Shown here: piece after piece, positions 1 to 64,000 of the stretch
Numbering within the stretch: the first letter of the stretch is position 1
Layout of the letters: every line of letters begins with the position of its first letter
Origin: Prorocentrum cordatum
Taxonomy: Eukaryota > Sar > Dinophyceae > Prorocentrales > Prorocentraceae
Length of the DNA: 64,000 nucleotides
Assembly: GCA_963575745.1 (NCBI GenBank)
Contig: CAUYUJ010015285.1
Location: forward strand, 1-64,000
Direction: 5' to 3'
Made by a program: the position numbers and the translations under genes
The notes under the pieces: model-generated
The model's database searches: none
What the model saw: only the letters and a program-made list of their open reading frames with translations
Told to the model about the DNA's origin: nothing

Positions 1-105
1 CTGCTTCTAAGGAAGCCTTCTCCCCTCCCCCCACCCCCTGGTGCGCGCCGCCAAGTCGTATCGACGATGCGGTCGGTGATGCGTCGGCTCTGGGTTTCCG
101 CGGAG

Positions 106-244
106 GCTGCTGGAGAAGAAGGCGGGCAGGCTCCAGGAGCAGCACCGCGCGGAGGCGGAGGCGCGCGCCCGCGCGGAGGCGCGCGAGGAGGCGCTGAGGA
201 GGCAGAACCAGGAGCTGTCCGACCAGATCGGCGCGCACGCCAAG
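106..244 (+). CDS. Exon 1: charged coiled coil
   Basis: Reads LLEKKAGRLQEQ, then repeated Ala/Glu/Arg heptads, ending near SDQIGAHAK. This is typical coiled-coil composition with very high GC3. The acceptor is taken as GAG|G at 105/106, since an in-frame stop lies at 77-79. The exon ends AAG|GAGCTC (GA donor); AGGAGCT recurs at the next exon start (1881-1887). The gene must extend upstream, because no initiator is seen. The partner of the coiled coil is unknown. Confidence 0.65.
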
Positions 245-685
245 GAGCTCGGTTCGGTGATCCTCAGGACGTATATTGGCCCGAACGTGTACTTACGGTC
301 GACGGGGCTTTGCCCTCTCCTGGCCCTGACGTGAGGCCCCCTCCTTCGGCCCCCCTCTCGTTAATCCAAGCGGTGCGCGGCCCGCTTAGCGTCGACCAGA
401 AGAGGTGCGCTCTCGACCCGCGGATCAGAAAAGTGCTTACAGTCGGGGCGCTGAAGAAGGAACCCTTTTCGTTGGGGAGGGGCTCTGTGTTCCTTGAGTG
501 CTCTGCACTTTGCCTTAGGTTTTGCTGAGGTTTTCCATGGGAAATCGCTGTTTAACCTACTGGGAAAAGGGGCCTCGTTCCTTGCTTAGGGTTCCTTAAG
601 TCAACGCCCCGACTCTACCCGTTCGGGCTCCGCCGACAGCAGGCAGTCTGTGCCGGCCCTCTTGGAGCCGCCTGCGTCAATTTTT

Positions 686-874
686 AAGTCGGGCCTGTCC
701 TCCTACAGGGGGATTTTCGACGAAAAATGAAAAATACCCCAAGAATACCCCAAAAAGGTCCAAAGATATTCAAACTATAGTCCCCAGACTATTGTCGGAA
801 TATGTTTGGATCATTTCTGGGGTATTGTTTTATGTTTCGTCGAAGATCCCCCTGTAGGGGGACAGGCCCGACTT
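686..874. mobile_element. Family A inverted-repeat element (A1)
   Basis: Left end AAGTCGGGCCTGTC is mirrored by GACAGGCCCGACTT at the right end. Inner arms are ACAGGGGGATTTTCGACGAA and its complement, and the core includes TAGTCCCCAGACTA. Non-coding and MITE-like. No clear flanking duplication here. Confidence 0.8.
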
Positions 875-1282
875 GAGGCCAGGGCTTCGGGCAAAGCCCC
901 GCCGCCTTCGGAGAAGGCCTGCCCCCCTCTTAGCTTCCCCCATCGGCGCGCCGCCGCCCTGAGCGGAAGCTTTGGCGGGCGTTGGTCTCACAAGGCCGGG
1001 TGCTCGACGTTTCGGTTTGCTCTCTTCCTCTGCGGCTGGGCCTTCGAGGGCTCCTCTGGGGAGCAGGAAGAGTGCGGAGGAGGGGGAGGAGTAAGAGGTC
1101 GCCTCTCTGTGGGTACGTCTGACGGGCTCAGTTTGAGGGGCCTCGGTGGACAGCGGCACGCGTTGGTGCCGAGGCGCGCTCTGAGAGCCCTCGAGCGGTG
1201 GCAGCTCCCGGGAGCCCCGCGTGCCCCCGAGAGTCCGCCCTCGGAGGGTGCGTTCGCGGGCGCCGGCGTCTTTGGTAGTCTT

Positions 1283-1499
1283 AAGTCGGGCCTGTCCCCC
1301 TACAGGGGGATTTTCGACGAAGATTCAAACATACCCCAAAAATAAGCAAGAAATAGTCCAGAAATGGTCTGGGGACTATTTTTTGAGTTTTTTTTTTTTT
1401 TTTTTTTTTTGTTTTTTTTTGTTTTGTCTTTTTGGGGTATTTGTGGTGGTATGTTTCATTTTTCGTCGAAGCCCCCCTGTAGAGGGACACGCCCGACAT
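1283..1499. mobile_element. Family A element (A2) with 7-bp duplication
   Basis: Same terminal arms as A1, with a long T-run in the core. GGTAGTC stands at 1274-1280 and 1503-1509, just outside the arms, consistent with a target-site duplication. Confidence 0.82.
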
Positions 1500-1882
1500 A
1501 ACGGTAGTCGGGAAGCACCGATTTAGCATCGTCTAGCGTCGATTAGCATCGACCTAGCGTCGACGAGCACCGATTGGCGTCGGGTAGCGTCGGAAGGCGT
1601 CGATGCGCAGGAGCCACCAGGATGGCGTGGGAGGCCCCCAGGATCTGCCACAGAATCAAGGGAGGAGGCACCACCCGGACGGGACAATGGGCGCTTACTA
1701 AACGGCCCTGGGCGTTTACTAAACAGCCCAGCCCTGTTTGATTGCTTCGCTTACTAAACGGCCCTGGGCGTTTAATAAACAGCCCAGCCCTGTTTGATTC
1801 CTTCTTTGGGTGCGTTTGCTACACGGCTTCGCGTGTCGGCGTGGTGATTATCGGGGTGGATTTCCTGCCCAATACAGACGAG

Positions 1883-1996
1883 GAGCTGGCAAGTCTGCAG
1901 AGGCAGGGGGACGTCGCCCAGCTGGTGGAGGGCCGGGTGCAGGCGGAGTCCCGCGAGGCCGTGCTGCGCAGGCAGAGCGAGGTGCTCGCCGCGCAG
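1883..1996 (+). CDS. Exon 2: coiled coil
   Basis: Reads ELASLQRQGDVAQLVEG, VQAESREAVLRRQSEVLAAQ. Heptad-like with regular Leu/Val. It joins exon 1 in phase 0 through the repeated AGGAGCT and ends CAG|GTAGGG (GT donor). Upstream bases up to about 1868 belong to a dispersed repeat, which fixes the start here. Confidence 0.75.
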
Positions 1997-2155
1997 GTAG
2001 GGGGCCACATTTGAACCCTACCCCTATCCCCAACGATTTCTGAGGGGGAGGGTGGGGTTCACTTCGTTCGGGAGCTCCCGAGCGGAGTGAACCCCACCCT
2101 CCCCCTCAGAAATCGTGGGGGGTAGGGGTAGGGTTCGCATGTGGCCCCCTAGCAG
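1997..2155 (+). mobile_element. Intron 2 = complete inverted-repeat introner (family L, 159 bp)
   Basis: The whole intron is a near-perfect hairpin. GGGGCCACATTTGAACCCTA at the start is mirrored by TAGGGTTCGCATGTGGCCCC at the end, and the arms run on through CCCCTCAGAAATCG to a small loop around 2065-2085. GCAGGT occurs at 1993-1998 and 2152-2157, so the duplication supplies the splice junctions. A left-half relative lies at 17277-17345. Canonical GT-AG, phase 0. Confidence 0.9.
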
Positions 2156-2197
2156 GTGCACCGCAAGGACCAGGAGCTCGAGAGGCTCCGGAAGCAG
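2156..2197 (+). CDS. Exon 3: 14-codon coiled-coil microexon
   Basis: Reads VHRKDQELERLRKQ. The end is set at CAG|GTCTGC because CAGGTCT recurs at the next acceptor (6197-6203). An alternative longer reading to about 2222 (VCESTAELA) is open but lacks a matching partner site. Phase 0 on both sides. Confidence 0.65.
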
Positions 2198-2734
2198 GTC
2201 TGCGAGAGCACTGCGGAGCTCGCAGGGGAAGGCAACCGCCATTGGCATTCGGCGTCACCCCAACATAATTACATATACTATATGTGCGTCGCCCCCTCAG
2301 GCGCGGCGCGCGCACCGAGAAATCTTATAGTATATGCGTCGTGGCGGGCGCTTTCTGGCCACACCGCTCGGGAAACGATGTACTACAAGATAGATACACT
2401 ATATGTTTGGGTCGGACGCGCGCCTCCAAGGAGAACATATAGTACTAGTACGTCCTTGTGCCTTCCAATTGGCGTAAAAAAACGCCCACGCGACAGAGAA
2501 ACCAGCGCCCATGGGTTGAGACCCCCCGCCTCGCCAAATCTCCATGTCGAAAACGGGTGTACCTGCGGGTTTGAATATGTTATGCCGACGATAGCATTCC
2601 GACGTCGGCAGCGAAGGCAGCATTGAGAGGTGGGGCCCAGGGGTTGCCCCGTCGACGCAACGTCTTTGGATTGGCGTGTGTTTTACGCCAGCCGCGGAAG
2701 CACTCGAAGAACCACAAGTTGCATCAAGATGACT

Positions 2735-2871
2735 TCTCGGAGGCCCGCGCGGATTTCTTGGATCCGGCGCTCGACCCCCCTGGCGGTGCCTCTGGCGCCG
2801 CCCCTGGCCAGCTCCGCGCGCCGCGGAGGTGGGCGTAGCGCCGATTTGAGACATCCGCGCTGGCCTCCGAA
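2735..2871. repeat. Family F palindromic repeat
   Basis: Starts TTCTCGGAGGCCCGCGCGGA and ends with its mirror (CATCCGCGCTGGCCTCCGAA). The centre carries the GGCGCC/GCCAGGGG arms typical of this family. Other members: 6802-6932, 11034-11132, 34610-34751, 38242-38380, 38945-39082, 44617-44782, 56691-56798, 59912-59998, 62617-62754. Confidence 0.75.
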
Positions 2872-3042
2872 ACATTGTGCTTATACCGTTGACTTGCTCC
2901 TCGAAGCACGTAATTGTCTGCCCGCCCAGGGGGGAGAGCAGAGGGGGCTGGATTTTCGGAGGGCTGAGAAGGCCTCCGCCCTTCTGGGAAGCTTTCTGAG
3001 CCTTCTCCGAAGCCGCAGAGGTCTTCTCAGAAGGCCAGGGTT

Positions 3043-3232
3043 ATGTCGGGCTTGTCCCCCATACAGGGGGATTTTCGACGACAAATAAACAATACCCCAA
3101 GAATACCCCAAAAAGGTAAAACAAAATTCAAAAAATAGTCCCCAGACTATTTTTGGATTATGTTTGGATTATGTTTGGGGTACTTTTTTATTTTTCGTCG
3201 AAAATCCCCCTGTAGGGGGACAGGCCCGACTT
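3043..3232. mobile_element. Family A element (A3) with 8-bp duplication
   Basis: Terminal arms as in A1. GGCCAGGG at 3033-3040 and again at 3235-3242 brackets the element exactly. Confidence 0.85.
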
Positions 3233-3989
3233 ACGGCCAGGGCTTCGGGCAAAGCCCCGCCGCCTTCGGAGAAGGCTTGCCCCCCTCTTAGCTTCCCCAT
3301 CGGCGCGCCGCCGCCCTGAGCGGAAGCCATGGGTATTTTCACAGGCACTCGCTGATCTCTTGGGTCTGCGCTGGACTGGGCCCCCCTGGCGGCCCCTGGC
3401 GCGCCAGGGAGGGGGGCTCCGTCGCCGATCCAGACAATCTACGCGAAGCTCCGAAAGCTGGTGTTTATGCCGATGTGTGTGTGCGTTTGTGGTTGATGCT
3501 ACCATTTTGTTGTTTTTTTCTGTGGGCCGTTTTGTGTCTGCTGCTATACACTACCTTGGAAAGGTAATGCAACTCTCGCGCGCGGTCCGTCTCCCCGCGG
3601 GCCGACTTTCAATGTTCAGCACGATTCCGCGCAATTTGATTTTCTCTCGTCGGCCACGGCTGACTCAACATTGAGACCGGGGGGCGCGGCGGGGGGGGCG
3701 AACAAATAAAAAATAGTTGAATTACTTTTCCTAAGGAGTGAAGGAACCATTTTGTTGGTTGTTGCTCAGATTTGCCATTCCTATAATGTGCATGTTATCC
3801 GTTGTTCTTCCGAGAGCCACCCAGCCTGAAGCTCCGGAAGCTGGTGTTCATGTCGATGTGTGTGTGTGTGTGTGTTTGCTGTTTCTGCGTCCTACAGAAT
3901 TTCATGTTGTTTGATCGCTTCGCTCACTCCGCCGGCCCATTATTGCATCATTGGTTATAGATTTTGATGTCTTCGCGGCGAGCGAGTAT

Positions 3990-4660
<671 letters not shown>

Positions 4661-4959
4661 AAAGTGAGAGGATGAGGAGGAGGAGAAGGAGAAGGAGGAA
4701 GCCTCTCGATGGCGTCGTGGGGCATTCTTGGGGCCAGGCCGGGACGTGGACAAGGCGCCTCTGTGGGAGGCTTCTGGATGTCTCCTGGGAGGCCTCTCGG
4801 GGGCCTATCTGTTACCCCTTGGGATCCGACGCTGCGGAAAGATTGAAACCTCGCCAGAAATCAGCACTGGAGCGCTTGCTTCGAGCAGGGCCGAGCTATG
4901 AGGGCCCCGGTGCGCGAAATTTGGCGAGAACGCCCGTTGCGAAAAAGCTGCAGCGCCCA

Positions 4960-5483
4960 GATGAGGAGGAGGAGGAGGAGGAGGAGTAGGAGGAGGAGGA
5001 GGAGCGAGGAGGAGGAGGAGGAGGATGGAGGAGGGGGAGGAGGAGAGAGCGAGGAGGAGGAGGAGGAGGGGAGGAGGGGGTGTGAAGGTGGAGGAGGAGG
5101 AGGAGGAGGAGGAGGAGGAGGAGGAGGAGGAGGGGGAGGAGGAAGCGGGAGGAGGAGGGGAGGAGAGGAGGAGGGTGTGTTGAAGGAGGAGGTGGAGGGA
5201 GGAGGAGGAGGAGGAGGAGGAAGTGGAGGAAGCGGAGGAAGGGAGGAGGAGGAGGAGGAGGGGGTGGTGAAGGAGGAGGGGAGGAGGAGGAGAGGTAGGG
5301 ACAGGAGGAAGGAGGAGGAGGAGGAGGAGGAGGAGGATGGGGGTGTGTAGGAGGAGGAGGAGGAAGAGTGAAGAGGAGGGGGAGGAGGAGGAGGAGGAGG
5401 AGGAGGTGGAGGAGGAGGAGGAGGAGGAGGTAGGAGGAGGAGGAGGAGGAAGGCAAGAGGAGGAGGAGGAGGAGGAGGAGGGT
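4960..5483. repeat. (AGG)n tract between 90-bp direct repeats
   Basis: A long purine tract dominated by GGA/GAG units. A segment starting GCTTCGAGCAGGG stands just before it (4875-4965) and again just after it (5484-5575), about 90 bp each and highly similar, including GAGGGCCCCGGTGCGCGAAA. The predicted Ser-, Pro-, Glu- and Gly-rich ORFs across it are composition artefacts. Confidence 0.9.
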
Positions 5484-6048
5484 GGCTTCGAGCAGGGTCG
5501 AGGTGTGAGGGCCCCGGTGCGCGAAAAACTTGGCGAGAGCGCCCGTTGCGGAAGAGCTGCAGCGCCCAGCTTTGAGGCTGTGCCGGCTCCTCCAGGAGCC
5601 GCCCAGCGCCTCCGCGCTCGGGCAGGTCTCGGGGGGGACGAAAACACACAGGCCTCCTCCTCCCTCCTACTCCGAATCCTTCCTCCTTAATCCTCTCTAA
5701 CCTCCTCCTCCTCCGCCTTCACACCCAATTGCTAGGTTGATGCTCGCTTTTGCGGTGCTTTTCTACGCCATGCACGCCTGCTCTACATTGCATCGCGTTA
5801 CCCTTTCGGGATCATTGCCCTGCTCCGACATCCGACTGTGGAGTAGAGAGGGGATCTCTGCGCCATAGGTAAGGGATGGGAGGGAGGGGTAGGATGTCAG
5901 ATATGACGCGAGCGCACCTAGCTTGTTCACACCCCCTCCTCCTCCTCCTCCTTCGCCTCCTCCTCCTTCGCCTCCTCCTCCTTCGCCTCCTCCTCCTTCG
6001 CCTCCTCCTCCTCCTCCTGAACCTCCTCCTCCTCCTCCTCCTCGGGCA

Positions 6049-6199
6049 GGTTCAGGAGGATTATTCGTCGATCCCCCAGAAAATATGGGAAAATATGGGA
6101 AGTGGGGGGGGAGGCAAAAGCCCAGAAAGTACGGGAAAATATGGGGCATCCTGTCATTTGTGTGTATATTTACCTGTGTGTCCCCGGGCCCCTTCACAG
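6049..6199. mobile_element. Family G intron-end element
   Basis: Contains CCCCAGAAAATATGGGAAAA twice in related form, then TTTGTGTGTATATTTACCTG and GGGCCCCTTCACAG at the acceptor. Related copies: 15083-15225, 54163-54320, 57353-57528 and, inverted, 52697-52833. It supplies the AG of the 3' splice site. Confidence 0.75.
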
Positions 6200-6328
6200 G
6201 TCTCGGTGCAGTGCAAGGCGCCGTGCTGCGCGCCCCTGCTGCGGATGGCCAAGGCCGGCCTGAACGGCGAGCCGCTCAGGGAGCTGGACGCGCTGTGGGC
6301 GGGGCGGGTGTTCGCCCTGCTGGGCGAG
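6200..6328 (+). CDS. Exon 4
   Basis: Reads VSVQCKAPCCAPLLRMAKAG, then LRELDALWAGRVFALLGE. Phase 0. The end is set at GAG|GAGACC because AGGAG also precedes the exon 5 start (6327-6331 and 11407-11411). The next few codons (ETR) run into a family D element. No domain recognised; amphipathic and helical. Its 3' end recurs as a 38-bp copy at 6701-6738. Confidence 0.7.
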
Positions 6329-6342
6329 GAGACCAGGCAGTA

Positions 6343-6517
6343 AATCCCCACCCACCAAACCACCCCAACCCAACCCGAAGGCTCAGATTTACCCTCGATT
6401 TCCAGTGGGGGGGGGGTCGGGAAACATAGAAAAAGCACATGTGGAACCCTTACCCCCCCCAACCCGAAATTCGGGTCTTCGGGTTGGGTTGGGGTGGTCT
6501 GGTAGGTAGTCAGTAAG
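6343..6517. mobile_element. Family D inverted-repeat element (D1)
   Basis: Begins CACCCACCAAACCACCCCAA and ends with the mirrored TTGGGGTGGTCTGGTAGG. The core has CGGGAAACATAGAAAAAGCA. Related copies at 14501-14663, 40003-40170, 43271-43350 (partial) and 48420-48896 (split). Confidence 0.8.
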
Positions 6518-6700
6518 AGAGCCTGTTGTCGTAAGGTCTGGGCGAGAGCGGCCGTGCCCGGCCCTCTCCTCCCCCCCCCGCCCGGATCGCGTCACAGTGC
6601 TTCGCCCACCTTTGCGATGATCTTTTCAAGGATTCTTCGAGGATTTCTTCAGGATCCCAGAGGGTTCCTGGGAATTCGTCGTCGTCGCTGTCGTCCTCGC

Positions 6701-6738
6701 CGGGTGTTCGCCCTGCTGGGCGAGGAGATCAGGCAGTA
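6701..6738 (+). pseudogene. Duplicate of exon 4 3' end
   Basis: CGGGTGTTCGCCCTGCTGGG and the following GCGAGGAGATCAGGCAGTAG repeat 6305-6345 with one or two differences, including the donor site. It probably arose with the repeat insertions in the intron and could act as a competing 5' splice site. Confidence 0.7.
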
Positions 6739-6801
6739 GATCACGAAGCATGCGGTCGGGAGTTGTTGCCTAGCTCGAAGCAGAACCAATGGCATAAGCA
6801 T

Positions 6802-6932
6802 AAGCTTTCGGAGCTCTGCGCTGATTGCCTGGATCGGCGCTGGAGCCGTCTGGCGGCGCCTCCAGCGCCGCCCCTGGCGCTCGCGCGCCAGGGAGGGGGG
6901 CCCAGCGCACGAAATCCGCGCGGGCCTCCAAA
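6802..6932. repeat. Family F palindromic repeat
   Basis: AAGCTTTCGGAGCTCTGCGC at the left; CGAAATCCGCGCGGGCCTCC at the right, with a GGCGCC-rich stem between. Confidence 0.7.
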
Positions 6933-7539
6933 AAGTTTTTTTTTGTAATTGTTTTGCACTTCTATCAGCGTGTCTCTCCGACAGATCTGGACCACCACGC
7001 TTCGGCGCGGCACGCTATCCACGGCTCCGTCCTTGGGGGTCAGCGTCCCGAGCTGCTCCAGCCCCCTGCCCCGCGGAGCGGAGCGACACCGTATGTGCTT
7101 GCAGGGCATGCATGCCGCCAGGGCCGCCGCGGCGACGCGCTAAGCAAGAGTTCCCCACCATGGTACGGCGGACATCCACAAAAATGCTGAGAAACCAGCG
7201 ACAGAAATGTAGGGCTGAAGTCGACATCAAAGGAGCTTGAAGAGCAGAGCGGACGTTTCCGCTTTGCTTGCGAGATCGCCGAAGTCGCCCAGGGTATGGC
7301 GGATCCATCGTAAGGTTAAGTCGGGCATGTCCCTCTACAGAAGGAATATTGAAAAGTAGTAAAAAATAGTCAGGGGACGATGTTTTGACCATTTTCCCCA
7401 CCCATCCGATGGTGTTGGGTCCTCGTTTTGAAGAGACGGTGGCCCGCGTCTCCTCTCGTACTCTCCTCCTCCTCCCCTCCTCCCCCTCCTCCCCCTCCTC
7501 CCCTCTCCTCCCTGCGTTTCACCCACCCAGTACAGCGTT

Positions 7540-8445
7540 TCGTGGCCCCATAGGTAGCTCCACCGAAGGCTCCAGTGGCTGCGTTCGCATGGTGGCCTCG
7601 GGCCATTTCGGCACACCCCTCACGAGGATCGTGGCCCCATAGGGAGCTCCGCCGAAGGCTCCAGTGGCTGCGTTCGCATGGCGGCCTCGGGCCATTTCGG
7701 CACACCCAGTACGGCGTTTCGTGGCCCCATAGGGAGCTCCACCGAAGGCTCCAGTGGCTGCGTTCGCATGGCGGCCTCGGGCCATTTCGGCACACCCAGT
7801 ACGGCGTTCGTGGCCCCATAGGGAGCTCCACCGAAGGCTCCAGTGGCTGCGTTCGCATGGTGGCCTCGGGCCATTTCGGCACACCCCTCACGAGGATCGT
7901 GGCCCCATAGGGAGCTCCACCGAAGGCGCCAGTGGCAGCGTTCGCATGGCGGCCTCGGGCCATTTCGGCACACCCCTCACGAGGATCGTGGCCCCATAGG
8001 GAGCTCCACGGAAGGCTCCAGTGGCTGCGTTCGCATGGCGGCCTCGGGCCATTTCGGCACACCCCTCACGAGGATCGTGGCCCCATAGGGAGCTCCACCG
8101 AAGGCCCACTTGGCATCGTTCGCATGGCGGCCTCGGGCCATTTCGGCACACCCCTCACGAGGATCTTGGCCTCCACCGAAGGCGCCAGTGGCAGGGTTCG
8201 CATGGCGGCCTCGGGCCATTTCGGCACACCCCTCACAAAGATCGTGGCCCCATACGGAGCTCCACCGAAGGCGCCAGTGGCTGGGTTCGCATGGCGGCTC
8301 GGGCCATTTCGGCACACCCCTCACAAGGATCGCGGCCCCATAGGAGCTCCACCGAAGGCTCCAGTGGCTGCGTTCGCATGGCGGCCTCGGGCCATTTCGG
8401 CACACCCCTCACGAGGATCGTGGCCCCATAGGAGCCCCACCGAAG
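7540..8445 (-). repeat. 89-bp satellite array 1 (about 10 units)
   Basis: Units read GTGGCCCCATAGGGAGCTCC, ACCGAAGGCTCCAGTGGCTG, CGTTCGCATGGCGGCCTCGG, GCCATTTCGGCACACCCCTC. The period of about 89 is not a multiple of 3, so the ORFs through it shift frame each unit and are not genes. It is orientated opposite to array 3. Confidence 0.9.
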
Positions 8446-8449
8446 GCCC

Positions 8450-8640
8450 CAGTGGCAGCCTCCCTCATGGCTCTTAGAGCCCTCTCCTGCTTCTGCCCCT
8501 CGGTCAGGGGGGCGCCGTCCTCGTCGTCGTCGGCGCCCGCGAAGACGGCCACGAACGTGTCCCTGAGCATGTCGGGCTCCGGCGGGAAGTTGTGGCCACA
8601 TCGGGAGCGCGGGCGAAGATGTTATTCACAATTGCGGTAG
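8450..8640 (-). pseudogene. Captured EF-hand fragment, antisense copy A
   Basis: On the - strand it reads PEPDMLRDTFVAVFAGADDD, then EDGAPLTEGQKQERALRAMR, with an EF-loop-like DDDEDG motif. It breaks into satellite sequence after the MRE codons. Copies: 10190-10400 (-) and 29919-30130 (+). It travels with the satellite and is not part of the host gene's frame. Confidence 0.7.
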
Positions 8641-8822
8641 TCACAACTGCGTATGGTTGGGTGTTTCGACAGGCTGATTGAGTATTTTGGTTTTTTCCAA
8701 CCATCCTGTGGTGTTGGGTCTTCGTTTTGAAGAGACCGTGGCCCGCGTCTCCTCTCATTCTCTCCTCCTCCTCCCCCTCCTCCTCCCTCCTCCCCCTCAT
8801 CCTTGCGTTTCACCCACCCAGT

Positions 8823-10185
8823 ACAGCGTTTCGTGGCCCCATAGGGAGCTCCACCGAAGGCCCCCAGTGGCTGCGTTCGCATGGCGGCCTCGGGCCATTT
8901 CGGCACACCCCTTCACGAGGATCGTGGCCCCATAGGGAGCTCCACCGAAGGCCCCAGTGGCTGCGGTCGCATGGCGGCCTCGGGCAATTTCGGCACACCC
9001 CTCTCGAGGATCGTGGCCCCAAAGGGAGCTCCACCGAAGGCCCCCAGTGGCTGCGTTCGCATGGCGGCCTCGGGCCATTTCGGCACACCCCTCTCGAAGA
9101 TCGTGGCCCCATAGGGAGCTCCACCGAAGGCCCCCAGTGGCTGCGTTCGCATGGCCGCCTCGGGCCATTTCAGCACACCCTCACGAGGATCGTGGCCCCA
9201 TAGGGAGCTCCACCGAAGGCCCCAGTGGCTGCGTTCGCATGGCGGCCTCGGGCCATTTCGGCACACCCCTCACGAGGATCGTGCCCCCATAGGAGCTCCA
9301 CCGAAGGCTCCAGTGGCTGCGTTCGCATGGCGGCCTCGGGCAATTTCGGCACACCCCTCTCGAGGATCGTGGCCCCATAGGGAGCTCCACCGAAGGCCCC
9401 ACTGGCTGCGTTCGCATGGCGGCCTCGGGCCATTTCGGCACACCCCTCACGAGGATCGTGGCCCCATAGGGAGCTCCACCGGAGGCTCCAGTGGCTGCGT
9501 TCGCATGGCGGTCTCGGGCCATTTCGGCACACCCCTCACGAGGATCGTGGCCCCATAGGGAGTCCACCGAAGGTCCCAGCGGCAGGGTTCGCATGGCGGC
9601 CTCGGGCCATTTCGGCACACCCCTCACCAGGATCGTGGCCCCATGGGGGGGCTCCACCGAAGGGCCCCAGTGGCAGGGCTTGCGTGGCGGACTCGGGCCA
9701 TTTCGGCACACCCCCCACGAGGATCGTGGCCCCATGGTGAGCTCCACCGAAGGCGCCAGTGGCAGGGTTCGCATGGCGGCCTCGGGCCATTTCGGCACAC
9801 CCCCCCACGAGGATCGTGGCCCCTTAGGGAGCTCCACCGAAGGCGCCAGTGGCAGGGTTCGCATGGCGGCCTCGGGCCATGTCGGCGCACCCCTCACGAG
9901 GATCATGGCCCCATAGGGAGCTCCACCGAAGCCCCCAGTGGCTGCGTTCGCATGGCGGCCTCGGGCCATTTCGGCACACCCCTCACGAGGATCGTGGCCC
10001 CATAAGGGGGCTCCACAGAAGGCGCCAGTGGCAGGGTTCGCATGGCAGCCCCGGGCCGTTTCGGCACACCCCTCACGAGGATCGTGGCCCCATGGGGAGC
10101 TCCACCGAAAGCGCCAGTGGCAGGGTTCGCAAGGCGGCCCCGGGCCATTGCGGCGCTTTCCTCACGAGGATCGTGGCCCCATAGT
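8823..10185 (-). repeat. 89-bp satellite array 2 (about 15 units)
   Basis: Same unit as array 1 with small indels (for example 9179 and 9564). The left flank TCGTTTTGAAGAGACCGTGG matches the flank of array 1 at 7414, so arrays 1 and 2 are tandem copies of one larger unit. Confidence 0.9.
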
Positions 10186-10189
10186 TGTG

Positions 10190-10400
10190 CTGCTTCAGCA
10201 GCCGCGCCTGGGCGTCGTACTCCGCCTTGCCGACGTGCAACGCCACTTCCTCCCTCATGGCTCTCAAAGCCCTCTCCAGCTACTGCTCCTCGGTCAGAGG
10301 GACGCCGTCCTTGTCGTCGTCGGCGCCCGCGAAGACGGCCACGAACGCGTTCCTGAGCATGTCGGGCTCTGGCGGGAAGCCGTGGCCACATAGGGGGCGC
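10190..10400 (-). pseudogene. Captured EF-hand fragment, antisense copy B (stop inside)
   Basis: The - strand reads MLRNAFVAVFAGADDDKDGV, PLTEEQ, then a stop codon, then LERALRAMREEVALHVGKAE. The premature stop marks it as decayed relative to the 29.9 kb copy. Confidence 0.7.
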
Positions 10401-10469
10401 GGGCGAAATTTGTATTCACAACGGCGGTGTTCACAACTGCATATGGTTGGGCCCTTCGCCAGGCTAATT

Positions 10470-10525
10470 TTAGGTATTTTTCATTTTTCGCCCAAAATCC
10501 CCCTGTAGGGGGACACGCCCGATTT
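10470..10525. mobile_element. Family A right end only (A4)
   Basis: TTTTTCGCCCAAAATCCCCC followed by TGTAGGGGGACACGCCCGAT. No matching left arm was found nearby, so the element is truncated. Confidence 0.65.
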
Positions 10526-11033
10526 AATCGTAAGGGAGGACCGCTGCAGACGTGCTGCTCCGACGACTCTCAGGCCCGGGCGACGCCAGAAAGGTTTGCG
10601 GCCGCCGGCCCTGTGGGCGCTCGCGGCCTCTGGCCTCCGGCTGCTCAGACCTGGCGACCACGAAACAACATCGGGATCGAAAGTTTGAGTTGTACATCAA
10701 AGGGAGGTGCAGGAGGAGGAAGAGGAGGATGGAGAGGAGGATGAGGAGGAGGAGGAGGAGGAGGAAAAGGCGGAGGTTACTCGTCTTGGATGGTTGGTGT
10801 ATCGGCGAATAACGCCAAATAGCGCCCAATGGGGCCCAGTAGCGCACAATAGCGCCGTGTGAGGGGGATGCATTCTGTCTGCTCTGCGCGGAATTGGGCG
10901 CGCTGTTGGGCACCATGGGGACGACCAACAGTTTCCGTGACCTGCTCTCTAAAGGAGATCAAGTCCTCCAGGCAAGCCTTGCTGGACGTGTTCAAGAGGC
11001 ACAGGCCGAGGACAAAACAAGATGCATGCACGT

Positions 11034-11132
11034 AAGCTTTCGGAGGTCCGCGCGAAGCTGGCCCCCCCTCCATGGCGCGCGGAGCGGGGCCCTGCGCAGA
11101 GCCAAAACAAGTCTGCGCGGGCCTCCACAAGG
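11034..11132. repeat. Family F short palindrome
   Basis: CGTAAGCTTTCGGAGGTCCG at the left and CTGCGCGGGCCTCCACAAGG at the right. Shorter stem than other members. Confidence 0.6.
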
Positions 11133-11408
11133 TTCGAGGTCACGCTGCTGCTTCTTCCTCGTCTTCGAGACGCGAAAGAAGGTGCTAAAATCCACCATCG
11201 AGGTGGTGCGTCCCGTCTGCTTGGACTTCTTGGTGCTTGCTGGATGCACCCCCCTAGCATTGTCTCCGGCGCCGCCCCTGGCGCGCTCCGCGCGCGCCAG
11301 GTATGGGCCCAGCGCCGATCCAAGAAGGCAGCCCCCAGAGCTCCGAAAGCTGTGCGTATGAAGTGGTTCGGCTCCTCCAGCAGGGGCCCTGGCGCGACGC
11401 ACCTCCAG

Positions 11409-11534
11409 GAGTCGTCTTTCCGGGAGCTCGTCCGCGAGTTCCTCCCCAAGCTGTCGGACGATCACGTCACGCGCCTCCTCCACTTCGCAGACCGGGGAGG
11501 GGCGGGCCGCCTGACCTTCCAGGAGTTTCTGCAG
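11409..11534 (+). CDS. Exon 5: EF-hand-like
   Basis: Reads ESSFRELVREFLPKLSDDHV, then LLHFADRGGAGRLTFQEFLQ. The loop D-R-G-G-A-G-R-L-T-F-Q-E keeps Asp1, Gly6 and Glu12 but has Gly and Ala at positions 3 and 5, so calcium binding is doubtful. Phase 0 at both ends; acceptor CTCCAG|GAG, donor CAG|GACGTG (GA). Near-identical 14-mers GCAGGACGTGGGGC and GCAGGCCGTGGGGC mark the two sides of intron 5. Confidence 0.75.
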
Positions 11535-11720
11535 GACGTGGGGCGGCGTCAGAGGGGGGATGGGCTCAGGGAGGCGCACGAAACCGAAAAAAACACAGGA
11601 AATGGACGTCCGAGCGATGGCGAGATGGGGGCTTGACAGCCCACCCCGCCAGGAAGTGCGCGGATTCGCGATCGAGGGCCCATCGCCAGTCCATATTATC
11701 GGCGATGTACCGCCGAGTCC

Positions 11721-12038
11721 ATGTCGGTGTCCCCCCCCCTGCGGGACTCGGCCCCTACAGTGCCGTTTTTAATACATGCTCCGCGTGCGGATCATGTGTC
11801 AAAAATGCACGGATTTAGTATTAAAAACAACGATGAGTTCATGCATAAATTCATTCATAAATGAATCATGTGTGAAAACCATATATGTTTAAACATCCTA
11901 TGTCTTAAAAACTGCCCTGTACCCCTCAAATAATCAAAAAATAGTCCCCAGAGTATGTTTTTTAGCATTTTTGAATTATTTTGGGTGTATCTTTAATTTT
12001 TCGCCGAAATCCCCCTGTAGGGGGACAGGCCCGACTTA
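11721..12038. mobile_element. Family A element split by a family B insertion (A5/B1)
   Basis: The left terminus is degenerate (ATGTCGGTGTCCCCCCCCCT); the right terminus GGGGGACAGGCCCGACTTAA ends near 12038. Family B sits inside at about 11757-11921 with ends TACAGTGCCGTTTTT and AAAAACTGCCCTGTA. The order shows B inserted after A. Confidence 0.65.
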
Positions 12039-12239
12039 ACCCTAGCGTTAATGGAGGATGACGATTAATATATGACCCGGGGTCGTGTTCACGCGGCGGC
12101 GCCCCGGATGACGATTAGAAAAAGCCGGCCGCGGGCTGGAAAACTATTGCGAAGGCCTGACGGCCGGTGCCGCCGACCCTGTTCGCAATGCGCAGCAAGA
12201 GGCACGGGCTGTGGGATGGTTTGGGGGAACGGGGAGAAG

Positions 12240-13400
12240 GACGAGAAGGTGGGGGAGGGAGGTGTCGTATCTGACCCGGGACTTCCCCGGGACTCCCCCG
12301 GGACCCCCCCCGGGACCTCCTCTCCCCCCCCCGTCGGGGGAGGGAAAGGGAAGGGGCTTCCCTTCGACTGAATTACGACGTTGCTCAAGGTCGGTACGGG
12401 GGGGGGGCGTCGTATCTGACCCGGGGGGGGGGTCGCTACCCCCCTCCCCTCCCGGCGGGGAAGGGATCAAAGGGAAGGGGGACCGGGGGGGGGTGATACC
12501 CCACCCCCTTCCCGGCGGGGAAGGGAAAAGGGAAGGGGCTCCCTCGACGAATTACGACGTTGCTCAAGTCGGTACGGGAGGGGGGTGTCATAACCCGGGA
12601 GTAGGATCGCTCCCCCCCCCCTCCTGGCGGGGGAGGGAAAGGGAAGGGGTTTTTCATTCGACGGAATACGACGTTGCTCAAGGTCGGTACGGGGGGGGGG
12701 CGTCGTATCTGACAGGGGGGGGGGTCGTACCCCCCCCCCTCTTCCGGCGGGGGAGGGATCAAAGGGAAGGGGCTTCCCTTCGACTGAATTACGACGTTGC
12801 TCAAGGTCGGTACGGGGGGGGGCGTCGTATCTGACCCGGGGGGGGGGTCGCTACCCCCCTACCCCCCATCCCCCTCCCGGCGGGGGAGGGATCAAAGGGA
12901 AGGGGCTTCCCTTCGACTGAATTACGACGTTGCTCAAGGTCGGTACGGGGGGGGGGCGTCGTATCTGACCCGGGGGGGGGGTCGCTACCCCCACCCCCTC
13001 TCCAGCGGGAAGGGCGGGGGGCGTCGTATTGACCGGGGGGGGGGTCGATACCCCCCCCCCCCCCTCCCGGCGGGGAAGGGATCAAAGGGAAGGGGCTTCC
13101 CTTCGACTGAATTACGACGTTGCTCAAGGTCGATACGACGGGGGGCTCGTATCGACCCGGGGGGGGGGTCGATACCCCCCCCCCCCCCCCCCGGCGGGGA
13201 AGGGATCAAAGGGAAGGGGCTTCCCTTCGACTGAATTACGACGTTGCTCAAGGTCGGCTTGGCTCGAGCGGGGGGCGGGGGCGGCGTCGTATCTGACCCG
13301 GGGGGGGGTCGATACCCCTCCCCCCCCCCGGCGGGGGAGGGATCAAAGGGAAGGGGCTTCCCTTCGACACAATTACGAGGTTGCTCAAGGTCGGCTTGGC
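12240..13400. repeat. Tandem G/C-run repeat array
   Basis: Repeated module: AATTACGACGTTGCTCAAGG, TCGGTACGGGG, GTCGTATCTGACCCGGG, a C-run with CCCGGCGGGG, then GGGATCAAAGGGAAGGGGCT and TCCCTTCGACTGAATTACGA. At least eight units of variable length, with poly-G facing poly-C so that each unit can fold. Confidence 0.85.
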
Positions 13401-13641
13401 TGGAGCCCAGGGGAAGAGGTCTCCCAGGGAAAGGGAAGGACAGAGACGACGAGTACAAAGAATGACGGAGATGACGGCTCGAACGGAAAAGCCCCTCACA
13501 CACGCCGACAGGGTCGGCGGATTTTTCTTATAATCGTTCTCCTCCAGTCAGAAACTTGTGCAGAAATCGCAGAAAGCTATTCTTTGAATCGTTCTCTCTC
13601 ATTTTTTATATGAATCGTCATCCTGCATTGCCCCATCGCAG

Positions 13642-13779
13642 GCCGTGGGGCACGACGTGCAGGGCCGCATGGGGGAGGAGTACTTCGACCACGTGATGGT
13701 CCGCATGGAGGCGGCCGTCGCCAGGCAGGGGGGCCTGCCGGCCGTGTTCCAGCTGAACGACTGGTACCTGCACGGGACG
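13642..13779 (+). CDS. Exon 6: helical EF-hand linker
   Basis: Reads AVGHDVQGRMGEEYFDHVMV, then RMEAAVARQGG, ending FQLNDWYLHGT. Acceptor ATCGCAG|GCC, donor GGGACG|GTGCCCC (GT). GGTGCC(C/G)CG recurs at the exon 7 acceptor. The exon end CACGGGACGGTGCCCCG is repeated just beyond the following (CCT)n tract. Confidence 0.75.
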
Positions 13780-13971
13780 GTGCCCCGTCCTCGTCGCTTC
13801 CCTCGTCCTCGTCCTCGTCCTCGTCTTCCTCCTCCTCCTCCTCCTCGTCCTCCTCCTCCTCCTCCTCCTCCTCCTCCTCCTCCTCCTCCTCCTCCTCCTC
13901 CTCCTCCTCCTCCTCCTCCTCTCTCTCCCACCTCCTTCTCCTCCTCGCACGGGACGGTGCCCCGCCATGAC

Positions 13972-14147
13972 TTAAAACGACGCGAAGATCGGGACAAAAT
14001 CGGATCGGGATACGAACTCGAAATCTCTGAGAATCGGCGGGTTTGGAGGATGTATTGGGCGCCGCGGCCGCTCCAGAGCACTCCGGAACGCTCTGAGAGC
14101 GCTCCGGAACGCTCTGGAGCGATTTATCCCGATCCTAGCCTTGTTTT
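13972..14147. mobile_element. Family K element with ATGAC duplication
   Basis: Starts TTAAAACGACGCGAAGATCG and ends GATCCTAGCCTTGTTTTA. ATGAC stands at 13967-13971 and 14148-14152. Internally it carries the palindrome GGAACGCTCTGAGAGCGCTCC. Other copies at 29517-29690 (inside a family F unit) and 43788-43949. Confidence 0.8.
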
Positions 14148-14167
14148 ATGACGGGAACGCCCTGAGA

Positions 14168-14367
14168 CCCAGACCCTCGACGTCATGATTTCTTCACGAC
14201 GCCGACCCCCCGAGGTCTCGACCCATGCCCCGGGACCGGTTTTTTTCATCCTGCGTCGTTTTTTGACGGCCCCGAGGGCCGGTAAGGGCGCCCCAAGGCC
14301 AAAAATAATGACAAAAATAATGAAAAACTTCCCGTCGCGATTTTTTTCATACCTCGAGGGGGTCTGG
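14168..14367. mobile_element. Family C element (C1)
   Basis: CCCAGACC at the left and GGTCTGGG at the right. Each end is itself a hairpin built on GACGTCATGA/TCATGACGTC or a variant. Core: GACCGGTTTTT...CGTTTTTTGACGG. Other copies: 32311-32500, 32791-32976 (inverted), 33799-33984, 34146-34333 (inverted), 48109-48293, 63751-63934. Confidence 0.8.
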
Positions 14368-14500
14368 GGATCCAGGCGTTGCAGCTCTTCCTCGTCGGGC
14401 GTCTCCGCCTGGCCTCGGGCCCGGGGCTACATATCCCAGGTCGACGCGGCCAGGGCGCTCCCCCTGCGATTCCTCGCGAGGGGGAAGCTGTTGCGCAGAT

Positions 14501-14663
14501 CACCACCCACCAAACCACCCCAACCCAACCCGAAGGCTTCAAGATGCCCTCCATTTCCAATGTGGGGGGCGTTGGGGAACATTAAAGAAACACATGGAAC
14601 CCGACCCCCCCCAACCCGAAATTTGGGGTCTTCGGGTTGGGTTGGGGTGGTCTGGTAGGTAGT
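14501..14663. mobile_element. Family D element (D2)
   Basis: CACCACCCACCAAACCACCC to GGGTTGGGGTGGTCTGGTAG, with core CATTAAAGAAACACATGGAA. Same architecture as D1. Confidence 0.8.
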
Positions 14664-15082
14664 CAGCAAAGTCGGGTCTCAGAGCGGGTCCTGAGGCAGG
14701 CGTGTCCTTGGGTTTTTGGCCGTTTCTTCCGGGCCCTCACTGGTGCCCCCCACGCGCACCGCTGTCTTCTTCGGGCCCCTGCAGGGCCCTCCACGCGCAC
14801 CGGGGCCGTCAACAACATCGGTGCTGGGTCCTGGCGGAAGGCCCCGGGCTCCAGGGCTCGTCTCTTTCGGGGTCCGCTTCCTTGAGACCCGACGTTGCGA
14901 CAAAATTGCAGCCGTGCGTAAGATCGCTGCTGGAGCCCCAGACGCCATCCTTCCATGGCATGCCTCGAGCCGCATCGATCTGTGATGGTCCTGGCGCCCA
15001 CAGAGAGGAGAGAACGCCTCGCGCGGCAAGACTGCAACGCACAGATCTCAGGGCTGCCTGGTGCCAAAAGGTGCCGCGCACA

Positions 15083-15225
15083 CAGACACAATTAATCGTC
15101 GATTCCCCGGAAAATATGGGAAAATATGGGAAGTGGGCTGGAAGACAAAAACCCAGGAAATATAAGAAAATATGGGGAATCTTTTTATTTGTGTATATTT
15201 ATTTGTGTGTCCCAGGGCCCCTTTA
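15083..15225. mobile_element. Family G element inside a 75-bp direct duplication
   Basis: ACACAGACACAATTAATCGT to TTTGTGTGTCCCAGGGCCCC. The flanks 15003-15078 and 15228-15303 both read GAGAGGAGAGAACGCCTCGC and on through the region just before exon 7. Confidence 0.7.
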
Positions 15226-15295
15226 AGAGAGGAGAGAACGCCTCGCGCGACGAGACGTCAACGCACAGATCTCGGGGCTGCCCGGTGCCAAAAAG

Positions 15296-15400
15296 GTGCC
15301 GCGCGCGAGGGTGCTCCAGATCCTGCCGAGCGCGGTGGGGCTCACCCGCAGGGAGGCGTTCGATATCGCGACCCGCTTCGAGACGAAGCTCAGCGGGGAG
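15296..15400 (+). CDS. Exon 7: first half of an EF-hand
   Basis: Reads VPRARVLQILPSAVGLTRRE, then AFDIATRFETKLSGE. The acceptor is AAAAAG|GTGCCG and the donor GGGGAG|GTGGAC. AGGTGGACCTC recurs at the exon 8 start, so splicing rebuilds an EF-like loop E-T-K-L-S-G-E-V-D-L-R-E across the junction. Phase 0. Confidence 0.8.
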
Positions 15401-16352
15401 GTGGACCTCGATAGCAACTCCTCTTCCTCCTCCTCCTCCTCCTCCTCCTCCTTCGCCTCCTCCTCCTCCTCCTCCTCGTTCCCGATAGCAACTCATGGGT
15501 TCGATGCTCGTTTCGGGGACCTTCCTGGGGGCCACCTAACGGATCTGTTAGACCCCAGTTCGACTAAAGTTCGACTCAGGTTCGACTCAGGTTCGACTCA
15601 GGTTCGACTCAGGTTCGACTCAGGGTCGACTCAGGTTCGACTCAGGTTCGACGCAGCTTCGACGCACGAGTGGAGCGAGTGGCTCCAGGAAGGTCCCCAG
15701 AACGAGCATCCAACGTGGGAGCCCCGCATGTCCCCTCCTCCCCCCTCCTCCTCCTCCCCGCTCCTCCTCCTCCTCCTCCTCCTCCTCCTCCTCCTCCTCC
15801 TCTCCTCCCTCAACAACCTCCTCCAACTCCTCCTCCCTCCTCCTCCTCCTCCTCCTCCTCCTCCCTCCTCCTCCTCCTCCTCCTCTCCCCTCCTCCTCCT
15901 CCCCGCTCCTCCTCCTCCTCGTTCCCGATCCTCCCCTTCTGCCCTCGGGGGGGGATTGGCGCGAGGGCGCGCCGCACTCTTGGAGCAACTCGTGGGAGCC
16001 CCGCATGTCCTCGCAACATTTGTCTTCAGAGCACATCACCGCGCGCCAGCGTCTGGCAGTCGATGAGAGAGGGCTCACGCAGCGTCGCTGCGCGTAGGTT
16101 TGCGTCGACGGACGTCGATGAGCTTACAGTGCCGTTTTTTTTTGCACGCTCCGCGTGCGGATCATGCATTACAAATGCAGGGATTCTGTTTTAAAAACAA
16201 CGATGAGTTCATGCATCAATTTACCCCTAAATCAATCATGTATGAAAATCTTGTACTTTTAAAGATCCAATGTATTTAAAACTGCCCTTCAGAGCAGATC
16301 CGCAAGAGCCAGCAAGAGGACATCGGAGGCTCCCCATGAGCTGCCACAGAAG
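15401..16352 (+). other. Intron 7 (952 bp, GT-AG) with 11-bp duplication
   Basis: AGGTGGACCTC at 15399-15409 and 16351-16361. Inside: a (TCC)n tract between copies of GATAGCAACTC (15409-15419 and about 15483-15493), a tandem GGTTCGACTCA repeat (15556-15665), a second CCT tract (15735-15930), family B (16125-16291) and the GCAAGAGCCAGCA...GCCACAG intron end shared with 1610-1660 and 40690-40730. Confidence 0.8.
16125..16291. mobile_element. Family B element (B2)
   Basis: TACAGTGCCGTTTTTTTTTG at the left, TTTAAAACTGCCCTTCA at the right; core CATGCTCCGCGTGCGGATCA-like and AAAAACAACGATGAGTTCAT. Other copies at 11757-11921, 28410-28595 and 40813-40969. Confidence 0.8.
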
Positions 16353-16415
16353 GTGGACCTCCGGGAGCTCAACACCGCCATGCAGGCGTGCGCCTCCGCC
16401 CGGCTCGTGTCCGAG
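16353..16415 (+). CDS. Exon 8: second half of EF-hand
   Basis: Reads VDLRELNTAMQACASARLVS, E. Completes the loop begun in exon 7. The donor is set at GAG|GAGTTC because AGGAGT recurs at the next acceptor (16414-16419 and 17225-17230). Reading on to 16434 (EFSGER) is open but has no matching site. Confidence 0.7.
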
Positions 16416-17226
16416 GAGTTCAGCGGAGAAAGAGGTGCGTACCGTTAAGTCGGGCCTGTCCCCCTACAGGGGGATTTTGGACGAAAAATAAAACATACAC
16501 CAAAAATACTATAAAAATAGTCTGAGGACTATTTTTTTAGCATTTTTTGGCCATTCAGGGGGATTTTTTGAGTATTTTTCAAAATTTGTCGTCGAACATC
16601 CCCCTGTAGGGGGACACGCCCGACATGAGCGTACCGATATTGAGCCCGGGTTCCGGATCCGCCGTGCATTGGTTCGTTTTCAAAGGAAAAAGTTGTGCTG
16701 GAAATGCACCCCAAAGGATGCGAACAAGTAATGCAGGAAACTCCGCCCCAGAAAAGTAGGGCCGCTATTTCCGCCATGGGATGGCGGAAAGAGCGACGAC
16801 AAAGTAGGGCGGAAATCGGCATCAAACGAGCTTGAAAAGTAGGGCGGAAATTTACCCTAAGTGCGAAATCACACAAAGTACGGCGGAACTGGAGTCAGGA
16901 TTGCGCCTGCTTCGTTGCCGCGGCTGGATACCGCTGCCCTTGCCTCCTTTACGCCTTTTTGGGGCCGCCTGGGAGGCCGTCGTCGCCACCGTCGGATTCG
17001 CCTGGAAGTTTTGGTCAGAACGCGCCCCGGGAGGAGTCCGTGGAGTGACGGTATGGGCATTCAAGAGGCCTACGCCCGTCCGCCGACCCCCCCAAATAAA
17101 GCACAGGCAGGGCGAGAGAGGCCTGAAGGCAGGCGGGCGTCTCTCGGGGATGCCTCCCGGCAGCCTCTTGGAGCGCCTGTCGAGGCACCTGGGAATGGCA
17201 GTGCGGGCTTCTTGCTGTTTCCCCAG
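16416..17226 (+). other. Intron 8 (811 bp, GA-AG)
   Basis: Holds a family A element (16447-16626) bracketed by GCGTACCG (16437-16444 and 16629-16636) and a family E segment rich in AAGTAGGGCGGAAAT (about 16750-16906). The rest shows nothing recognised. Confidence 0.65.
16447..16626. mobile_element. Family A element (A6) with 8-bp duplication
   Basis: Both arms complete, apart from one change (TTTTGGACGAAAAAT). GCGTACCG flanks on both sides. Confidence 0.87.
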
Positions 17227-17273
17227 GAGTGGGTGCACAAGCTGTTCGACGAGGTCACCCTGTCGCTCCACAG
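17227..17273 (+). CDS. Exon 9: short EF-hand helix exon
   Basis: Reads EWVHKLFDEVTLSLH plus two bases of the next codon (Arg after splicing). Acceptor CCCCAG|GAG, donor CACAG|GCATCA (GC). AGGCA recurs before exon 10 (17272-17276, 29005-29009). Phase 2. A left-half family L element starts at once downstream. Confidence 0.65.
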
Positions 17274-18700
17274 GCATCAGTGGGGGGCCGCAGGCGAACC
17301 CTACCCCTGCCCCCCATGATTTCTGATGGGGAGGGTGGGGTTCTCTTCAGGGGCAACGTCGGGGGTGGGATGGGCTCGGGGCGGGAAGCGGCGCGTCCAC
17401 CCCCAATCGCCCACGTGCCGCCCACAAAACACACAGCACAAAACAGTGTCAGCCAGCGTGGACCCCAAAGAGCGTGCCTCTAGCAATACATGCTGTGCCA
17501 CCTATGTGTGGCAATATACGCGTGGCATTCTACATGGTTCAAGGGTGGGAAAACCACCCCGACCCCGACAAATCGCGTTTACTAGACAGCCCTGGGCGTT
17601 TACTAAACAGCCCTGCCCTTTTCGATTCCTTCCATGGGTGCGTTTACTAAACGGCTTCGCTTGTCGGGGTGCTTATTATGGGGGTGGATGTTCTGCTCTC
17701 TCGTGGTGCAAATTATGTCATGCAACCTATATCGAGCAATACATTGTGTGCAGGTTATGTGGTGAAATCGCTGTGGAGCAATACATGGGATACAACATAC
17801 GTAGCGCACTCTATGTGGTGCAATCAATGTTGTGGTGCAGTCTGTATGGTGCGCAGTCTATGTGGTGCAATCGACGTGGTGCAACCTCGGTGGTGCAATA
17901 TTCGATGTGCAATCTAAGTTGTGCAATCTGTGGTGTGCAATCTGTGCGATCGGTGTTGTGCGGTCGACGTGGTGCAATCTGCGTGGAGCAACCCATGTGG
18001 TGCAGTAGATGTGGTGCAAGTCATTCGCCTGGGCAGGAAGTTGTCAACTTCATTGCTCGCTGAATTATCCCACCCACCCACCCGCAAATTGGTTTGCCAA
18101 GCCCTTGCGGCGCCGATTGCAATGACTGCTTGGTGCTGACTGGCGCATCGCTGCGGCCGCGCTAGCGCGGGCATGCTCGCATGCGAAGCGGCCAGCTAGT
18201 CTGACGCGACCGGCACGGCCGCGGTGGCGCCGACCGCTGGACACTTCCCAGCGCGTCTCGCAGGCCGCGCTGCCGCGTGGACAATTCAGTGTGTGTCGGT
18301 GACTCGGGCGGGCGCGGTATCATGGCAACTTCGACAACGGCAGACGCCATGATGATAGCAGCGATGTTGGTTACAACGATGGCGATGACGACGCCAAGGC
18401 CAATAACGGCGCCGATGCTGATCACGCCAATGACGATGATGGTGTCCGCGTGTCGGCGATGAAGTTGTTCGAAGGATTTCGCCATGCGCTTGCGGCCAAC
18501 GGGCGCGAGTGGCCCGCGCGCTATTACTTGACAAGGATCGTGCCCCCCCGCCGACTTTGATGAAAGCGTTGAGAAGCCGTTGAAAATACACGCGTTCGCA
18601 AGAGCGCGCGCATAAAGACTTTCCTGAAACGGCAAATTGTGAACCCCGTGTTTTTGCTCAGCCGTTTTCAGGAACCTCGACCTCGAAATCCTTACGAACC

Positions 18701-19558
18701 CTACGCTTTTCGACGTATTCCGGCATGCGCGCGGGACCCAGGTCGCAGACTGCGGTCCAGCTTCTCCTTGCTCATGGCCTCCCTCGTCTGCTTCCATGTC
18801 GCCAGGATCTCCACCGCATCGGACTCGTCGATTGGTTCCGCCGCCCGGACGATCGCGTCAATCTCCCGGGCGACATCGTCCTCCGACCCCTCGTCCTGGT
18901 AGAGCTCCGGTACCGGCAGGCCGTAGGCCTCGCCGTGCTCCTCTTCCACCGCATATGTGGCCTGCGCGAATCTCTCCGGTGGGGCTCCGGGGAATGCCGT
19001 CCTCCACGCCGTACGCACTTCTCCCACGTGCCAACTCTGGTGAGTCGCCGACAGAATCGTGGCTCGGCCAAAACTACCTCGTCGAGCACCTCGCAGTGTC
19101 AGGCAGCCTCTCGCCCCTGGCGGAAGGTCCGCGCCCTCCGTGGCCAGCTGGGCGTGCACCAGCTGAGCACGGCCCGTGTGGGCCTTCGTCGTCTCCTGCT
19201 TCTGGATCCTGAGGCTGAGCGCCTCCTCCATGGCTTCCCCGAGACGGTCCGCGGCAGCTTCGTCGGGGAATCTCTCGTCGAGACGCTCGAACACCAGCTC
19301 CTCTCCCAGGTGGACGTTGATCTCCGCCAAGGCTGCGTTCTCTGACGCCAGCGCCGCCTGCCCGTCCAGAAGAGTGTACAGCCATGGGCCAATCGCCTCC
19401 TCTGGAGCGCCTTCCGCCTTCTGAACCACAATCGCTGCCTTCGCCCACCGTTTCCATGCTTTGTAGGCTGCAGCACCGTCATTGCCGTCTCCACTGAAGC
19501 GCTTCTGATTGGCGCCCCCATTGCTCTCCGTCATCGTGGTGATCTCCTGATCGTCCAC
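18701..19558 (-). CDS. Gag-like ORF of a retrotransposon (antisense, 285 aa)
   Basis: Single open frame on the opposite strand to the host gene. It reads FSGDGNDGAAAYKAWKRWAK near the N-terminus, then LDERFPDEAAADRLGEAMEE, and ends with an acidic segment DEGSEDDVAREID and a Lys/Arg-rich tail. The helical, Trp- and Lys-containing N-terminal part resembles the gag-like proteins of Copia-type elements that are abundant in dinoflagellate genomes (family knowledge). No zinc knuckle, protease or reverse transcriptase follows, so the element is truncated. ATG at 19556-19558. The codon composition is coding-like, unlike the surrounding repeats. Confidence 0.6.
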   Translation of the reverse strand: MDDQEITTMTESNGGANQKRFSGDGNDGAAAYKAWKRWAKAAIVVQKAEGAPEEAIGPWLYTLLDGQAALASENAALAEINVHLGEELVFERLDERFPDEAAADRLGEAMEEALSLRIQKQETTKAHTGRAQLVHAQLATEGADLPPGARGCLTLRGARRGSFGRATILSATHQSWHVGEVRTAWRTAFPGAPPERFAQATYAVEEEHGEAYGLPVPELYQDEGSEDDVAREIDAIVRAAEPIDESDAVEILATWKQTREAMSKEKLDRSLRPGSRAHAGIRRKA

Positions 19559-20302
19559 TGCTCCTCACACTTGCTGTATATCTCAAGCCACTGCGAATCC
19601 GACCGCGAGTGGAGTGTATGAGCTTTACCTCTTTTGGCCCGCTGCAGCGATCGAGGGCGCTCGCGCTTCCCCAGGGCGGCGCGCCTGTCTGATCAACAGT
19701 GACTATAGTACACACGCGCGCATACACTCTAGCAAGCCTCTCACACGAGCACGAGTGTCACCTACATGTCTCACGTACCCACGTTCGCAGTTTCCTTCAG
19801 AATTCGTAGGAGCGCCAGCGAAGGCATTTTTGAACACTGACGTTGCACAGCCATTTGTTTTCTATCTAATCGTTTCGCTCACTCCGCCAGCCCATATTGC
19901 CTCGCCGCTGTCGTGTGTCGGGGTGTGCCTTTTGGGGCTCTCTTGGGAGGCCTCTTGGTGGTGCCAAGATGTTGCAGGCCATGCCAGTGGCGACGCCCGC
20001 ATCTCTCTACCGATAACCTCACTGTGCGCTGCCCTCAAGGAGTACCGTACGCGTTTTTGGGAGGCACCCCGATTCCTAGTGCGGGCTCCGTCCCACAGGG
20101 GGTGGCCACATGCAGATAGGCTTTCAGGCACACTCATCCCTTCCACAGGTGGCCTTTTCGGGGGTCTTGTACGCGTCGTGGGCCGTCTGGAAGCCATCGT
20201 GGGTGTCTCGGACCGATCGTTCGACGAGTGCCACTTGGAGCGCTGCCAACTGCCCAAGTGATCGTTGTCAATGCGGTGCTGCTGGGTGGGGTTGTTGATT
20301 AT

Positions 20303-23300
20303 CAAAGACGCCTACGGCGAATCACCGCCGCCCCCTGCCTGTTTGGAAGCGCCTGTGTGGCCGAACGTTGAGGCCAGACCTGCCAAGCTATCGGACCATG
20401 TGTTCCCCGAATCGGTTTGGAAAGCCTTCGGGGAACACGTGGGCGTGTCTTGGAGGCCATCTTGGGCGTCTTGGAGGCCTCTTGGGCCGTCTTGGGGCCC
20501 TCTGGGGGCCGTCTTGGAGGCCACTTGGGCCGTCATGGGGCCCTCTTGGGAGCCTCTTGGGCGATCTTGGAGGCCTCTTGGGCCGTCTTGGGCCGTCTTG
20601 GACTCTCTTGGGCCGTCTCGGAGGCCGTCTTGGACCATCTTGGGCTGACTTGGAGGCCATCTTGGGCCATCTTCGCGATTTGTTGAGGATGTCCCGAGCG
20701 AAATGGCCGTTTCAGGGAGGATTTGTTCCGGACTGGGCAATCCTCCCGGGACCCCAGCGGGACGGGCCGAAACCCATTGGGAGAGTTTTTCTGGAAAAAA
20801 AACCAAAACCGAAATCGTCAAGCACGCCAGGCACCCCTGCGATGAATCGACAGGGGGCGGCGGATCGAAGACGCCTACGGCGAATCACCGCCGCCCCCTG
20901 CCTTTTTGGAAGCGCCTATGTGGCCGAACGTTGAGGCCAGACCTGCCAAGCTATCGGACCACGTGTTCCCCGAATCGGTTTGGAAAGCCTTCGGGGAACA
21001 CGTGGGCATCTTGAAGGTCATCTTGGCCGTCTTGGAGGCCTCTTGGGCAAGCTTTGGGCGATCTTTGGGGCTTTTTGGGCCGTCTCGGGCCAGCTTCGAG
21101 CCAACTTCGGCCATCTTGGTGGGTTCCTGGCACGTCTGAAGCCGTCGGAAGCCGTTTGGGAGGCCTCTATGGGCCGACTTGGGGCCCGCTTGGAATGCTC
21201 CAGGGCCGTCTTGGAGGCCATCTTGGGCGTCTGGGAGGCCATCTTGGGCGTGTTGGAGGCCTCTTGGGCCCTCTTGGGGCCCTCTAGGGGCCATCTTGGA
21301 GGCCACTTGGGCCATCATGGGGCTCTCTTGGGGGCCTCTTGGGCGATCTTGGGGGCTTCTTGGGCCGTCTTGAACCAAGGGAAAATCAATGATTTTGGCC
21401 TCTTCGGACTCTCCTGGAGGACCTCTTGGAGGCCTCTTGGGCCGTCTGGGAGGCCTCTGGGGGGCCTCTTGGGCCGTCTTGGGCCGTCTTGGACTCTCTT
21501 GGGCCGTTTTGGAGGCCGTCTTGGACCATCTCGGGCGGACTTGGAGGCCATCTTGGGCCATCTTCGCGATTTTTTGAGGATGTCCCGAGCGAAACGGCCG
21601 TTTTTGGGCATTGACAGACGGATTTTCGGCAATTTACGGGTGGCCGGCGGGACGGGGTGCACGGCGTGCTGGATGTTTCAGGTTTTGGTTTTGGTTCTTT
21701 TTCTAAAAGAACTCCCCAGTGGGCTTCGGCCCGTCCCGCCGGCCACCCGCAAGTTTCCGAAAATCCATCTGTCAATGCCTTTGTTGCCCCAACTTGGCCC
21801 AAGATGGCCTCCAAGACGGCCAAGATGGCCCAAGATGGCCTCCAAGATGCTTCCAAGACGGCCAAGATGGCCTCCAAGACGGGTAAGATGGCTCCAAGAT
21901 GCACCCAAGACGGCCCAAGATGGCCTCAAGATGGTCTAAGACGGCCCAAAAGGCCCGCAAAAGGCCTCCAAGACGGCCCAAGAGCCCTCCAAGACGCCCT
22001 CCAGGAAGGCCCGAATAGGTTAAAATCATTGATTTTCCTTAGGTTTTTCAAGGATTTTGGCATGTTCTTCTTTTCAGCTCTCCGACGGCCCAAGACGGCC
22101 CAAGAGGTCCCCAACATCGCCCCAACAGCACCCAAGAGGCCTCCAAGATGGCCCCATGACGGCCCAAGAGGCCCCCAAGAAGGCCCCAAGAGGGCCTCAA
22201 GACGGCCCAAGAGGCCTCCAAGACGCCCAAGATGGCCTCCAAGACGGCCAAGATGGCCCAAGATGGCCTCCAAGATGCCTCCAAGACGGCCAAGATGGCC
22301 TCCAAGACGGGTAAGATGGCTCCAAGATGCACCCAAGACGGTCCAAGATGGCCTCAAGATGGTCTAAGACGGCCCAAAAGGCCGGCAAAAGGCCTCCAAG
22401 ACGGCCCAAGAGCCCTCCAAGACGCCCTCCAGGAAGGCCCGAATAGGTTAAAATCATTGATTTTCCTTAGGTTTTTGAAGGATTTTGGCATGTTCTTCTT
22501 TTCAGCTCTCCGACGGCCCCAGACGGCCCATGAGGTCCCCAACATCGCCCCAACAGCACCCAAGAGGCCTCCAAGATGGCCCCATGACGGCCCAAGAGGC
22601 GCCCAACACGGCCCCAAGAGGTCCCCAAGACGGCCCAGGAGGCCTCCAAGACGCTCGAGACGGCCTCCAAGACGGCCCACGAGCCCTCCAAGACGTCCTC
22701 AAAGAAGGCCCGAAAGGGTCAAAATGGCCTCCAGGCGGCCAAGATGACCTTCAAGATGCCCACGTGTTCCCCGAAGGCTTTCCAAACCGATTCGGGGAAC
22801 ATATGGTCCGATAGCTCGGCAGGTCTGGCCTCAACGTTCGGCCGCATAGGCGCTTCCAAAAAGGCAGGGGGCGGCGGTGATTCGCCGTAGGCGTCTTCGA
22901 TTCTTTTAGAAAAAGAACCAAAACCAAAACCTGAAATATCCAGCACGCCGTGCACCCCTGCAAGCAGGGGGCGGCGGATCTATTGGCCTTCGGTCCATCC
23001 CGCCACCGTGCCTGCGTGGTGGGTCGGAGGCCTCATGGATGTTGGTTGTGCTTTCGTGGTTGGCCTCTCGGGAGCTTCTAGGTGGCAGTTTTGAGGCCTC
23101 TTGGGGGCCGTGTTAAGGCCTCTTGGGGCCTCGGGCTTCTTCAGGTGCCTTTTGGAGGCCCCTTGGGGGCCTCTTGGGACCTCTTGGGGGCCTCTTGGAG
23201 CCTCCTGACGGCCTCTTTGGGCCCCAGGCTGAAGGCTGTGTTTTTCGGTTCCTGGCCCCCTTCTTGGGCCCCTTTTGGAGCCGTTTTAGGGCCCTCTTGG

Positions 23301-23350
23301 GCCGTCTTGGGCGCCTCTTGGTGTCCTTTTGGGCCGTCATGGGGCTCTCT
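20303..23350. repeat. GGCC-TCTTGGGCCGTCTTGG minisatellite block 1
   Basis: Built of short units such as GGCCTCTTGGGCCGTCTTGG on one strand, then the complementary CCAAGACGGCCCAAGAGGCC from about 21,790, so the block is a large inverted structure. A 140-bp unit beginning AAGACGCCTACGGCGAATCA occurs at 20303 and 20866 and, inverted, at 22755-22900. ORFs through it are rich in Gly/Leu/Arg/Pro and are artefacts. Confidence 0.85.
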
Positions 23351-23353
23351 TGG

Positions 23354-24110
23354 GTTCTTTTTCTAAAAGAACTCCCCAGTGGGCTTCGGCCCGTCCCGCC
23401 GGCCACCCGCAAGTTTCCGAAAATCCATCTGTCAATGCCTTTGTTGCCCCAACTTGGCCCAAGATGGCCTCCAAGACGGCCAAGATGGCCCAAGATGGCC
23501 TCCAAGATGCTTCCAAGACGGCCAAGATGGCCTCCAAGACGGGTAAGATGGCTCCAAGATGCACCCAAGACGGCCCAAGATGGCCTCAAGGTGGTCTAAG
23601 ACGGCCCAAAAGGCCCGCAAAAGGCCTCCAAGACGGCCCAAGAGCCCTCCAAGACGCCCTCCAGGAAGGCCCGAATAGGTTAAAATCATTGATTTTCCTA
23701 AGGTTTTTTAAGGATTTTGGCATGTTCTTCTTTTCAGCTCTCCGACGGCCCAAGACGGCCCAAGAGGTCCCCAACATCGCCCCAACAGCACCCAAGAGGC
23801 CTCCAAGATGGCCCCATGACGGCCCAAGAGGCCCCCAAGAAGGCCCCAAGAGGGCCTCAAGACGGCCCAAGAGGCCTCCAAGACGCCCAAGATGGCCTCC
23901 AAGACGGCCAAGATGGCCCAAGATGGCCTCCAAGATGCCTCCAAGACGGCCAAGATGGCCTCCAAGACGGGTAAGATGGCTCCAAGATGCACCCAAGACG
24001 GTCCAAGATGGCCTCAAGATGGTCTAAGACGGCCCAAAAGGCCGCAAAAGGCCTCCAAGACGGCCCAAGAGCCCTCCAAGACGCCCTCCAGGAAGGCCCG
24101 AATAGGTTAA
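23354..24110. repeat. Segmental duplication of 21694-22462
   Basis: TTCTTTTTCTAAAAGAACTC starts both copies, which stay nearly identical through AATAGGTTAAAAT. Interrupted at its end by the 24113-25833 insert. Confidence 0.85.
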
Positions 24111-24289
24111 AATTATCCCGGCAAAGCAACCTAACAGCGATGTGTAGAAGCATATCTGAAAGCATTCCCCTTAAGATTCAGATGAAAATCCAGTTGTCGA
24201 ATTCTGCTGTTCTCGCAGTCGTAGTCGCATTCGCGATGACAGTCGCAGCGGCAACGGCAGTCGCAGTCACAGCCTCAGCCTCAGCCTGC

Positions 24290-25205
24290 CTCCTCCTCCT
24301 CCTCCTCTTTCTCTGCTGCTCCTCCTCCTCCTCCTCCTCCTCCTCCTCTTCCTCCTGCTCGTCCTCGTTCTCGTCCTCCTCGTCTTGCTCGTCCTCCTCC
24401 TCCTGGTGCTCTCTCCTCCTCCTCCTCCTCCTCCTCCTCCTCCTCCTCCTCCTCCTGGTGGTCCTCGTTCTCCTCCTCCTGGTGCTCTCCCCCCCCCTCC
24501 TCCTCCTCGTCCTCCTCCTCCTCCTCCGCCTCCTCGTCCTCCTCCTCCTCTCCTCCTCCTCCTCCTCCTCCTCCTCCTGGTAGTCCTCCCCCTCCCCTCC
24601 TCCTCCCTCCTCTTCCTGGTCGTCCTCGTTCTCGTCCTCCTCGTCTTGCTCGTCCTCCTCCTCCTGGTGGTGTTCCTCCTCCTCCTCCTCCTCCTCCTCC
24701 TCCTCCTCCTCCTGGTGGTCCTCGTTCTCCTCCTCCTGGTGCTCTCCCCCCCCCTCCTCCTCCTCTCCTCGTCCTCCTCCTCCTCCTCCTCCTCCTCCTC
24801 CTCCTCCTCCTCCTCCTCCTGGTGTTCTCTCCTCCTCCTCCTCCTCCTCCTCCTCCTCCTCCTCCTCCTGGTGGTCCTCGTTCTCCTCCTCCTGGTACTC
24901 TCCCCCCCCCTCCTCCTCCTCCTCCTCGTCCTCGTCCTCCTCCTCCTCCTCCTCCTCTTCCTCCTCCTCCTCCTCCTCCTCCTCCTCCTCCTCCTCCTCC
25001 TCCTGGTACTCCTCCCCCTCCTCCTCCTCCTCCTCCTCCTCCTCTTCCTGGTCGTCCTCCTCCTCCTGGTCGTCCTCCTCCTCCTGCTCGTCCTCCTCCT
25101 CCTCCTGCTCGTCCTTCTTCTCCTGCTCCTCCTGCTCCTCGTCCTGCTCCTGCTCGTCCTCGTCCTCCTGGTCTTGCTCGTCCTCCTCCTCGTCGTGCTC
25201 TTGCC
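24290..25205. repeat. Long (CCT)n tract with internal direct repeats
   Basis: CCT/CTC units broken by CTGGTGGTCCTCGTTCTCCT followed by CCTCCTGGTGCTCTCCCC, seen near 24455, 24712 and 24868. The repeated blocks suggest expansion by duplication of units of about 150-250 bp. Predicted poly-Glu and poly-Leu ORFs are artefacts. Confidence 0.9.
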
Positions 25206-25212
25206 CCTGCTG

Positions 25213-25712
25213 AAAATGTGGCCCAGGAATGGGAGTTCTGGGAAGTCGAAGAGCACGAAGTTGCCTACAGTTGGCTACGGGCATTCAAAATGTGGCCCGG
25301 GAATGGAGTTCTGGGAACTCGAAGAGCACGAAGTGGCCTACAGTTGGCTCCGGGCATTCAAAATGTGGCCCGGGAATGGAGTTCTGGGAACTCGAAGAGC
25401 ACGAAGTGGCCTACAGTTGGCTCCGGGCATCCAAAATGTGGCCCGGGAATGGAGTTCTGGGAACTCGAAGAGCACGAAGTGTGTGACTGTTGCATCCGGC
25501 CCTCCAGAATGTGGCCCGGGAATGGCGTTCTGGGAACTCGAAGAGCACGAAGTGTGTGACTGTTGCATCCGGTTATTTTAAATGTGGCCCGGGAATGGCG
25601 TTCTGGGATCTCGAAGAGCACGAAGTGTGTGACTGTTGCATCCGGGTATTGAGAATGTGGCCTGGGAATGGAGTTCTGGGAAGTCGAAGAGCACGAAGTG
25701 TGTGACTGTTGG
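25213..25712. repeat. 74-bp tandem repeat (about 7 units)
   Basis: Unit: AATGTGGCCCGGGAATGGAG, TTCTGGGAACTCGAAGAGCA, CGAAGTGGCCTACAGTTGGC, TCCGGGCATTCA. Starts at 25213, 25288, 25362, 25436 and onward; later units change the CCTACAGTTGG part to TGTGACTGTTGC. Confidence 0.9.
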
Positions 25713-25834
25713 TGAAAAACGAGCCCGGCACCTGCCGCCCGGCAACTCCCAACACCTGCCCGGACCCCCCTGTGGAGTGATCTGCTGCTCTCTTTTGATC
25801 CCACTAGAAACCTATCAGTCTTCGCTGTTAGGTA

Positions 25835-26740
25835 ATCATTGATTTTCCTAAGGTTTTTTAAGGATTTTGGCATGTTCTTCTTTTCAGCTCTCCGACGGCC
25901 CCAGACGGCCCATGAGGTCCCCAACATCGCCCCAACAGCACCCAAGAGGCCTCCAAGATGGCCCCATGACGGCCCAAGAGGCGCCCAACACGGCCCCAAG
26001 AGGTCCCCAAGACGGCCCAGGAGGCCTCCAAGACGCTCGAGACGGCCTCCAAGACGGCCCACGAGCCCTCCAAGACGTCCTCAAAGAAGGCCCGAAAGGG
26101 TCAAAATGGCCTCCAGGCGGCCAAGATGACCTTCAAGATGCCCACGTGTTCCCCGAAGGCTTTCCAAACCGATTCGGGGAACATATGGTCCGATAGCTCG
26201 GCAGGTCTGGCCTCAACGTTCGGCCGCATAGGCGCTTCCAAAAAGGCAGGGGGCGGCGGTGATTCGCCGTAGGCGTCTTCGATTCTTTTAGAAAAAGAAC
26301 CAAAACCAAAACCTGAAATATCCAGCACGCCGTGCACCCCTGCAAGCAGGGGGCGGCGGATCTATTGGCCTTCGGCCCATCCCGCCACCGTGCCTGGGTG
26401 GTGGGTCGGAGGCCTCATGGATGTTGGTTGTGCTTTCGTGGTTGGCCTCTCGGGAGCTTCTAGGTGGCAGTTTTGAGGCCTCTTGGGGGCCGTGTTAAGG
26501 CCTCTTGGGGCCTCGGGCTTCTTCAGGTGCCTTTTGGAGGCCCCTTGGGGGCCTCTTGGGACCTCTTGGGGGCCTCTTGGAGCCTCCTGACGGCCTCTTT
26601 GGGCCCCAGGCTGAAGGCTGTGTTTTTCGGTTCCTGGCCCCCTTCTTGGGCCCCTTTTGGAGCCGTTTTAGGGCCCTCTTGGGCCGTCTTGGGCGCCTCT
26701 TGGTGCCCTTTTGGGCCGTCATGGGGCTCTCTTGGGTTCT
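25835..26740. repeat. Segmental duplication of 22450-23350
   Basis: AATCATTGATTTTCC then the same 900 bp, including the inverted CACGTGTTCCCCGAAGG unit and GGGCTCTCTTGGGTTCTTTT, with only scattered changes. Confidence 0.85.
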
Positions 26741-27055
26741 TTTGGGCACATCTTGGGGGCGTGTTGGCTCGTTTGGGGACGATGTTGGAGGTCTCTGAGG
26801 CAGTTCTGGACGCTGTGAACCCCCGAACGTCACACGTGCGAAGCATGCACGCTTTCCGAAGAAGTGAGGCGATTTTTGCTTGTTGGGGCCCTCTTGGAGA
26901 GCCTCTTGAGGCTCTCTCGGGGCTTTTTCGTGGCTTCAGGAGCCATCTAGAGACCATATTGAGCGTCTTGGAGCGATCTTTCGGCGATTTGGGGTCTTTT
27001 GGGCCGTGTATGGGGTGCGTCCCGACGCCCTTCTGGCGCGCTCCTGGAGCGCTCA

Positions 27056-27150
27056 GGTATCGCCCAGGCATCGCCCAGGCATCGCCCGGGCACCGCCTGG
27101 GCATCGCCCGAGCATCGCCCGGGCATCTCCCGGGCATCGGCCGGGGTACT
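27056..27150. repeat. 12-bp minisatellite (GCATCGCCCGGG)n
   Basis: About eight imperfect copies of GCATCGCCCGGG/GCATCGCCCAGG in a row. Confidence 0.85.
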
Positions 27151-28409
27151 TTTCGTCCAGGGGTCCTCAGGGGCCGCCACGCGCGCGCGAATTAGAAATA
27201 TTGTTAACTTGTTACCAGAGATCTTAGCACGCCTCTGGCCCGTTGGGCCCGCGAATGTGTCGTGGGGACATTCGATTTTGAAATCCATACGCAACCCAAG
27301 GTGTTCGACTGATTTCCGAATGCGCGCGCGACGACGAGCGCGCGTGCCTTTCGTTTATGTTTTTGCAATGGGTTCTTGTGACAGCACGAGCGCAAGGGCG
27401 CTCGAACGATTTCGACGTGCGCGCGCGAGAGGCACGGCTGTTAGCATGTGATGATAATGGTGGCCAACATATGTTTTAACAAAACAGTGCCAGGGCGCCA
27501 GCGCTGGTTGTTTTGAAACATCTTGTTGCGAAACCATGTGTTTTCATATGCTTCCAGGACACTCGGTCTTGAATGTTTTACGAAACCCACGGTTTTTGGA
27601 GGGTTTCGGAATGCGCGCGCGATGACGCGCGCGTGCGTATTTCGTCTGACTGCTGGTAAGGAATCTTGAACATTTCGAAATTTTGAGAAGCGAGTGCGCG
27701 AACATATTTTTTCCACCAGAGGATGAATGGGGGCGAGACTGGCGTGCCTGGGATGGTATGCATTCATGTACACGCAGGTCGTTGAAAGTAGGTATTTTTG
27801 GATTCCCAGGTCCCAATCTACTTCAAGCGCCTTCCTACTTCAAGAATCGGCATGCTTTTGCTGTGATTTGTTGTTCTTTGGGAGGGCCTGGACCCAATCT
27901 ACTATATCCGCCTTCCTATTTAATGTTTTTACCTACTTCTTCCGACCGACGTGTATGGGATGGACGATGGGACATAACCATACGTAAGTTGCACTACGCG
28001 ACAGGAGGCCGTTAAGTCGGGGGGGGGGAGATCTGATTATTATTATTATTATTATTATTAGTAGTAGTAGTAGTAGTAGTAGTATTATTCTCATCATTGT
28101 TATTATGAAAGGAGAGTCTAGGCGCCGACGGGGCGGCGATTGGGCGGTGACGGCAGCAACATATAGCCGCCGGAACGGCAAACAGGCCCAGACGACGGGC
28201 GGCGACGAGGCGGCGACGGGGCGGCGGCAGACAGGCCCAGACGACAGGCGGAGACGACGCCTCGACGGCATGGCGACGGCGGCAACCACAGCCGCCAGAC
28301 CGGACGACGGGCCCAGCCGACGGGCGGAGAAACGAGGCAGAGACGGGGCGGCGGCGGTGACAACAGGGCCGCCCGATCGGCAGACAGGCCCAGTTTCTAC
28401 GAGGAGAAG

Positions 28410-28595
28410 TACAGTGCCGTTTTTAAGACATGCTCCGCGTGCGGATCATGTGTTAAGAATGCAGGGATCTAGTACTAATAACAACGATGAGTTCATGCGT
28501 AAATTTATTCATAAATCAATCGTGTTAACACATTATATATACATACACACACATATATATATATATACATATTGAAAAATCCTATACTGCCCTGT
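28410..28595. mobile_element. Family B element (B3)
   Basis: TACAGTGCCGTTTTTAAGAC to CCTATACTGCCCTGTA, with an internal (AT/AC)n stretch at 28535-28570 that lengthens this copy. Confidence 0.8.
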
Positions 28596-28800
28596 ACGAA
28601 CCCCTGAGTGCCAGCACTGCTTGGGGAAAAGAAAATCCCCCCATTCCTCGCCCACGGGGCCCGAGAGCACACGCCTCCCGGGAACGTGCGGTTTCGCGCG
28701 ATTGGGGGGGCCGACCGCCGGCGCTACATCGGCGATGGATTGCCGATTTTGGCTGGACGTTTTTCCCCTCAGCCGGTCCCCCCCTCCCCAACGTTCCTTT

Positions 28801-28989
28801 AAGTCGGGCCTGTCCCCTTACAAAGGGATTTTCGCCGAAAATAAGACATGCCCCCAAAATAGTCAGACCATAGTCCAAAAATAATCTGGGGACTATTTTT
28901 TGAGTATTTTTGTTGCCTCTTTGGGGCATTTTTGGTGTATTTTTTCATTTTTCGTCGAAAATCCCCCTGTAGGGGGACACGCCCGACTT
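28801..28989. mobile_element. Family A element (A7) with 8-bp duplication
   Basis: Arms AAGTCGGGCCTGTCCCCTTA and TAGGGGGACACGCCCGACTT. AACGTTCC at 28790-28797 and 28991-28998. It lies only 17 bp from the acceptor of exon 10. Confidence 0.88.
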
Positions 28990-29006
28990 AAACGTTCCCC
29001 CTCAAG

Positions 29007-29121
29007 GCAGGGTAAGAGTATCCGGGAGGGCATGCACGCGGCCGCCGCAAAGAGAAAGATGGACAGGGAGTTCTTCCGGGGGTTCCTGAGGCTGTTCCAG
29101 CCCAGCCTCAAGGATTCGGAG
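29007..29121 (+). CDS. Exon 10: EF-hand region
   Basis: After completing an Arg codon it reads QGKSIREGMHAAAAKRKMDR, then EFFRGFLRLFQPSLKDSE. Basic, helical. Acceptor CTCAAG|GCAGGG, donor TCGGAG|GCCGAC (GC). The donor lies within an 18-bp sequence repeated at the next acceptor, the longest junction repeat in the window. Confidence 0.78.
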
Positions 29122-29295
29122 GCCGACCGCGAAGGGTATGGGAGGGCGAAGGGCGAAGGGGCGAAGGTATAGGTGGAAGAGGAGGTAGAGGCAGAGGAGA
29201 GAAGACTTGCAAGGAGGAGAGAGGGAGAGGAGGAAGAAAGGAAAGGAAGCATTTCCACATATGTGCACTGTTATTCGGAGCTTGTATATTCGGAG
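29122..29295 (+). mobile_element. Intron 10 (174 bp, GC-AG) with 18-bp duplication
   Basis: ATTCGGAGGCCGACCGCG at 29114-29131 and 29288-29305. The intron body is purine-rich (GAGGAGGTAGAGGCAGAGGA), without clear inverted arms. Removing it restores a continuous frame (KDSE/ADRV). Confidence 0.88.
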
Positions 29296-29390
29296 GCCGA
29301 CCGCGTCTTCACCCTGATCTGCGCGAACACCAAGAAGACGGGCGGCACCAGGCCGACGGTGGACTTCAGCGACTTCTTCCACAGCTCGAA
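29296..29390 (+). CDS. Exon 11: EF-hand loop
   Basis: Reads ADRVFTLICANTKKTGGTRP, then TVDFSDFFHSS. Resembles an EF-hand with a lengthened loop (N-T-K-K-T-G-G...V-D-F-S-D-F-F). The 3' end is uncertain: CGAA|GAAGAG (GA) is chosen because GAAG recurs at the exon 12 acceptor and phases agree. A family F unit begins near 29416. Confidence 0.65.
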
Positions 29391-29415
29391 GAAGAGAAGA
29401 CCGCGTAAGCGTAGC

Positions 29416-29735
29416 CTTCTGGAGGCCCGCGCGGACTTCCTGGATCGGAGCTTGCCCCCCCCCCCCCCCCCTGGCTGCGCCTCCGACGCCGCCGCAGGCA
29501 CGCCAGGGAAGGGGGGTTAAAACGACGCGAAGATCGGGACAAAATCGGATCGGGATCATTCGAAATCTCTGAGACTCGGCGGGTTTGGAGGATGTATTGG
29601 GCGCCGCGGCCGCTCCAGAGCGTTCCGGAACGCTCTGAGAGCGCTCCAGAACGCTCTGGAGCGATTTATCATGATCCTAGCCCTGTTTTAGGGGTCCAGC
29701 GCCGATCCGAGAAATCCGCGCGGACCGCCGCAAGC
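29416..29735. mobile_element. Family F unit interrupted by family K
   Basis: CTGGAGGCCCGCGCGGACTT begins F; its other arm GAGAAATCCGCGCGGACCGC lies beyond 29700. Family K (TTAAAACGACG to CCCTGTTTTA, 29517-29690) sits in the F loop, after CCAGGGAAGGGGGG. Confidence 0.75.
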
Positions 29736-29918
29736 TTGCAGTGGGCACATCCAAGAAGAAGCCGGCCTGCCCGCAGGTGCCCCACGGACGTTTCGATTGA
29801 TTGCAAAAAAAAACCATTGAACGAAGGATTGCAAAAAAAAATTATCCGGGCGAAAGACCCAACCATATACAATTGTGAATACCGCAATTGTGAATACCAT
29901 CTTCGCCCGCGCTCCCTA

Positions 29919-30130
29919 TGTGGCCACGGCTTCCCGCCGGAGCCCGACATGCTCAGGGACACGTTCGTGGCCGTCTTCGCGGGCGCCGACGACGACAAGG
30001 ACGGCGTCCCTCTCACCGAGGAGCAGAAGCAGGAAAGGGCCTTGAGAGCCATGAGGGAGGAGGTGGCGTTGCACGTCGACAAGGCGGAGTACGACGCCCA
30101 GGCGCGGTTGTTGAAGCAGCACAACTATGG
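29919..30130 (+). pseudogene. Captured EF-hand fragment, sense copy C (intact frame)
   Basis: Reads PEPDMLRDTFVAVFAGADDD, KDGVPLTEEQKQERALRAMR, EEVALHVDKAEYDAQARLLK. The D-D-D-K-D-G-V loop is EF-hand-like. The frame runs into the satellite at NYGATILVRG. It is embedded in the same repeat as the antisense copies at 8450 and 10190, so I treat it as element-borne, though use as an exon is possible. Confidence 0.6.
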
Positions 30131-31815
30131 GGCCACGATCCTCGTGAGGGGTGTGCCGAAATGGCCCGGGGCCGCCATGCGAACCCTGCCACTGGCGCCT
30201 TCCGTGGAGCTCCAGTGGGGCCACGGTCCTCGTGAGGGGTGTGCCGAAATGGCCCGAGGCCGCCATGCGAACCCTGCCACTGGGCCTTCGGTGGAGCTCC
30301 CTATGGGGCCACGATCCTCGTGAGGGGTGTGCCGAAATGGCCCGAGGCCGCCATGCGAACCCTGCCACTGGCGCCTTCGGTGGAGCTCCCTATGGGGCCA
30401 CGATCCTCGTGAGGGGTGTGCCGAAATGGCCCGAGGCCGCCATGCGACCCCTGCCACTGGCGCCTTCAGTGGAGCTCCCTATGGGTCTACGATCGTCGTG
30501 AGGGGTGTGCCGAAATGGCCCGAGGCCGCCATGCGAACCCTGCCACTGGCGCCTTCGGTGGAGCTCCCTATGGGGCCACGATCCTCGTGAGGGGTGTGCC
30601 GAAATGGCCCGAGGCCGCCATGCGAACCCTGCCACTGGGGGCAGTCGGTGGAGCTCCCTATGGGGCCACGATCCTCGTGAGGGGTGTGCCGAAATGGCCC
30701 GAGGCCGCCATGCGAACCCTGCCACTAGGGCCTTCGGTGGAGCTCCCTATGGGGCCACGATCCTCGTGAGGGGTGTGCCGAAATGGCCCGAGGCCGCCAT
30801 GCGAACCCTGCCACTGGCGCCTTCGGTGGAGCTCCCTTTATGGGTCCACGATCGTCGTGAGGGGTGTGCCGAAATGGCCCGAGGCCGCCATGCAAACCCT
30901 CTCACTGGCGCCTTCGGTGGAGCTCCCTATGGGGCCACGATCCTCGTGAGGGGTGTGCCGAAATGGCCCGAGGCCGCCATGCGAACCCTGCGAGTGGCGC
31001 CTTCGGTGGAGCTCCCTTATGGGTCTACGATCTCGTGAGGGGTGTGCCGAAATGGCCCGAGGCCGCCATGCGAACCCTGCCACTGGCGCCTTCGGTGGAG
31101 CTCCCTATGGGGCCACGATCCTCGTGAGGGGTGTGCCGAAATGGCCCGAGGCCGCCATGCGAACCCTGCCACTGGGCCTTCGGTGGAGCTCCCTATGGGG
31201 CCACGATCCTCGTGAGGGGTGTGCCGAAATGGCCCGAGGCCGCCATGCGAACCCTGCCACTGGGCCTTCGGTGGAGCTCCCTATGGGGCCACGATCCTCG
31301 TGAGGGGTGTGCCGAAATGGCCCGAGGCCGCCATGCGAACCCTGCCACTGGGGCCTTCGGTGGAGCTCCCTATGGGGCCACGATCCTCGTGAGGGGTGTG
31401 CCGAAATGGCCCGAGGCCGCCATGCAAACCCTGCCACTGGCGCCTTCGGTGGAGCTCCCTTATGGGGCCACGATCCTCGAGAGGGGTGTGCCGAAATGGC
31501 CCGAGGCCGCCATGCGAACCCTGCCACTGGGGCCTTCGGTGGAGCTCCCTATGGGGCCACGATCCTCGTCAGGGGTGTGCCGGAATGGCCCGAGGTCGCC
31601 ATGCGAACCCTGCCACTGGAGCCTTCGGTGGAGCTCCCCATGGGGCCACGATCCTCGTCAGGGGTGTGCCGGAATGGCCCGAGGCCGCCATGCGAACCCT
31701 GCCACTGGAGCCTTCGGTGGAGCTCCCCATGAGGCCACGATCCTCGAGAGGGGTGTGCCGAAATGGCCCGAGGCCGCCATGCGAACCAGGGCCTTCGGTG
31801 GAGCTCCCTATGGGG
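30124..31815 (+). repeat. 89-bp satellite array 3 (about 19 units)
   Basis: Units GGGGCCACGATCCTCGTGAG, GGGTGTGCCGAAATGGCCCG, AGGCCGCCATGCGAACCCTG, CCACTGGCGCCTTCGGTGGA, GCTCCCTAT. Opposite orientation to arrays 1 and 2. The flanks GGATTGCAAAAAAAA (29829) and TTGCAATCCTTGAACGG (31957) form inverted ends. Confidence 0.9.
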
Positions 31816-32310
31816 CTACGAAGCGCTGTACTTGGTGGGTGAAACGCAGGAAGGAGGAGGGGGCAGCGGGAGGAGTGGACGCGGGGCGCTGTCTTTTCAA
31901 AACGAGGACCCAACACCACAGGATGGTTGGGAAAAAACCTTGGGTTTTTTTTTTTTTTGCAATCCTTGAACGGTTTTCTTTTGCAATCCTTGGTTTTTTT
32001 TGCAATCCTTCGGTTTTTTTGCAAAAAATGCCCCCGAGCTGGAGCACCTGAGCAGGATTTCTTACAGCAAGATTCTTCACAGCGGCAAGATTTTCTGATA
32101 CGGCAGAGGGAAACAATGAGTGAACACCCCCCCTGCCCCCCAAACTCAAGGTGGGCACGCGCGGGGGAGACGGCGGTCGAGGTGCAACTCATCAGACCCA
32201 CCGCCAACTTTGAGCATTGGGGGGAGGGGGAGGCGCTCACAGATGAATGCGGCATGAGTGCCCGCTACTTTTTCCCGAGGCCTGGACTTCCTGACAGCAA
32301 GATCTCCTTA

Positions 32311-32500
32311 CCCAGACCCCCGACGTCATGATTTTTTCATGGCGTCGACCCCCCGAAGTCTCGACCCATTCATTCCCGGGGACCGGTTTTTCGTCCTGAG
32401 TCCTTTTTTGACGGTCCCGAGGGCCGGTAAGGGCCCCCAGAGGCCAAAAATGGCGAAAAACCTCCCGTCGTGATTTTTTCAGAACTCGAGGGGGTCTGGG
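32311..32500. mobile_element. Family C element (C2)
   Basis: CCCAGACCCCCGACGTCATG to CGAGGGGGTCTGGG. A partial second copy follows at about 32565-32640. Confidence 0.8.
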
Positions 32501-32790
32501 TCTCCGGCCCGAATTGGCTCAGCATCGGTCCCCCGATCCCTCCCAGGGTCCGTCCCGGCCGGTAGGGGCCCCCAGAGGCCAAAAATGGCGAAAAACTTCC
32601 CGTCGTGATTTTTTCATAACTCGAGGGGGCCTGGGTATCTCGAGGGGCAAGCCCCTCCGCGGCCGCCCTCGTCTTCTTCACCTGCCGGGTGTGTGTGCCC
32701 CTGCCCGGCGCGGCCTGCCGCCTGTTCGACTGCGTTGGCGGCCGTCCTCGCCTCTGGCCGAAAAGGCTGATCTGCCTCTAGTGCTAAGTC

Positions 32791-32976
32791 CCCAGACCCC
32801 CTCGCGTCGTGAAAAAATCACGACGGGAGGTTTTTCATTATTTTTGGCCTCTGGGGGCCCCTACCGGCCCCCAGGACCGTCAAAAAACGACTCAGGACGA
32901 AAAACCGGTCCCGGGGAATGGGTCGAGACCTCGGGGGGTCGACGTCATGAAAAAATCATGACGTCGGGGGTCTGGG
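32791..32976. mobile_element. Family C element (C3, inverted)
   Basis: CCCAGACCCCCTCGCGTCGT to GACGTCGGGGGTCTGGG, abutting the next family A element at 32977. Confidence 0.8.
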
Positions 32977-33159
32977 TCGGGCGTGTCCCCCATACAGGAG
33001 GATTTTCGACGAAAAAAAATACCCCCAAAATAGCCAAAAAGTAGTCCAAAAATAGTCTGGGGACTGTTTTTTTTGTATGTTTGGCCCTTTGGGGGATATT
33101 TAGGGAGTATTTTTTATGATTCGTCGAAAATCCCTCTGTAGGGGGACAGGCCCGACTTA
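32977..33159. mobile_element. Family A element (A8)
   Basis: GTCGGGCGTGTCCCCCATAC to TAGGGGGACAGGCCCGACTT. Its left end touches family C, so its insertion site duplication is not visible. Confidence 0.78.
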
Positions 33160-33365
33160 ACTCTAGTGCCGCATGTGCCTGCCCCAGCTTTGCGTCCTGA
33201 GTAGTTGTTTGACGGTCCTGGGGCCCAGCGAGGGCCCCCAGAGGCCGAGAAGTGTGAAATACTTGGTCTCGAGTTTCGCGAGGCGCTGGAGGTCGGGTTG
33301 GGACTATACGACGTCGTTTCTTCTTCCAGCATCGCTTGCCAGTCGACGCTCGGCGGGACGGAGAG

Positions 33366-33450
33366 GAAGCGCCTCGACGCCAGCTTGCCCTCCGAGAGCA
33401 CCGAGCGGATCGCCCTGCTGCTCTCGCGCACCGCCGGCAGCATGGCCAAG
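33366..33450 (+). CDS. Exon 12: Ser-rich helix
   Basis: Reads KRLDASLPSESTERIALLLS, then RTAGSMAK. The start is uncertain: coding-like sequence (STLGGTER) begins near 33333, but GAGAG|GAAG at 33365 matches the exon 11 donor and phase. The end AAG|GCCTTC (GC donor) is firm, because AGGCCTTCGA recurs at 35574-35583. Confidence 0.65.
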
Positions 33451-33499
33451 GCCTTCGAAGATGAGGAATCTGCACGCCCTGAGATTTGGGCGTTGCATT

Positions 33500-33655
33500 A
33501 AGTCGGGCCTGTCCCTCTACAGGGGGAATATTCAAAAATAGCCAAATAATAATATGAGGATTTGTTTTTGAATACTTTTGGGCATCTTTTGAATATTTTT
33601 GGGATATTTTTTATTTTTTGTCCAAAATCCCCCTGTAAGGGGACAGGCCCGACTT
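33500..33655. mobile_element. Family A element (A9) with 10-bp duplication
   Basis: AAGTCGGGCCTGTCCCTCTA to AAGGGGACAGGCCCGACTT. GCGTTGCATT at 33490-33499 and 33658-33667. Confidence 0.9.
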
Positions 33656-33798
33656 AAGCGTTGCATTTTTGTCACACCGGGCGTTGTCTCCCAGTTTCGG
33701 GCTCCGGGACCATCACGAATCGATCCAGCTCGAATAGTGCCACAGAAAGCTGGGTTCCAGGGCTCTGGTGGCAAATTTTCGCGAGGCTCCCAGTTCTT

Positions 33799-33984
33799 CC
33801 CAGACCCCCGACGTCATGATTTTCTCATGACGTCGACCCCCCGAGGTCTCGACCCATTCCCCGGGGCCGGTTTTTCGTCCTGAGTCCTTTTTTGACGGTC
33901 CCGAGGGCCCGTAATGGCCCCCAAAGGACAAAAATAAGGAAAATCCTTCCGTCGTGATTTTTTCACGACGCGAGGGGGTCTGGG
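33799..33984. mobile_element. Family C element (C4)
   Basis: CCCAGACCCCCGACGTCATG to GCGAGGGGGTCTGGG. Forward orientation. Confidence 0.8.
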
Positions 33985-34145
33985 TTCACAGCTTCGCATC
34001 TCCGGGGAGGACCCTGGCGTTTTTCTACCCCTTCTGGGCCTCCTGGGAGCTTCTCGTCGCCGCGGCGGGATCCACCTCGAGAAGGGGCCGGGACGGACCC
34101 TGGGAGGGATCGGGGGACCGATGCTGAGCCAATTCGGGCCGGAGA

Positions 34146-34333
34146 CCCAGACCCCCTCGCGTCGTGAAAAAAATCACGACGGGAGGTTTTTCATTATTTT
34201 TGGCCTCTGGGGGCCCCTACCGGCCCTCGGGACCGTCAAAAAACGACTCAGGACGAAAAACCGGTCCCGGGGAATGGGTCGAGACCTCGGGGGGTCGACG
34301 TCATGAAAAAATCATGACGTCGGGGGTCTGGGG
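34146..34333. mobile_element. Family C element (C5, inverted)
   Basis: CCCAGACCCCCTCGCGTCGT to ACGTCGGGGGTCTGGG. Nearly identical to C3. Confidence 0.8.
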
Positions 34334-34377
34334 CCCGAGAGGCTCGAAGCAGACAGGTTTGAATAGCATGAAAGCGG

Positions 34378-34615
34378 CGGTTCGGTTCGGCTCGGCTCGG
34401 TTCGATGCGCGCCTGGTTCGGTTCGTCCATTTCGGCTCGCGTGGCAGACCGGTTCGGTTCGCGTCGCAGACGGTTCGGCTCGGTTCGATGCGCGCCTGGT
34501 TCGCTTCGTCCGGTTCGGCTCGCGTGGCAGACCGGTTCGGTTCGCGTCGCAGACGGGTCCGGTTCGGCTGGCTCGGTTCGCCCCGTTCGGTTCGGCCGGT
34601 TCGGTTCGAAATTGT
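34378..34615. repeat. GGTTCGGTTCG-type tandem repeat
   Basis: Two roughly 110-bp units, each with GGTTCGATGCGCGCCTGGTT and GGCTCGCGTGGCAGACCGGT, then degenerating to TTCGG units. Confidence 0.8.
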
Positions 34616-35439
34616 TCGGCGGCCCGCGCGGATTTCTCGGATCGGCGCTGGACCCGCCTCCCTGGCACAAGAAGCGCGACAGGCGGCTTTCGAGGTGGCG
34701 CCAGGAGTTTCTGGCGCCGGTCGGAGGAGTCCAAGCGGAGCTCGGAAAGCATATGCTCAGCTTCCTTGAGATCCGACGCCGCGAAACAATTGCAACATCG
34801 CTAACAGTCACGATCGGAGTCCCAGACCCCGTCTTTCGGCAGCATTTTCCGAGCCGGATCGATCTGTGATGGTCCCGGGGCCCGAAGCCTGGCGAAAACG
34901 TCCAGTATGAAAAATTGCAGTGCCAGTATCTCGGGGTACCCCAGCGTCGAGTGGACCCGCAAGGGTAGGGTTCGCAATCGGTTGTCGATGCTTCCAGCGG
35001 GCGGCCTCGGCCGCGAGGTCGGAGGCGGCGGCCTCCTCCTGTGGCAACTCTGTGGGCCCGAAGCTGGGCGAAAATGCCCAGCATGGAAAGAGTGCAACGC
35101 TGGGGTGTCTGGGCCTTTGGGCTTCCGCCCTGGTGGCCTTCGTGTCGTACCTCAGGCGTCGGGCGGCCATTCTCGGGTTACGATGTTCCAACCTACTTTA
35201 ACCTTGAATGTCGAGCACCAAAAAAGTGCTGAAACTCGAGGGTTCGACGCTGTTTCGACACCCTTTCGACACCCTTTCGACACTTTTCCGGGTGCTCGAA
35301 ATGATTCCGGGGATTCGGTCCTCAAGCACGATGGGAACAACATAATCCTCAGGACGATTTGGGCACCCCTGGAGTGCTCTCGGCGGGGCGCAGTTGCTGG
35401 AATGCAAACCTCCAGGGTTGGCGACATCTGTCTTGCATT

Positions 35440-35564
35440 AAGTCGGGCCTGTCCCTCTACAGGGGGAATATTCAAAAACAGTAAAAACAAATCTGGGGAC
35501 TATTTTTTGAGCATGTTTCGACCATTTCGCCCAAAATCCCACCGTAGGGGGACACGCCCGACTT
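35440..35564. mobile_element. Family A element (A10) forming the 3' end of intron 12
   Basis: AAGTCGGGCCTGTCCCTCTA to GGGGACACGCCCGACTT. TCTTGCA at 35431-35437 and 35568-35574; the right copy provides the TTGCAG acceptor of exon 13. Confidence 0.85.
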
Positions 35565-35575
35565 AAGTCTTGCAG

Positions 35576-35736
35576 GCCTTCGACATGCTGAACCCGTGCC
35601 TCTTCCTGGAGGAGTTCCAGGAGGCGCTGCAGGCTCTTGGCTTCGCCCCTGGCGCCGACTTCAAGCGCCTCTTCAACCTGCTCGACGTGAGCCGCACTGG
35701 CCGCATCAGCAAGGCCGACTTCGTGAGCCTCCTCGA
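35576..35736 (+). CDS. Exon 13: best-preserved EF-hand
   Basis: Reads AFDMLNPCLFLEEFQEALQA, then FKRLFNLLDVSRTGRISKAD, FVSLL. The loop D-V-S-R-T-G-R-I-S-K-A-D has Asp1, Ser3, Thr5, Gly6, Ile8 and an acidic residue at 12, so it could bind calcium. The 3' end is ambiguous: CTCGA|GCGGCA (GC, chosen; gives SLLERIQRY after splicing) or GAC|GTGAGC at 35752. An in-frame TAA at 35765 would end the protein if unspliced. Confidence 0.75.
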
Positions 35737-38414
35737 GCGGCACGTGAAGGACGTGAGCACGCAATAAACCACCGCATCTGGAAGCAATGGCGCAAATTTG
35801 AACATGGATGTTTTCTTTGGTTTGTTTTGTTACTGTTCTCGTGCCTGTAACATGTGATGCGATGTGCTTGCGTTGCGCGCGGCGCATGGCGAACCGAAGC
35901 GTAAGTACGAAACGTGCCGCGGTATATTTGAAATCCCGCTCGTCCAGGTTCCCCAAACAGTGCTTGCACCTGGGCAATCGTATTTTTGTCTAAGGAACCA
36001 GGCCTGTGCGTCGGTCTGGCGGCTATGTTGTCGCAGTCGCCGCCCCGTCACCTCCTCGTCGCCGGCCATCGTCTGGGCCTGTGCGTCGGTCTTGCAGCTA
36101 GTTATGTTGTCGCCGTCGCCGCCCTGTCGACGCCTCGTCTCTGGTCATCCTCTGGGCCTGTGCGTCGGTCTGGCGGCTATGTTGTCGCCGTCGCCGCTCC
36201 GTCGCCGCCGTCGCATCTCGTTGCCGCCGTTCGATTGGACCACATAGACTGCGCTGCCTAGATTGCATCGCGTAGATTGCAAGGAATCGCTGCAAGAGAT
36301 TGCACAGCGTAGGTTGCACCACACAGATTGCACCACAAAAGCTGCGCAACATAGATTGCATAACGTGAGCTGCACCACATAGATGCTCTTTTCTGAAACG
36401 AAATTAGACTCTTCCCCCCCTCCTCCACCGGGTTATCACCCACCCTTTTCGCATTGTAATTTACGTATGATTATGCCCCATCGTCCATCCTAAATATGAA
36501 CTCATAGCGTCCCAGTCGAGCCAGTATCCGCCCTCCCCGCCATCCTCTGCAGAAACATGCTATGCGCGCGCACTCGTTTATCAAAAACCATAAGTTTTCA
36601 AAAACCTCCTGCCAAAATGGAGCCAAGTGCACACGCGCGCGTCGTCGCGCGCGCATGCCCTTCGAAAACCTGCGGCCTCGTACGGATATCAAAATCGAGT
36701 GTCCAAAACACATACAAAAGCACAGGGCTACGAAACACGGATCTTCAAACAAGCTCGTGCGCGCGCTCTTGCGAACACGTAGGAAAACCACAGGCTGTTT
36801 CAACAGCTTCAGAACATGCAACCAAACGGGCTTCGCGCGCGGCTGTCGAAGTCGTTCGAACGCCCCTGCGCGCGTGCCGTCGTGAGAGTCCTTCTGCAAA
36901 ACATGGGGCGAAGCGCACGAGGACGCGTCGTCGCGCGCGCATGCCGACATCCGTCAAAAACTCTGGGTCCGTGACGATTTCAAAACCGAGTGCCCAAACA
37001 ACATACAAACCATAATGGTTTCGCAACATCACTTTTTAAACACATAAAAATAATAACAAAAAAACGTGCGCTCGCGCTTTTGCGGAGTCTTGAGAATACC
37101 ACAGTTTTTTTCAGCACTCATTGAATTCTGCCAAACGGGCCTCTCGCGCCGCATGCCGACATCATTCGCACGCCCTTGCGCGCGTGCTGGGGGGGCACGA
37201 TCTGTGTCAAATGATACCATGCGGGCCACTCTCGCGCGTCGGCCGCGCGCGCATGACGGACTCTTTCCAAAGCCTGCATCACCGACGCGAGGACGCCGTC
37301 ATCGTCGCCATCGTGATCAGCATCGGCGCCCGCACTGGCCGTGCTTTCTTCTTTGTCAATATCGTCACCAGCATCGCTACTATCATCATCGTGTCTACCT
37401 TTGTCGACGTTGCCATGATACCGCGCCCGCCCAAGTCGCCGACTCGCAGTGAAGTGCGCGCTGGGAGTTGCCCAGCGGTCACCGCGGCCGCGTCGGTCGC
37501 GCCAAACTAGCTGGCCGCTGCGCGCGCGTGCTTGGGTTGGCGTGGCCGCAGAGATGCACCAACCAACGCCAAGCATGCATCGCAATCGCCACCGCATGGG
37601 TTTTGCAAACCAAGTTGCGGGTGGGTGGATGGAATGTTTGCAAGGGCATGAGATGTGTCAACTCGCTTGTTAAAACCAACATCACCACATAGATTGCACC
37701 GCGTAGATTGCGCAACATCAGTTGCCTGAAGCATACTGTTTGTGGCACGCGCTGGCTAACATTATGTTGCCTGTGAGCTTGCGGTGGCAGTGGTTTACTC
37801 TGTGGTCGAAGGACGTACACACGCTGAGCTACCGCGCGGACAACGTGGAGCAAGATGTTGCCGCGAGGCTCGAGGAAGAAGTACCGAAGATGATTGTTAA
37901 GGGATCCCTGTGAACGGGGCACATGACTTGGCGGGATGAGCGCAAGGGTGGAGGGCAAGCAGCACAGGCAGCAGCGGGAGCGCGAGCGGCAGGAGTCGCA
38001 GCCATTCACCCCGCTGACAGGGAAAAAAAGATTGTTATTCCGTCTGCAGTCAATAGTTCTTTCATGGGGCGCTCACAGGCCCCAGATTTCAGAGTCAAAG
38101 CACATAGGATTTGATAGAGATCCATTGGAATTGGAGTTGGGCTGGTAGTTCCAGCCCGCAGCGAGTCGCACACAATACAGGGTATAGGTTCGAGTCGTCG
38201 CCAGGAGAAGGTATCCAGAAGGATTGGGGCACACACATAGACTTTCGGAGCTCCGCGCCGATCTCTTGGACCGGCGCCGGGCCCCCCTGGCGGCGCCTCC
38301 AGCGCTGCCCCTGGCGCGCTCCGCACGCCAGAGAGGGAGGCCTGGCACCGATCCAGGAAAGTCGCGCGGACCTCCGAAAGTTTATGCTGATGCCGTTTTC
38401 TGCTCCTCATAGAG
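35737..38414 (+). other. Intron 13 (about 2.7 kb)
   Basis: Holds an array of roughly 75-80-bp units (CTGTGCGTCGGTCTGGCGGC, TATGTTGTCGCCGTCGCC; 35998-36245), inverted relative to 28120-28390; TGCACCACATAGATTGCA-type short repeats (36240-36400, 37680-37730); GCGCGCGCATGCC-containing repeats (36540-37260); an inverted copy of the 18060-18560 unit (37260-37640); and family F (38242-38380). Confidence 0.55.
38242..38380. repeat. Family F palindromic repeat
   Basis: CTTTCGGAGCTCCGCGCCGA at the left; GTCGCGCGGACCTCCGAAAG at the right; stem GGCGCCTCCAGCGCTGCCCC. Ends 34 bp before exon 14. Confidence 0.8.
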
Positions 38415-38655
38415 GCGCATCCAGCGCTACGTGCGCTACCATCAGCTGCGGTACGAGCTGCCCGACTCGGACTCGCCGATGGAGTCGAACTTCGCAAAGC
38501 TTGCGGAGACGCAGCTCGACGTCTTCCGCAGAGAGGCCGGCCTCAAGAAGGAGTCCGTCCCCACGACCGTGTTCTCGAAGCTGGTGGACGACCACCAGCG
38601 CGTCATCAACCGCGTGCTCGTGCTCGAGAATGAGATCGACTACCTGCGCAGACAG
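38415..38655 (+). CDS. Exon 14: coiled coil
   Basis: Reads RIQRYVRYHQLRYELPDSDS, then NFAKLAETQLDVFRREAG, FSKLVDDHQRVINRVLVLEN, EIDYLRRQ. A mostly helical, heptad-bearing linker between the EF-hands and the kinase. The donor CAG|GTCGAG (GT) is chosen because AGGT(C/G)G recurs at 40370-40375 and phases match; the frame stays open to about 38728 (VEFGAVGSRVVNSEEV), so a longer form is possible. Confidence 0.8.
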
Positions 38656-38727
38656 GTCGAGTTCGGCGCGGTTGGCAGCAGAGTCGTCAACAGCGAGGAG
38701 GTGCTCGAAAAAGAAACAAGTTTCGCA

Positions 38728-38930
38728 GGCCTAGAGGTTGACACCAACACCAATTTCGGCGGTGTGCCTCCACCGAGGGAAGAAGATCCCGATCTCGATG
38801 ATGGTGGTAATATTCTGGCTTTCAAGGTGGCCGAAATATTACCACCAACACCGAAATCTAGGATCACCTTCCCCCTGTGGAGGCAACCCCCTGTGTTGGT
38901 GTTGGTGCCCCTTTCCAGGCCTCCAAAAGT
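38728..38930. mobile_element. Family I hairpin element (I1)
   Basis: GGCCTAGAGGTTGACACCAA is mirrored at the right end by TTGGTGTTGGTGCCCCTTTC, with CAGGCCTCC beyond. The arms include ATCCCGATCTCG and AATATTTCGGCCACC. A second copy lies at 49939-50138. Confidence 0.82.
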
Positions 38931-38944
38931 GGCATGAGCGTGAA

Positions 38945-39082
38945 CTTTCGGAGGCCCGCGCGGATTTCTCGGATCGGCGCTGGACCCCCCTCCCTGGCGC
39001 GCGGAGCGCGCCAGGGGCGGCGCCGGAGGCGCCGCCGGGGGGGCCCCAGCGCCGATCCGAGGAATCCGCGCGGACCTCCGAG
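38945..39082. repeat. Family F palindromic repeat (most complete)
   Basis: CTTTCGGAGGCCCGCGCGGA and GAATCCGCGCGGACCTCCGA at the ends; the centre GGCGCGCGGAGCGCGCC and GGCGGCGCCGGAGGCGCCGCC is almost perfectly self-complementary. Confidence 0.85.
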
Positions 39083-40002
39083 TTTTTATGTTTATGCCAC
39101 TTTTTGTTCCCCTATCTTCGGCCGCACGCCGGCCTGTATGGCGGCAGGATGCACTGTGGCGGCAGCGAGGAAACTGCCGGATCGGCGCAGTAGGGCCCTA
39201 TGATGGGGGCGGCGAGGAAACTCCCCCGGCGCGCGCAGCGATGGGGGCGGCGCCATGTGGCGCCGCCGACGGGGCTCGGCGCCGACCAGAGAAGTCCGCG
39301 CGGACTGCCGAGAGCTGACGCTCCATAGGACTGCGCATCGTCCAACCGATGCCCATCCCCGGGGAGCCATGGTGTCTCAGTCCCGTCGTCCCTCCCCCCC
39401 TGGGTGGGGAGAGCAGGGCTCGCTTCGATTCCTCCGATTCGATTCGATCCGATTTCGATGGCTTCCGATTCCGATTCGATTCGACTCAGGATTCCGATTT
39501 GGGTTCCGATTTCTCATTGGAGGCCTACTAGCCTGCCGATTTCCGCCGATTCGACCTTTTCCGACTCGGCTGCCGATTTCCGCCGATCCGATTCATGTCG
39601 ATCGCCGATCCGACTTCTCGATTCGATTCTGCGCTCTCCTGTCTCAGCCCCGTCGTCCCTCCCCCCCCGGGGTGGGGAGAGAGGTCCCGCGGAACCCAAA
39701 AGGGGACAGCATGTATCTCCCCTTCGGTAGACAAGTCGGCCACCGGGGCCAAGGTCATGCCAGTGTCAGGATGCAGCTCCTGTGAGGCCAAATTCAAAGT
39801 CGGCCCTGGTAGATCCCTGGTCGAAAGCTGGTTCAATCTGTCTTAATCCCGTGTAATCCGGATTGATCCGGTCTAATCCCACTGAATCCACCCCAATCTC
39901 GGGCCCAATCCGGCTTACCATGGCCCCTTGATCGGTTGAATAGGTAGGCCTTATTTTTTTCTGGCGAAGACCTCCCAGGAGTTGCCCCCCAACTAGTGGG
40001 GA

Positions 40003-40170
40003 TGGTCACCGCCCACCAAAACAACCCGAAGGGCCCGATTTGCCCTCCATTTCTGGTGGGGGGGAGTCGGGGAACCTTGAAAAAACACCTACGAGCCCGT
40101 ACCCCCCCCCCAACCCGAAATTCTGGCGAATTTTGGGTCTTCGGGTTGGGTTGGGGTGGTCTGGTAGGTA
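40003..40170. mobile_element. Family D element (D3)
   Basis: GGTCACCGCCCACCAAAACA to GGTTGGGGTGGTCTGGTAGG; core AACCTTGAAAAAACACCTAC. Confidence 0.75.
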
Positions 40171-40371
40171 GTCCAGGGTGGTCTCACCGCCTCAGCCCTC
40201 GGGCGCGGAGCGCCCCAGGGGCGGCGCCGGAGGCAGCGCCAGGGGCGTTGAGACCGCCCCAGGCCACTCGGTTCCCTCGTCCTCGTGCTCGTCCTCGTCC
40301 TCATCCTCGTCTTCCTCCTCCTCCTCCTCGTCCTCCTCCTCCTCCTCCTCCTCCTCCTCCTCCTCCAAGAG

Positions 40372-40509
40372 GTGCGCAAGCTGCAGAGCGCGAATCGCAA
40401 CCTGCTGCACCACTTCTACTGCGCCCAGTCGGCCGCCGCGGCGGGCGCCGCCGCGCCGGAGCCGGAGCGCCACGAGCCCGAGGCCCCCGCGGCGACCGCC
40501 GAGGGCCAG
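40372..40509 (+). CDS. Exon 15: coiled coil and Ala/Glu-rich linker
   Basis: Reads VRKLQSANRNLLHHFYCAQS, then AAAAGAAAPEPERHEPEAPA. Joined in phase 0 to exon 14 (LRRQ/VRKL). The end GGCCAG|GAGGCC (GA) is supported by CCAGGAGG at 40506-40513 and 41477-41484. GCAAGT at 40525 would be an alternative donor. Confidence 0.72.
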
Positions 40510-40812
40510 GAGGCCGCTTCGGCGGCAAGTCATGGGGGCCTTGAGGAGGAGGAGGAGGAGGAGGAGGAGGAGGAGGCCCTTGCAGCTCCGTCTTTAGAGT
40601 GGGCTAGCGTCGACTAGCGCTTGGCAATCGAGGGGATAGCGCCGGTTTAGCGTCGACGATCGTCGATTCGCCTTCGATTGAGCGTCGGTTCGCAAGAGCC
40701 AGCAGGATGGTATGGGAGGCTCCCATGAGTTGCCACAGGAGGAGGCCGCCGCCTCAGACCTCGCGGCCGAGGCCGCCCGCTGGAAGGATCTGCAACCGAC
40801 TGCGAACCCCCT

Positions 40813-40969
40813 TACAGTGCCGATGCTCCGCGTGCGGATCATGTATCAAACATGCAGGGATTTAGTATTAAAAACAACGATGAGTGCATGTATGAATTTA
40901 TTCGTAAATTAATCATGTATTAAGATACCATATGTTTAAAACATCCCATGTGTGAAAAACTGCCCTGTA
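40813..40969. mobile_element. Family B element (B4)
   Basis: TACAGTGCCG to AAAAACTGCCCTGTA. The left arm lost its T-run. Confidence 0.78.
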
Positions 40970-41099
40970 ACGTTGCGGGTCCACTCGACGGTGGGGTTCC
41001 CTGAGATATTGGCGGCGCCATTGTTTCACACCGGGCGTGGTCGCCGGGCTTCGGGCCCCGGGACCGTCACAGATCGACCCGGCTTGAAGAAATAATGTT

Positions 41100-41278
41100 A
41101 TGTCGGGCCTGTCCCCCCACAGGGGGATTTTCGACGAAAAATAAAAAATAACCTCAAAATAGTCCAAAAATAGTCTGGGGACTGTTTGTGGAGTACTTGT
41201 TGACCTTTTTGGAGTATTTTCGGGGTATTTTTAAATTTTTTCGTCGAAAATCCCCCTGCAGGGGGACACGCCCGACCT
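41100..41278. mobile_element. Family A element (A11)
   Basis: ATGTCGGGCCTGTCCCCCCA to GGGGGACACGCCCGACCT. ATAATG at 41092-41097 and 41283-41288. Confidence 0.83.
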
Positions 41279-41480
41279 AAATATAATGCCGCAGACAGAT
41301 GGGCTTTAGGGCTCCAGTCGTGATTCTTCGCGATGCTGTAGTTGTTTCGTAAGGTCTGATCTCAGGGTATGTCGGACACCCCCGCTGGGGTTCACTTGAT
41401 TGCAGACATCCTCTGAATTCGGACGTTTCGGGAGTCAAGTGCGCCGTAGGGGTAGGGTTCCAAGCGCGGTTCTCTACCAG

Positions 41481-41567
41481 GAGGAGGCCGCGGAGCTGAA
41501 GCGGGAGAAGCGGCACCTGCAGCTGGAGCTGGGGAAGGGTGTCGTCAGGCTGCAGAGGGAGCTCGAG
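41481..41567 (+). CDS. Exon 16: coiled coil
   Basis: Reads EEAAELKREKRHLQLELGKG, then VVRLQRELE. A strong heptad pattern. Acceptor CTACCAG|GAG, donor CTCGAG|GCCCAC (GC). CGAGGCCC recurs before exon 17. Phase 0 at both ends. Confidence 0.82.
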
Positions 41568-41935
41568 GCCCACGGCTCGGCCCGAATGGTGTGTTGGCGA
41601 CTCCGTGGGCCGCTCTCGTCGCGATTCCGCTCTGCGGCGAGGGCGGAACGCTGACAGCACGAGGGGAGAAGCGACGAGACGACGAAACCCCAAAACGTTG
41701 TTTCTGGGTCTATAGCCTCTAGCCTTAAGTCGGGCCTGCTCCCCTACAGGGGGAATTTCGACGAAACGTAAAAAGTACCCCCACACTGGCCAGACAAAAA
41801 CACAAACATAGTCTGGGGACTATGGTTCGAGTATTTTTTTAGTTTTTTGGGGGGATATCTTTGGTGTATTTTTTTTCGTCGAAAATCTCTCCCTGTAGGG
41901 GGGGACACGCCCGACCTAACTCTGGCCCTGCCGAG
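41568..41935 (+). mobile_element. Intron 16 (368 bp, GC-AG) with 8-bp duplication
   Basis: CGAGGCCC at 41564-41571 and 41932-41939. A family A element (41727-41917) lies inside with its own duplication CTCT(A/G)GCC (41717-41724 and 41920-41927), so two insertion layers are visible. Confidence 0.85.
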
Positions 41936-42117
41936 GCCCTCGCGGAGCGGACCCGCGCGAGCCAGGAGGAGCCCGCGGCGGCTCCGCACGCCCTCTCGGC
42001 GGCGCAGCTCGCCGGCGGCCGCTCCAGCTCCCGGCGCACCGCCCTGTCGGTGGGCTTCGCGGCGGAGGGCAAGCCTGCCGAGTTCAGGCTCAGCGCGGAC
42101 GCGAGGGGCGGCAGCAG
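41936..42117 (+). CDS. Exon 17: linker before the kinase-like domain
   Basis: Reads ALAERTRASQEEPAAAPHAL, then GGRSSSRRTALSVGFAAEGK, PAEFRLSADARGGS. Low-complexity Ala/Ser/Arg linker. Ends AGCAG|GCCTCC (GC), phase 2, where a CCT tract begins. Confidence 0.75.
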
Positions 42118-42412
42118 GCCTCCGCCTCCTCCTCCTCCTCCTCCTCCTCCTCCTCCTCCTCCTCCTCCTCCTCCTCCTCCTCCTCTCTCCCCCACCTGCT
42201 CCTCCTCGTCGTCCTCCTCCCTCCTCCTCCTCCTCCTCCTCCTCCTCCTCCTCCTCCTCCTCCTCCTCCTCCTCCTCCTCCTCCTCCTCTCTCCTCTCTC
42301 CCCCACCTGCTCCTCCTCGTCGTCGTCCTCCTCCTCCTCCTCCTGCTCCTCCTCCTGCTCCTCCTCCCCCTCCTCTCTTCCCCACCTCCTCCACCTCCTC
42401 CTTCTGGTAAGC

Positions 42413-42547
42413 TTGGCATCGCTCGGACGTTTGCACTTTTTCTCGTTTTCTCGGCGGAGATGATTGAGGAGCATCCTGGGTCATCCTGCGAAAAAAGCCA
42501 CGCACTAAACCGAAAACAGCACAGGGAATGGACGTCCGAACGACGGG
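42413..42547. mobile_element. Family J inverted-repeat element
   Basis: GGCATCGCTCGGACGTTTGC at the left and GGGAATGGACGTCCGAACGA at the right. A better copy is at 50572-50700, and a right end at 11576-11623. Confidence 0.7.
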
Positions 42548-42552
42548 GGGTA

Positions 42553-42790
42553 AGGCTCTAGGCCTCCCAGATAGGGTCGGAGCAGATGGGTCAGAGGATC
42601 ATCGCGCTGCATCGCCGATGCATCGCCGATGCATCGCCGATGCGGCGTGATGCGGGGCCCCACTTTCTCCACGCCGACGTCGCCGATGCAGCGCCGACGT
42701 CGCCGATGCACCGATGCATCGGCGATGCGGCGCGATGATCCTCCGACCCCATCTACTCCGACCCCATCTGGGAGGCCTCTGAAGGCTTCC
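42553..42790. mobile_element. Family H palindromic element (CATCGGCGATG)
   Basis: AGGCCTCCCAGATAGGGTCG at the left mirrors CCATCTGGGAGGCCTC at the right. The inside is made of ATGCATCGCCGATGCATCGC-type palindromes. A related copy at 55105-55345. Confidence 0.75.
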
Positions 42791-44022
42791 CTGGCTCCAG
42801 ACCCGCCCTACTTTGGGCAATTTTGAGAGTGGGAAGTTCCGCCCTACTTTTCAGGCTCCTGTGGTGTCGATTTCTGCCCTAGTTTGCCGTCGCTGTTTCC
42901 GCCAAATTTTTGCATTCATATCCGCCATAGTTCTCTGAGACGGAATGTCCGCCCTGATTCTTCGCATCATTTGGGATGCATTTCCGACCCAATGTTGAAT
43001 CGGAAAACCACCCAAAGGACGGCGGAGTCTGGGCTCGGGCTGCGCGCAGGCAGCCCCCCCCAGGTTGGCTTGCTGGCCTCAGCAGGCCCCCGAGTACAGT
43101 CAAAAACCCTACTAAGGACGCGCGACTTTGCTCGGGGTACCCTTGCGTCCTTGCTCTTCCTTGCTCTTGTGTCCTTGAGGTTGTCGTCGCCCGCCGCCCC
43201 AAGAATCCCAACTTCGGCCTCCAAGGGTCTTCTTACCGCGCGTCCCTGGTAGGGTTTTTGACTGTAGTCCAGGGTGTCACCACCCACCAAACCACCCCAA
43301 CCCAACCCGAAGGCCTCGATTTGCCCTCCATTTCCAGTGCGGAAATGGCCGATCGTTCAAGGTTGAACGATCCCCGCGGTGTCAGGAACCAACGCCTGGG
43401 TCGACACGACACGAATCTGCCGTAGGGTTTTTGACTGTAGTCCAGGGTGGTCTCACCGCCTCAGCCCCGGGGCGCGGAGCGCCCCAGGGGCGGCGCCGGA
43501 GGCAGCGCCAGGGGTGTTGAGACCGCCCCAGGCCACTCGGGGGGCTTGTTAAGACCAGCTGCCTGCAAGCCTCGTCAAAAATATTCAGAAATGCAATCGG
43601 AAATCACGGCGATCGATATTTTCGAGCGGTTGTTAGAAACTGCGTTCTTCAATGCTGCGAGGGGTGTGCCGGATTTTTGACACCCTCGCGTCCAAGTCAC
43701 TTATCTGGTGTCAGCATTGTAGTAGCGTTGACCAGCTGCCCAGCCACTCGGGGGGCTTGTTAAGACCAGCTGCCCAGGGGGTCTGGTAAAACGACGCGAA
43801 GATCGGGACAAAATCGGATCGGGACAACTCGAAATCTCTGAGAATCGGCGGGTTTGGAGGATGTGTTGGGCGCCGCGGCCGCTCCAGAGCGTTCCGGAAC
43901 GCTCTGAGAGCGCTCCGGAACGCTCTGGAGCGATTTATCCGGATCCTAGTGAAGCCAGCCAGGACTACCTGGGAGGCTATCCGGGCGCAGCCCGAAGCCT
44001 TACCGCTCAGGTCTCCGTCGAG

Positions 44023-44332
44023 GCAGGGCTGGGAGGTCCAGCTCGACTTCCAGACGCAGAGCCACCGGGTGCTCAAAGAGGCGCTCTCCGCATTCGCCGC
44101 GGATCGCGACGTGACGAAGTTCTTGCGGGAGGTGTCTGGATCCAGCGTGGTCGGGCGCTACGTCGTCCGGGACGTCATCTCTGTCGAGACGGACATGATC
44201 CGGTTGCGCTGCTCGGACTCCTATCTGCAGCGGCACGTGTGCATATGCCTGCCCATCTCCGACACCGTCGACATGCGGCGGGTCTTCATGCGGCGCTTCT
44301 GCATCCTCGCCGTCCTCGCGGACGTGTGTGAG
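44023..44332 (+). CDS. Exon 18: kinase-like N-lobe (degenerate)
   Basis: Reads QGWEVQLDFQTQSHRVLKEA, VTKFLREVSGSSVVGRYVVR, then IRLRCSDSYLQRHVCICLPI, RRVFMRRFCILAVLADVCE. The pattern of strands followed by a helix with R-R-x-x-x-R-R-F-x-I-L fits strands 1-3 and helix C of a protein kinase. The glycine loop is absent (VISVETDMIRL), and the strand-3 Lys expected in VAxK is not there (VCICL). Acceptor GTCGAG|GCAGGG; CTCAG|GTC at 44010 is an alternative. Donor GAG|GTTCGG (GT). Confidence 0.72.
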
Positions 44333-45256
44333 GTTCGGAGAAGAACGAGATACACATAACTACAACCCTCGTCAAAAATAAACTGAGGGATTCTGTTTTC
44401 GGTGATTGTATGGTCAGCGCTACTCCAATGCTGACGCTAGATATCTGACGTGGACGCAAGGGCTTCAAAAATCCGACGACTCCTCCGCAGCATTGAAGAA
44501 CGCAGTTTCTAACAAGTGCCCGAGAAGATCGATCGTCGTGATTTCCAACTTTGTTTCTGTTTATTTTTGACGAGGCTTGTAAGAAGAAAGCAAGAAGACA
44601 CACAAGCTGACATGAATTTTCGGAGCTCCGCGCGGATGTCGTGGGTCGGCGCTGGGCCCCCCCCCCCTTCCTGGGGCGCGGAGCGCGGCGGGGGCAGCAG
44701 AGGCGCCACCAGGGGGCTCCAGCGCCGATCCAGAGGAGGAGGAGGAGGAGGAGGAGGAGGAGGAGATCCGCGCGGACCTCCGACGGGTTCTGCTTCTGCC
44801 GCAGGGCTGGACCTTCGTTTCGTTTCGTTTCGGTCGCTCCTGCGCTTGCGCGCGTCCCGCCTTCCTCTGGTTTTGCTGCGCTGGGCTGCCTGCGTTCTCA
44901 GGGCCTGGCCTCCCCTCGTCGGGGAGGGTGGCGGAGTGTCTGAATAAGAGTGCTCCGCGGCTGGTCGCCTTGGCCCCGAAGGGGGCGCCACGATGTGCAC
45001 TGGCGTGGACGCGCGTTCCTCCTGTCTGGGCTTTGCTTTTTCAGAGGCCCGATGCTACTCTCGTCAGTGCACGCCTGGCCACCAGGGCTGGACCTAAACG
45101 GTGTGTTTGGTGATTTTGTGGGCCGTTTTCGTTTCGACTTCGCTTTGCGGTAAAGGCGGACTCAAGAGACAGCAGCGAGGGAAGACGAAGACAGAACGAA
45201 AACGGAATACACTGTTTGGGTTCGGCCCTGTTCTGCCGTGCTTTGGCCCTCCACAG
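44333..45256 (+). other. Intron 18 (924 bp, GT-AG)
   Basis: Contains a family F unit whose loop carries a (GAG)n expansion (44617-44782, tract about 44735-44764). Otherwise unremarkable sequence with a TTCGTTTCGTTTCGG run near 44820. Confidence 0.6.
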
Positions 45257-45326
45257 GTGCAGAGCGTCTTCCACTTCCCCGGCTTCTCCGAGTACCTCGC
45301 GTTCTGCGTCATGGAGCTGCTGCAGG
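45257..45326 (+). CDS. Exon 19: kinase hinge
   Basis: Reads VQSVFHFPGFSEYLAFCVME, LLQ. The sequence L-A-F-C-V-M-E-L-L-Q-G is a clear kinase subdomain V hinge. Acceptor CCACAG|GTG, donor CAGG|GTGCTC (GT); GGTGC recurs at 46041-46045. Phase 1. Confidence 0.82.
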
Positions 45327-45960
45327 GTGCTCAGGGGGCAACGTCAGGGGGGATAGATGAAGGAGAGGATGCGTCGACCCCCGGTCGCCCATTGATCGCC
45401 GATAGGGGCCCGACAGCCTACCCCGCCCAGGACCACTCGGATTCGCCATCAGGGGCCTCTTGCACGTCTATCGGCGATGCATCGCCGACTCGAGCTCGAT
45501 GTTTCCCACCTGAGCAGGGCCCCGGATGGCTCTCGGGGCCTCCCGCGGCCGTTCGGGACGATCCGGGCACCCCCGGAGCGCTCGCGGCGAGACGCAGCTG
45601 CTGGCAGGCACCCCGAGGCTGGAACGCCGTCGAGAGCCTGCGAGAGCGGTCGCAGACCTCGAGCCTCGAGCCTCGAGCCCGGAACTCCCGAAGAGCCCCC
45701 TCGCCCCCGAGAGCCGCGCGCCGAGGGTCCCTCTTGCCCAGGAGTCTCCCCCCCGCCTCCTCCTCCCTCCCTCCTTCCTCCCTCCCCCCTCCTCCTCCTC
45801 CTCCTCCTCCTCCTCCTCCTCCTCCTCCTCCTCCTCCTCCTCCTCCTCCTCCTCGTCGTCCTCCCCCCTCCTCCTCCTTCTCCCCGCTCCTCCTCCCTCC
45901 TCCTCCTCCTCCTCCTCCTCCTCCTCCTCCTCCTCCTCCTCCTCCTCCCTCCTCCTCCTC

Positions 45961-45995
<35 letters not shown>

Positions 45996-46041
45996 CCGGA
46001 CAAAAAAAAAACACCACCTCCCCCTGCTGTTCCCCCGCGAG
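45327..46041 (+). other. Intron 19 (715 bp, GT-AG)
   Basis: GGTGC at both ends. The middle is a large CCT tract (45755-45990) ending in a C-run and an A-run. Before it are CCGGTCGCCCATTGATCGCC and similar GATCG/CATCG motifs. Confidence 0.65.
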
Positions 46042-46164
46042 GTGCCCCCCTCTCGAGCCGCCTGCGCGCCTGCCGCGGCGGCGCCTGCGCCCCCATCCCC
46101 GCCCACGACGCCGCGCAGATCTGCGACGCCCTGCTCACCGGGCTGGAGGAGTGCCACAAGCGCG
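46042..46164 (+). CDS. Exon 20: kinase C-lobe helices D and E
   Basis: After completing Gly it reads APLSSRLRACRGGACAPIPA, then HDAAQICDALLTGLEECHKR. This matches subdomains V-VIa (Q-I-x-x-A-L-L-x-G-L-E-E-C-H-K-R-G-I). Donor CGCG|GCATCT (GC), GGCATC repeated at the next acceptor. A near copy of the exon end lies at 49202. Confidence 0.87.
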
Positions 46165-46363
46165 GCATCTCGGGAGCGGAAAAGAGGGGGGTGATGACTG
46201 GGGGGGGGGGGGTTCATGGCGCGGGCCATGATTTTTCCTCAGGTTTCATGGCGCCTCTTCTTATTTCATTACGTCCCAGGCCCCCCCGCTGGGCCGCGCA
46301 CGTGCCGCCGGTCATGATTTGCACCCCCCCCTCTTGGACACCCCCCTCTTGGCCGCTCCCGAG
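46165..46363 (+). mobile_element. Intron 20 (199 bp, GC-AG) with 6-bp duplication
   Basis: GGCATC at 46164-46169 and 46363-46368. Body G-run (46201-46212), TCATGGCG repeats, C-run. Most of it is copied at 49202-49365. Confidence 0.82.
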
Positions 46364-46395
46364 GCATCACCCACCTGGACCTCAAGCCCTCTGCG
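46364..46395 (+). CDS. Exon 21: kinase catalytic-loop microexon
   Basis: Joined to exon 20 it gives CHKRGITHLDLKPSA. This is the H-R-D-x-K-P-x-N loop with Arg replaced by Leu and the metal-binding Asn replaced by Ala; the catalytic Asp and Lys are kept. 32 bp; the donor GCG|GTGCGC (GT) has GGTG repeated at 48306-48309. Confidence 0.88.
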
Positions 46396-46848
46396 GTGCG
46401 CAGAGGAGGGAGGCTCAGACCTCCCCTGATGCTTCGAGGAGGACGAGGTAGCTGTACCGCTGTCTTTCCCTCGTTTTCCCTTTTTTGTTGACCTCCAGGG
46501 CGGCCCTCGTCGCCACCGCTCGATTCGCGTCGAGATTCTGGTCAGAACGCACCCCGGGAGAGGTCCGGGGAGTAGCGGTATCGGTAACTTTCAGCTTCCC
46601 TGGTCCGCCGCGCCGCATCCTTGCGTCAAGGATGTCGGAGCAGCACTCCAAACGACGTGAGAAGGTAGGGCGGCAATTTCCGCATCGGAGAAGTACGGCG
46701 GAGATTTCAAAGCTGGAAGTCCAGCCGCACTTCTGCGCGCTGCCTCGACGGAGAGCTGCTTGGTGAGGCTTCGGGCTGCGCACGGACAGCCCCCCCCCCG
46801 GGTAGTTCTGGTTGGCTTCAACGGACCCCCCCATCCAGGTGGTCCTGA

Positions 46849-47490
46849 GTGATCTGCGCTCCGAAGCCGTTCGGCCCCACACGGGACGCCGCCAACCTGG
46901 CTCAAAGAAATATTGCAACGATTGGTACTCTGAATCTTTTTGTAATCGCTCTGCTTGGACTGCCAGGGGGGGTTGGCCGTGGCGTGTCTGGGGGGGTGCG
47001 GGGGGATGGAGTTGCTCGTTGCGTGGCAGGGTGGCCGCGTCGCGTCCGCGGAGGTGGCTGGGGAGGCTGGGATTTGCCCTGGTGCCCGACCCCTGTCGAG
47101 GCAGCATCCCCTAGCGCCGACTGGTGGCACACGCTGTGCTCCAGGCTCCGTCTGGTGGCCAGCGGTGGCCCTTATGTAGATGGTCCTAGGTGATCTGCGC
47201 TCCGAAGCCATCCGACCCCACACGGGACGCCAACCTGGCTCAAAGAAATATTGCAACGATTGGTACTCTGAATCTTTTTGTAATCGCTCTGCTTGGAATG
47301 CCTGGGGGGGGGTTGGCCGTGGCGTGTCTGGGGGGGTGCGGGGGGGGGGGGGAGTTGCTCGTTGCGTGGCAGGGGGGGTTGGCCGCGGCGCGTCCGCGGG
47401 GGTGGCTGGGGAGGTTGTGATTTGCCCTGTTGCCCGACCCTTGTCGAGCCAGCATCATCTGGCTGCACACTCTGTGCTCCAGGCTCCCTC
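46849..47490. repeat. Tandem duplication of about 310 bp
   Basis: GTGATCTGCGCTCCGAAGCC begins both copies (46850 and 47190); GGCTCAAAGAAATATTGCAA, GTTGGCCGTGGCGTGTCTGG and GTTGCTCGTTGCGTGGCAGG follow in each. Confidence 0.88.
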
Positions 47491-47541
47491 TCAGGGCCCG
47501 AAAAGTGCTCAACTTACCGCTCCCCCCCCCCCTTTGTCGTT

Positions 47542-47698
47542 AAATCGGGCTTGTCCCTCTGCAGGAGGAGTATCCAAAAATAGTCCCAAAATAGCCCGGG
47601 GACGATTTTTTGAGCATGTCTTGGCCATGTCGGAGTATTTTGGGGGCATTTTCTATTTTCTCGTTTAAGATCCCCCTGGAGGAGGACTGGCCCGACTT
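47542..47698. mobile_element. Family A element (A13), first of a tandem pair
   Basis: AAATCGGGCTTGTCCCTCTG to GGAGGACTGGCCCGACTT. The flanks CGAAAAGTGCTCAACTTACC and TATCGCCCCCCCTCCCCCTG recur around A14, so the element was duplicated with its surroundings. Confidence 0.8.
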
Positions 47699-47886
47699 AA
47701 CTGTATCGCCCCCCCTCCCCCTGTGGCTGCGCCCGCGCGACCAGACCCGCAGGTGTGGCAGCGAGGCCTGCAGCAAAGAATCCCTTTAGGGTCCCTTTTG
47801 GGGGTCCCTGAAGGGGCCCAGGCCCACAAGGCGGCCTGCAGGGCCCGAAAAGTGCTCAACTTCCCGCTCCCCCCCCCTTTATCGTT

Positions 47887-48053
47887 AAGTCGGGCTTGTC
47901 CCTCTACAGGAGGAGTATCAAAAAGTAGTCCAAAAATAGCCCGGGGACGATTTTCTGAGCATTTTGTGCCATTTGGGGGCATTCTTGGGGTATTTGTTTT
48001 TAGTTTTTTACCTTTCGTTTCAAGATCCCCCTGCAGGAGGACAGGCCCGCCTT
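47887..48053. mobile_element. Family A element (A14), second of the pair
   Basis: AAGTCGGGCTTGTCCCTCTA to GGAGGACAGGCCCGCCTT. Confidence 0.8.
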
Positions 48054-48108
48054 AACTGCATCGCCCCCCCCCCCTCCCCCCTGTGGCTGCGCCCGCGCGA
48101 CCAGACCC

Positions 48109-48293
48109 CCCAGACCCCCGACGTCATGATTTTTTCATGACGTCGACCCCCCGAGGTCTCGACCCATTCCCCGGGACCGGTTTTTCGTCCTGGGTCGTTT
48201 TTTGACGGTCCCGAGGGCCGGTAGGGGCCCCCAAAGGCCAAAAATAATGAAAAACCTCCCGTCGTGATTTTTTCGCGACGCGAGGGGGGTCTG
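48109..48293. mobile_element. Family C element (C6)
   Basis: CCCAGACCCCCGACGTCATG to GCGAGGGGGGTCTG. Ends 14 bp before the exon 22 acceptor. Confidence 0.8.
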
Positions 48294-48306
48294 ACACCCC
48301 AGCCAG

Positions 48307-48405
48307 GTGTGGGAGATGCAGCAGCCGTCGGCGACCGTGGTCAAGATCCTGGACTTCGGCCGGGCGCAGGTCGCCGACGCCGAGGCGCTGGCCCCCGGGG
48401 CGCAG
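48307..48405 (+). CDS. Exon 22: kinase DFG segment
   Basis: Reads VWEMQQPSATVVKILDFGRA, then QVADAEALAPGAQ. V-V-K-I-L-D-F-G is an intact Mg-binding DFG motif, and the spacing from HLDLKP (exon 21) is normal for a kinase. The donor CAG|GCCTTC (GC) is chosen because AGGC(C/G)TTC recurs at the 57217 acceptor; the frame also stays open for AFFEE into family D. Confidence 0.82.
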
Positions 48406-48419
48406 GCCTTCTTCGAGGA

Positions 48420-48896
48420 GCACCACCCACCAAACCAAGCCCCACCCAGCCCGAAGGCCTCCATTTGCCCCTCCATTTCCAGTTGGGGGGGGGGGTCGGG
48501 GAACACTGAAAAAAACACATAATATGGAACCCGTACCCCCCCCTGACTCCGGATCCGCCCTACTTTGGGGAAATTCGTAAGTGGGGCTTGGAATTTCCGC
48601 CTTACTTTTCAGGCCCTGCTGATGCCAATTTCCGCCCTACTTTTCTGTTGCTGTTTCTGTGGATTTCCGCCCTATTTTATGTTGGGTGCAGCAATTTCCG
48701 CCCCACTTTTTCGGCCTCTTCTAGGTGGATTTCCGACGCAACTTTAAGTTGGGAAAAAAGCCGAAGTAGGGCGGATCCGGAGTCAGGGTTGGGGGGGGGT
48801 CGGGGAACACTGAAAAAACACATATGGAACCCGTACCCCCCCCCCAACCCGAAATCGGGGTCTTCGGGTTGGGTTGGGGGTGGTCTGGTAGGTCGT
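48420..48896. mobile_element. Family D element split by a family E insertion
   Basis: Family D starts CACCACCCACCAAACCAAGC and ends GGTTGGGGGTGGTCTGGTAG. Family E occupies 48545-48787 (CTGACTCCGGATCCGCCCTA to AGTAGGGCGGATCCGGAGTC). The D segment GGTCGGGGAACACTGAAAAA appears on both sides of E (48496 and 48799). Confidence 0.82.
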
Positions 48897-49201
48897 CCGA
48901 GGAGGCGGGGACGTGCCCGCCGCGCCCGGGCGGGGACGACGGCCGCGCGCAGGAGCAGGGGATCGGGGGCGGCAAAGAGGGGGGTGATGACTAAGGGGGG
49001 GGGATCTCATGGTGGGAGTCGAGCCAGATAGATCTTGGTAAAAGCAGATGAACCGAGATAAATCAGGGTAAATCCAGGCAAATCGAGATACATCCGGATA
49101 CATCCAGATAAATCCAGAGATCTCCAGGGAAAGTTGGAGCAATTCGCGGCCGCTCCAGCGCGAGTCGAAGGACGGCAGAAGTCGTTAAGCCTTCAACGAA
49201 G

Positions 49202-49365
49202 GAGTGCCACAAGCGCGGCATCTCGGGAGCGGAAAAGAGGGGGGTGATGACTGGGGGGGGGGGATCTCATGGCGGGGGCCATGGTATTTCCCCAGATTTC
49301 ATGGCGCCCCCTCTTAGTTCATTGCGCCCCTGGCCCCCCCGCTGGGCCGCGCACGCGCCCCCGCC
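49202..49365 (+). pseudogene. Decoy copy of exon 20 end plus intron 20
   Basis: GGAGTGCCACAAGCGCGGCA, TCTCGGGAGCGGAAAAGAGG and GGGTGATGACTGGGGGG repeat 46149-46312. A shorter third copy of the intron part is at 48972-49015. No HLDLKP follows, so it is not a usable exon. Confidence 0.85.
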
Positions 49366-49938
49366 GCGCCCGGGCGGGGGCGACGGACGCGCGCAGGAGC
49401 AGGAGAGGGAAAGGCTTAGGTCGGGCCTGTCTCCTTACAGGGGGATTTGACGAAAAACAAGAATTACCCTCAAAAATTATCTTAAAATACTCCAAACATA
49501 GTCTGGGGACTATTTGTTGAGTATCTTTTGACCTTTTGGGGGTATTTTTTGGGGGTATTTTTGGGGCAGGGGAGGGAAAGGCCCGCCCCGACCCCCATCA
49601 CTCAAGCAGCGGCGAAGCGTCCTGGCTCGCCTACTAGCCCCACCAAACAGTGTTGTAAGAACCTCTTGTGGCTCCCACGGAATGTTCTTAGGACATTTCT
49701 GGCGGAGACTGTCATGTTTTGCCACCTCGGGCTTATGTTCTGAGAACATTGTTTTTGCTCTTAGAACATTTTGGGGTCCTATGAACACTTCGTGGTAGGA
49801 CTATAGGAATGCCGGGACGGTCGGCCCCTGCTCAACAGGAGCAGGGGAGGGAAGGGCCCGCCCCGACCCCCACCACGGGCGCCTTCACTCGTTAGGCAGT
49901 CCTCGGCGTTCCCCCGGGAGACTCGGAGGAGAAGATTA

Positions 49939-50138
49939 TTGCAGGCCTAGAGATTGACACCAACACCAATATCGGCGGTGTGCCTCCGCCGAGGGAAGAC
50001 GATCCCGATCTCGGTGGTGGTGGTAATATTCTGGCTTCCAAGGTGGCCGAAATATTGCCACCAATACCGAAATCTAGGATCATGTTCCCCATGTGGATGC
50101 AACCCCCTGTGTTGGTGTTGGTGCCCATTTCTAGGCCT
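49939..50138. mobile_element. Family I hairpin element (I2) with AAGATTA duplication
   Basis: GCAGGCCTAGAGATTGACAC to TTGGTGCCCATTTCTAGGCC. AAGATTA lies just outside on both sides (about 49932-49938 and 50141-50147). Confidence 0.82.
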
Positions 50139-50571
50139 CCAAGATTACGGATGCCGCTGCCCTTCCCTCGCCGCCACGGCCGGCTTCGTTTCGAAACTCG
50201 GGCCAGAACACGGGGAGCCGCGGTATCGGTACCTGCTTGTCTCCCCGGGGCCCTGTCTTGTTCTCATCCATCGACGTCTTGTTCCCCGACCCCCTTATCT
50301 GGCATGTGCTACAACCCTCGACAACATTAACCTCGCAAGTTGTTGACGCGCCCCTTCGATGTCGCCTCTCTTTCCGGCCCTGCAACCTCGCGCCCTTCCA
50401 TGCCGAAGCAGACTGGAGCGTGGCCTGGGGCTGGCGCGACTCGTTAGTTCCACGATGACCGCCCATTGAAAGTGGGCGTCAACAAGTGACTTCGCAGGCA
50501 ACGCGCTTTTCGAGGCTGAGTCCGACGAGGGTAGTAGGCAGTCTTGGGCGTTCACTACATAGGCTCACTTG

Positions 50572-50700
50572 GCATCGCTCGGACGTGTGCGTTTTTCCTT
50601 CGGCGAGGACCATCGAGGACCATCCTTGATCATTCGGCGAAAAAACCACGCACGAAACCGAAAAAAACACAGGGAATGGACGTCCGAGCGATGGCCAGTA
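50572..50700. mobile_element. Family J element
   Basis: TTGGCATCGCTCGGACGTGT to GGAATGGACGTCCGAGCGAT; inner arms CGAGGACCATCGAGGACCAT and CCTTGATCATTCGGCG. Confidence 0.75.
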
Positions 50701-50973
50701 CCATGGTTTTCGTAGGACTGCGCTAAATCTGGAAGGTCGTTAGGAGAAGGCAGATTTACCGGGGGTCGTGCTCACGCGGCGGCGCCCGGGAGGACGATTA
50801 GAAAAAAACCAGCCGCGGGCTGGAAAACTATGTCTTTAATCGTTCTCCTCCAGTCAGAAACTTGTGCAGAAACAGCAGGAAACTATGTTTGAATCGTTCT
50901 CTCCCATTTTTTTTATCAATCGTCATCCCGCAGTAGGCTCAGCAGAGGACGAGATACTGATGCCGCTACCCTC

Positions 50974-51220
50974 CCTGACTCCGGATCCGCCCTACTTTGG
51001 GGAAATTCGTAAGTGGGGCTTGGAATTTCCGCCTTACTTTTCAAGCCCCGCTGCTGCCAATTTCCGCCCTACTGTTCTGTTGCTGTTTCTGTCGGTTTCC
51101 GCCCTATTGTATGTTGGGTGCAGCAATTTCCGCCCTACTTTTTCGGCCTCTTCTAGGTGGATTTCCCACGCAATTTTGAGTTGGAAAAAAGCCAAAGTAG
51201 GGCGGATCCGGAGTCAGGGC
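50974..51220. mobile_element. Family E element (complete)
   Basis: CTGACTCCGGATCCGCCCTA to AGGGCGGATCCGGAGTCAGG. Inside are TTTCCGCCCTACT motifs spaced about 40 bp apart. Near-identical to 48545-48787; relatives at about 16750-16906, 42805-43029, 46600-46760 and 59747-59902. Confidence 0.85.
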
Positions 51221-52295
51221 TGCCCTCGTCGCCCCGGCGGGATTCGGCGGCTCCGCGAGTCCCGACCCCCTTGCCCAGGGCCTGGAGGCCCTCTCGGATG
51301 GTCTCGGGGGCGAGGCCCGAGCCTCCCGGGCGGTCTCGGACGCCCAGAAGCCCTGAGAGCAGATCACCTGGTCTACTCAGCCTCCACGCCACCCAGTCTC
51401 TGGGCGGGGCGCCGTCGCCGAATCCGTCTTTTGCAAAGTGCACCTAATGTTCGGGACCGCCGCCGCCGCCGCGAATTTGCATCGGCTGTTTGTAAGACTG
51501 CCTTCAGCCCACCCCGCTACCGCGCCTGGGCCGTGGGCCAGAGGCCTCGTCGCGGTTGCGCGTTTGCTCCCTTCGAAACAGAATTGTGTTGTGCAATTCG
51601 TCGCGGTTGCGCGGTTGTTCCTTTTGTGTGGGTGTTTCGGGCCTGGGGGGGGGGGATCAGAAGAATTATGTTGTGTAATTCGTCGCGGTGGCATGGGGAG
51701 TTCGGGTCTAGGGGGGGTAAACGACGGCGAAGCGTGATATTTCCAGACATTTCTTGGACATGTTTTGTTACTTGTGCTTTCGGCGCGCGCTCGTGGGTTG
51801 AAGGTTTCGCTTGATGTTGGAAGCGATTGCGGGCGCTTTCGGATAAGAGAACGGAGGTATTTTTGAATTGGGTTGCGGCGTCGGATTCCGGCTCGTATTT
51901 CGCGGCCCGACGATCTTCAAATCAAAATATATGTGGTAAGCATGTACGCACGCATGCGCGCGAGTTAAGCACGTCTACATACATTACCTACACCGATATC
52001 TTTCCATGCTCATGTCACGTAGTACATATAGTGTGCGCAGAGTCCGCCGCCCTCGTCTTTATATTGTCGGTTTGGCTTTTGCGCGCGGCCGCCGCCAATT
52101 TTTCGTAACACTTACTTAGGGTCCGGGGCGTTGGCCGCCAGATTTGGGACCCCCCCTGCATAGTGTTTTTATTTTTGTTCGTCGCCGCCGTGGGAATTCT
52201 GGTGAAGATTTTTTCTCGAGTGTCGACCTGGTGATGAGAGCAGGGCATCCCCAAACCATGCAAAAGCCTTGGACAATCCATGTTTTTCTGCGTTC

Positions 52296-52520
52296 TGGAG
52301 GAGGAGGAGGAGGAGGAGGAGGAGGAGGAGGGGAGAGGAGGAGGAGGAGGGGAAGGGGGAGGAGGAGGAGGAGGAAGGGGAGGAGGAGGAGGAGGAGGAG
52401 AGGAGGAGGAGGAGGAGGAGGGGGGGAGGAGGAGGAGGAGGAGGAGGAGGAGGAGGAGGAGGAGGGATGAGGAGGAGGAGGGCGGAGGAGGAGGAGGGAG
52501 GAGGAGGAGGAATCCATGTT
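52296..52520. repeat. (AGG)n tract between 25-bp direct repeats
   Basis: AATCCATGTTTTTCTGCGTT at 52276 and AATCCATGTTTTTTCTGCGT at 52511, both followed by CTGGA, bracket the tract. Confidence 0.88.
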
Positions 52521-52696
52521 TTTTCTGCGTTCTGGAAGCCTCTTGGGGGGGGGAGGTCCTCTGGGTCGTCCTCGTGCGTCTGCTGTCGCCCCAGTGAGTC
52601 CACGTCTGGTGGTCCCTCCTGGGGCCGGACGGCGGGCCCCGAGGAGGCCGAAGGTCGGGGCGAAGCGCCCGGGCAGCGAAGGGCATCCCTGAAGGG

Positions 52697-52833
52697 GCCC
52701 CAGGACACCCAAATAGATACACACAAAGCAAAAGATCCCCCATAGGTTCCCATATTTTCCCAAATTCCATATTTTCCCATATCTTCTTGGGGACCGGCGA
52801 TTCATTGTGTCTGTGTGTGTGTTTTCTTCCTCC
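52697..52833. mobile_element. Family G element, inverted
   Basis: GGGGCCCCAGGACACCCAAA to CATTGTGTCTGTGTGTGTGT, with CCATATTTTCCCATATCTTC, all complementary to the forward copies. Confidence 0.75.
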
Positions 52834-54162
52834 TGGATACCGTCGAGAACTCTGGGCAGAGAAGAGCATACAGTGAGCGGCTTGAATGAGGAACGCTGAC
52901 TTTTCAAAAGGGGCTCGGTCGTTCCTTAGGCTCTACCTGCGTTATGCATCGTTCCCTGTGCGTTGTGTATTATTTGTTCCTCGTTCCCTGTGCGTTATTC
53001 CTTGGAGGAAAGGGGCCTCGTTCCTTGTTTATCGTTCCTTAGGTCAGACCGATGGCCGTACCGTCGGGAGATCTGGGTCAGACACCTGGCCTGGGGGCGT
53101 TCCTGAAAGGGCCTCGCTCGCAGGGGTACTTACAGGCCTCGGAAAAAATTAGCGAACACTCATGCCACATTCATCTGTGAACGCCTCCCCCTCCCCCCAA
53201 TATTCAAAGTTGGCGGTGGGTCTGATGAGTTGCACCTCGACCGCAGTCTCCCCCCCGCGTGCCAACCTTGAGTTTGGGGGGCAGGGGGGGTGTTCACTAA
53301 TTGTTTCCCTCTACCGTACCATGGTTTTCGCAGGACTGCGCCAAATCTGAAAGGTCATCACATGAGAAAGCAGAGGTTCACGCCGAGGTTCTGAATCATC
53401 GCGCGTGTTTCCATGCTGGCAGCACGATGGCAACCAGATCACCCATAGCGATTCACTACCAGGAGCCGACGTGATATCTTGTATTTGCGGTTTTGGGTTT
53501 GACATAAGAAAGCCGATTATTTGATGCAACGTTCCGTGATAACAAAATCGTCCAATGTTTGACACGTTGGCGCAGCTTGGATCGGAGATGCCCGGTTAGG
53601 CGCGCGGAGCCTGGTACAACGTGACGGGGGTAGAGCTGTGACAGCGAGAGTCGGGGAACCTGGGGCTTGCACTTCCAACTCGATGCTTACAAGGCTAAGC
53701 GGGATGGCGGTCTGGAAACGGCGAGCCGCGCGGAGTTTCGTCGCAACAGGGGATCGAACCAGGTTCGAAGGTCGGCTCGACACAGGGAGCCGCGGAAGGC
53801 ACGCCGGGAGCCCCGGGAGATTTTAGGAATTTGGGGTTCGGGCCCTTTAGCGCTGTGGAGGGCGATCAGTGGAGAGGGAGCACGTTGCCAAATAATTTCC
53901 AGATGTCTAGAAGATGTCTCAAACCATATTAAAAACATGTTTAAGACATGTTCGGAACATTTTTAGAACATGTTTTACACATGTTTAACACATCTTTAAT
54001 TCAATGATAGGATTGTTAGAGTGTCCATTGTTGTGGCATCCATAGCTTTAGCGTTCAATCCTGAAGAGTAAGGAATGGTGAGGACCACAACGGGCCTGAG
54101 TGCATTCCAGCGTGTGCCTCGCGGCACGGAGGCGGACTGAAGGGCTTCGGTGTGCTTATTTC

Positions 54163-54320
54163 AGGAGGGAAAGAAACACACAGACACAATGAATCGGCGA
54201 TTCCCAGAAAACATGGGAAAATATGGGACCTGGGGGGGAAGACAGAAACCCAGAAAATATGGGAAAATATGGGGATATTCTTATTCGTGTGTATTTATGT
54301 GTGTGTCCCAGTTCCCCTTC
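54163..54320. mobile_element. Family G element
   Basis: CAGGAGGGAAAGAAACACAC to GTGTGTGTCCCAGTTCCCCT, with two AAAATATGGGAAAATATGGG-type blocks. Confidence 0.78.
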
Positions 54321-54449
54321 ATTATTGCCAGGGTGGTCTTTGTGCCCTCCTGCAGGCTCGAGCCCTTTCCCCAGGCTGGCCCCTGGCCACGTCCAGCAGG
54401 CCCCCCACTCGCCCCGCAGAGCTGCCCAGACGCCCCGAGAGGCCCTCCT

Positions 54450-55036
54450 CTCTCCTCCTCCCTCCTCCTCCTCCTCCTCCTCCTCCTCCTCCTCCTCCTC
54501 CTCCTCCCCTCCTCCTCCTCCTCCTCCTCCTCCTCCTCCTCCTCCTCCTCCTCCTCCTCCTCCTCCCCCTCCCCCTCCTCCTCCTCCTCCTCCTCCTCCT
54601 CCTCCTCCTCCTCCTCCTCCTCCTCCTCCTCCTCCTGCAGGGGCCTGCGCAGAGGCCGCCGCCGCGCCTGCGCGTGGACGCCGCGGCCGCGGAGGGCACG
54701 GAGGTGCAGCTGCCCGCGGAGGGCGCCGAGATCGCCGCCTGGGAGGCCCGGAGAGCCGAGGGAAGGAGCATAGTGGCCACGACCAAGTGTATCCTCCCCC
54801 CTCCTCCTCCTCCTCCTCCTCCTCCTCCTCCTCCTCCTCCTCCTCCTCCTCCTCCTCCTCCTCCTCCCTCCTCCTCCTCCTCCTCCTCCTCCTCCTCCTC
54901 CTCCTCCTCCTCCTCCTCCTCCTCCTCCTCCTCCTCCTCCTCCTCCTCCTCCTCCTCCTCCTCCTCCTCCTCCTCCTCCTCCTCCTCCTCCTCCTCCTCC
55001 TCCTCCTCCTCCTCCTCTCCCCCTCCCCCTCCCCCT
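54450..55036. repeat. Two (CCT)n tracts around a GC-rich segment
   Basis: CCT units at 54450-54635 and 54797-55036, the second being one of the purest in the window. The 150 bp between them look coding (see next entry). Confidence 0.9.
54640..54787 (+). CDS. Candidate cassette exon between two CCT tracts
   Basis: After TGCAG| it reads GPAQRPPPRLRVDAAAAEGT, EVQLPAEGAEIAAWEARRAE. Codon use is GC3-rich like the accepted exons, and phase 0 would fit between exons 22 and 23, adding residues in the activation segment. Against it: no junction repeat, and no clear donor (GAG|GCCCGG at about 54750 or a later site). It may equally be a gene fragment carried in the intron. Confidence 0.35.
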
Positions 55037-55104
55037 CCCCCTCCTCCCAACTCAACAAATTCTGACCACGAACACATTGACCAAGATCAGGGTATTCAAA
55101 TTTG

Positions 55105-55345
55105 GGGTCCGAGTAGATGGGGTCGGAGGATCGCGCCGCATCGACGATGCAGCTCGATGCGGAGCCCGATTTTCTCCACGCCGACGTCGCCGACACATCG
55201 CCGTCGTCGACGCCTCATCGCAGGTGCATCGGCGATGCATCGCCGATGCATCGCCGATGCATCGCCGATGTATCGCCGATGTATCGGCGATGCGGCGCGG
55301 TCCTCCGACCCCATCTACTCCGACCCCATCCAGGAGGCCTCTAAC
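55105..55345. mobile_element. Family H palindromic element, flanked by an 18-bp repeat
   Basis: GGGGTCCGAGTAGATGGGGT mirrors CCCATCTACTCCGACCCCAT. The inside has CATCGGCGATGCATCGCCGA. GACCAAGATCAGGGTATT occurs before (about 55079) and after (about 55355). Confidence 0.78.
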
Positions 55346-56193
55346 ATTGGCCATGACCAAGATCAGGGTATTGAAGTTTGAATAACCAGTGGGCTTTGCT
55401 TTGCTGAGAAAATCGGGTCATACGTAACATTTGGCAGTTGGGCTGCTCAGGAGAACGAGAAAAATGTCGCGGGACCCTGTCGACGCCGATCTAGGTAATA
55501 ATGTCGAGTTTTTCAGGCGTTTTCGTTGGCCCTCGGGGGTTTTCCAGCCTCGGGATGATTTCCAGCAGCTGCGCTTCGCCGAGAGTGTTCGGGGGAGTGC
55601 CTGGATCGTCCCGAACGGCCGCCGGAAGCCGAGACATGACCCGAAAACCAAGCGTTCCTTTTGGCCGCCAAGGATTCGTCTCATGTCGAGGGAATCAGCA
55701 CGGTGACCGTGACCAAGATGTCGCGGGACCCTGTCGACGCCGATCTCGGTCTTGGTTCATGCCGACCATATCCGATTCACGAGGATGATCCTCGAATTGA
55801 CTCTGGCCCAGATGGGCGGTGACCAAGATCGGCACGACGTTTCCGCGTTCAGTCTTTGTGATAGTCACCGTTTTCTTTTGCCCGAGTCCTTAATTAAGGG
55901 CTTGACGATTCTTCTCCAATCGTCTTGCGGGGATCAAGATAGACAAGTCCAGATCAATGTAGGTAGATTCAAAACAAGGCCGATCCAGATAAATCTAGGT
56001 ACATCCGGGATATCCAGGTACACCTGGAACAGATCGCAGGAGCTCCAGCGCGAGGCAGAAGACAGCTGACGTCGTCAAGCCCTCAACGACCGAAGACTGG
56101 CAGCCTGCGCGAACGTAGAGCGGCGGAGCCTAAGGTCCAGGCGTCGGGCGTGTTCGCCTGGCTTTTCGGCCCGGGGCCATCACAGGTATATTT

Positions 56194-56370
56194 AAGTCGG
56201 GCCTGTCCCCCTACAGGGGGGTTTTCGACGAAAAGCAAAAAATACCCCAAAAAGGCAAAACAATATTAAAAAAAACAGTCCCCAGATTATTTTTTGATTA
56301 TTTTTTGATTATTTTTGGGGTATTTGTTTTTTTCGTCGAACATCCCCCTGTAGGGGGACACGCCCGACTG
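56194..56370. mobile_element. Family A element (A16)
   Basis: AAGTCGGGCCTGTCCCCCTA to GGGGGACACGCCCGACT; GTATAT/ATATAT near both ends. Confidence 0.82.
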
Positions 56371-57217
56371 AAAGATATATCCGGTTTGACAAGGGCCGCA
56401 GAACGACGGGATCTAGGGCTCCAGTCGTGGTTTCCCGCGATGTGGCACTTGTCTCGCAACGTCGAATCTCAGGGAAGGCCCCTGGCGTTTTTTGTTATTT
56501 TTCGCCTTCCTGGGAGCTTCTTGTCGCGCGGCTGGATCCGCCTCGGCAAACGGATCGGGATGGGCTCATGGGAGGGGTCCGGGGACTGTCAGAGGCTCGA
56601 AGTTTTTTGCGCCGCGGCGCGGCAGGGGCAGCCCCCACCCGCGTCCAGGCAGTCGAGGCTCGAAGCAGACAAGTCTGAATAGGCGCAAAACTTTGGGAGG
56701 TCCGCCGAGGTTTCTTGGGTCGGCGATGGACCCGAGCGCGCCCTGCGGCGGCGCCAGAGGCTCCAGCGCCGACCCAAGAGATCCGCGCGGACCTCCGAAC
56801 ATTTATGTCAGGGCCCCCTGGGCGGGGACAGGCCAGGACATTGGCGCGTTCAAGAAAGCTGCAGCCGTGTGCCAAGACATTATACAGTCGGGGCCCCGAA
56901 GAAGGAACCCTTTTCGTTGGGGATGGGCTCGGTGTTTCTTGATTGTTGTGCAATTTGCCTTAGGTTCCCCTAAGGTTTTCCATCGGAAATCGAAGGTTAA
57001 CTTATGGAAAAAGGGGCCTCGTTCCTTATTTTGGGTTCCTTAGGTCAACGCCCCGACTGTAGACCAGGACATTGGCGCGTCCAAGAGAGCTGCAGCCGTG
57101 TGTCAAGACATTCTAGTCTTCGTTTTCTCCAGGTGGGATTCCCCAGGTCCTGGTCAGCAGTATCCTGGCCGAGAGGGCCCTGGTGATGTGCCTGTGCCGC
57201 TTGTCCTTCCTCCGAAG

Positions 57218-57352
57218 GCGTTCGCACCCTTCGCCCTGCTGATCGGCGTCGGCTCCCCGTGGTACATGTCTCCCGCGCGCTGGTGCGACTTCACTCTGAA
57301 GCACCAGAAGACGGACGTCACTCAGCCGGCGCTGCGATTGTGGAAGGATCAG
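57218..57352 (+). CDS. Exon 23: probable kinase activation-loop end
   Basis: Reads AFAPFALLIGVGSPWYMSPA, then RWCDFTLKHQKTDV. G-S-P-W-Y-M-S-P-A resembles G-T-P-x-Y-M-x-P-E of kinase subdomain VIII with the Glu changed to Ala, and KTDV lies where the subdomain IX Asp is expected. The start CCGAAG|GCG fits exon 22 in phase and by AGGC(C/G)TTC; the frame is also open upstream to about 57134. Donor CAG|GAGGGG (GA). No helices F-I follow, so the C-lobe would be truncated. Confidence 0.6.
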
Positions 57353-57528
57353 GAGGGGAAAAAACACAGACACAATGAAGCGTCAGACACAATGAAGCGT
57401 CGATTCCCCAGAAAATGTTGGAAAATATGGGAAATGGGGGGAAGACAGAAACCCTGAAAATATATGAAAATATTGGGAATCTTTTTATTTGTGTGAATTT
57501 ATTTGTGTGTCCCAGGGCCCCTTCAAAG
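57353..57528 (+). mobile_element. Intron 23 = family G element (176 bp, GA-AG)
   Basis: GAGGGGAAAAAACACAGACA to GTCCCAGGGCCCCTTCAAAG. The intron is the element itself. AGGAG at 57351-57355 and 57527-57531 restores GATCAG/GAGCCT in frame. Confidence 0.88.
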
Positions 57529-59187
57529 GAGCCTGGGCAGTTCGATCAGACGCCGTGGGTGCGCAGTGGTGAGGACGAGGGCGACATGGACATCATCACG
57601 GCGAGGGAGGCGACCGAGTCTGGGCTGGCGTTCCAGGCAACGCGGCCCGCGCCCACCTTCCCCGACGGGGCTTATTTCGAGGTGGTGCTCCTGAAGGTCT
57701 GGCCACCCCAGCAGCTGTCCGGCTGCGTCGACCGTCACGACGGGCCCGTGGGCTTTGCAGTGGGCTTCACCCGCACGCCGCCGCACCTCAACGACGCGAG
57801 GCGGTGCCGGGCTCGGAAGCAGCCCAACAGCTGGGTGGTGGGCTACGACGGGCGATTCTTCGAGAACGGCCAAGAGGTCCCGACCCAGGACGAGGCCTCC
57901 GAGGACGGCCGGGAGCAGATGCGGGACCGGCGAAGGCTCTCGGCCGCGCAGGCAGCCCAGCCCGACGTGCTGGGCGGCACCCGCTCCGCGCAGGCCCACT
58001 CGCAGATGGCGTGGCCCATCGGCCCCATGGGCTTCTCCCTCGCGGAGCTGCAGCGGAACGACCGGCTCGGCGTGATGGCGACCGAGTCGGGGCACCTCGT
58101 CCTCTTCGTCAACGACGCCATGATCTGCAAGGTCAAGGCCACGAACCTGAGCGCCCGCGAGCCGCTGTACCCGCTCGTCGAGATCTGCGGCGTGGCCCGC
58201 GAGATCGGCCTGGTGCCGCGCCCGCGCGGCCCGCGCGGCCTGGAGGAGTCGCACCGCGCCCACGACCACATGGCCTCCACCTGCGAGCGCCTGGCCCCGC
58301 ACGCGGAGACGACCTACGCGGACATCTACGCCGCGGCGGCCATCGTGCAGGAGTGCTTCTGCAGCACCGCCAGGCCGACCGTGCCCTCGGCGTTCCTGCA
58401 GCTGCTGTCGGCGGTCTCCTCGTGGATCCAGCAGGGGTGCCCCGAAGTCGCGCTCCACGGCGACATGCTGCTCGCCCTCACGAGGTGGTCCAAGACCTCG
58501 CGCGTGCAGAGTGGCCTCGACCCCGGCATCGCCGATGTGCTCCAGCGCGTCTTCAGCGCCGCGGGGGCACCGCCCAATGTCCTCGGTGCCGCGGGCACGA
58601 TCTGCTCCGCGCGGCAGCTCCGGATGGCCCTGAACGAGAAGACCGGTTGCCGCCACGTCTCGCCCGAGTTCCTGGGCAGCCACGCGAAGGCGGTCACCCA
58701 GGCCACGAACTTGCGGAGGTTCTTGCACCAGGGCCTGCGCGAGAGAGACTCCGCGCCGCAGAGGCTCGACGCCGAGCTGTGGGACATCAGGCCCTGGACG
58801 CTCTCCGCCTCGCACATCCGCCACGTGGTCCTGGTCCTCCAGTCCGAGCTCGAGGGCCACATCTGGAGGGTGGGCATCTCGAAGCTCGAGGCCAACGTTC
58901 CCCTGGAGCTGAAGCTCCAGCTGGTCAAGTGCTTCAACCGCACCCTGCAGACCGTGAACGGCGACGGCGACGAGCCGGCGCCGTCCAGCGGCAGCTCCCG
59001 CAGCACCCGCAGGCGGCCTGGCATCGTCGGCTTCCACGCCGTGCCTTCGCTGCAGTTCGAGAGCTTCCCGCTCCCAGCGGACGCATGCCCCGTGTCGTTC
59101 GCGCGCTTGCAGGAGGCGAACGCCGTGGGCGTCGTGCTTCACTTTGTTCGCCGCGTCAGCCTGGGCCAGGGGCTCTCGGAGACGCCG
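57529..59187 (+). CDS. Exon 24: Neuralized/SPRY-like domain plus helical region (553 codons)
   Basis: By far the largest exon. From about 57660 to 58220 it resembles a Neuralized homology repeat or SPRY-type beta sandwich: VGFAVGFTRTPP, SWVVGYDGRFFENGQ, WPIGPMGFSLAEL, then LQRNDRLGVMATESGHLVLF, VNDAMICKV, PLYPLVEICG. These domains bind protein partners (family knowledge). The remaining 320 residues are helical (YADIYAAAAIVQECFC, SASHIRHVVLVLQSELEGHI) without a recognised family. Acceptor TTCAAAG|GAG, donor ACGCCG|GTGGCC (GT). Extending past 59187 to a stop at 59439 loses GC3 bias. A 539-aa antisense frame over the same DNA is a shadow. Confidence 0.85.
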
Positions 59188-60233
59188 GTGGCCAGAGAGG
59201 AAGACAGCCGGGAACCAAAGTTGTCAATCGGAAGCGGTTCAGGGCTTTTCCCCAAAGGGCATCCCATGGGCCACAGTGCAAGCTACCATCATAGGCTGAG
59301 TGGTATGTATTCGCCCGTGCCGCGCTTTTTGTGGCTTCGTAAGGTAGGACTCGATTGTGGCACCTCGTGCGCTCATCTTCCCATGCTAGGCATTCGCATG
59401 CGAGTCCCATGTTCGATATGTGGACTTCCTTCCTGTTAGACATTTTGCCCTACGTGTGGTCGGTTTTGTATACCATTGCCGCTTCGCCACAGGAAGTGTT
59501 GTTGTCGGCCACCGATTTTTGTCTGGTGTTGTAATACCAGGTGCCCGCCAGGAGTTTGCCTGACTGCGATACATATGTCGGTCATGAACTGGCCGCCCAC
59601 GATTGATTTGTCTTGCCTTCCCCAGGGCGTCGATGCTACTGCAGCCTGGGCCAACGCCGAAAATAACACGCCCAATCGGCCACCAGCTTCGCTGGATACA
59701 ATTCGCCCCCGCAAGAAACGGCGCAGGCATAACCCAGACACCGCGACAAAGTAGGGCGGGCATTTCCGCCTCAGGGAAGTAGGGCGCATATTTCCGCAAC
59801 ATTGTGGCGGAAGCAGCGACGGTAAAGTAGGGCGGGCATCAGCATCAAAGGAGCTCGAAATTTACGGCATCGCCCAAAGTAGGGCGGATCCGGAGTCAGG
59901 GCAAGCGTAAAACTTCGGAGCTCCGCGCGGATCTATGGGATGGGCGTTGGGCCCCTGGCGGCGTCGATCCAAGGAACCCGCGCAGACCTCCGAAAGCTTC
60001 TGTTCGGCGGCACGCCAAGGGGGGAAGCGAGAGGGGGCAGGCAGGCCGTCTCAGCAGGCGGCGGGGCCAGCCCTCGCGCCTTCCGAGAAGTTTTCTGGCG
60101 CTTCCGGGGAAGGCTTGGCAAACTTCTCGGAAGGCCCGAGGCTTTCCGAGCCGTCTGAGAAGGCCCGCCCCTTCTCGCTTCCCCCCCCATAGGCTCGCCG
60201 CCGACAGGTTCGTGCAGTGCGTCGTCCCTCCAG
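59188..60233 (+). other. Intron 24 (1046 bp, GT-AG)
   Basis: GGTGG at 59187-59191 and 60233-60237. Contains a family E segment (59747-59902), family F (59912-59998) and inverted GCCTTCCGAGAAG/CTTCTCGGAAGGC motifs (60078-60145). Confidence 0.7.
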
Positions 60234-60370
60234 GTGGGCACCGCAGGCGCCGCACAGCTGGCGGAGGCGCTGCACGGCAACGTGCTCCTGCAGGAGCTGG
60301 AGGCCCCTGGCCAGGGCTTCGGCGACGAGGGCGCAGCGCTGCTGAGCGACGCGCTGCAGGGGGGCACCAG
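60234..60370 (+). CDS. Exon 25: leucine-rich repeat 1
   Basis: Reads VGTAGAAQLAEALHGNVLLQ, then ELEAPGQGFGDEGAALLSDA. Matches the ribonuclease-inhibitor/NOD-type LRR pattern (L-x-x-L-x-L, G-D-x-G-A-x-x-L-x-x-A-L). Acceptor CTCCAG|GTG. Donor ACCAG|GCCCTG (GC); CCAGGC recurs at 61017-61022. Phase 2. Confidence 0.88.
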
Positions 60371-61020
60371 GCCCTGGTCCATTCGACGGGTGGCGGGGGT
60401 GGCCTCCTCCTCCTCCTCCTCCTCCTCCTCCTCCTCCTCCTCCTCCTCCTCCTCCTCCTCCTCCTCCTCCTCCTCCCCCTCACACTCCTCCACCTCCTCC
60501 TCCTCCTCCCTCCTCCTCCCTCCTCCTCATCCTCCTCCTCCTCCTGAACCTCCTCCTCGGTGGGGCTCGGAGTTCGTCAGGTGGCGGGGGGGGGGGGCGG
60601 TTCGGAGTTCGACGAACGCGAGGCGATATCAATCTTGCCCGCACCCAGCGAGGCCCTGCGAGCCTCTCGAGTGCCCGGCCCGCGACCCCGCCTGCAGCAC
60701 CGTGCGGCCGACGGCCTGCACGGTCGCTTCTTCGAGCACCGCCTTGCGGATCGGCGATCCGACCGATCCGACCCGATCTCGGCTTTGGCCAGCTGGCTCA
60801 CGCCACTTCCGATCGGCACATAGGCCGTGTCCTGCTGCCGGCCAGCTGGATGCGACTCGACTCCCGTCTTCTGGCGCTCCGATGCGGCCCGAGGCTCGCA
60901 CGGCGGCGCTGGGCATGCCAGCGCGACCGAGCCGATGCGGTCCTCGACTCCGTGCCGCTGCAGGCCGATGCAGGCCGCGCCTTCCGATCCGAGTCGCTGT
61001 TCCGCTCCGGTGCCTGCCAG
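60371..61020 (+). other. Intron 25 (650 bp, GC-AG)
   Basis: CCAGGC duplication. Contains a CCT tract (60400-60545) and GATCGGCGATCCGACCGATC-type sequence (60740-60990). Confidence 0.78.
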
Positions 61021-61171
61021 GCTGCGCCACCTGCGCCTCGGCGGCAACGGCATCGGCGACGCTGGGGCCCAGGCGCTCGCAGCCGCGCTGCGGGCGCCCG
61101 CCTGCGAGCTGCAGCTCCTCGACCTGGCCGGCAACGCGCTGGGCGACTCGGGCTGCACCGTGCTGGCGGAG
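61021..61171 (+). CDS. Exon 26: leucine-rich repeats 2-3
   Basis: Reads LRHLRLGGNGIGDAGAQALA, then LQLLDLAGNALGDSGCTVLA. Two textbook LRR units of about 28 residues. Donor GCGGAG|GCTTGC (GC); GCGGAGGC at 61166-61173 and 62066-62073. Phase 0. Confidence 0.92.
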
Positions 61172-62071
61172 GCTTGCAGCCCAGCGCTGGTTCCGGTCAA
61201 CCCAAGACTCAGAGCGTGAATTACCTACCCCGCTTTCGCTTCCAGGCAAAACCAAGCCATACCACGCGCCTCCTCGTCAAGCGGCCTGACCAGTACAGGC
61301 CGCAATTTGGCATCGTTTGGTATCTCTTGGAAGCGAGGGTTGTCAAAAGCGAGGTAGGTTTGTTTTCCCCCGAAAGACGGCCCAGGAGGCTTCCAAGAGG
61401 ACCTCCAGGAAGGCCAGTGAAGGCCCACATCATTCATTTTCAATCAACTGTTGAAGGATTTGGCGTTTGTTCAAGTACGGCTTTCTGACGACCCAAGACG
61501 GCCCCAGAGGCCACCGAGATGGCCCCAAGAGCGCCCACGAGGCCTCAGAGATGGCCTCCTGACTGTCCAAGAGGCCGCCAAGACGGCCCCCAAGAGGGCC
61601 CCTAAACGGCCCAAGAGACCTTCAAGGCACGCAAGATGGCATCCAAGACGGCCCTGAAGTGCCCCAAGAAGGCCCGAAGCCGGCCCAGACAGGCCCCCAA
61701 GCAGGCTTCCGACGGCGTCAGACGGGCCAGGAACGCCATCAGACAGCCCAAGTGCTTCCCAAGGAGCCTCCACATGCCCCCAAGAGGCCCAAGGAAGTCC
61801 CCAAGAGGCCTCCAAGAAGGCAGGACGGGGGGGAAGAGGTTCGAGCCTCTGGGTTCGAGAAGATCTTTCGCCTGTGCGGCCTCTGGGCGCCGTGTTCGGG
61901 CTCCGGGCCCGTGAGAAACACGGACCCGGGGTGAAAAGCCGCACCAGGTGGACCAGGGAGGGCTCTGGGGACCGATCTTAAGCGGATTTGCCTTTCAGCC
62001 ATCGGCCCCCCTTCTTGACTGATTTTCCTGGGGGCCACCCAGTTCAGACCCCCGGCCGCCTCCAAGCGGAG
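61172..62071 (+). other. Intron 26 (900 bp, GC-AG) with 8-bp duplication
   Basis: Contains the GGCCCAAGAGGCCTCCAAG-type minisatellite (61375-61830) related to the 20-27 kb blocks, including CATCATTCATTTTCAATCAA where those blocks have AATCATTGATTTTCC. Confidence 0.85.
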
Positions 62072-62225
62072 GCCGTGCAGAAGAACGCCCACCTGTGCAG
62101 CCTCGTGCTGCGGCGCAACGGCATCGGGCCCGACGGGGCCACGGCCCTCGCGGACGCCCTGATGTACAACCACGCGCTGACGGAGCTCGACCTGGGCCAG
62201 AACTCCGTCGACGCTGCGGGCGCAG
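62072..62225 (+). CDS. Exon 27: leucine-rich repeats 3-4
   Basis: Reads AVQKNAHLCSLVLRRNGIGP, then GATALADALMYNHALTELDL, GQNSVDAAGA. Donor CGCAG|GCCGAC (GC); CGCAGG at 62221-62226 and 62405-62410. Phase 1. Confidence 0.92.
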
Positions 62226-62409
62226 GCCGACGATCGGCGCTTGATCCATACCCCTGCTGCTGCCCCCCCCCCCAGGAAGCAGAGGGCATGGATGAGAACT
62301 TTGCCTCGGAGGCCAGGAATCTATGCTGCCAGGAATCGATGCTGCCCCAGCTCTGGCTCCTTGTAGGGTTGGGGCGGAAGCAGGGGCGTGATTTAAATCC
62401 CGATCGCAG
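62226..62409 (+). mobile_element. Intron 27 (184 bp, GC-AG) with 6-bp duplication
   Basis: The inserted unit equals the intron. It includes a C-run and a doubled AGGAATC(T/G)ATGCTGCC motif (62323 and 62341). No clear inverted termini. Confidence 0.82.
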
Positions 62410-62584
62410 GTGCCCTCGCCAGGGCCACCAGGGTCAACGTCTCGCTCGCCTCGCTGAGCCTGCAGGGCAACTCCCTGGACATGCGCGCGGCGGTGTGCCT
62501 CGCGGAGGCGCTCGCTGGCGAGCCCTGCGAGTTCCCCCCCAACATCGACAAGCCCCGCTTCGCGACCCGCGCGGCGGGCGCGAG
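62410..62584 (+). CDS. Exon 28: leucine-rich repeat 5
   Basis: Reads ALARATRVNVSLASLSLQGN, then SLDMRAAVCLAEALAGEPCE, PPNIDKPRFATRAAGA. Without splicing a TGA follows at 62592-62594; the 10-bp junction repeat GAGGCCCGAG shows how the frame is rescued. GC donor, phase 2. Confidence 0.9.
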
Positions 62585-62961
62585 GCCCGAGTGACGAAGC
62601 AATGCATCAGCATATTAAGCTTTCGGAGCTCCGCCCGGAGTTCTTCTGCATCTGCGCTGGACTCCCCTCCCTGGCGCTCCCTGGCGTGCTCCGCGCGCCA
62701 GGGAGGGAGGGCCCGGCGCCGATCCGACCAGTCCGAGCGGAGCTCCGGAGGCTTATGCCGATGCCGTGTGTTTCGGGGGTGGACAGAACCCCCAACAGTG
62801 ACACGTCGATTAGTGAATTGTCCGTTTTCGGCTCTCGAGAGGGCGCCGCGGCCGTTATTTTCCAGGCTCGCGCCCGCCAGGTTTGGGCCTCAGGTCGTTT
62901 TCACGAAACCACGTTTTACTAAAGGGGGGTCTGTCCATCCCCGAGTGTTATGCTTCTTGAG
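62585..62961 (+). mobile_element. Intron 28 (377 bp, GC-AG) with 10-bp duplication
   Basis: GAGGCCCGAG at 62582-62591 and 62959-62968. Holds a family F unit (62617-62754) and a second inverted pair CGGGGGTGGACAGAACCCCC (62774) and GGGGGGTCTGTCCATCCCCG (62923). Confidence 0.92.
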
Positions 62962-63171
62962 GCCCGAGGGGGCGAGGGCCTCGTGGTCGCCCCGCAACTC
63001 CGCCGCCACCCTGGCCGCCAACATGCTCAACGACGCGCGGAGCCGCGCGAACCAGGGCAGCTGCCTCCAGCGGCTCGACCTGCGCCGCAACTCGCTGGGC
63101 AGCACGGGCGCCGCCACGCTGCTAGAGGCACTCCGCGGCAGCACCCGGCTGACGTCCATCAGCCTGGCCTG
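62962..63171 (+). CDS. Exon 29: leucine-rich repeats 6-7
   Basis: Reads PEGARASWSPRNSAATLAAN, then LQRLDLRRNSLGSTGAATLL, LRGSTRLTSISLAW. Donor CCTG|GAACTC (GA); GGAAC recurs at 63397-63401. Phase 2. Confidence 0.9.
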
Positions 63172-63397
63172 GAACTCGGGACGATCGAAATGGGTACGGG
63201 AAGAGTGGGCGCGAAGACCAACATCATATACTGGCCATTTTGAACAGGCTTCGTTGCCGGCGTCGCCGCGGACGGTGTCCACGTGGGACGGAAGACCGCC
63301 TGCCCAACAGCGGCCGATGTCGGTTTTGGACGACATTTTTTGTTGTTGTTGGGCATCGTACCCTTTTTTGTTCCGTACCCGCTTCGGGCGTCCGAAG
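63172..63397 (+). mobile_element. Intron 29 = inverted-repeat introner (226 bp, GA-AG)
   Basis: CGGGACGATCGAAATGGGTA at the left is matched, imperfectly, by the complement of TACCCGCTTCGGGCGTCCG at the right. GGAAC at 63171-63175 and 63397-63401 restores LAW/NELGL in frame. Confidence 0.87.
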
Positions 63398-63747
63398 GAA
63401 CGAGCTGGGCCTCGAGGCCTCCGCGGCGGTGGCGGAGCTGTTCAGGCCCGGCTCCCAGTGCGCGCTGCGGGAGCTGGATCTGAGGGACAACCGCCTGGGC
63501 GAGTTCTCCGCGCTGGGCCGCGCCTTGGAGGGCATGGCCAGGCACATCCTCGAGCGGTCCGGCGACGGGGCGAACAGCTCCAAGGGATCCGCGCGGTCCT
63601 CCAGCAAGCGGCCCTCGGCGCGAGGGGGCTCGAAGGAGGCCCCCTCGCAGTCGAGGAAGAGCACGCAGGAGGAGGTCCTGCCGCGCCGCGGCACGCTCGC
63701 CCCCCCGGGTCCGGACGCCATTGTGGTGCAGGAGCTCGGGCCTCGCG
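63398..63747 (+). CDS. Exon 30: last LRR and Ser/Lys-rich tail
   Basis: Reads NELGLEASAAVAELFRPGSQ, then ALRELDLRDNRLGEFSALGR, followed by ANSSKGSARSSSKRPSARGG and further Ser/Arg/Pro. A basic, probably disordered tail. The 3' end is not firm: family C starts at 63751, and CTCGCG|GAACCC (GA) could join GCCGCAG|GAAAGG near the window end. The gene continues past 64,000. Confidence 0.8.
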
Positions 63748-63750
63748 GAA

Positions 63751-63934
63751 CCCAGACCCCCGACGTCGTGAGAAACTCACGACGTCGGCCCCCCGAAGTA
63801 TGGAGACCTTCCCTGGGACCGGTTTTTCATCCCGAGTCGTTTTTTGACGCTCCCGAGGCCCGGCGGGGGCCTCCGGAGGCGGAAAATTATCAAAAACTTT
63901 CGTCGTGAGTTTCTCGCGACGTCGGAGGTCTGGG
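63751..63934. mobile_element. Family C element (C7)
   Basis: CCCAGACCCCCGACGTCGTG to GACGTCGGAGGTCTGGG. The end hairpins are GACGTCGTGAGAAACTCACGACGTC-like. Confidence 0.82.
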
Positions 63935-64000
63935 AATAGAAGGGGCGACAGATGGGGAGGCAGCGAGGGCCGCAGGAAAGGAGCCCCTTTCGGGCCCACG

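Follow-up and report, generated by a model that had tools for sequence, protein, structure and literature searches.

The window, a 64,000-nucleotide stretch of a Prorocentrum cordatum contig, contains one large host gene, which continues past the window as far as roughly 66.0 kb on the contig.

107..63747, + strand: host gene, 35 modelled exons in a single open frame of 2040 codons, defined by the coding model, Pfam and homologs

The 35-exon model contains 34 introns. In the predicted protein, protein kinase and leucine-rich repeats scored above the Pfam cut-off, EF-hand, Neuralized and SPRY scored below it, and a coiled coil was read by eye. The N-terminal half as query returned no homolog, and residues 1-600 of the middle part returned mostly bacterial-type kinases and no whole-length homolog; the junctions from e1 to e22 are therefore based on coding score and repeats. 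An Rfam search gave zero matches at gathering thresholds, and two scans of viral contigs found no relative. The single paralogous stretch located is a decayed internal part of one exon and yields no empty site. One candidate exon, 29922-30125, was rejected; by eye, its reverse complement lies at 8508-8594 and 10169-10384, next to tandem repeats.

Direct repeats span many of the exon-intron junctions. The following introns are marked by their repeat.

11531..13651, + strand: intron e6, 14-bp repeat with one mismatch, GCAGG[A/C]CGTGGGGC, starting at 11531 and 13638
29114..29305, + strand: intron e11, exact 18-bp repeat ATTCGGAGGCCGACCGCG (29114-29131 and 29288-29305) flanking 156 bp of purine-rich sequence
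33449..35583, + strand: intron e14, 10-bp repeat AGGCCTTCGA starting at 33449 and 35574, with two nested family A elements
35746..37816, + strand: intron e15, 9-bp repeat GAAGGACGT, upstream of proposed exon e15b
41564..41939, + strand: intron e19, 8-bp repeat CGAGGCCC starting at 41564 and 41932, with one nested family A element
60367..61022, + strand: intron e29, CCAGGC repeat, on the diagonal set by homology
61166..62073, + strand: intron e30, 8-bp repeat GCGGAGGC starting at 61166 and 62066, on the homology-fixed diagonal
62582..62968, + strand: intron e32, 10-bp repeat GAGGCCCGAG starting at 62582 and 62959, with a family F terminus common to e5

No inverted repeats were found by the search at e11 and e30, and e11 may have an origin different from that of the element-derived introns. 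An earlier note on this DNA had reported a junction repeat at 27 of 29 introns, and the lengths that it quoted are present: 18 bp (29114/29288), 14 bp with one mismatch (11531/13638), 11 bp (15399/16351), 10 bp (33449/35574 and 62582/62959), 8 bp (41564/41932 and 61166/62066) and 7 bp at its introns 1 and 3. A third 8-bp repeat, CCAGGAGG, appears by eye if the small exon e18 is skipped. The 29 introns were given without individual coordinates; the present model has five more, as far as the numbering maps.

To weigh these lengths, 1089 mismatched exon pairs were passed through the same junction-choice rules as the 34 true neighbours, so that splice consensus, frame and boundary choice were all retained. 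Repeats of at least 5, 6, 7 and 8 bp were found at 29, 22, 14 and 8 of the 34 true neighbours and in 478 (44%), 239, 98 and 27 of the 1089 mismatched pairs, respectively. Repeat lengths summed to 227, whereas 20,000 permutations averaged 152.7 (sd 7.3) and never exceeded 189.8. Random AG/G pairs, which have no boundary choice, reached 5, 6 and 7 bp in 19%, 7% and 2.5% of cases, respectively (1285 unmasked sites). It is certain that the repeats exceed chance when all introns are taken together. The count of 27 of 29 was overstated: after correction for the null, true repeats are present at 74% of introns for lengths of 5 bp or more, 55% for 6 bp or more and 35% for 7 bp or more. A lone repeat of 5-6 bp proves little, because so many mismatched pairs reach 5 bp, and at about half the introns the repeat is not longer than mismatched pairs often attain. 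Only 4-5 bp were found at, for example, e5, e18, e20, e21, e22, e23b and e26, and 2 bp at e12 under the mismatched-pair rules.

Two homologous proteins fix nine junctions independently of the repeats; they overlap 12 introns, of which e24, e25 and e32 were left out for want of an alignment. The nine also do not include e34>e35, outside the window. The repeat lies on the homolog-fixed diagonal at seven of the nine junctions, where the protein register is unchanged, and the two failures are e27 and e28, with runs of only 2 bp on the homolog-preferred diagonals. Repeats on the nine diagonals add up to 43 bp, where 23.6 would be expected (sd 3.16), and none of 100,000 simulations was as high. Three introns beyond the window have repeats of 6, 5 and 3 bp (p 0.004 for all three), the 3 bp at e35>e36, just past the window, being at chance level. 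The final intron found outside the window, e37, consists of a family K element with a GCAGG duplication, inverted repeats and element ends at the splice sites.

Element ends or inverted repeats were recognised at the introns listed below.

1993..2156, + strand: intron e2, GCAGG duplication (1993-1997 and 2152-2156) flanking a 154-bp near-perfect palindrome of family P (1998-2151)
15399..16359, + strand: intron e8, AGGTGGACC duplication (11 bp with further matches), starting at 15399 and 16351, flanking a family B element
40508..40748, + strand: intron e17, AGGAGGCCG duplication (10 bp with one more base) flanking a 223-bp family B element
46164..46368, + strand: intron e23, GGCATC duplication flush with inverted repeats TCGGGAGCGG of a family D element (46170-46362), offset 0/0
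48414..48904, + strand: intron e24, 7-bp CGAGGAG duplication flanking a 477-bp family C element, inverted repeats offset 1/1
48955..54643, + strand: intron e25, GCAGGGG repeat, its start near the family D terminus TCGGGGGCGG
57344..57530, + strand: intron e27, 5-bp AAGGA duplication flanking a family E element (57349-57525), TCAGGAGGGG...CCCCTTCA, with a GA donor
62221..62410, + strand: intron e31, CGCAGG repeat, on the diagonal set by homology, with inverted repeats that are imperfect (offset 6/0)
63171..63401, + strand: intron e33, 5-bp GGAAC duplication, inverted repeats offset 3/3, within a leucine-rich repeat

The duplication lies 0-3 bp from terminal inverted repeats at e2, e23, e24 and e33. 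At e2 the inverted repeats directly adjoin the 5-bp duplication (offset 0/0) and the RNA fold has an energy of -170.8 kcal/mol (z -20.4); both AGs and the donor G come from the duplication, and the donor T comes from the element. Intron e23 interrupts the kinase catalytic loop, its diagonal is set by homolog P0002, and its acceptor AG combines the A of the element end with the G of the duplication. The family C element of e24 contains another nested repeat. The inverted repeats of e17 are GGCAAGTCATGGGGGCC and GGCTCCCATGAGTTGCC (offset 7/5); e8 shares the family B 3' end with e17, and its terminal repeat was seen by eye, having been missed by the automatic search. No right end matching the family D terminus was found in e25. 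The junction of e27 was placed by the element boundary; the alignment with the homologs gives a different diagonal the higher score, which is evidence against this placement.

Among the matches listed, which cover the ends of e12 to e22 in part, terminal sequence is common to the intron pairs e8/e17, e23/e25, e2/e10, e3/e27 and e5/e32; at e3 and e10 the element with the shared terminus explains only part of the intron. Element ends coincide with splice sites at e2, e23, e24, e27 and e33, as well as at e37 outside the window, and most of the 34 introns have no identified element end. Summed over introns, terminal inverted repeats scored 694 against 466 (sd 37, maximum 690 in 20,000). Individually, two of 32 introns scored above the 99th percentile for mismatched ends (38) and two more equalled it; the score of e14 is due to a nested family A element.

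Copies of several families were also compared with each other.

3041..3234, + strand: family A example, TTAAGTCGGGC...GCCCGACTTAA, one of 12 paired copies, nested in introns, with 8-bp duplications
6047..6201, + strand: family E element at the e3 acceptor, with a CAGGT duplication

Family A forms no intron in the model, and its nested copies served as an internal positive control: at least six of the eight duplication positions match in 11 of the 12 paired copies (of 20 left ends, the eight with no partner in range were excluded). For family E, in which inverted repeats are weak, nine of about 12 places were compared, the partial copies at 15079, 96728 and 97058 being excluded; partial copies were likewise excluded for families D, K and C. 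An exact 5-bp duplication stands at the unshifted ends of five of the nine (AAGGA, CAGGT, TTATT, TATTC, TTAGC), one has a 14-bp duplication and three have none that is clear. No clear duplication was seen in three of four family D copies, two of five family K copies and the second X copy, and one of four family C copies has a perfect 7-bp duplication. Families E and K also occur off splice sites, with non-AGG duplications. All four of their duplications at splice junctions contain AGG (AAGGA, CAGGT, GCAGG, GAAAGG), and those off splice junctions, as judged inside the modelled gene only, lack it (TTATT, TTAGC, TATTC, GTAAG and the 14-bp duplication).

At least seven of the 34 introns (e2, e8, e17, e23, e24, e27 and e33), and about half as judged by repeat excess, very probably arose by insertion of non-autonomous DNA transposons into exons. 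The elements, which are short and in several cases end in inverted repeats, would be moved by a transposase in trans and insert in an exon, with 5-9 bp of the target sequence duplicated. If this duplicated segment holds AG/GN, or a G beside an element-terminal A, its left copy would serve as the 5' splice site and its right copy as the 3' splice site. Provided that the modelled junctions are those in use, splicing would take out the element and one copy of the duplication and leave the mRNA unchanged.

Several other origins were weighed. If AG/G were simply required at both ends, short matches would be forced and longer ones would reflect luck and free boundary choice. The 5-bp repeats that mismatched pairs obtain with equal freedom, and the seven or more introns with just 4-5 bp, are consistent with such an effect, but the summed lengths (227 against 152.7, and 43 against 23.6 at homology-fixed junctions) and the location of inverted repeats at the repeats argue against it. 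Splice consensus alone is highly improbable and is refuted as a full account, while it is viable for about half the introns individually. Repair of staggered double-strand breaks, in which filler DNA becomes an intron and repeats of any length form without transposition, would suit e11, with its 18-bp repeat, purine-rich filler and lack of inverted repeats, and the 14-bp repeat at one family E copy. It would also suit two direct duplications flanking inserted DNA, one of 38 bp (6305/6703, by eye) and one of about 80 bp (15005/15224; 68 bp at 91%, the remainder by eye). As a general origin it is unlikely, because repeat lengths characteristic of each family (8 for A, 5 for E, 5-6 for K) and common element termini make transposition necessary for most of the clear cases.

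That the introns are old, and that elements inserted later at existing splice sites and are only apparently causal, is improbable, since element and duplications make up the entire intron at e2, e23, e27 and e33, and at e24 with one nested repeat. Later insertion would fit the family E copy with CAGGT at the acceptor end of the 4-kb intron e3, which seems to have entered a pre-existing acceptor, and is compatible with family K (GAAAGG) at the e34 acceptor outside the window, where no clear coding piece lies upstream, and with the nested elements of many introns. Tandem duplication of AGG-containing exon segments, the intron being a mutated exon copy, is scarcely credible: exons e23 and e25 do have copies of their tails, by eye, within 49198-49412, but ends or interiors of e2, e8, e17, e23, e24 and e27 match dispersed elements.

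Transposon insertion into exons is well supported for part of the introns, by the inverted repeats at e2, e23, e24 and e33, the common termini and seven of nine homolog-tested junctions. The further claim of the earlier note, that introner-type insertion accounts for nearly all of them, goes beyond the evidence: about seven introns are covered directly and about half by excess, against the 4-5 bp at e5, e18, e20-e22, e23b and e26, the 2 bp at e12, the 3 bp at e35>e36 and the 18-bp intron without inverted repeats.

Transposon-made introns are a known mechanism, which is unusually legible in this gene. Introners have already been reported in P. cordatum, and the available text of that report describes introns that have short direct repeats and, at either end, inverted repeats, as in the host gene, and GC, GT and GA donors at 51.4%, 24.7% and 23.8%, respectively (PMC10666404). 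The search described there looked within 30 bases of the intron ends for inverted repeats 8-20 nt long and direct repeats 3-5 nt long, whereas several repeats here are 6-11 bp; such cases may have been counted there by a shorter core. Dinoflagellate and algal introners, in the available parts of PMC9860276 and of PMC11453091, the latter summarising Roy et al. 2023, are short elements that duplicate their target site and, in some families, carry inverted repeats; their splice sites are recruited in part or entirely from the duplication, and a single genome contains many families. The host-gene introns resemble them, with no difference in kind shown: similar sequences form introns at different positions, element ends lie at splice sites, duplications extend beyond consensus and some families have inverted repeats. 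Compared with those introners, families with 5-, 6-, 7- and 9-bp duplications occur together here, and the duplication usually supplies both splice sites. Amoebophrya introners, as far as described in the available part of PMC7789003, share the direct repeat across the exon-intron border and hairpin-capable inverted repeats; their boundaries vary widely, but this contrast is no test, because our model required AG acceptors. In the accessible portion of PMC11782384, direct repeats at intron borders, Symbiodinium included, are interpreted as insertion scars against a null of equal base frequencies, whereas the null used here keeps consensus, frame and boundary choice.

The family E and K copies off splice sites with non-AGG duplications suggest that AGG enrichment results from selection rather than targeting. 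A tentative reading, about as likely as not, is that what makes an introner in the P. cordatum genome is the target site rather than the element itself. Families E and K would insert anywhere with arbitrary 5-6 bp duplications, an AG/GN duplication would give both splice sites, and the dinoflagellate donor spectrum (GC above GA and GT) would be inherited from exonic AGGN rather than chosen by the spliceosome. In the model, 14 donors are GC, 10 GA, 9 GT and 1 GG. In 30 of 34 introns the opening dinucleotide is the same as that of the following exon, and the second base agrees in 88% against 31% when permuted, both values being biased in that junctions were partly chosen by repeat. GG is rarer among the donors (1 of 34) than AGGG is in exons (42 of 177), which means that the spliceosome is still selective.

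Junction repeats of 5-6 bp are by themselves weak evidence of insertion, since mismatched pairs often match that length. The gene gives an intron-by-intron view of how transposons may become introns without damage to the protein, and it offers a testable cause of the relaxed GC, GA and GT donors of dinoflagellates.

The window takes up the opening 64 kb of a contig 342,922 bp long, from an assembly of 4,128,499,153 bp and 21,875 contigs, with a mean GC content of about 60%; for strain CCMP1329 of P. cordatum, the available text of PMC10666404 gives 4.15 Gb, 22,724 scaffolds and 59.7% GC. A codon model retrained on the window, with G donors and AG acceptors required, returned short plus-strand exons, and the refined gene model had 35 exons (e1, e2 and so on, each intron bearing the number of the exon before it) in a single open frame of 2040 codons. 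The modelled protein scored above the Pfam cut-offs for kinase and leucine-rich repeats and below them for EF-hand, Neuralized and SPRY. Its C-terminal part was matched by the homologous proteins P0001 (42% identity, 98% of the 883-residue query) and P0002 (38% identity, 98% coverage), and at least four further exons matching them lie past the window end. The SPRY exon has a decayed duplicate of an internal stretch at C13749:58814-59791 (L002, L003, L006), and the remaining exons of the gene had no match in the 50 kb of surrounding sequence retrieved.

The repeat lengths quoted in the earlier note for the intron junctions were found in the sequence. As a null, all donor exons were combined with all acceptor exons under the rules used for true pairs: donors had to be G and acceptors AG, the join had to preserve the frame without a stop, and the best repeat was chosen. 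Repeats of at least 6, 7 and 8 bp occurred in 22, 14 and 8 of 34 true pairs and in 239, 98 and 27 of 1089 mismatched pairs, respectively. The summed repeat length over the 34 introns was 227 against 152.7 (sd 7.3), and an earlier 32-intron model gave 188 against 120.9 (sd 9.5). The claim that the repeats exceed splice consensus thus holds in aggregate, where the excess is beyond doubt, but not for single cases of 5-6 bp: 5 bp was reached by 478 of 1089 mismatched pairs, and therefore such repeats are no evidence singly. After correction for the null, a true repeat was estimated for 74%, 55% and 35% of introns at cut-offs of 5, 6 and 7 bp, and introns such as e5, e18, e20, e21, e22, e23b and e26 were not above chance.

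Because choosing junctions by their repeats is circular, nine were fixed by homology: in-frame donor/acceptor pairs were scored against P0001 and P0002 (P0002 alone for two of them) with no splice rule, and the best diagonal was kept. The longest exact runs on these diagonals were 6 (GGCATC), 4, 4, 2, 2, 6 (CCAGGC), 8 (GCGGAGGC), 6 (CGCAGG) and 5 bp (GGAAC), summing to 43 against 23.6 expected (sd 3.16). Introns e27 and e28 failed, with runs of only 2 bp and a gapped homolog alignment at both. Three introns were tested afresh in previously unexamined DNA past the window; e36 and e37 had the repeats GGAGCT and GCAGG, and e35 had 3 bp, the chance level. Donors of the 34 modelled introns were GC (14), GA (10), GT (9) and GG (1), resembling the published P. 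cordatum spectrum. At the second position, donor and next exon carried an identical base in 88% of introns against 31% when permuted, a figure biased by junctions partly chosen by repeat.

Repeats of target-site origin would be expected to have element ends directly inside them. Summed over the matched ends of introns, the inverted-repeat score was 694 against 466 (sd 37); singly, only 2 of 32 introns scored above the 99% point for mismatched ends, and two more equalled it. The clearest cases were:

Intron e2 (window 1998-2151): 5-bp GCAGG adjoining a 154-bp near-perfect palindrome.
Intron e23: 6-bp GGCATC adjoining inverted repeats TCGGGAGCGG.
Intron e24: 7-bp CGAGGAG, 1 bp off inverted repeats.
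Intron e33: GGAAC, 3 bp off inverted repeats on both sides.

Intron e2 is almost entirely hairpin (predicted RNA fold -170.8 kcal/mol, z -20.4), and e23 interrupts the kinase catalytic loop, where the joined exons read KRGITHLDLKPSAV against ARGVTHMDLKPSVI in P0002. Donor and acceptor AG both lie inside the duplication in e2, e8, e17, e24 and e27; in e23 and e33 the acceptor AG is formed by the element-terminal A and the duplication G. Among the matches listed, with e12-e22 ends partly covered, termini were common to e8/e17, e23/e25, e2/e10, e3/e27 and e5/e32. The e3 element appears to be located at a pre-existing acceptor and e10 has only a recognisable left element end, so shared termini are not all intron origins. 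By eye, window 49198-49412 within intron e25 joins a copy of the e23 exon tail and family D, one of the short repeated elements, to a copy of the e25 exon, which suggests exchange between elements. The 11.7-kb intron e10 contains a dense inverted-repeat nest at 20301-26757 (up to 182 bp, 94% complementarity).

The introner-type insertion proposed in the earlier note is well supported where repeats abut inverted repeats (e2, e23) or lie 1-3 bp off them (e24, e33), but the several introns at chance level, and e11, do not fit it. The latter has the longest repeat of all, around purine-rich filler, and inverted repeats were not found at its ends. Direct duplications of 38 bp (6305-6342/6703-6740) and about 80 bp (about 15005-15080/15224-15306) also flank inserted DNA, far above the usual 5-9 bp. 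Staggered-break repair may lie behind e11 and both of these duplications. Tandem arrays of an about 84-bp unit occur in opposite orientations at about 7550-10160 and 30120-31800, and by eye an open stretch (FVAVFAGADDDKDGVPLTEEQ...) stands beside each (8508-8594, 10169-10384, 29922-30125); together they look like a dispersed element with a gene piece.

Insertion of elements was also followed away from exons, in a survey of 183 kb of the P. cordatum genome. Of nine family E copies compared, five were bounded by an exact 5-bp duplication (TTATT, AAGGA, CAGGT, TATTC, TTAGC); of the other four, one had a 14-bp repeat and three no clear duplication. The 14-bp exact repeat GCCATTGATCACAA flanks the copy at L007 6085-6237 (C13749:66085-66237). 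The five family K copies gave GCAGG (intron e37), GAAAGG and GTAAG, and two had no clear duplication. The GAAAGG copy (C14436:64460-64587, L009), just beyond the window, lies at the acceptor of intron e34, and the DNA upstream of that copy's left end shows no clear coding segment. The four E and K duplications with AGG all coincided with splice junctions in the modelled gene, against none of the five without it, a split that, in small numbers, fits selection among random insertions. A full-length duplication was present in one of four copies each of families D and C. The nested control family was:

Family A (window 684-56372, e.g. 3041-3234): TTAAGTCGGGC...GCCCGACTTAA, 129-221 bp, 12 paired copies, all inside modelled introns.

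Its 8-bp duplications matched at no fewer than six of eight positions in 11 of the 12 paired copies.

Roy et al. 2023 is reportedly the central paper on introners. In their available text, PMC9860276 and PMC11453091 already report introners in dinoflagellates, and PMC10666404 names P. cordatum as a carrier. No gene-level dissection of introner-made introns like the present one was found in the open-access literature searched.
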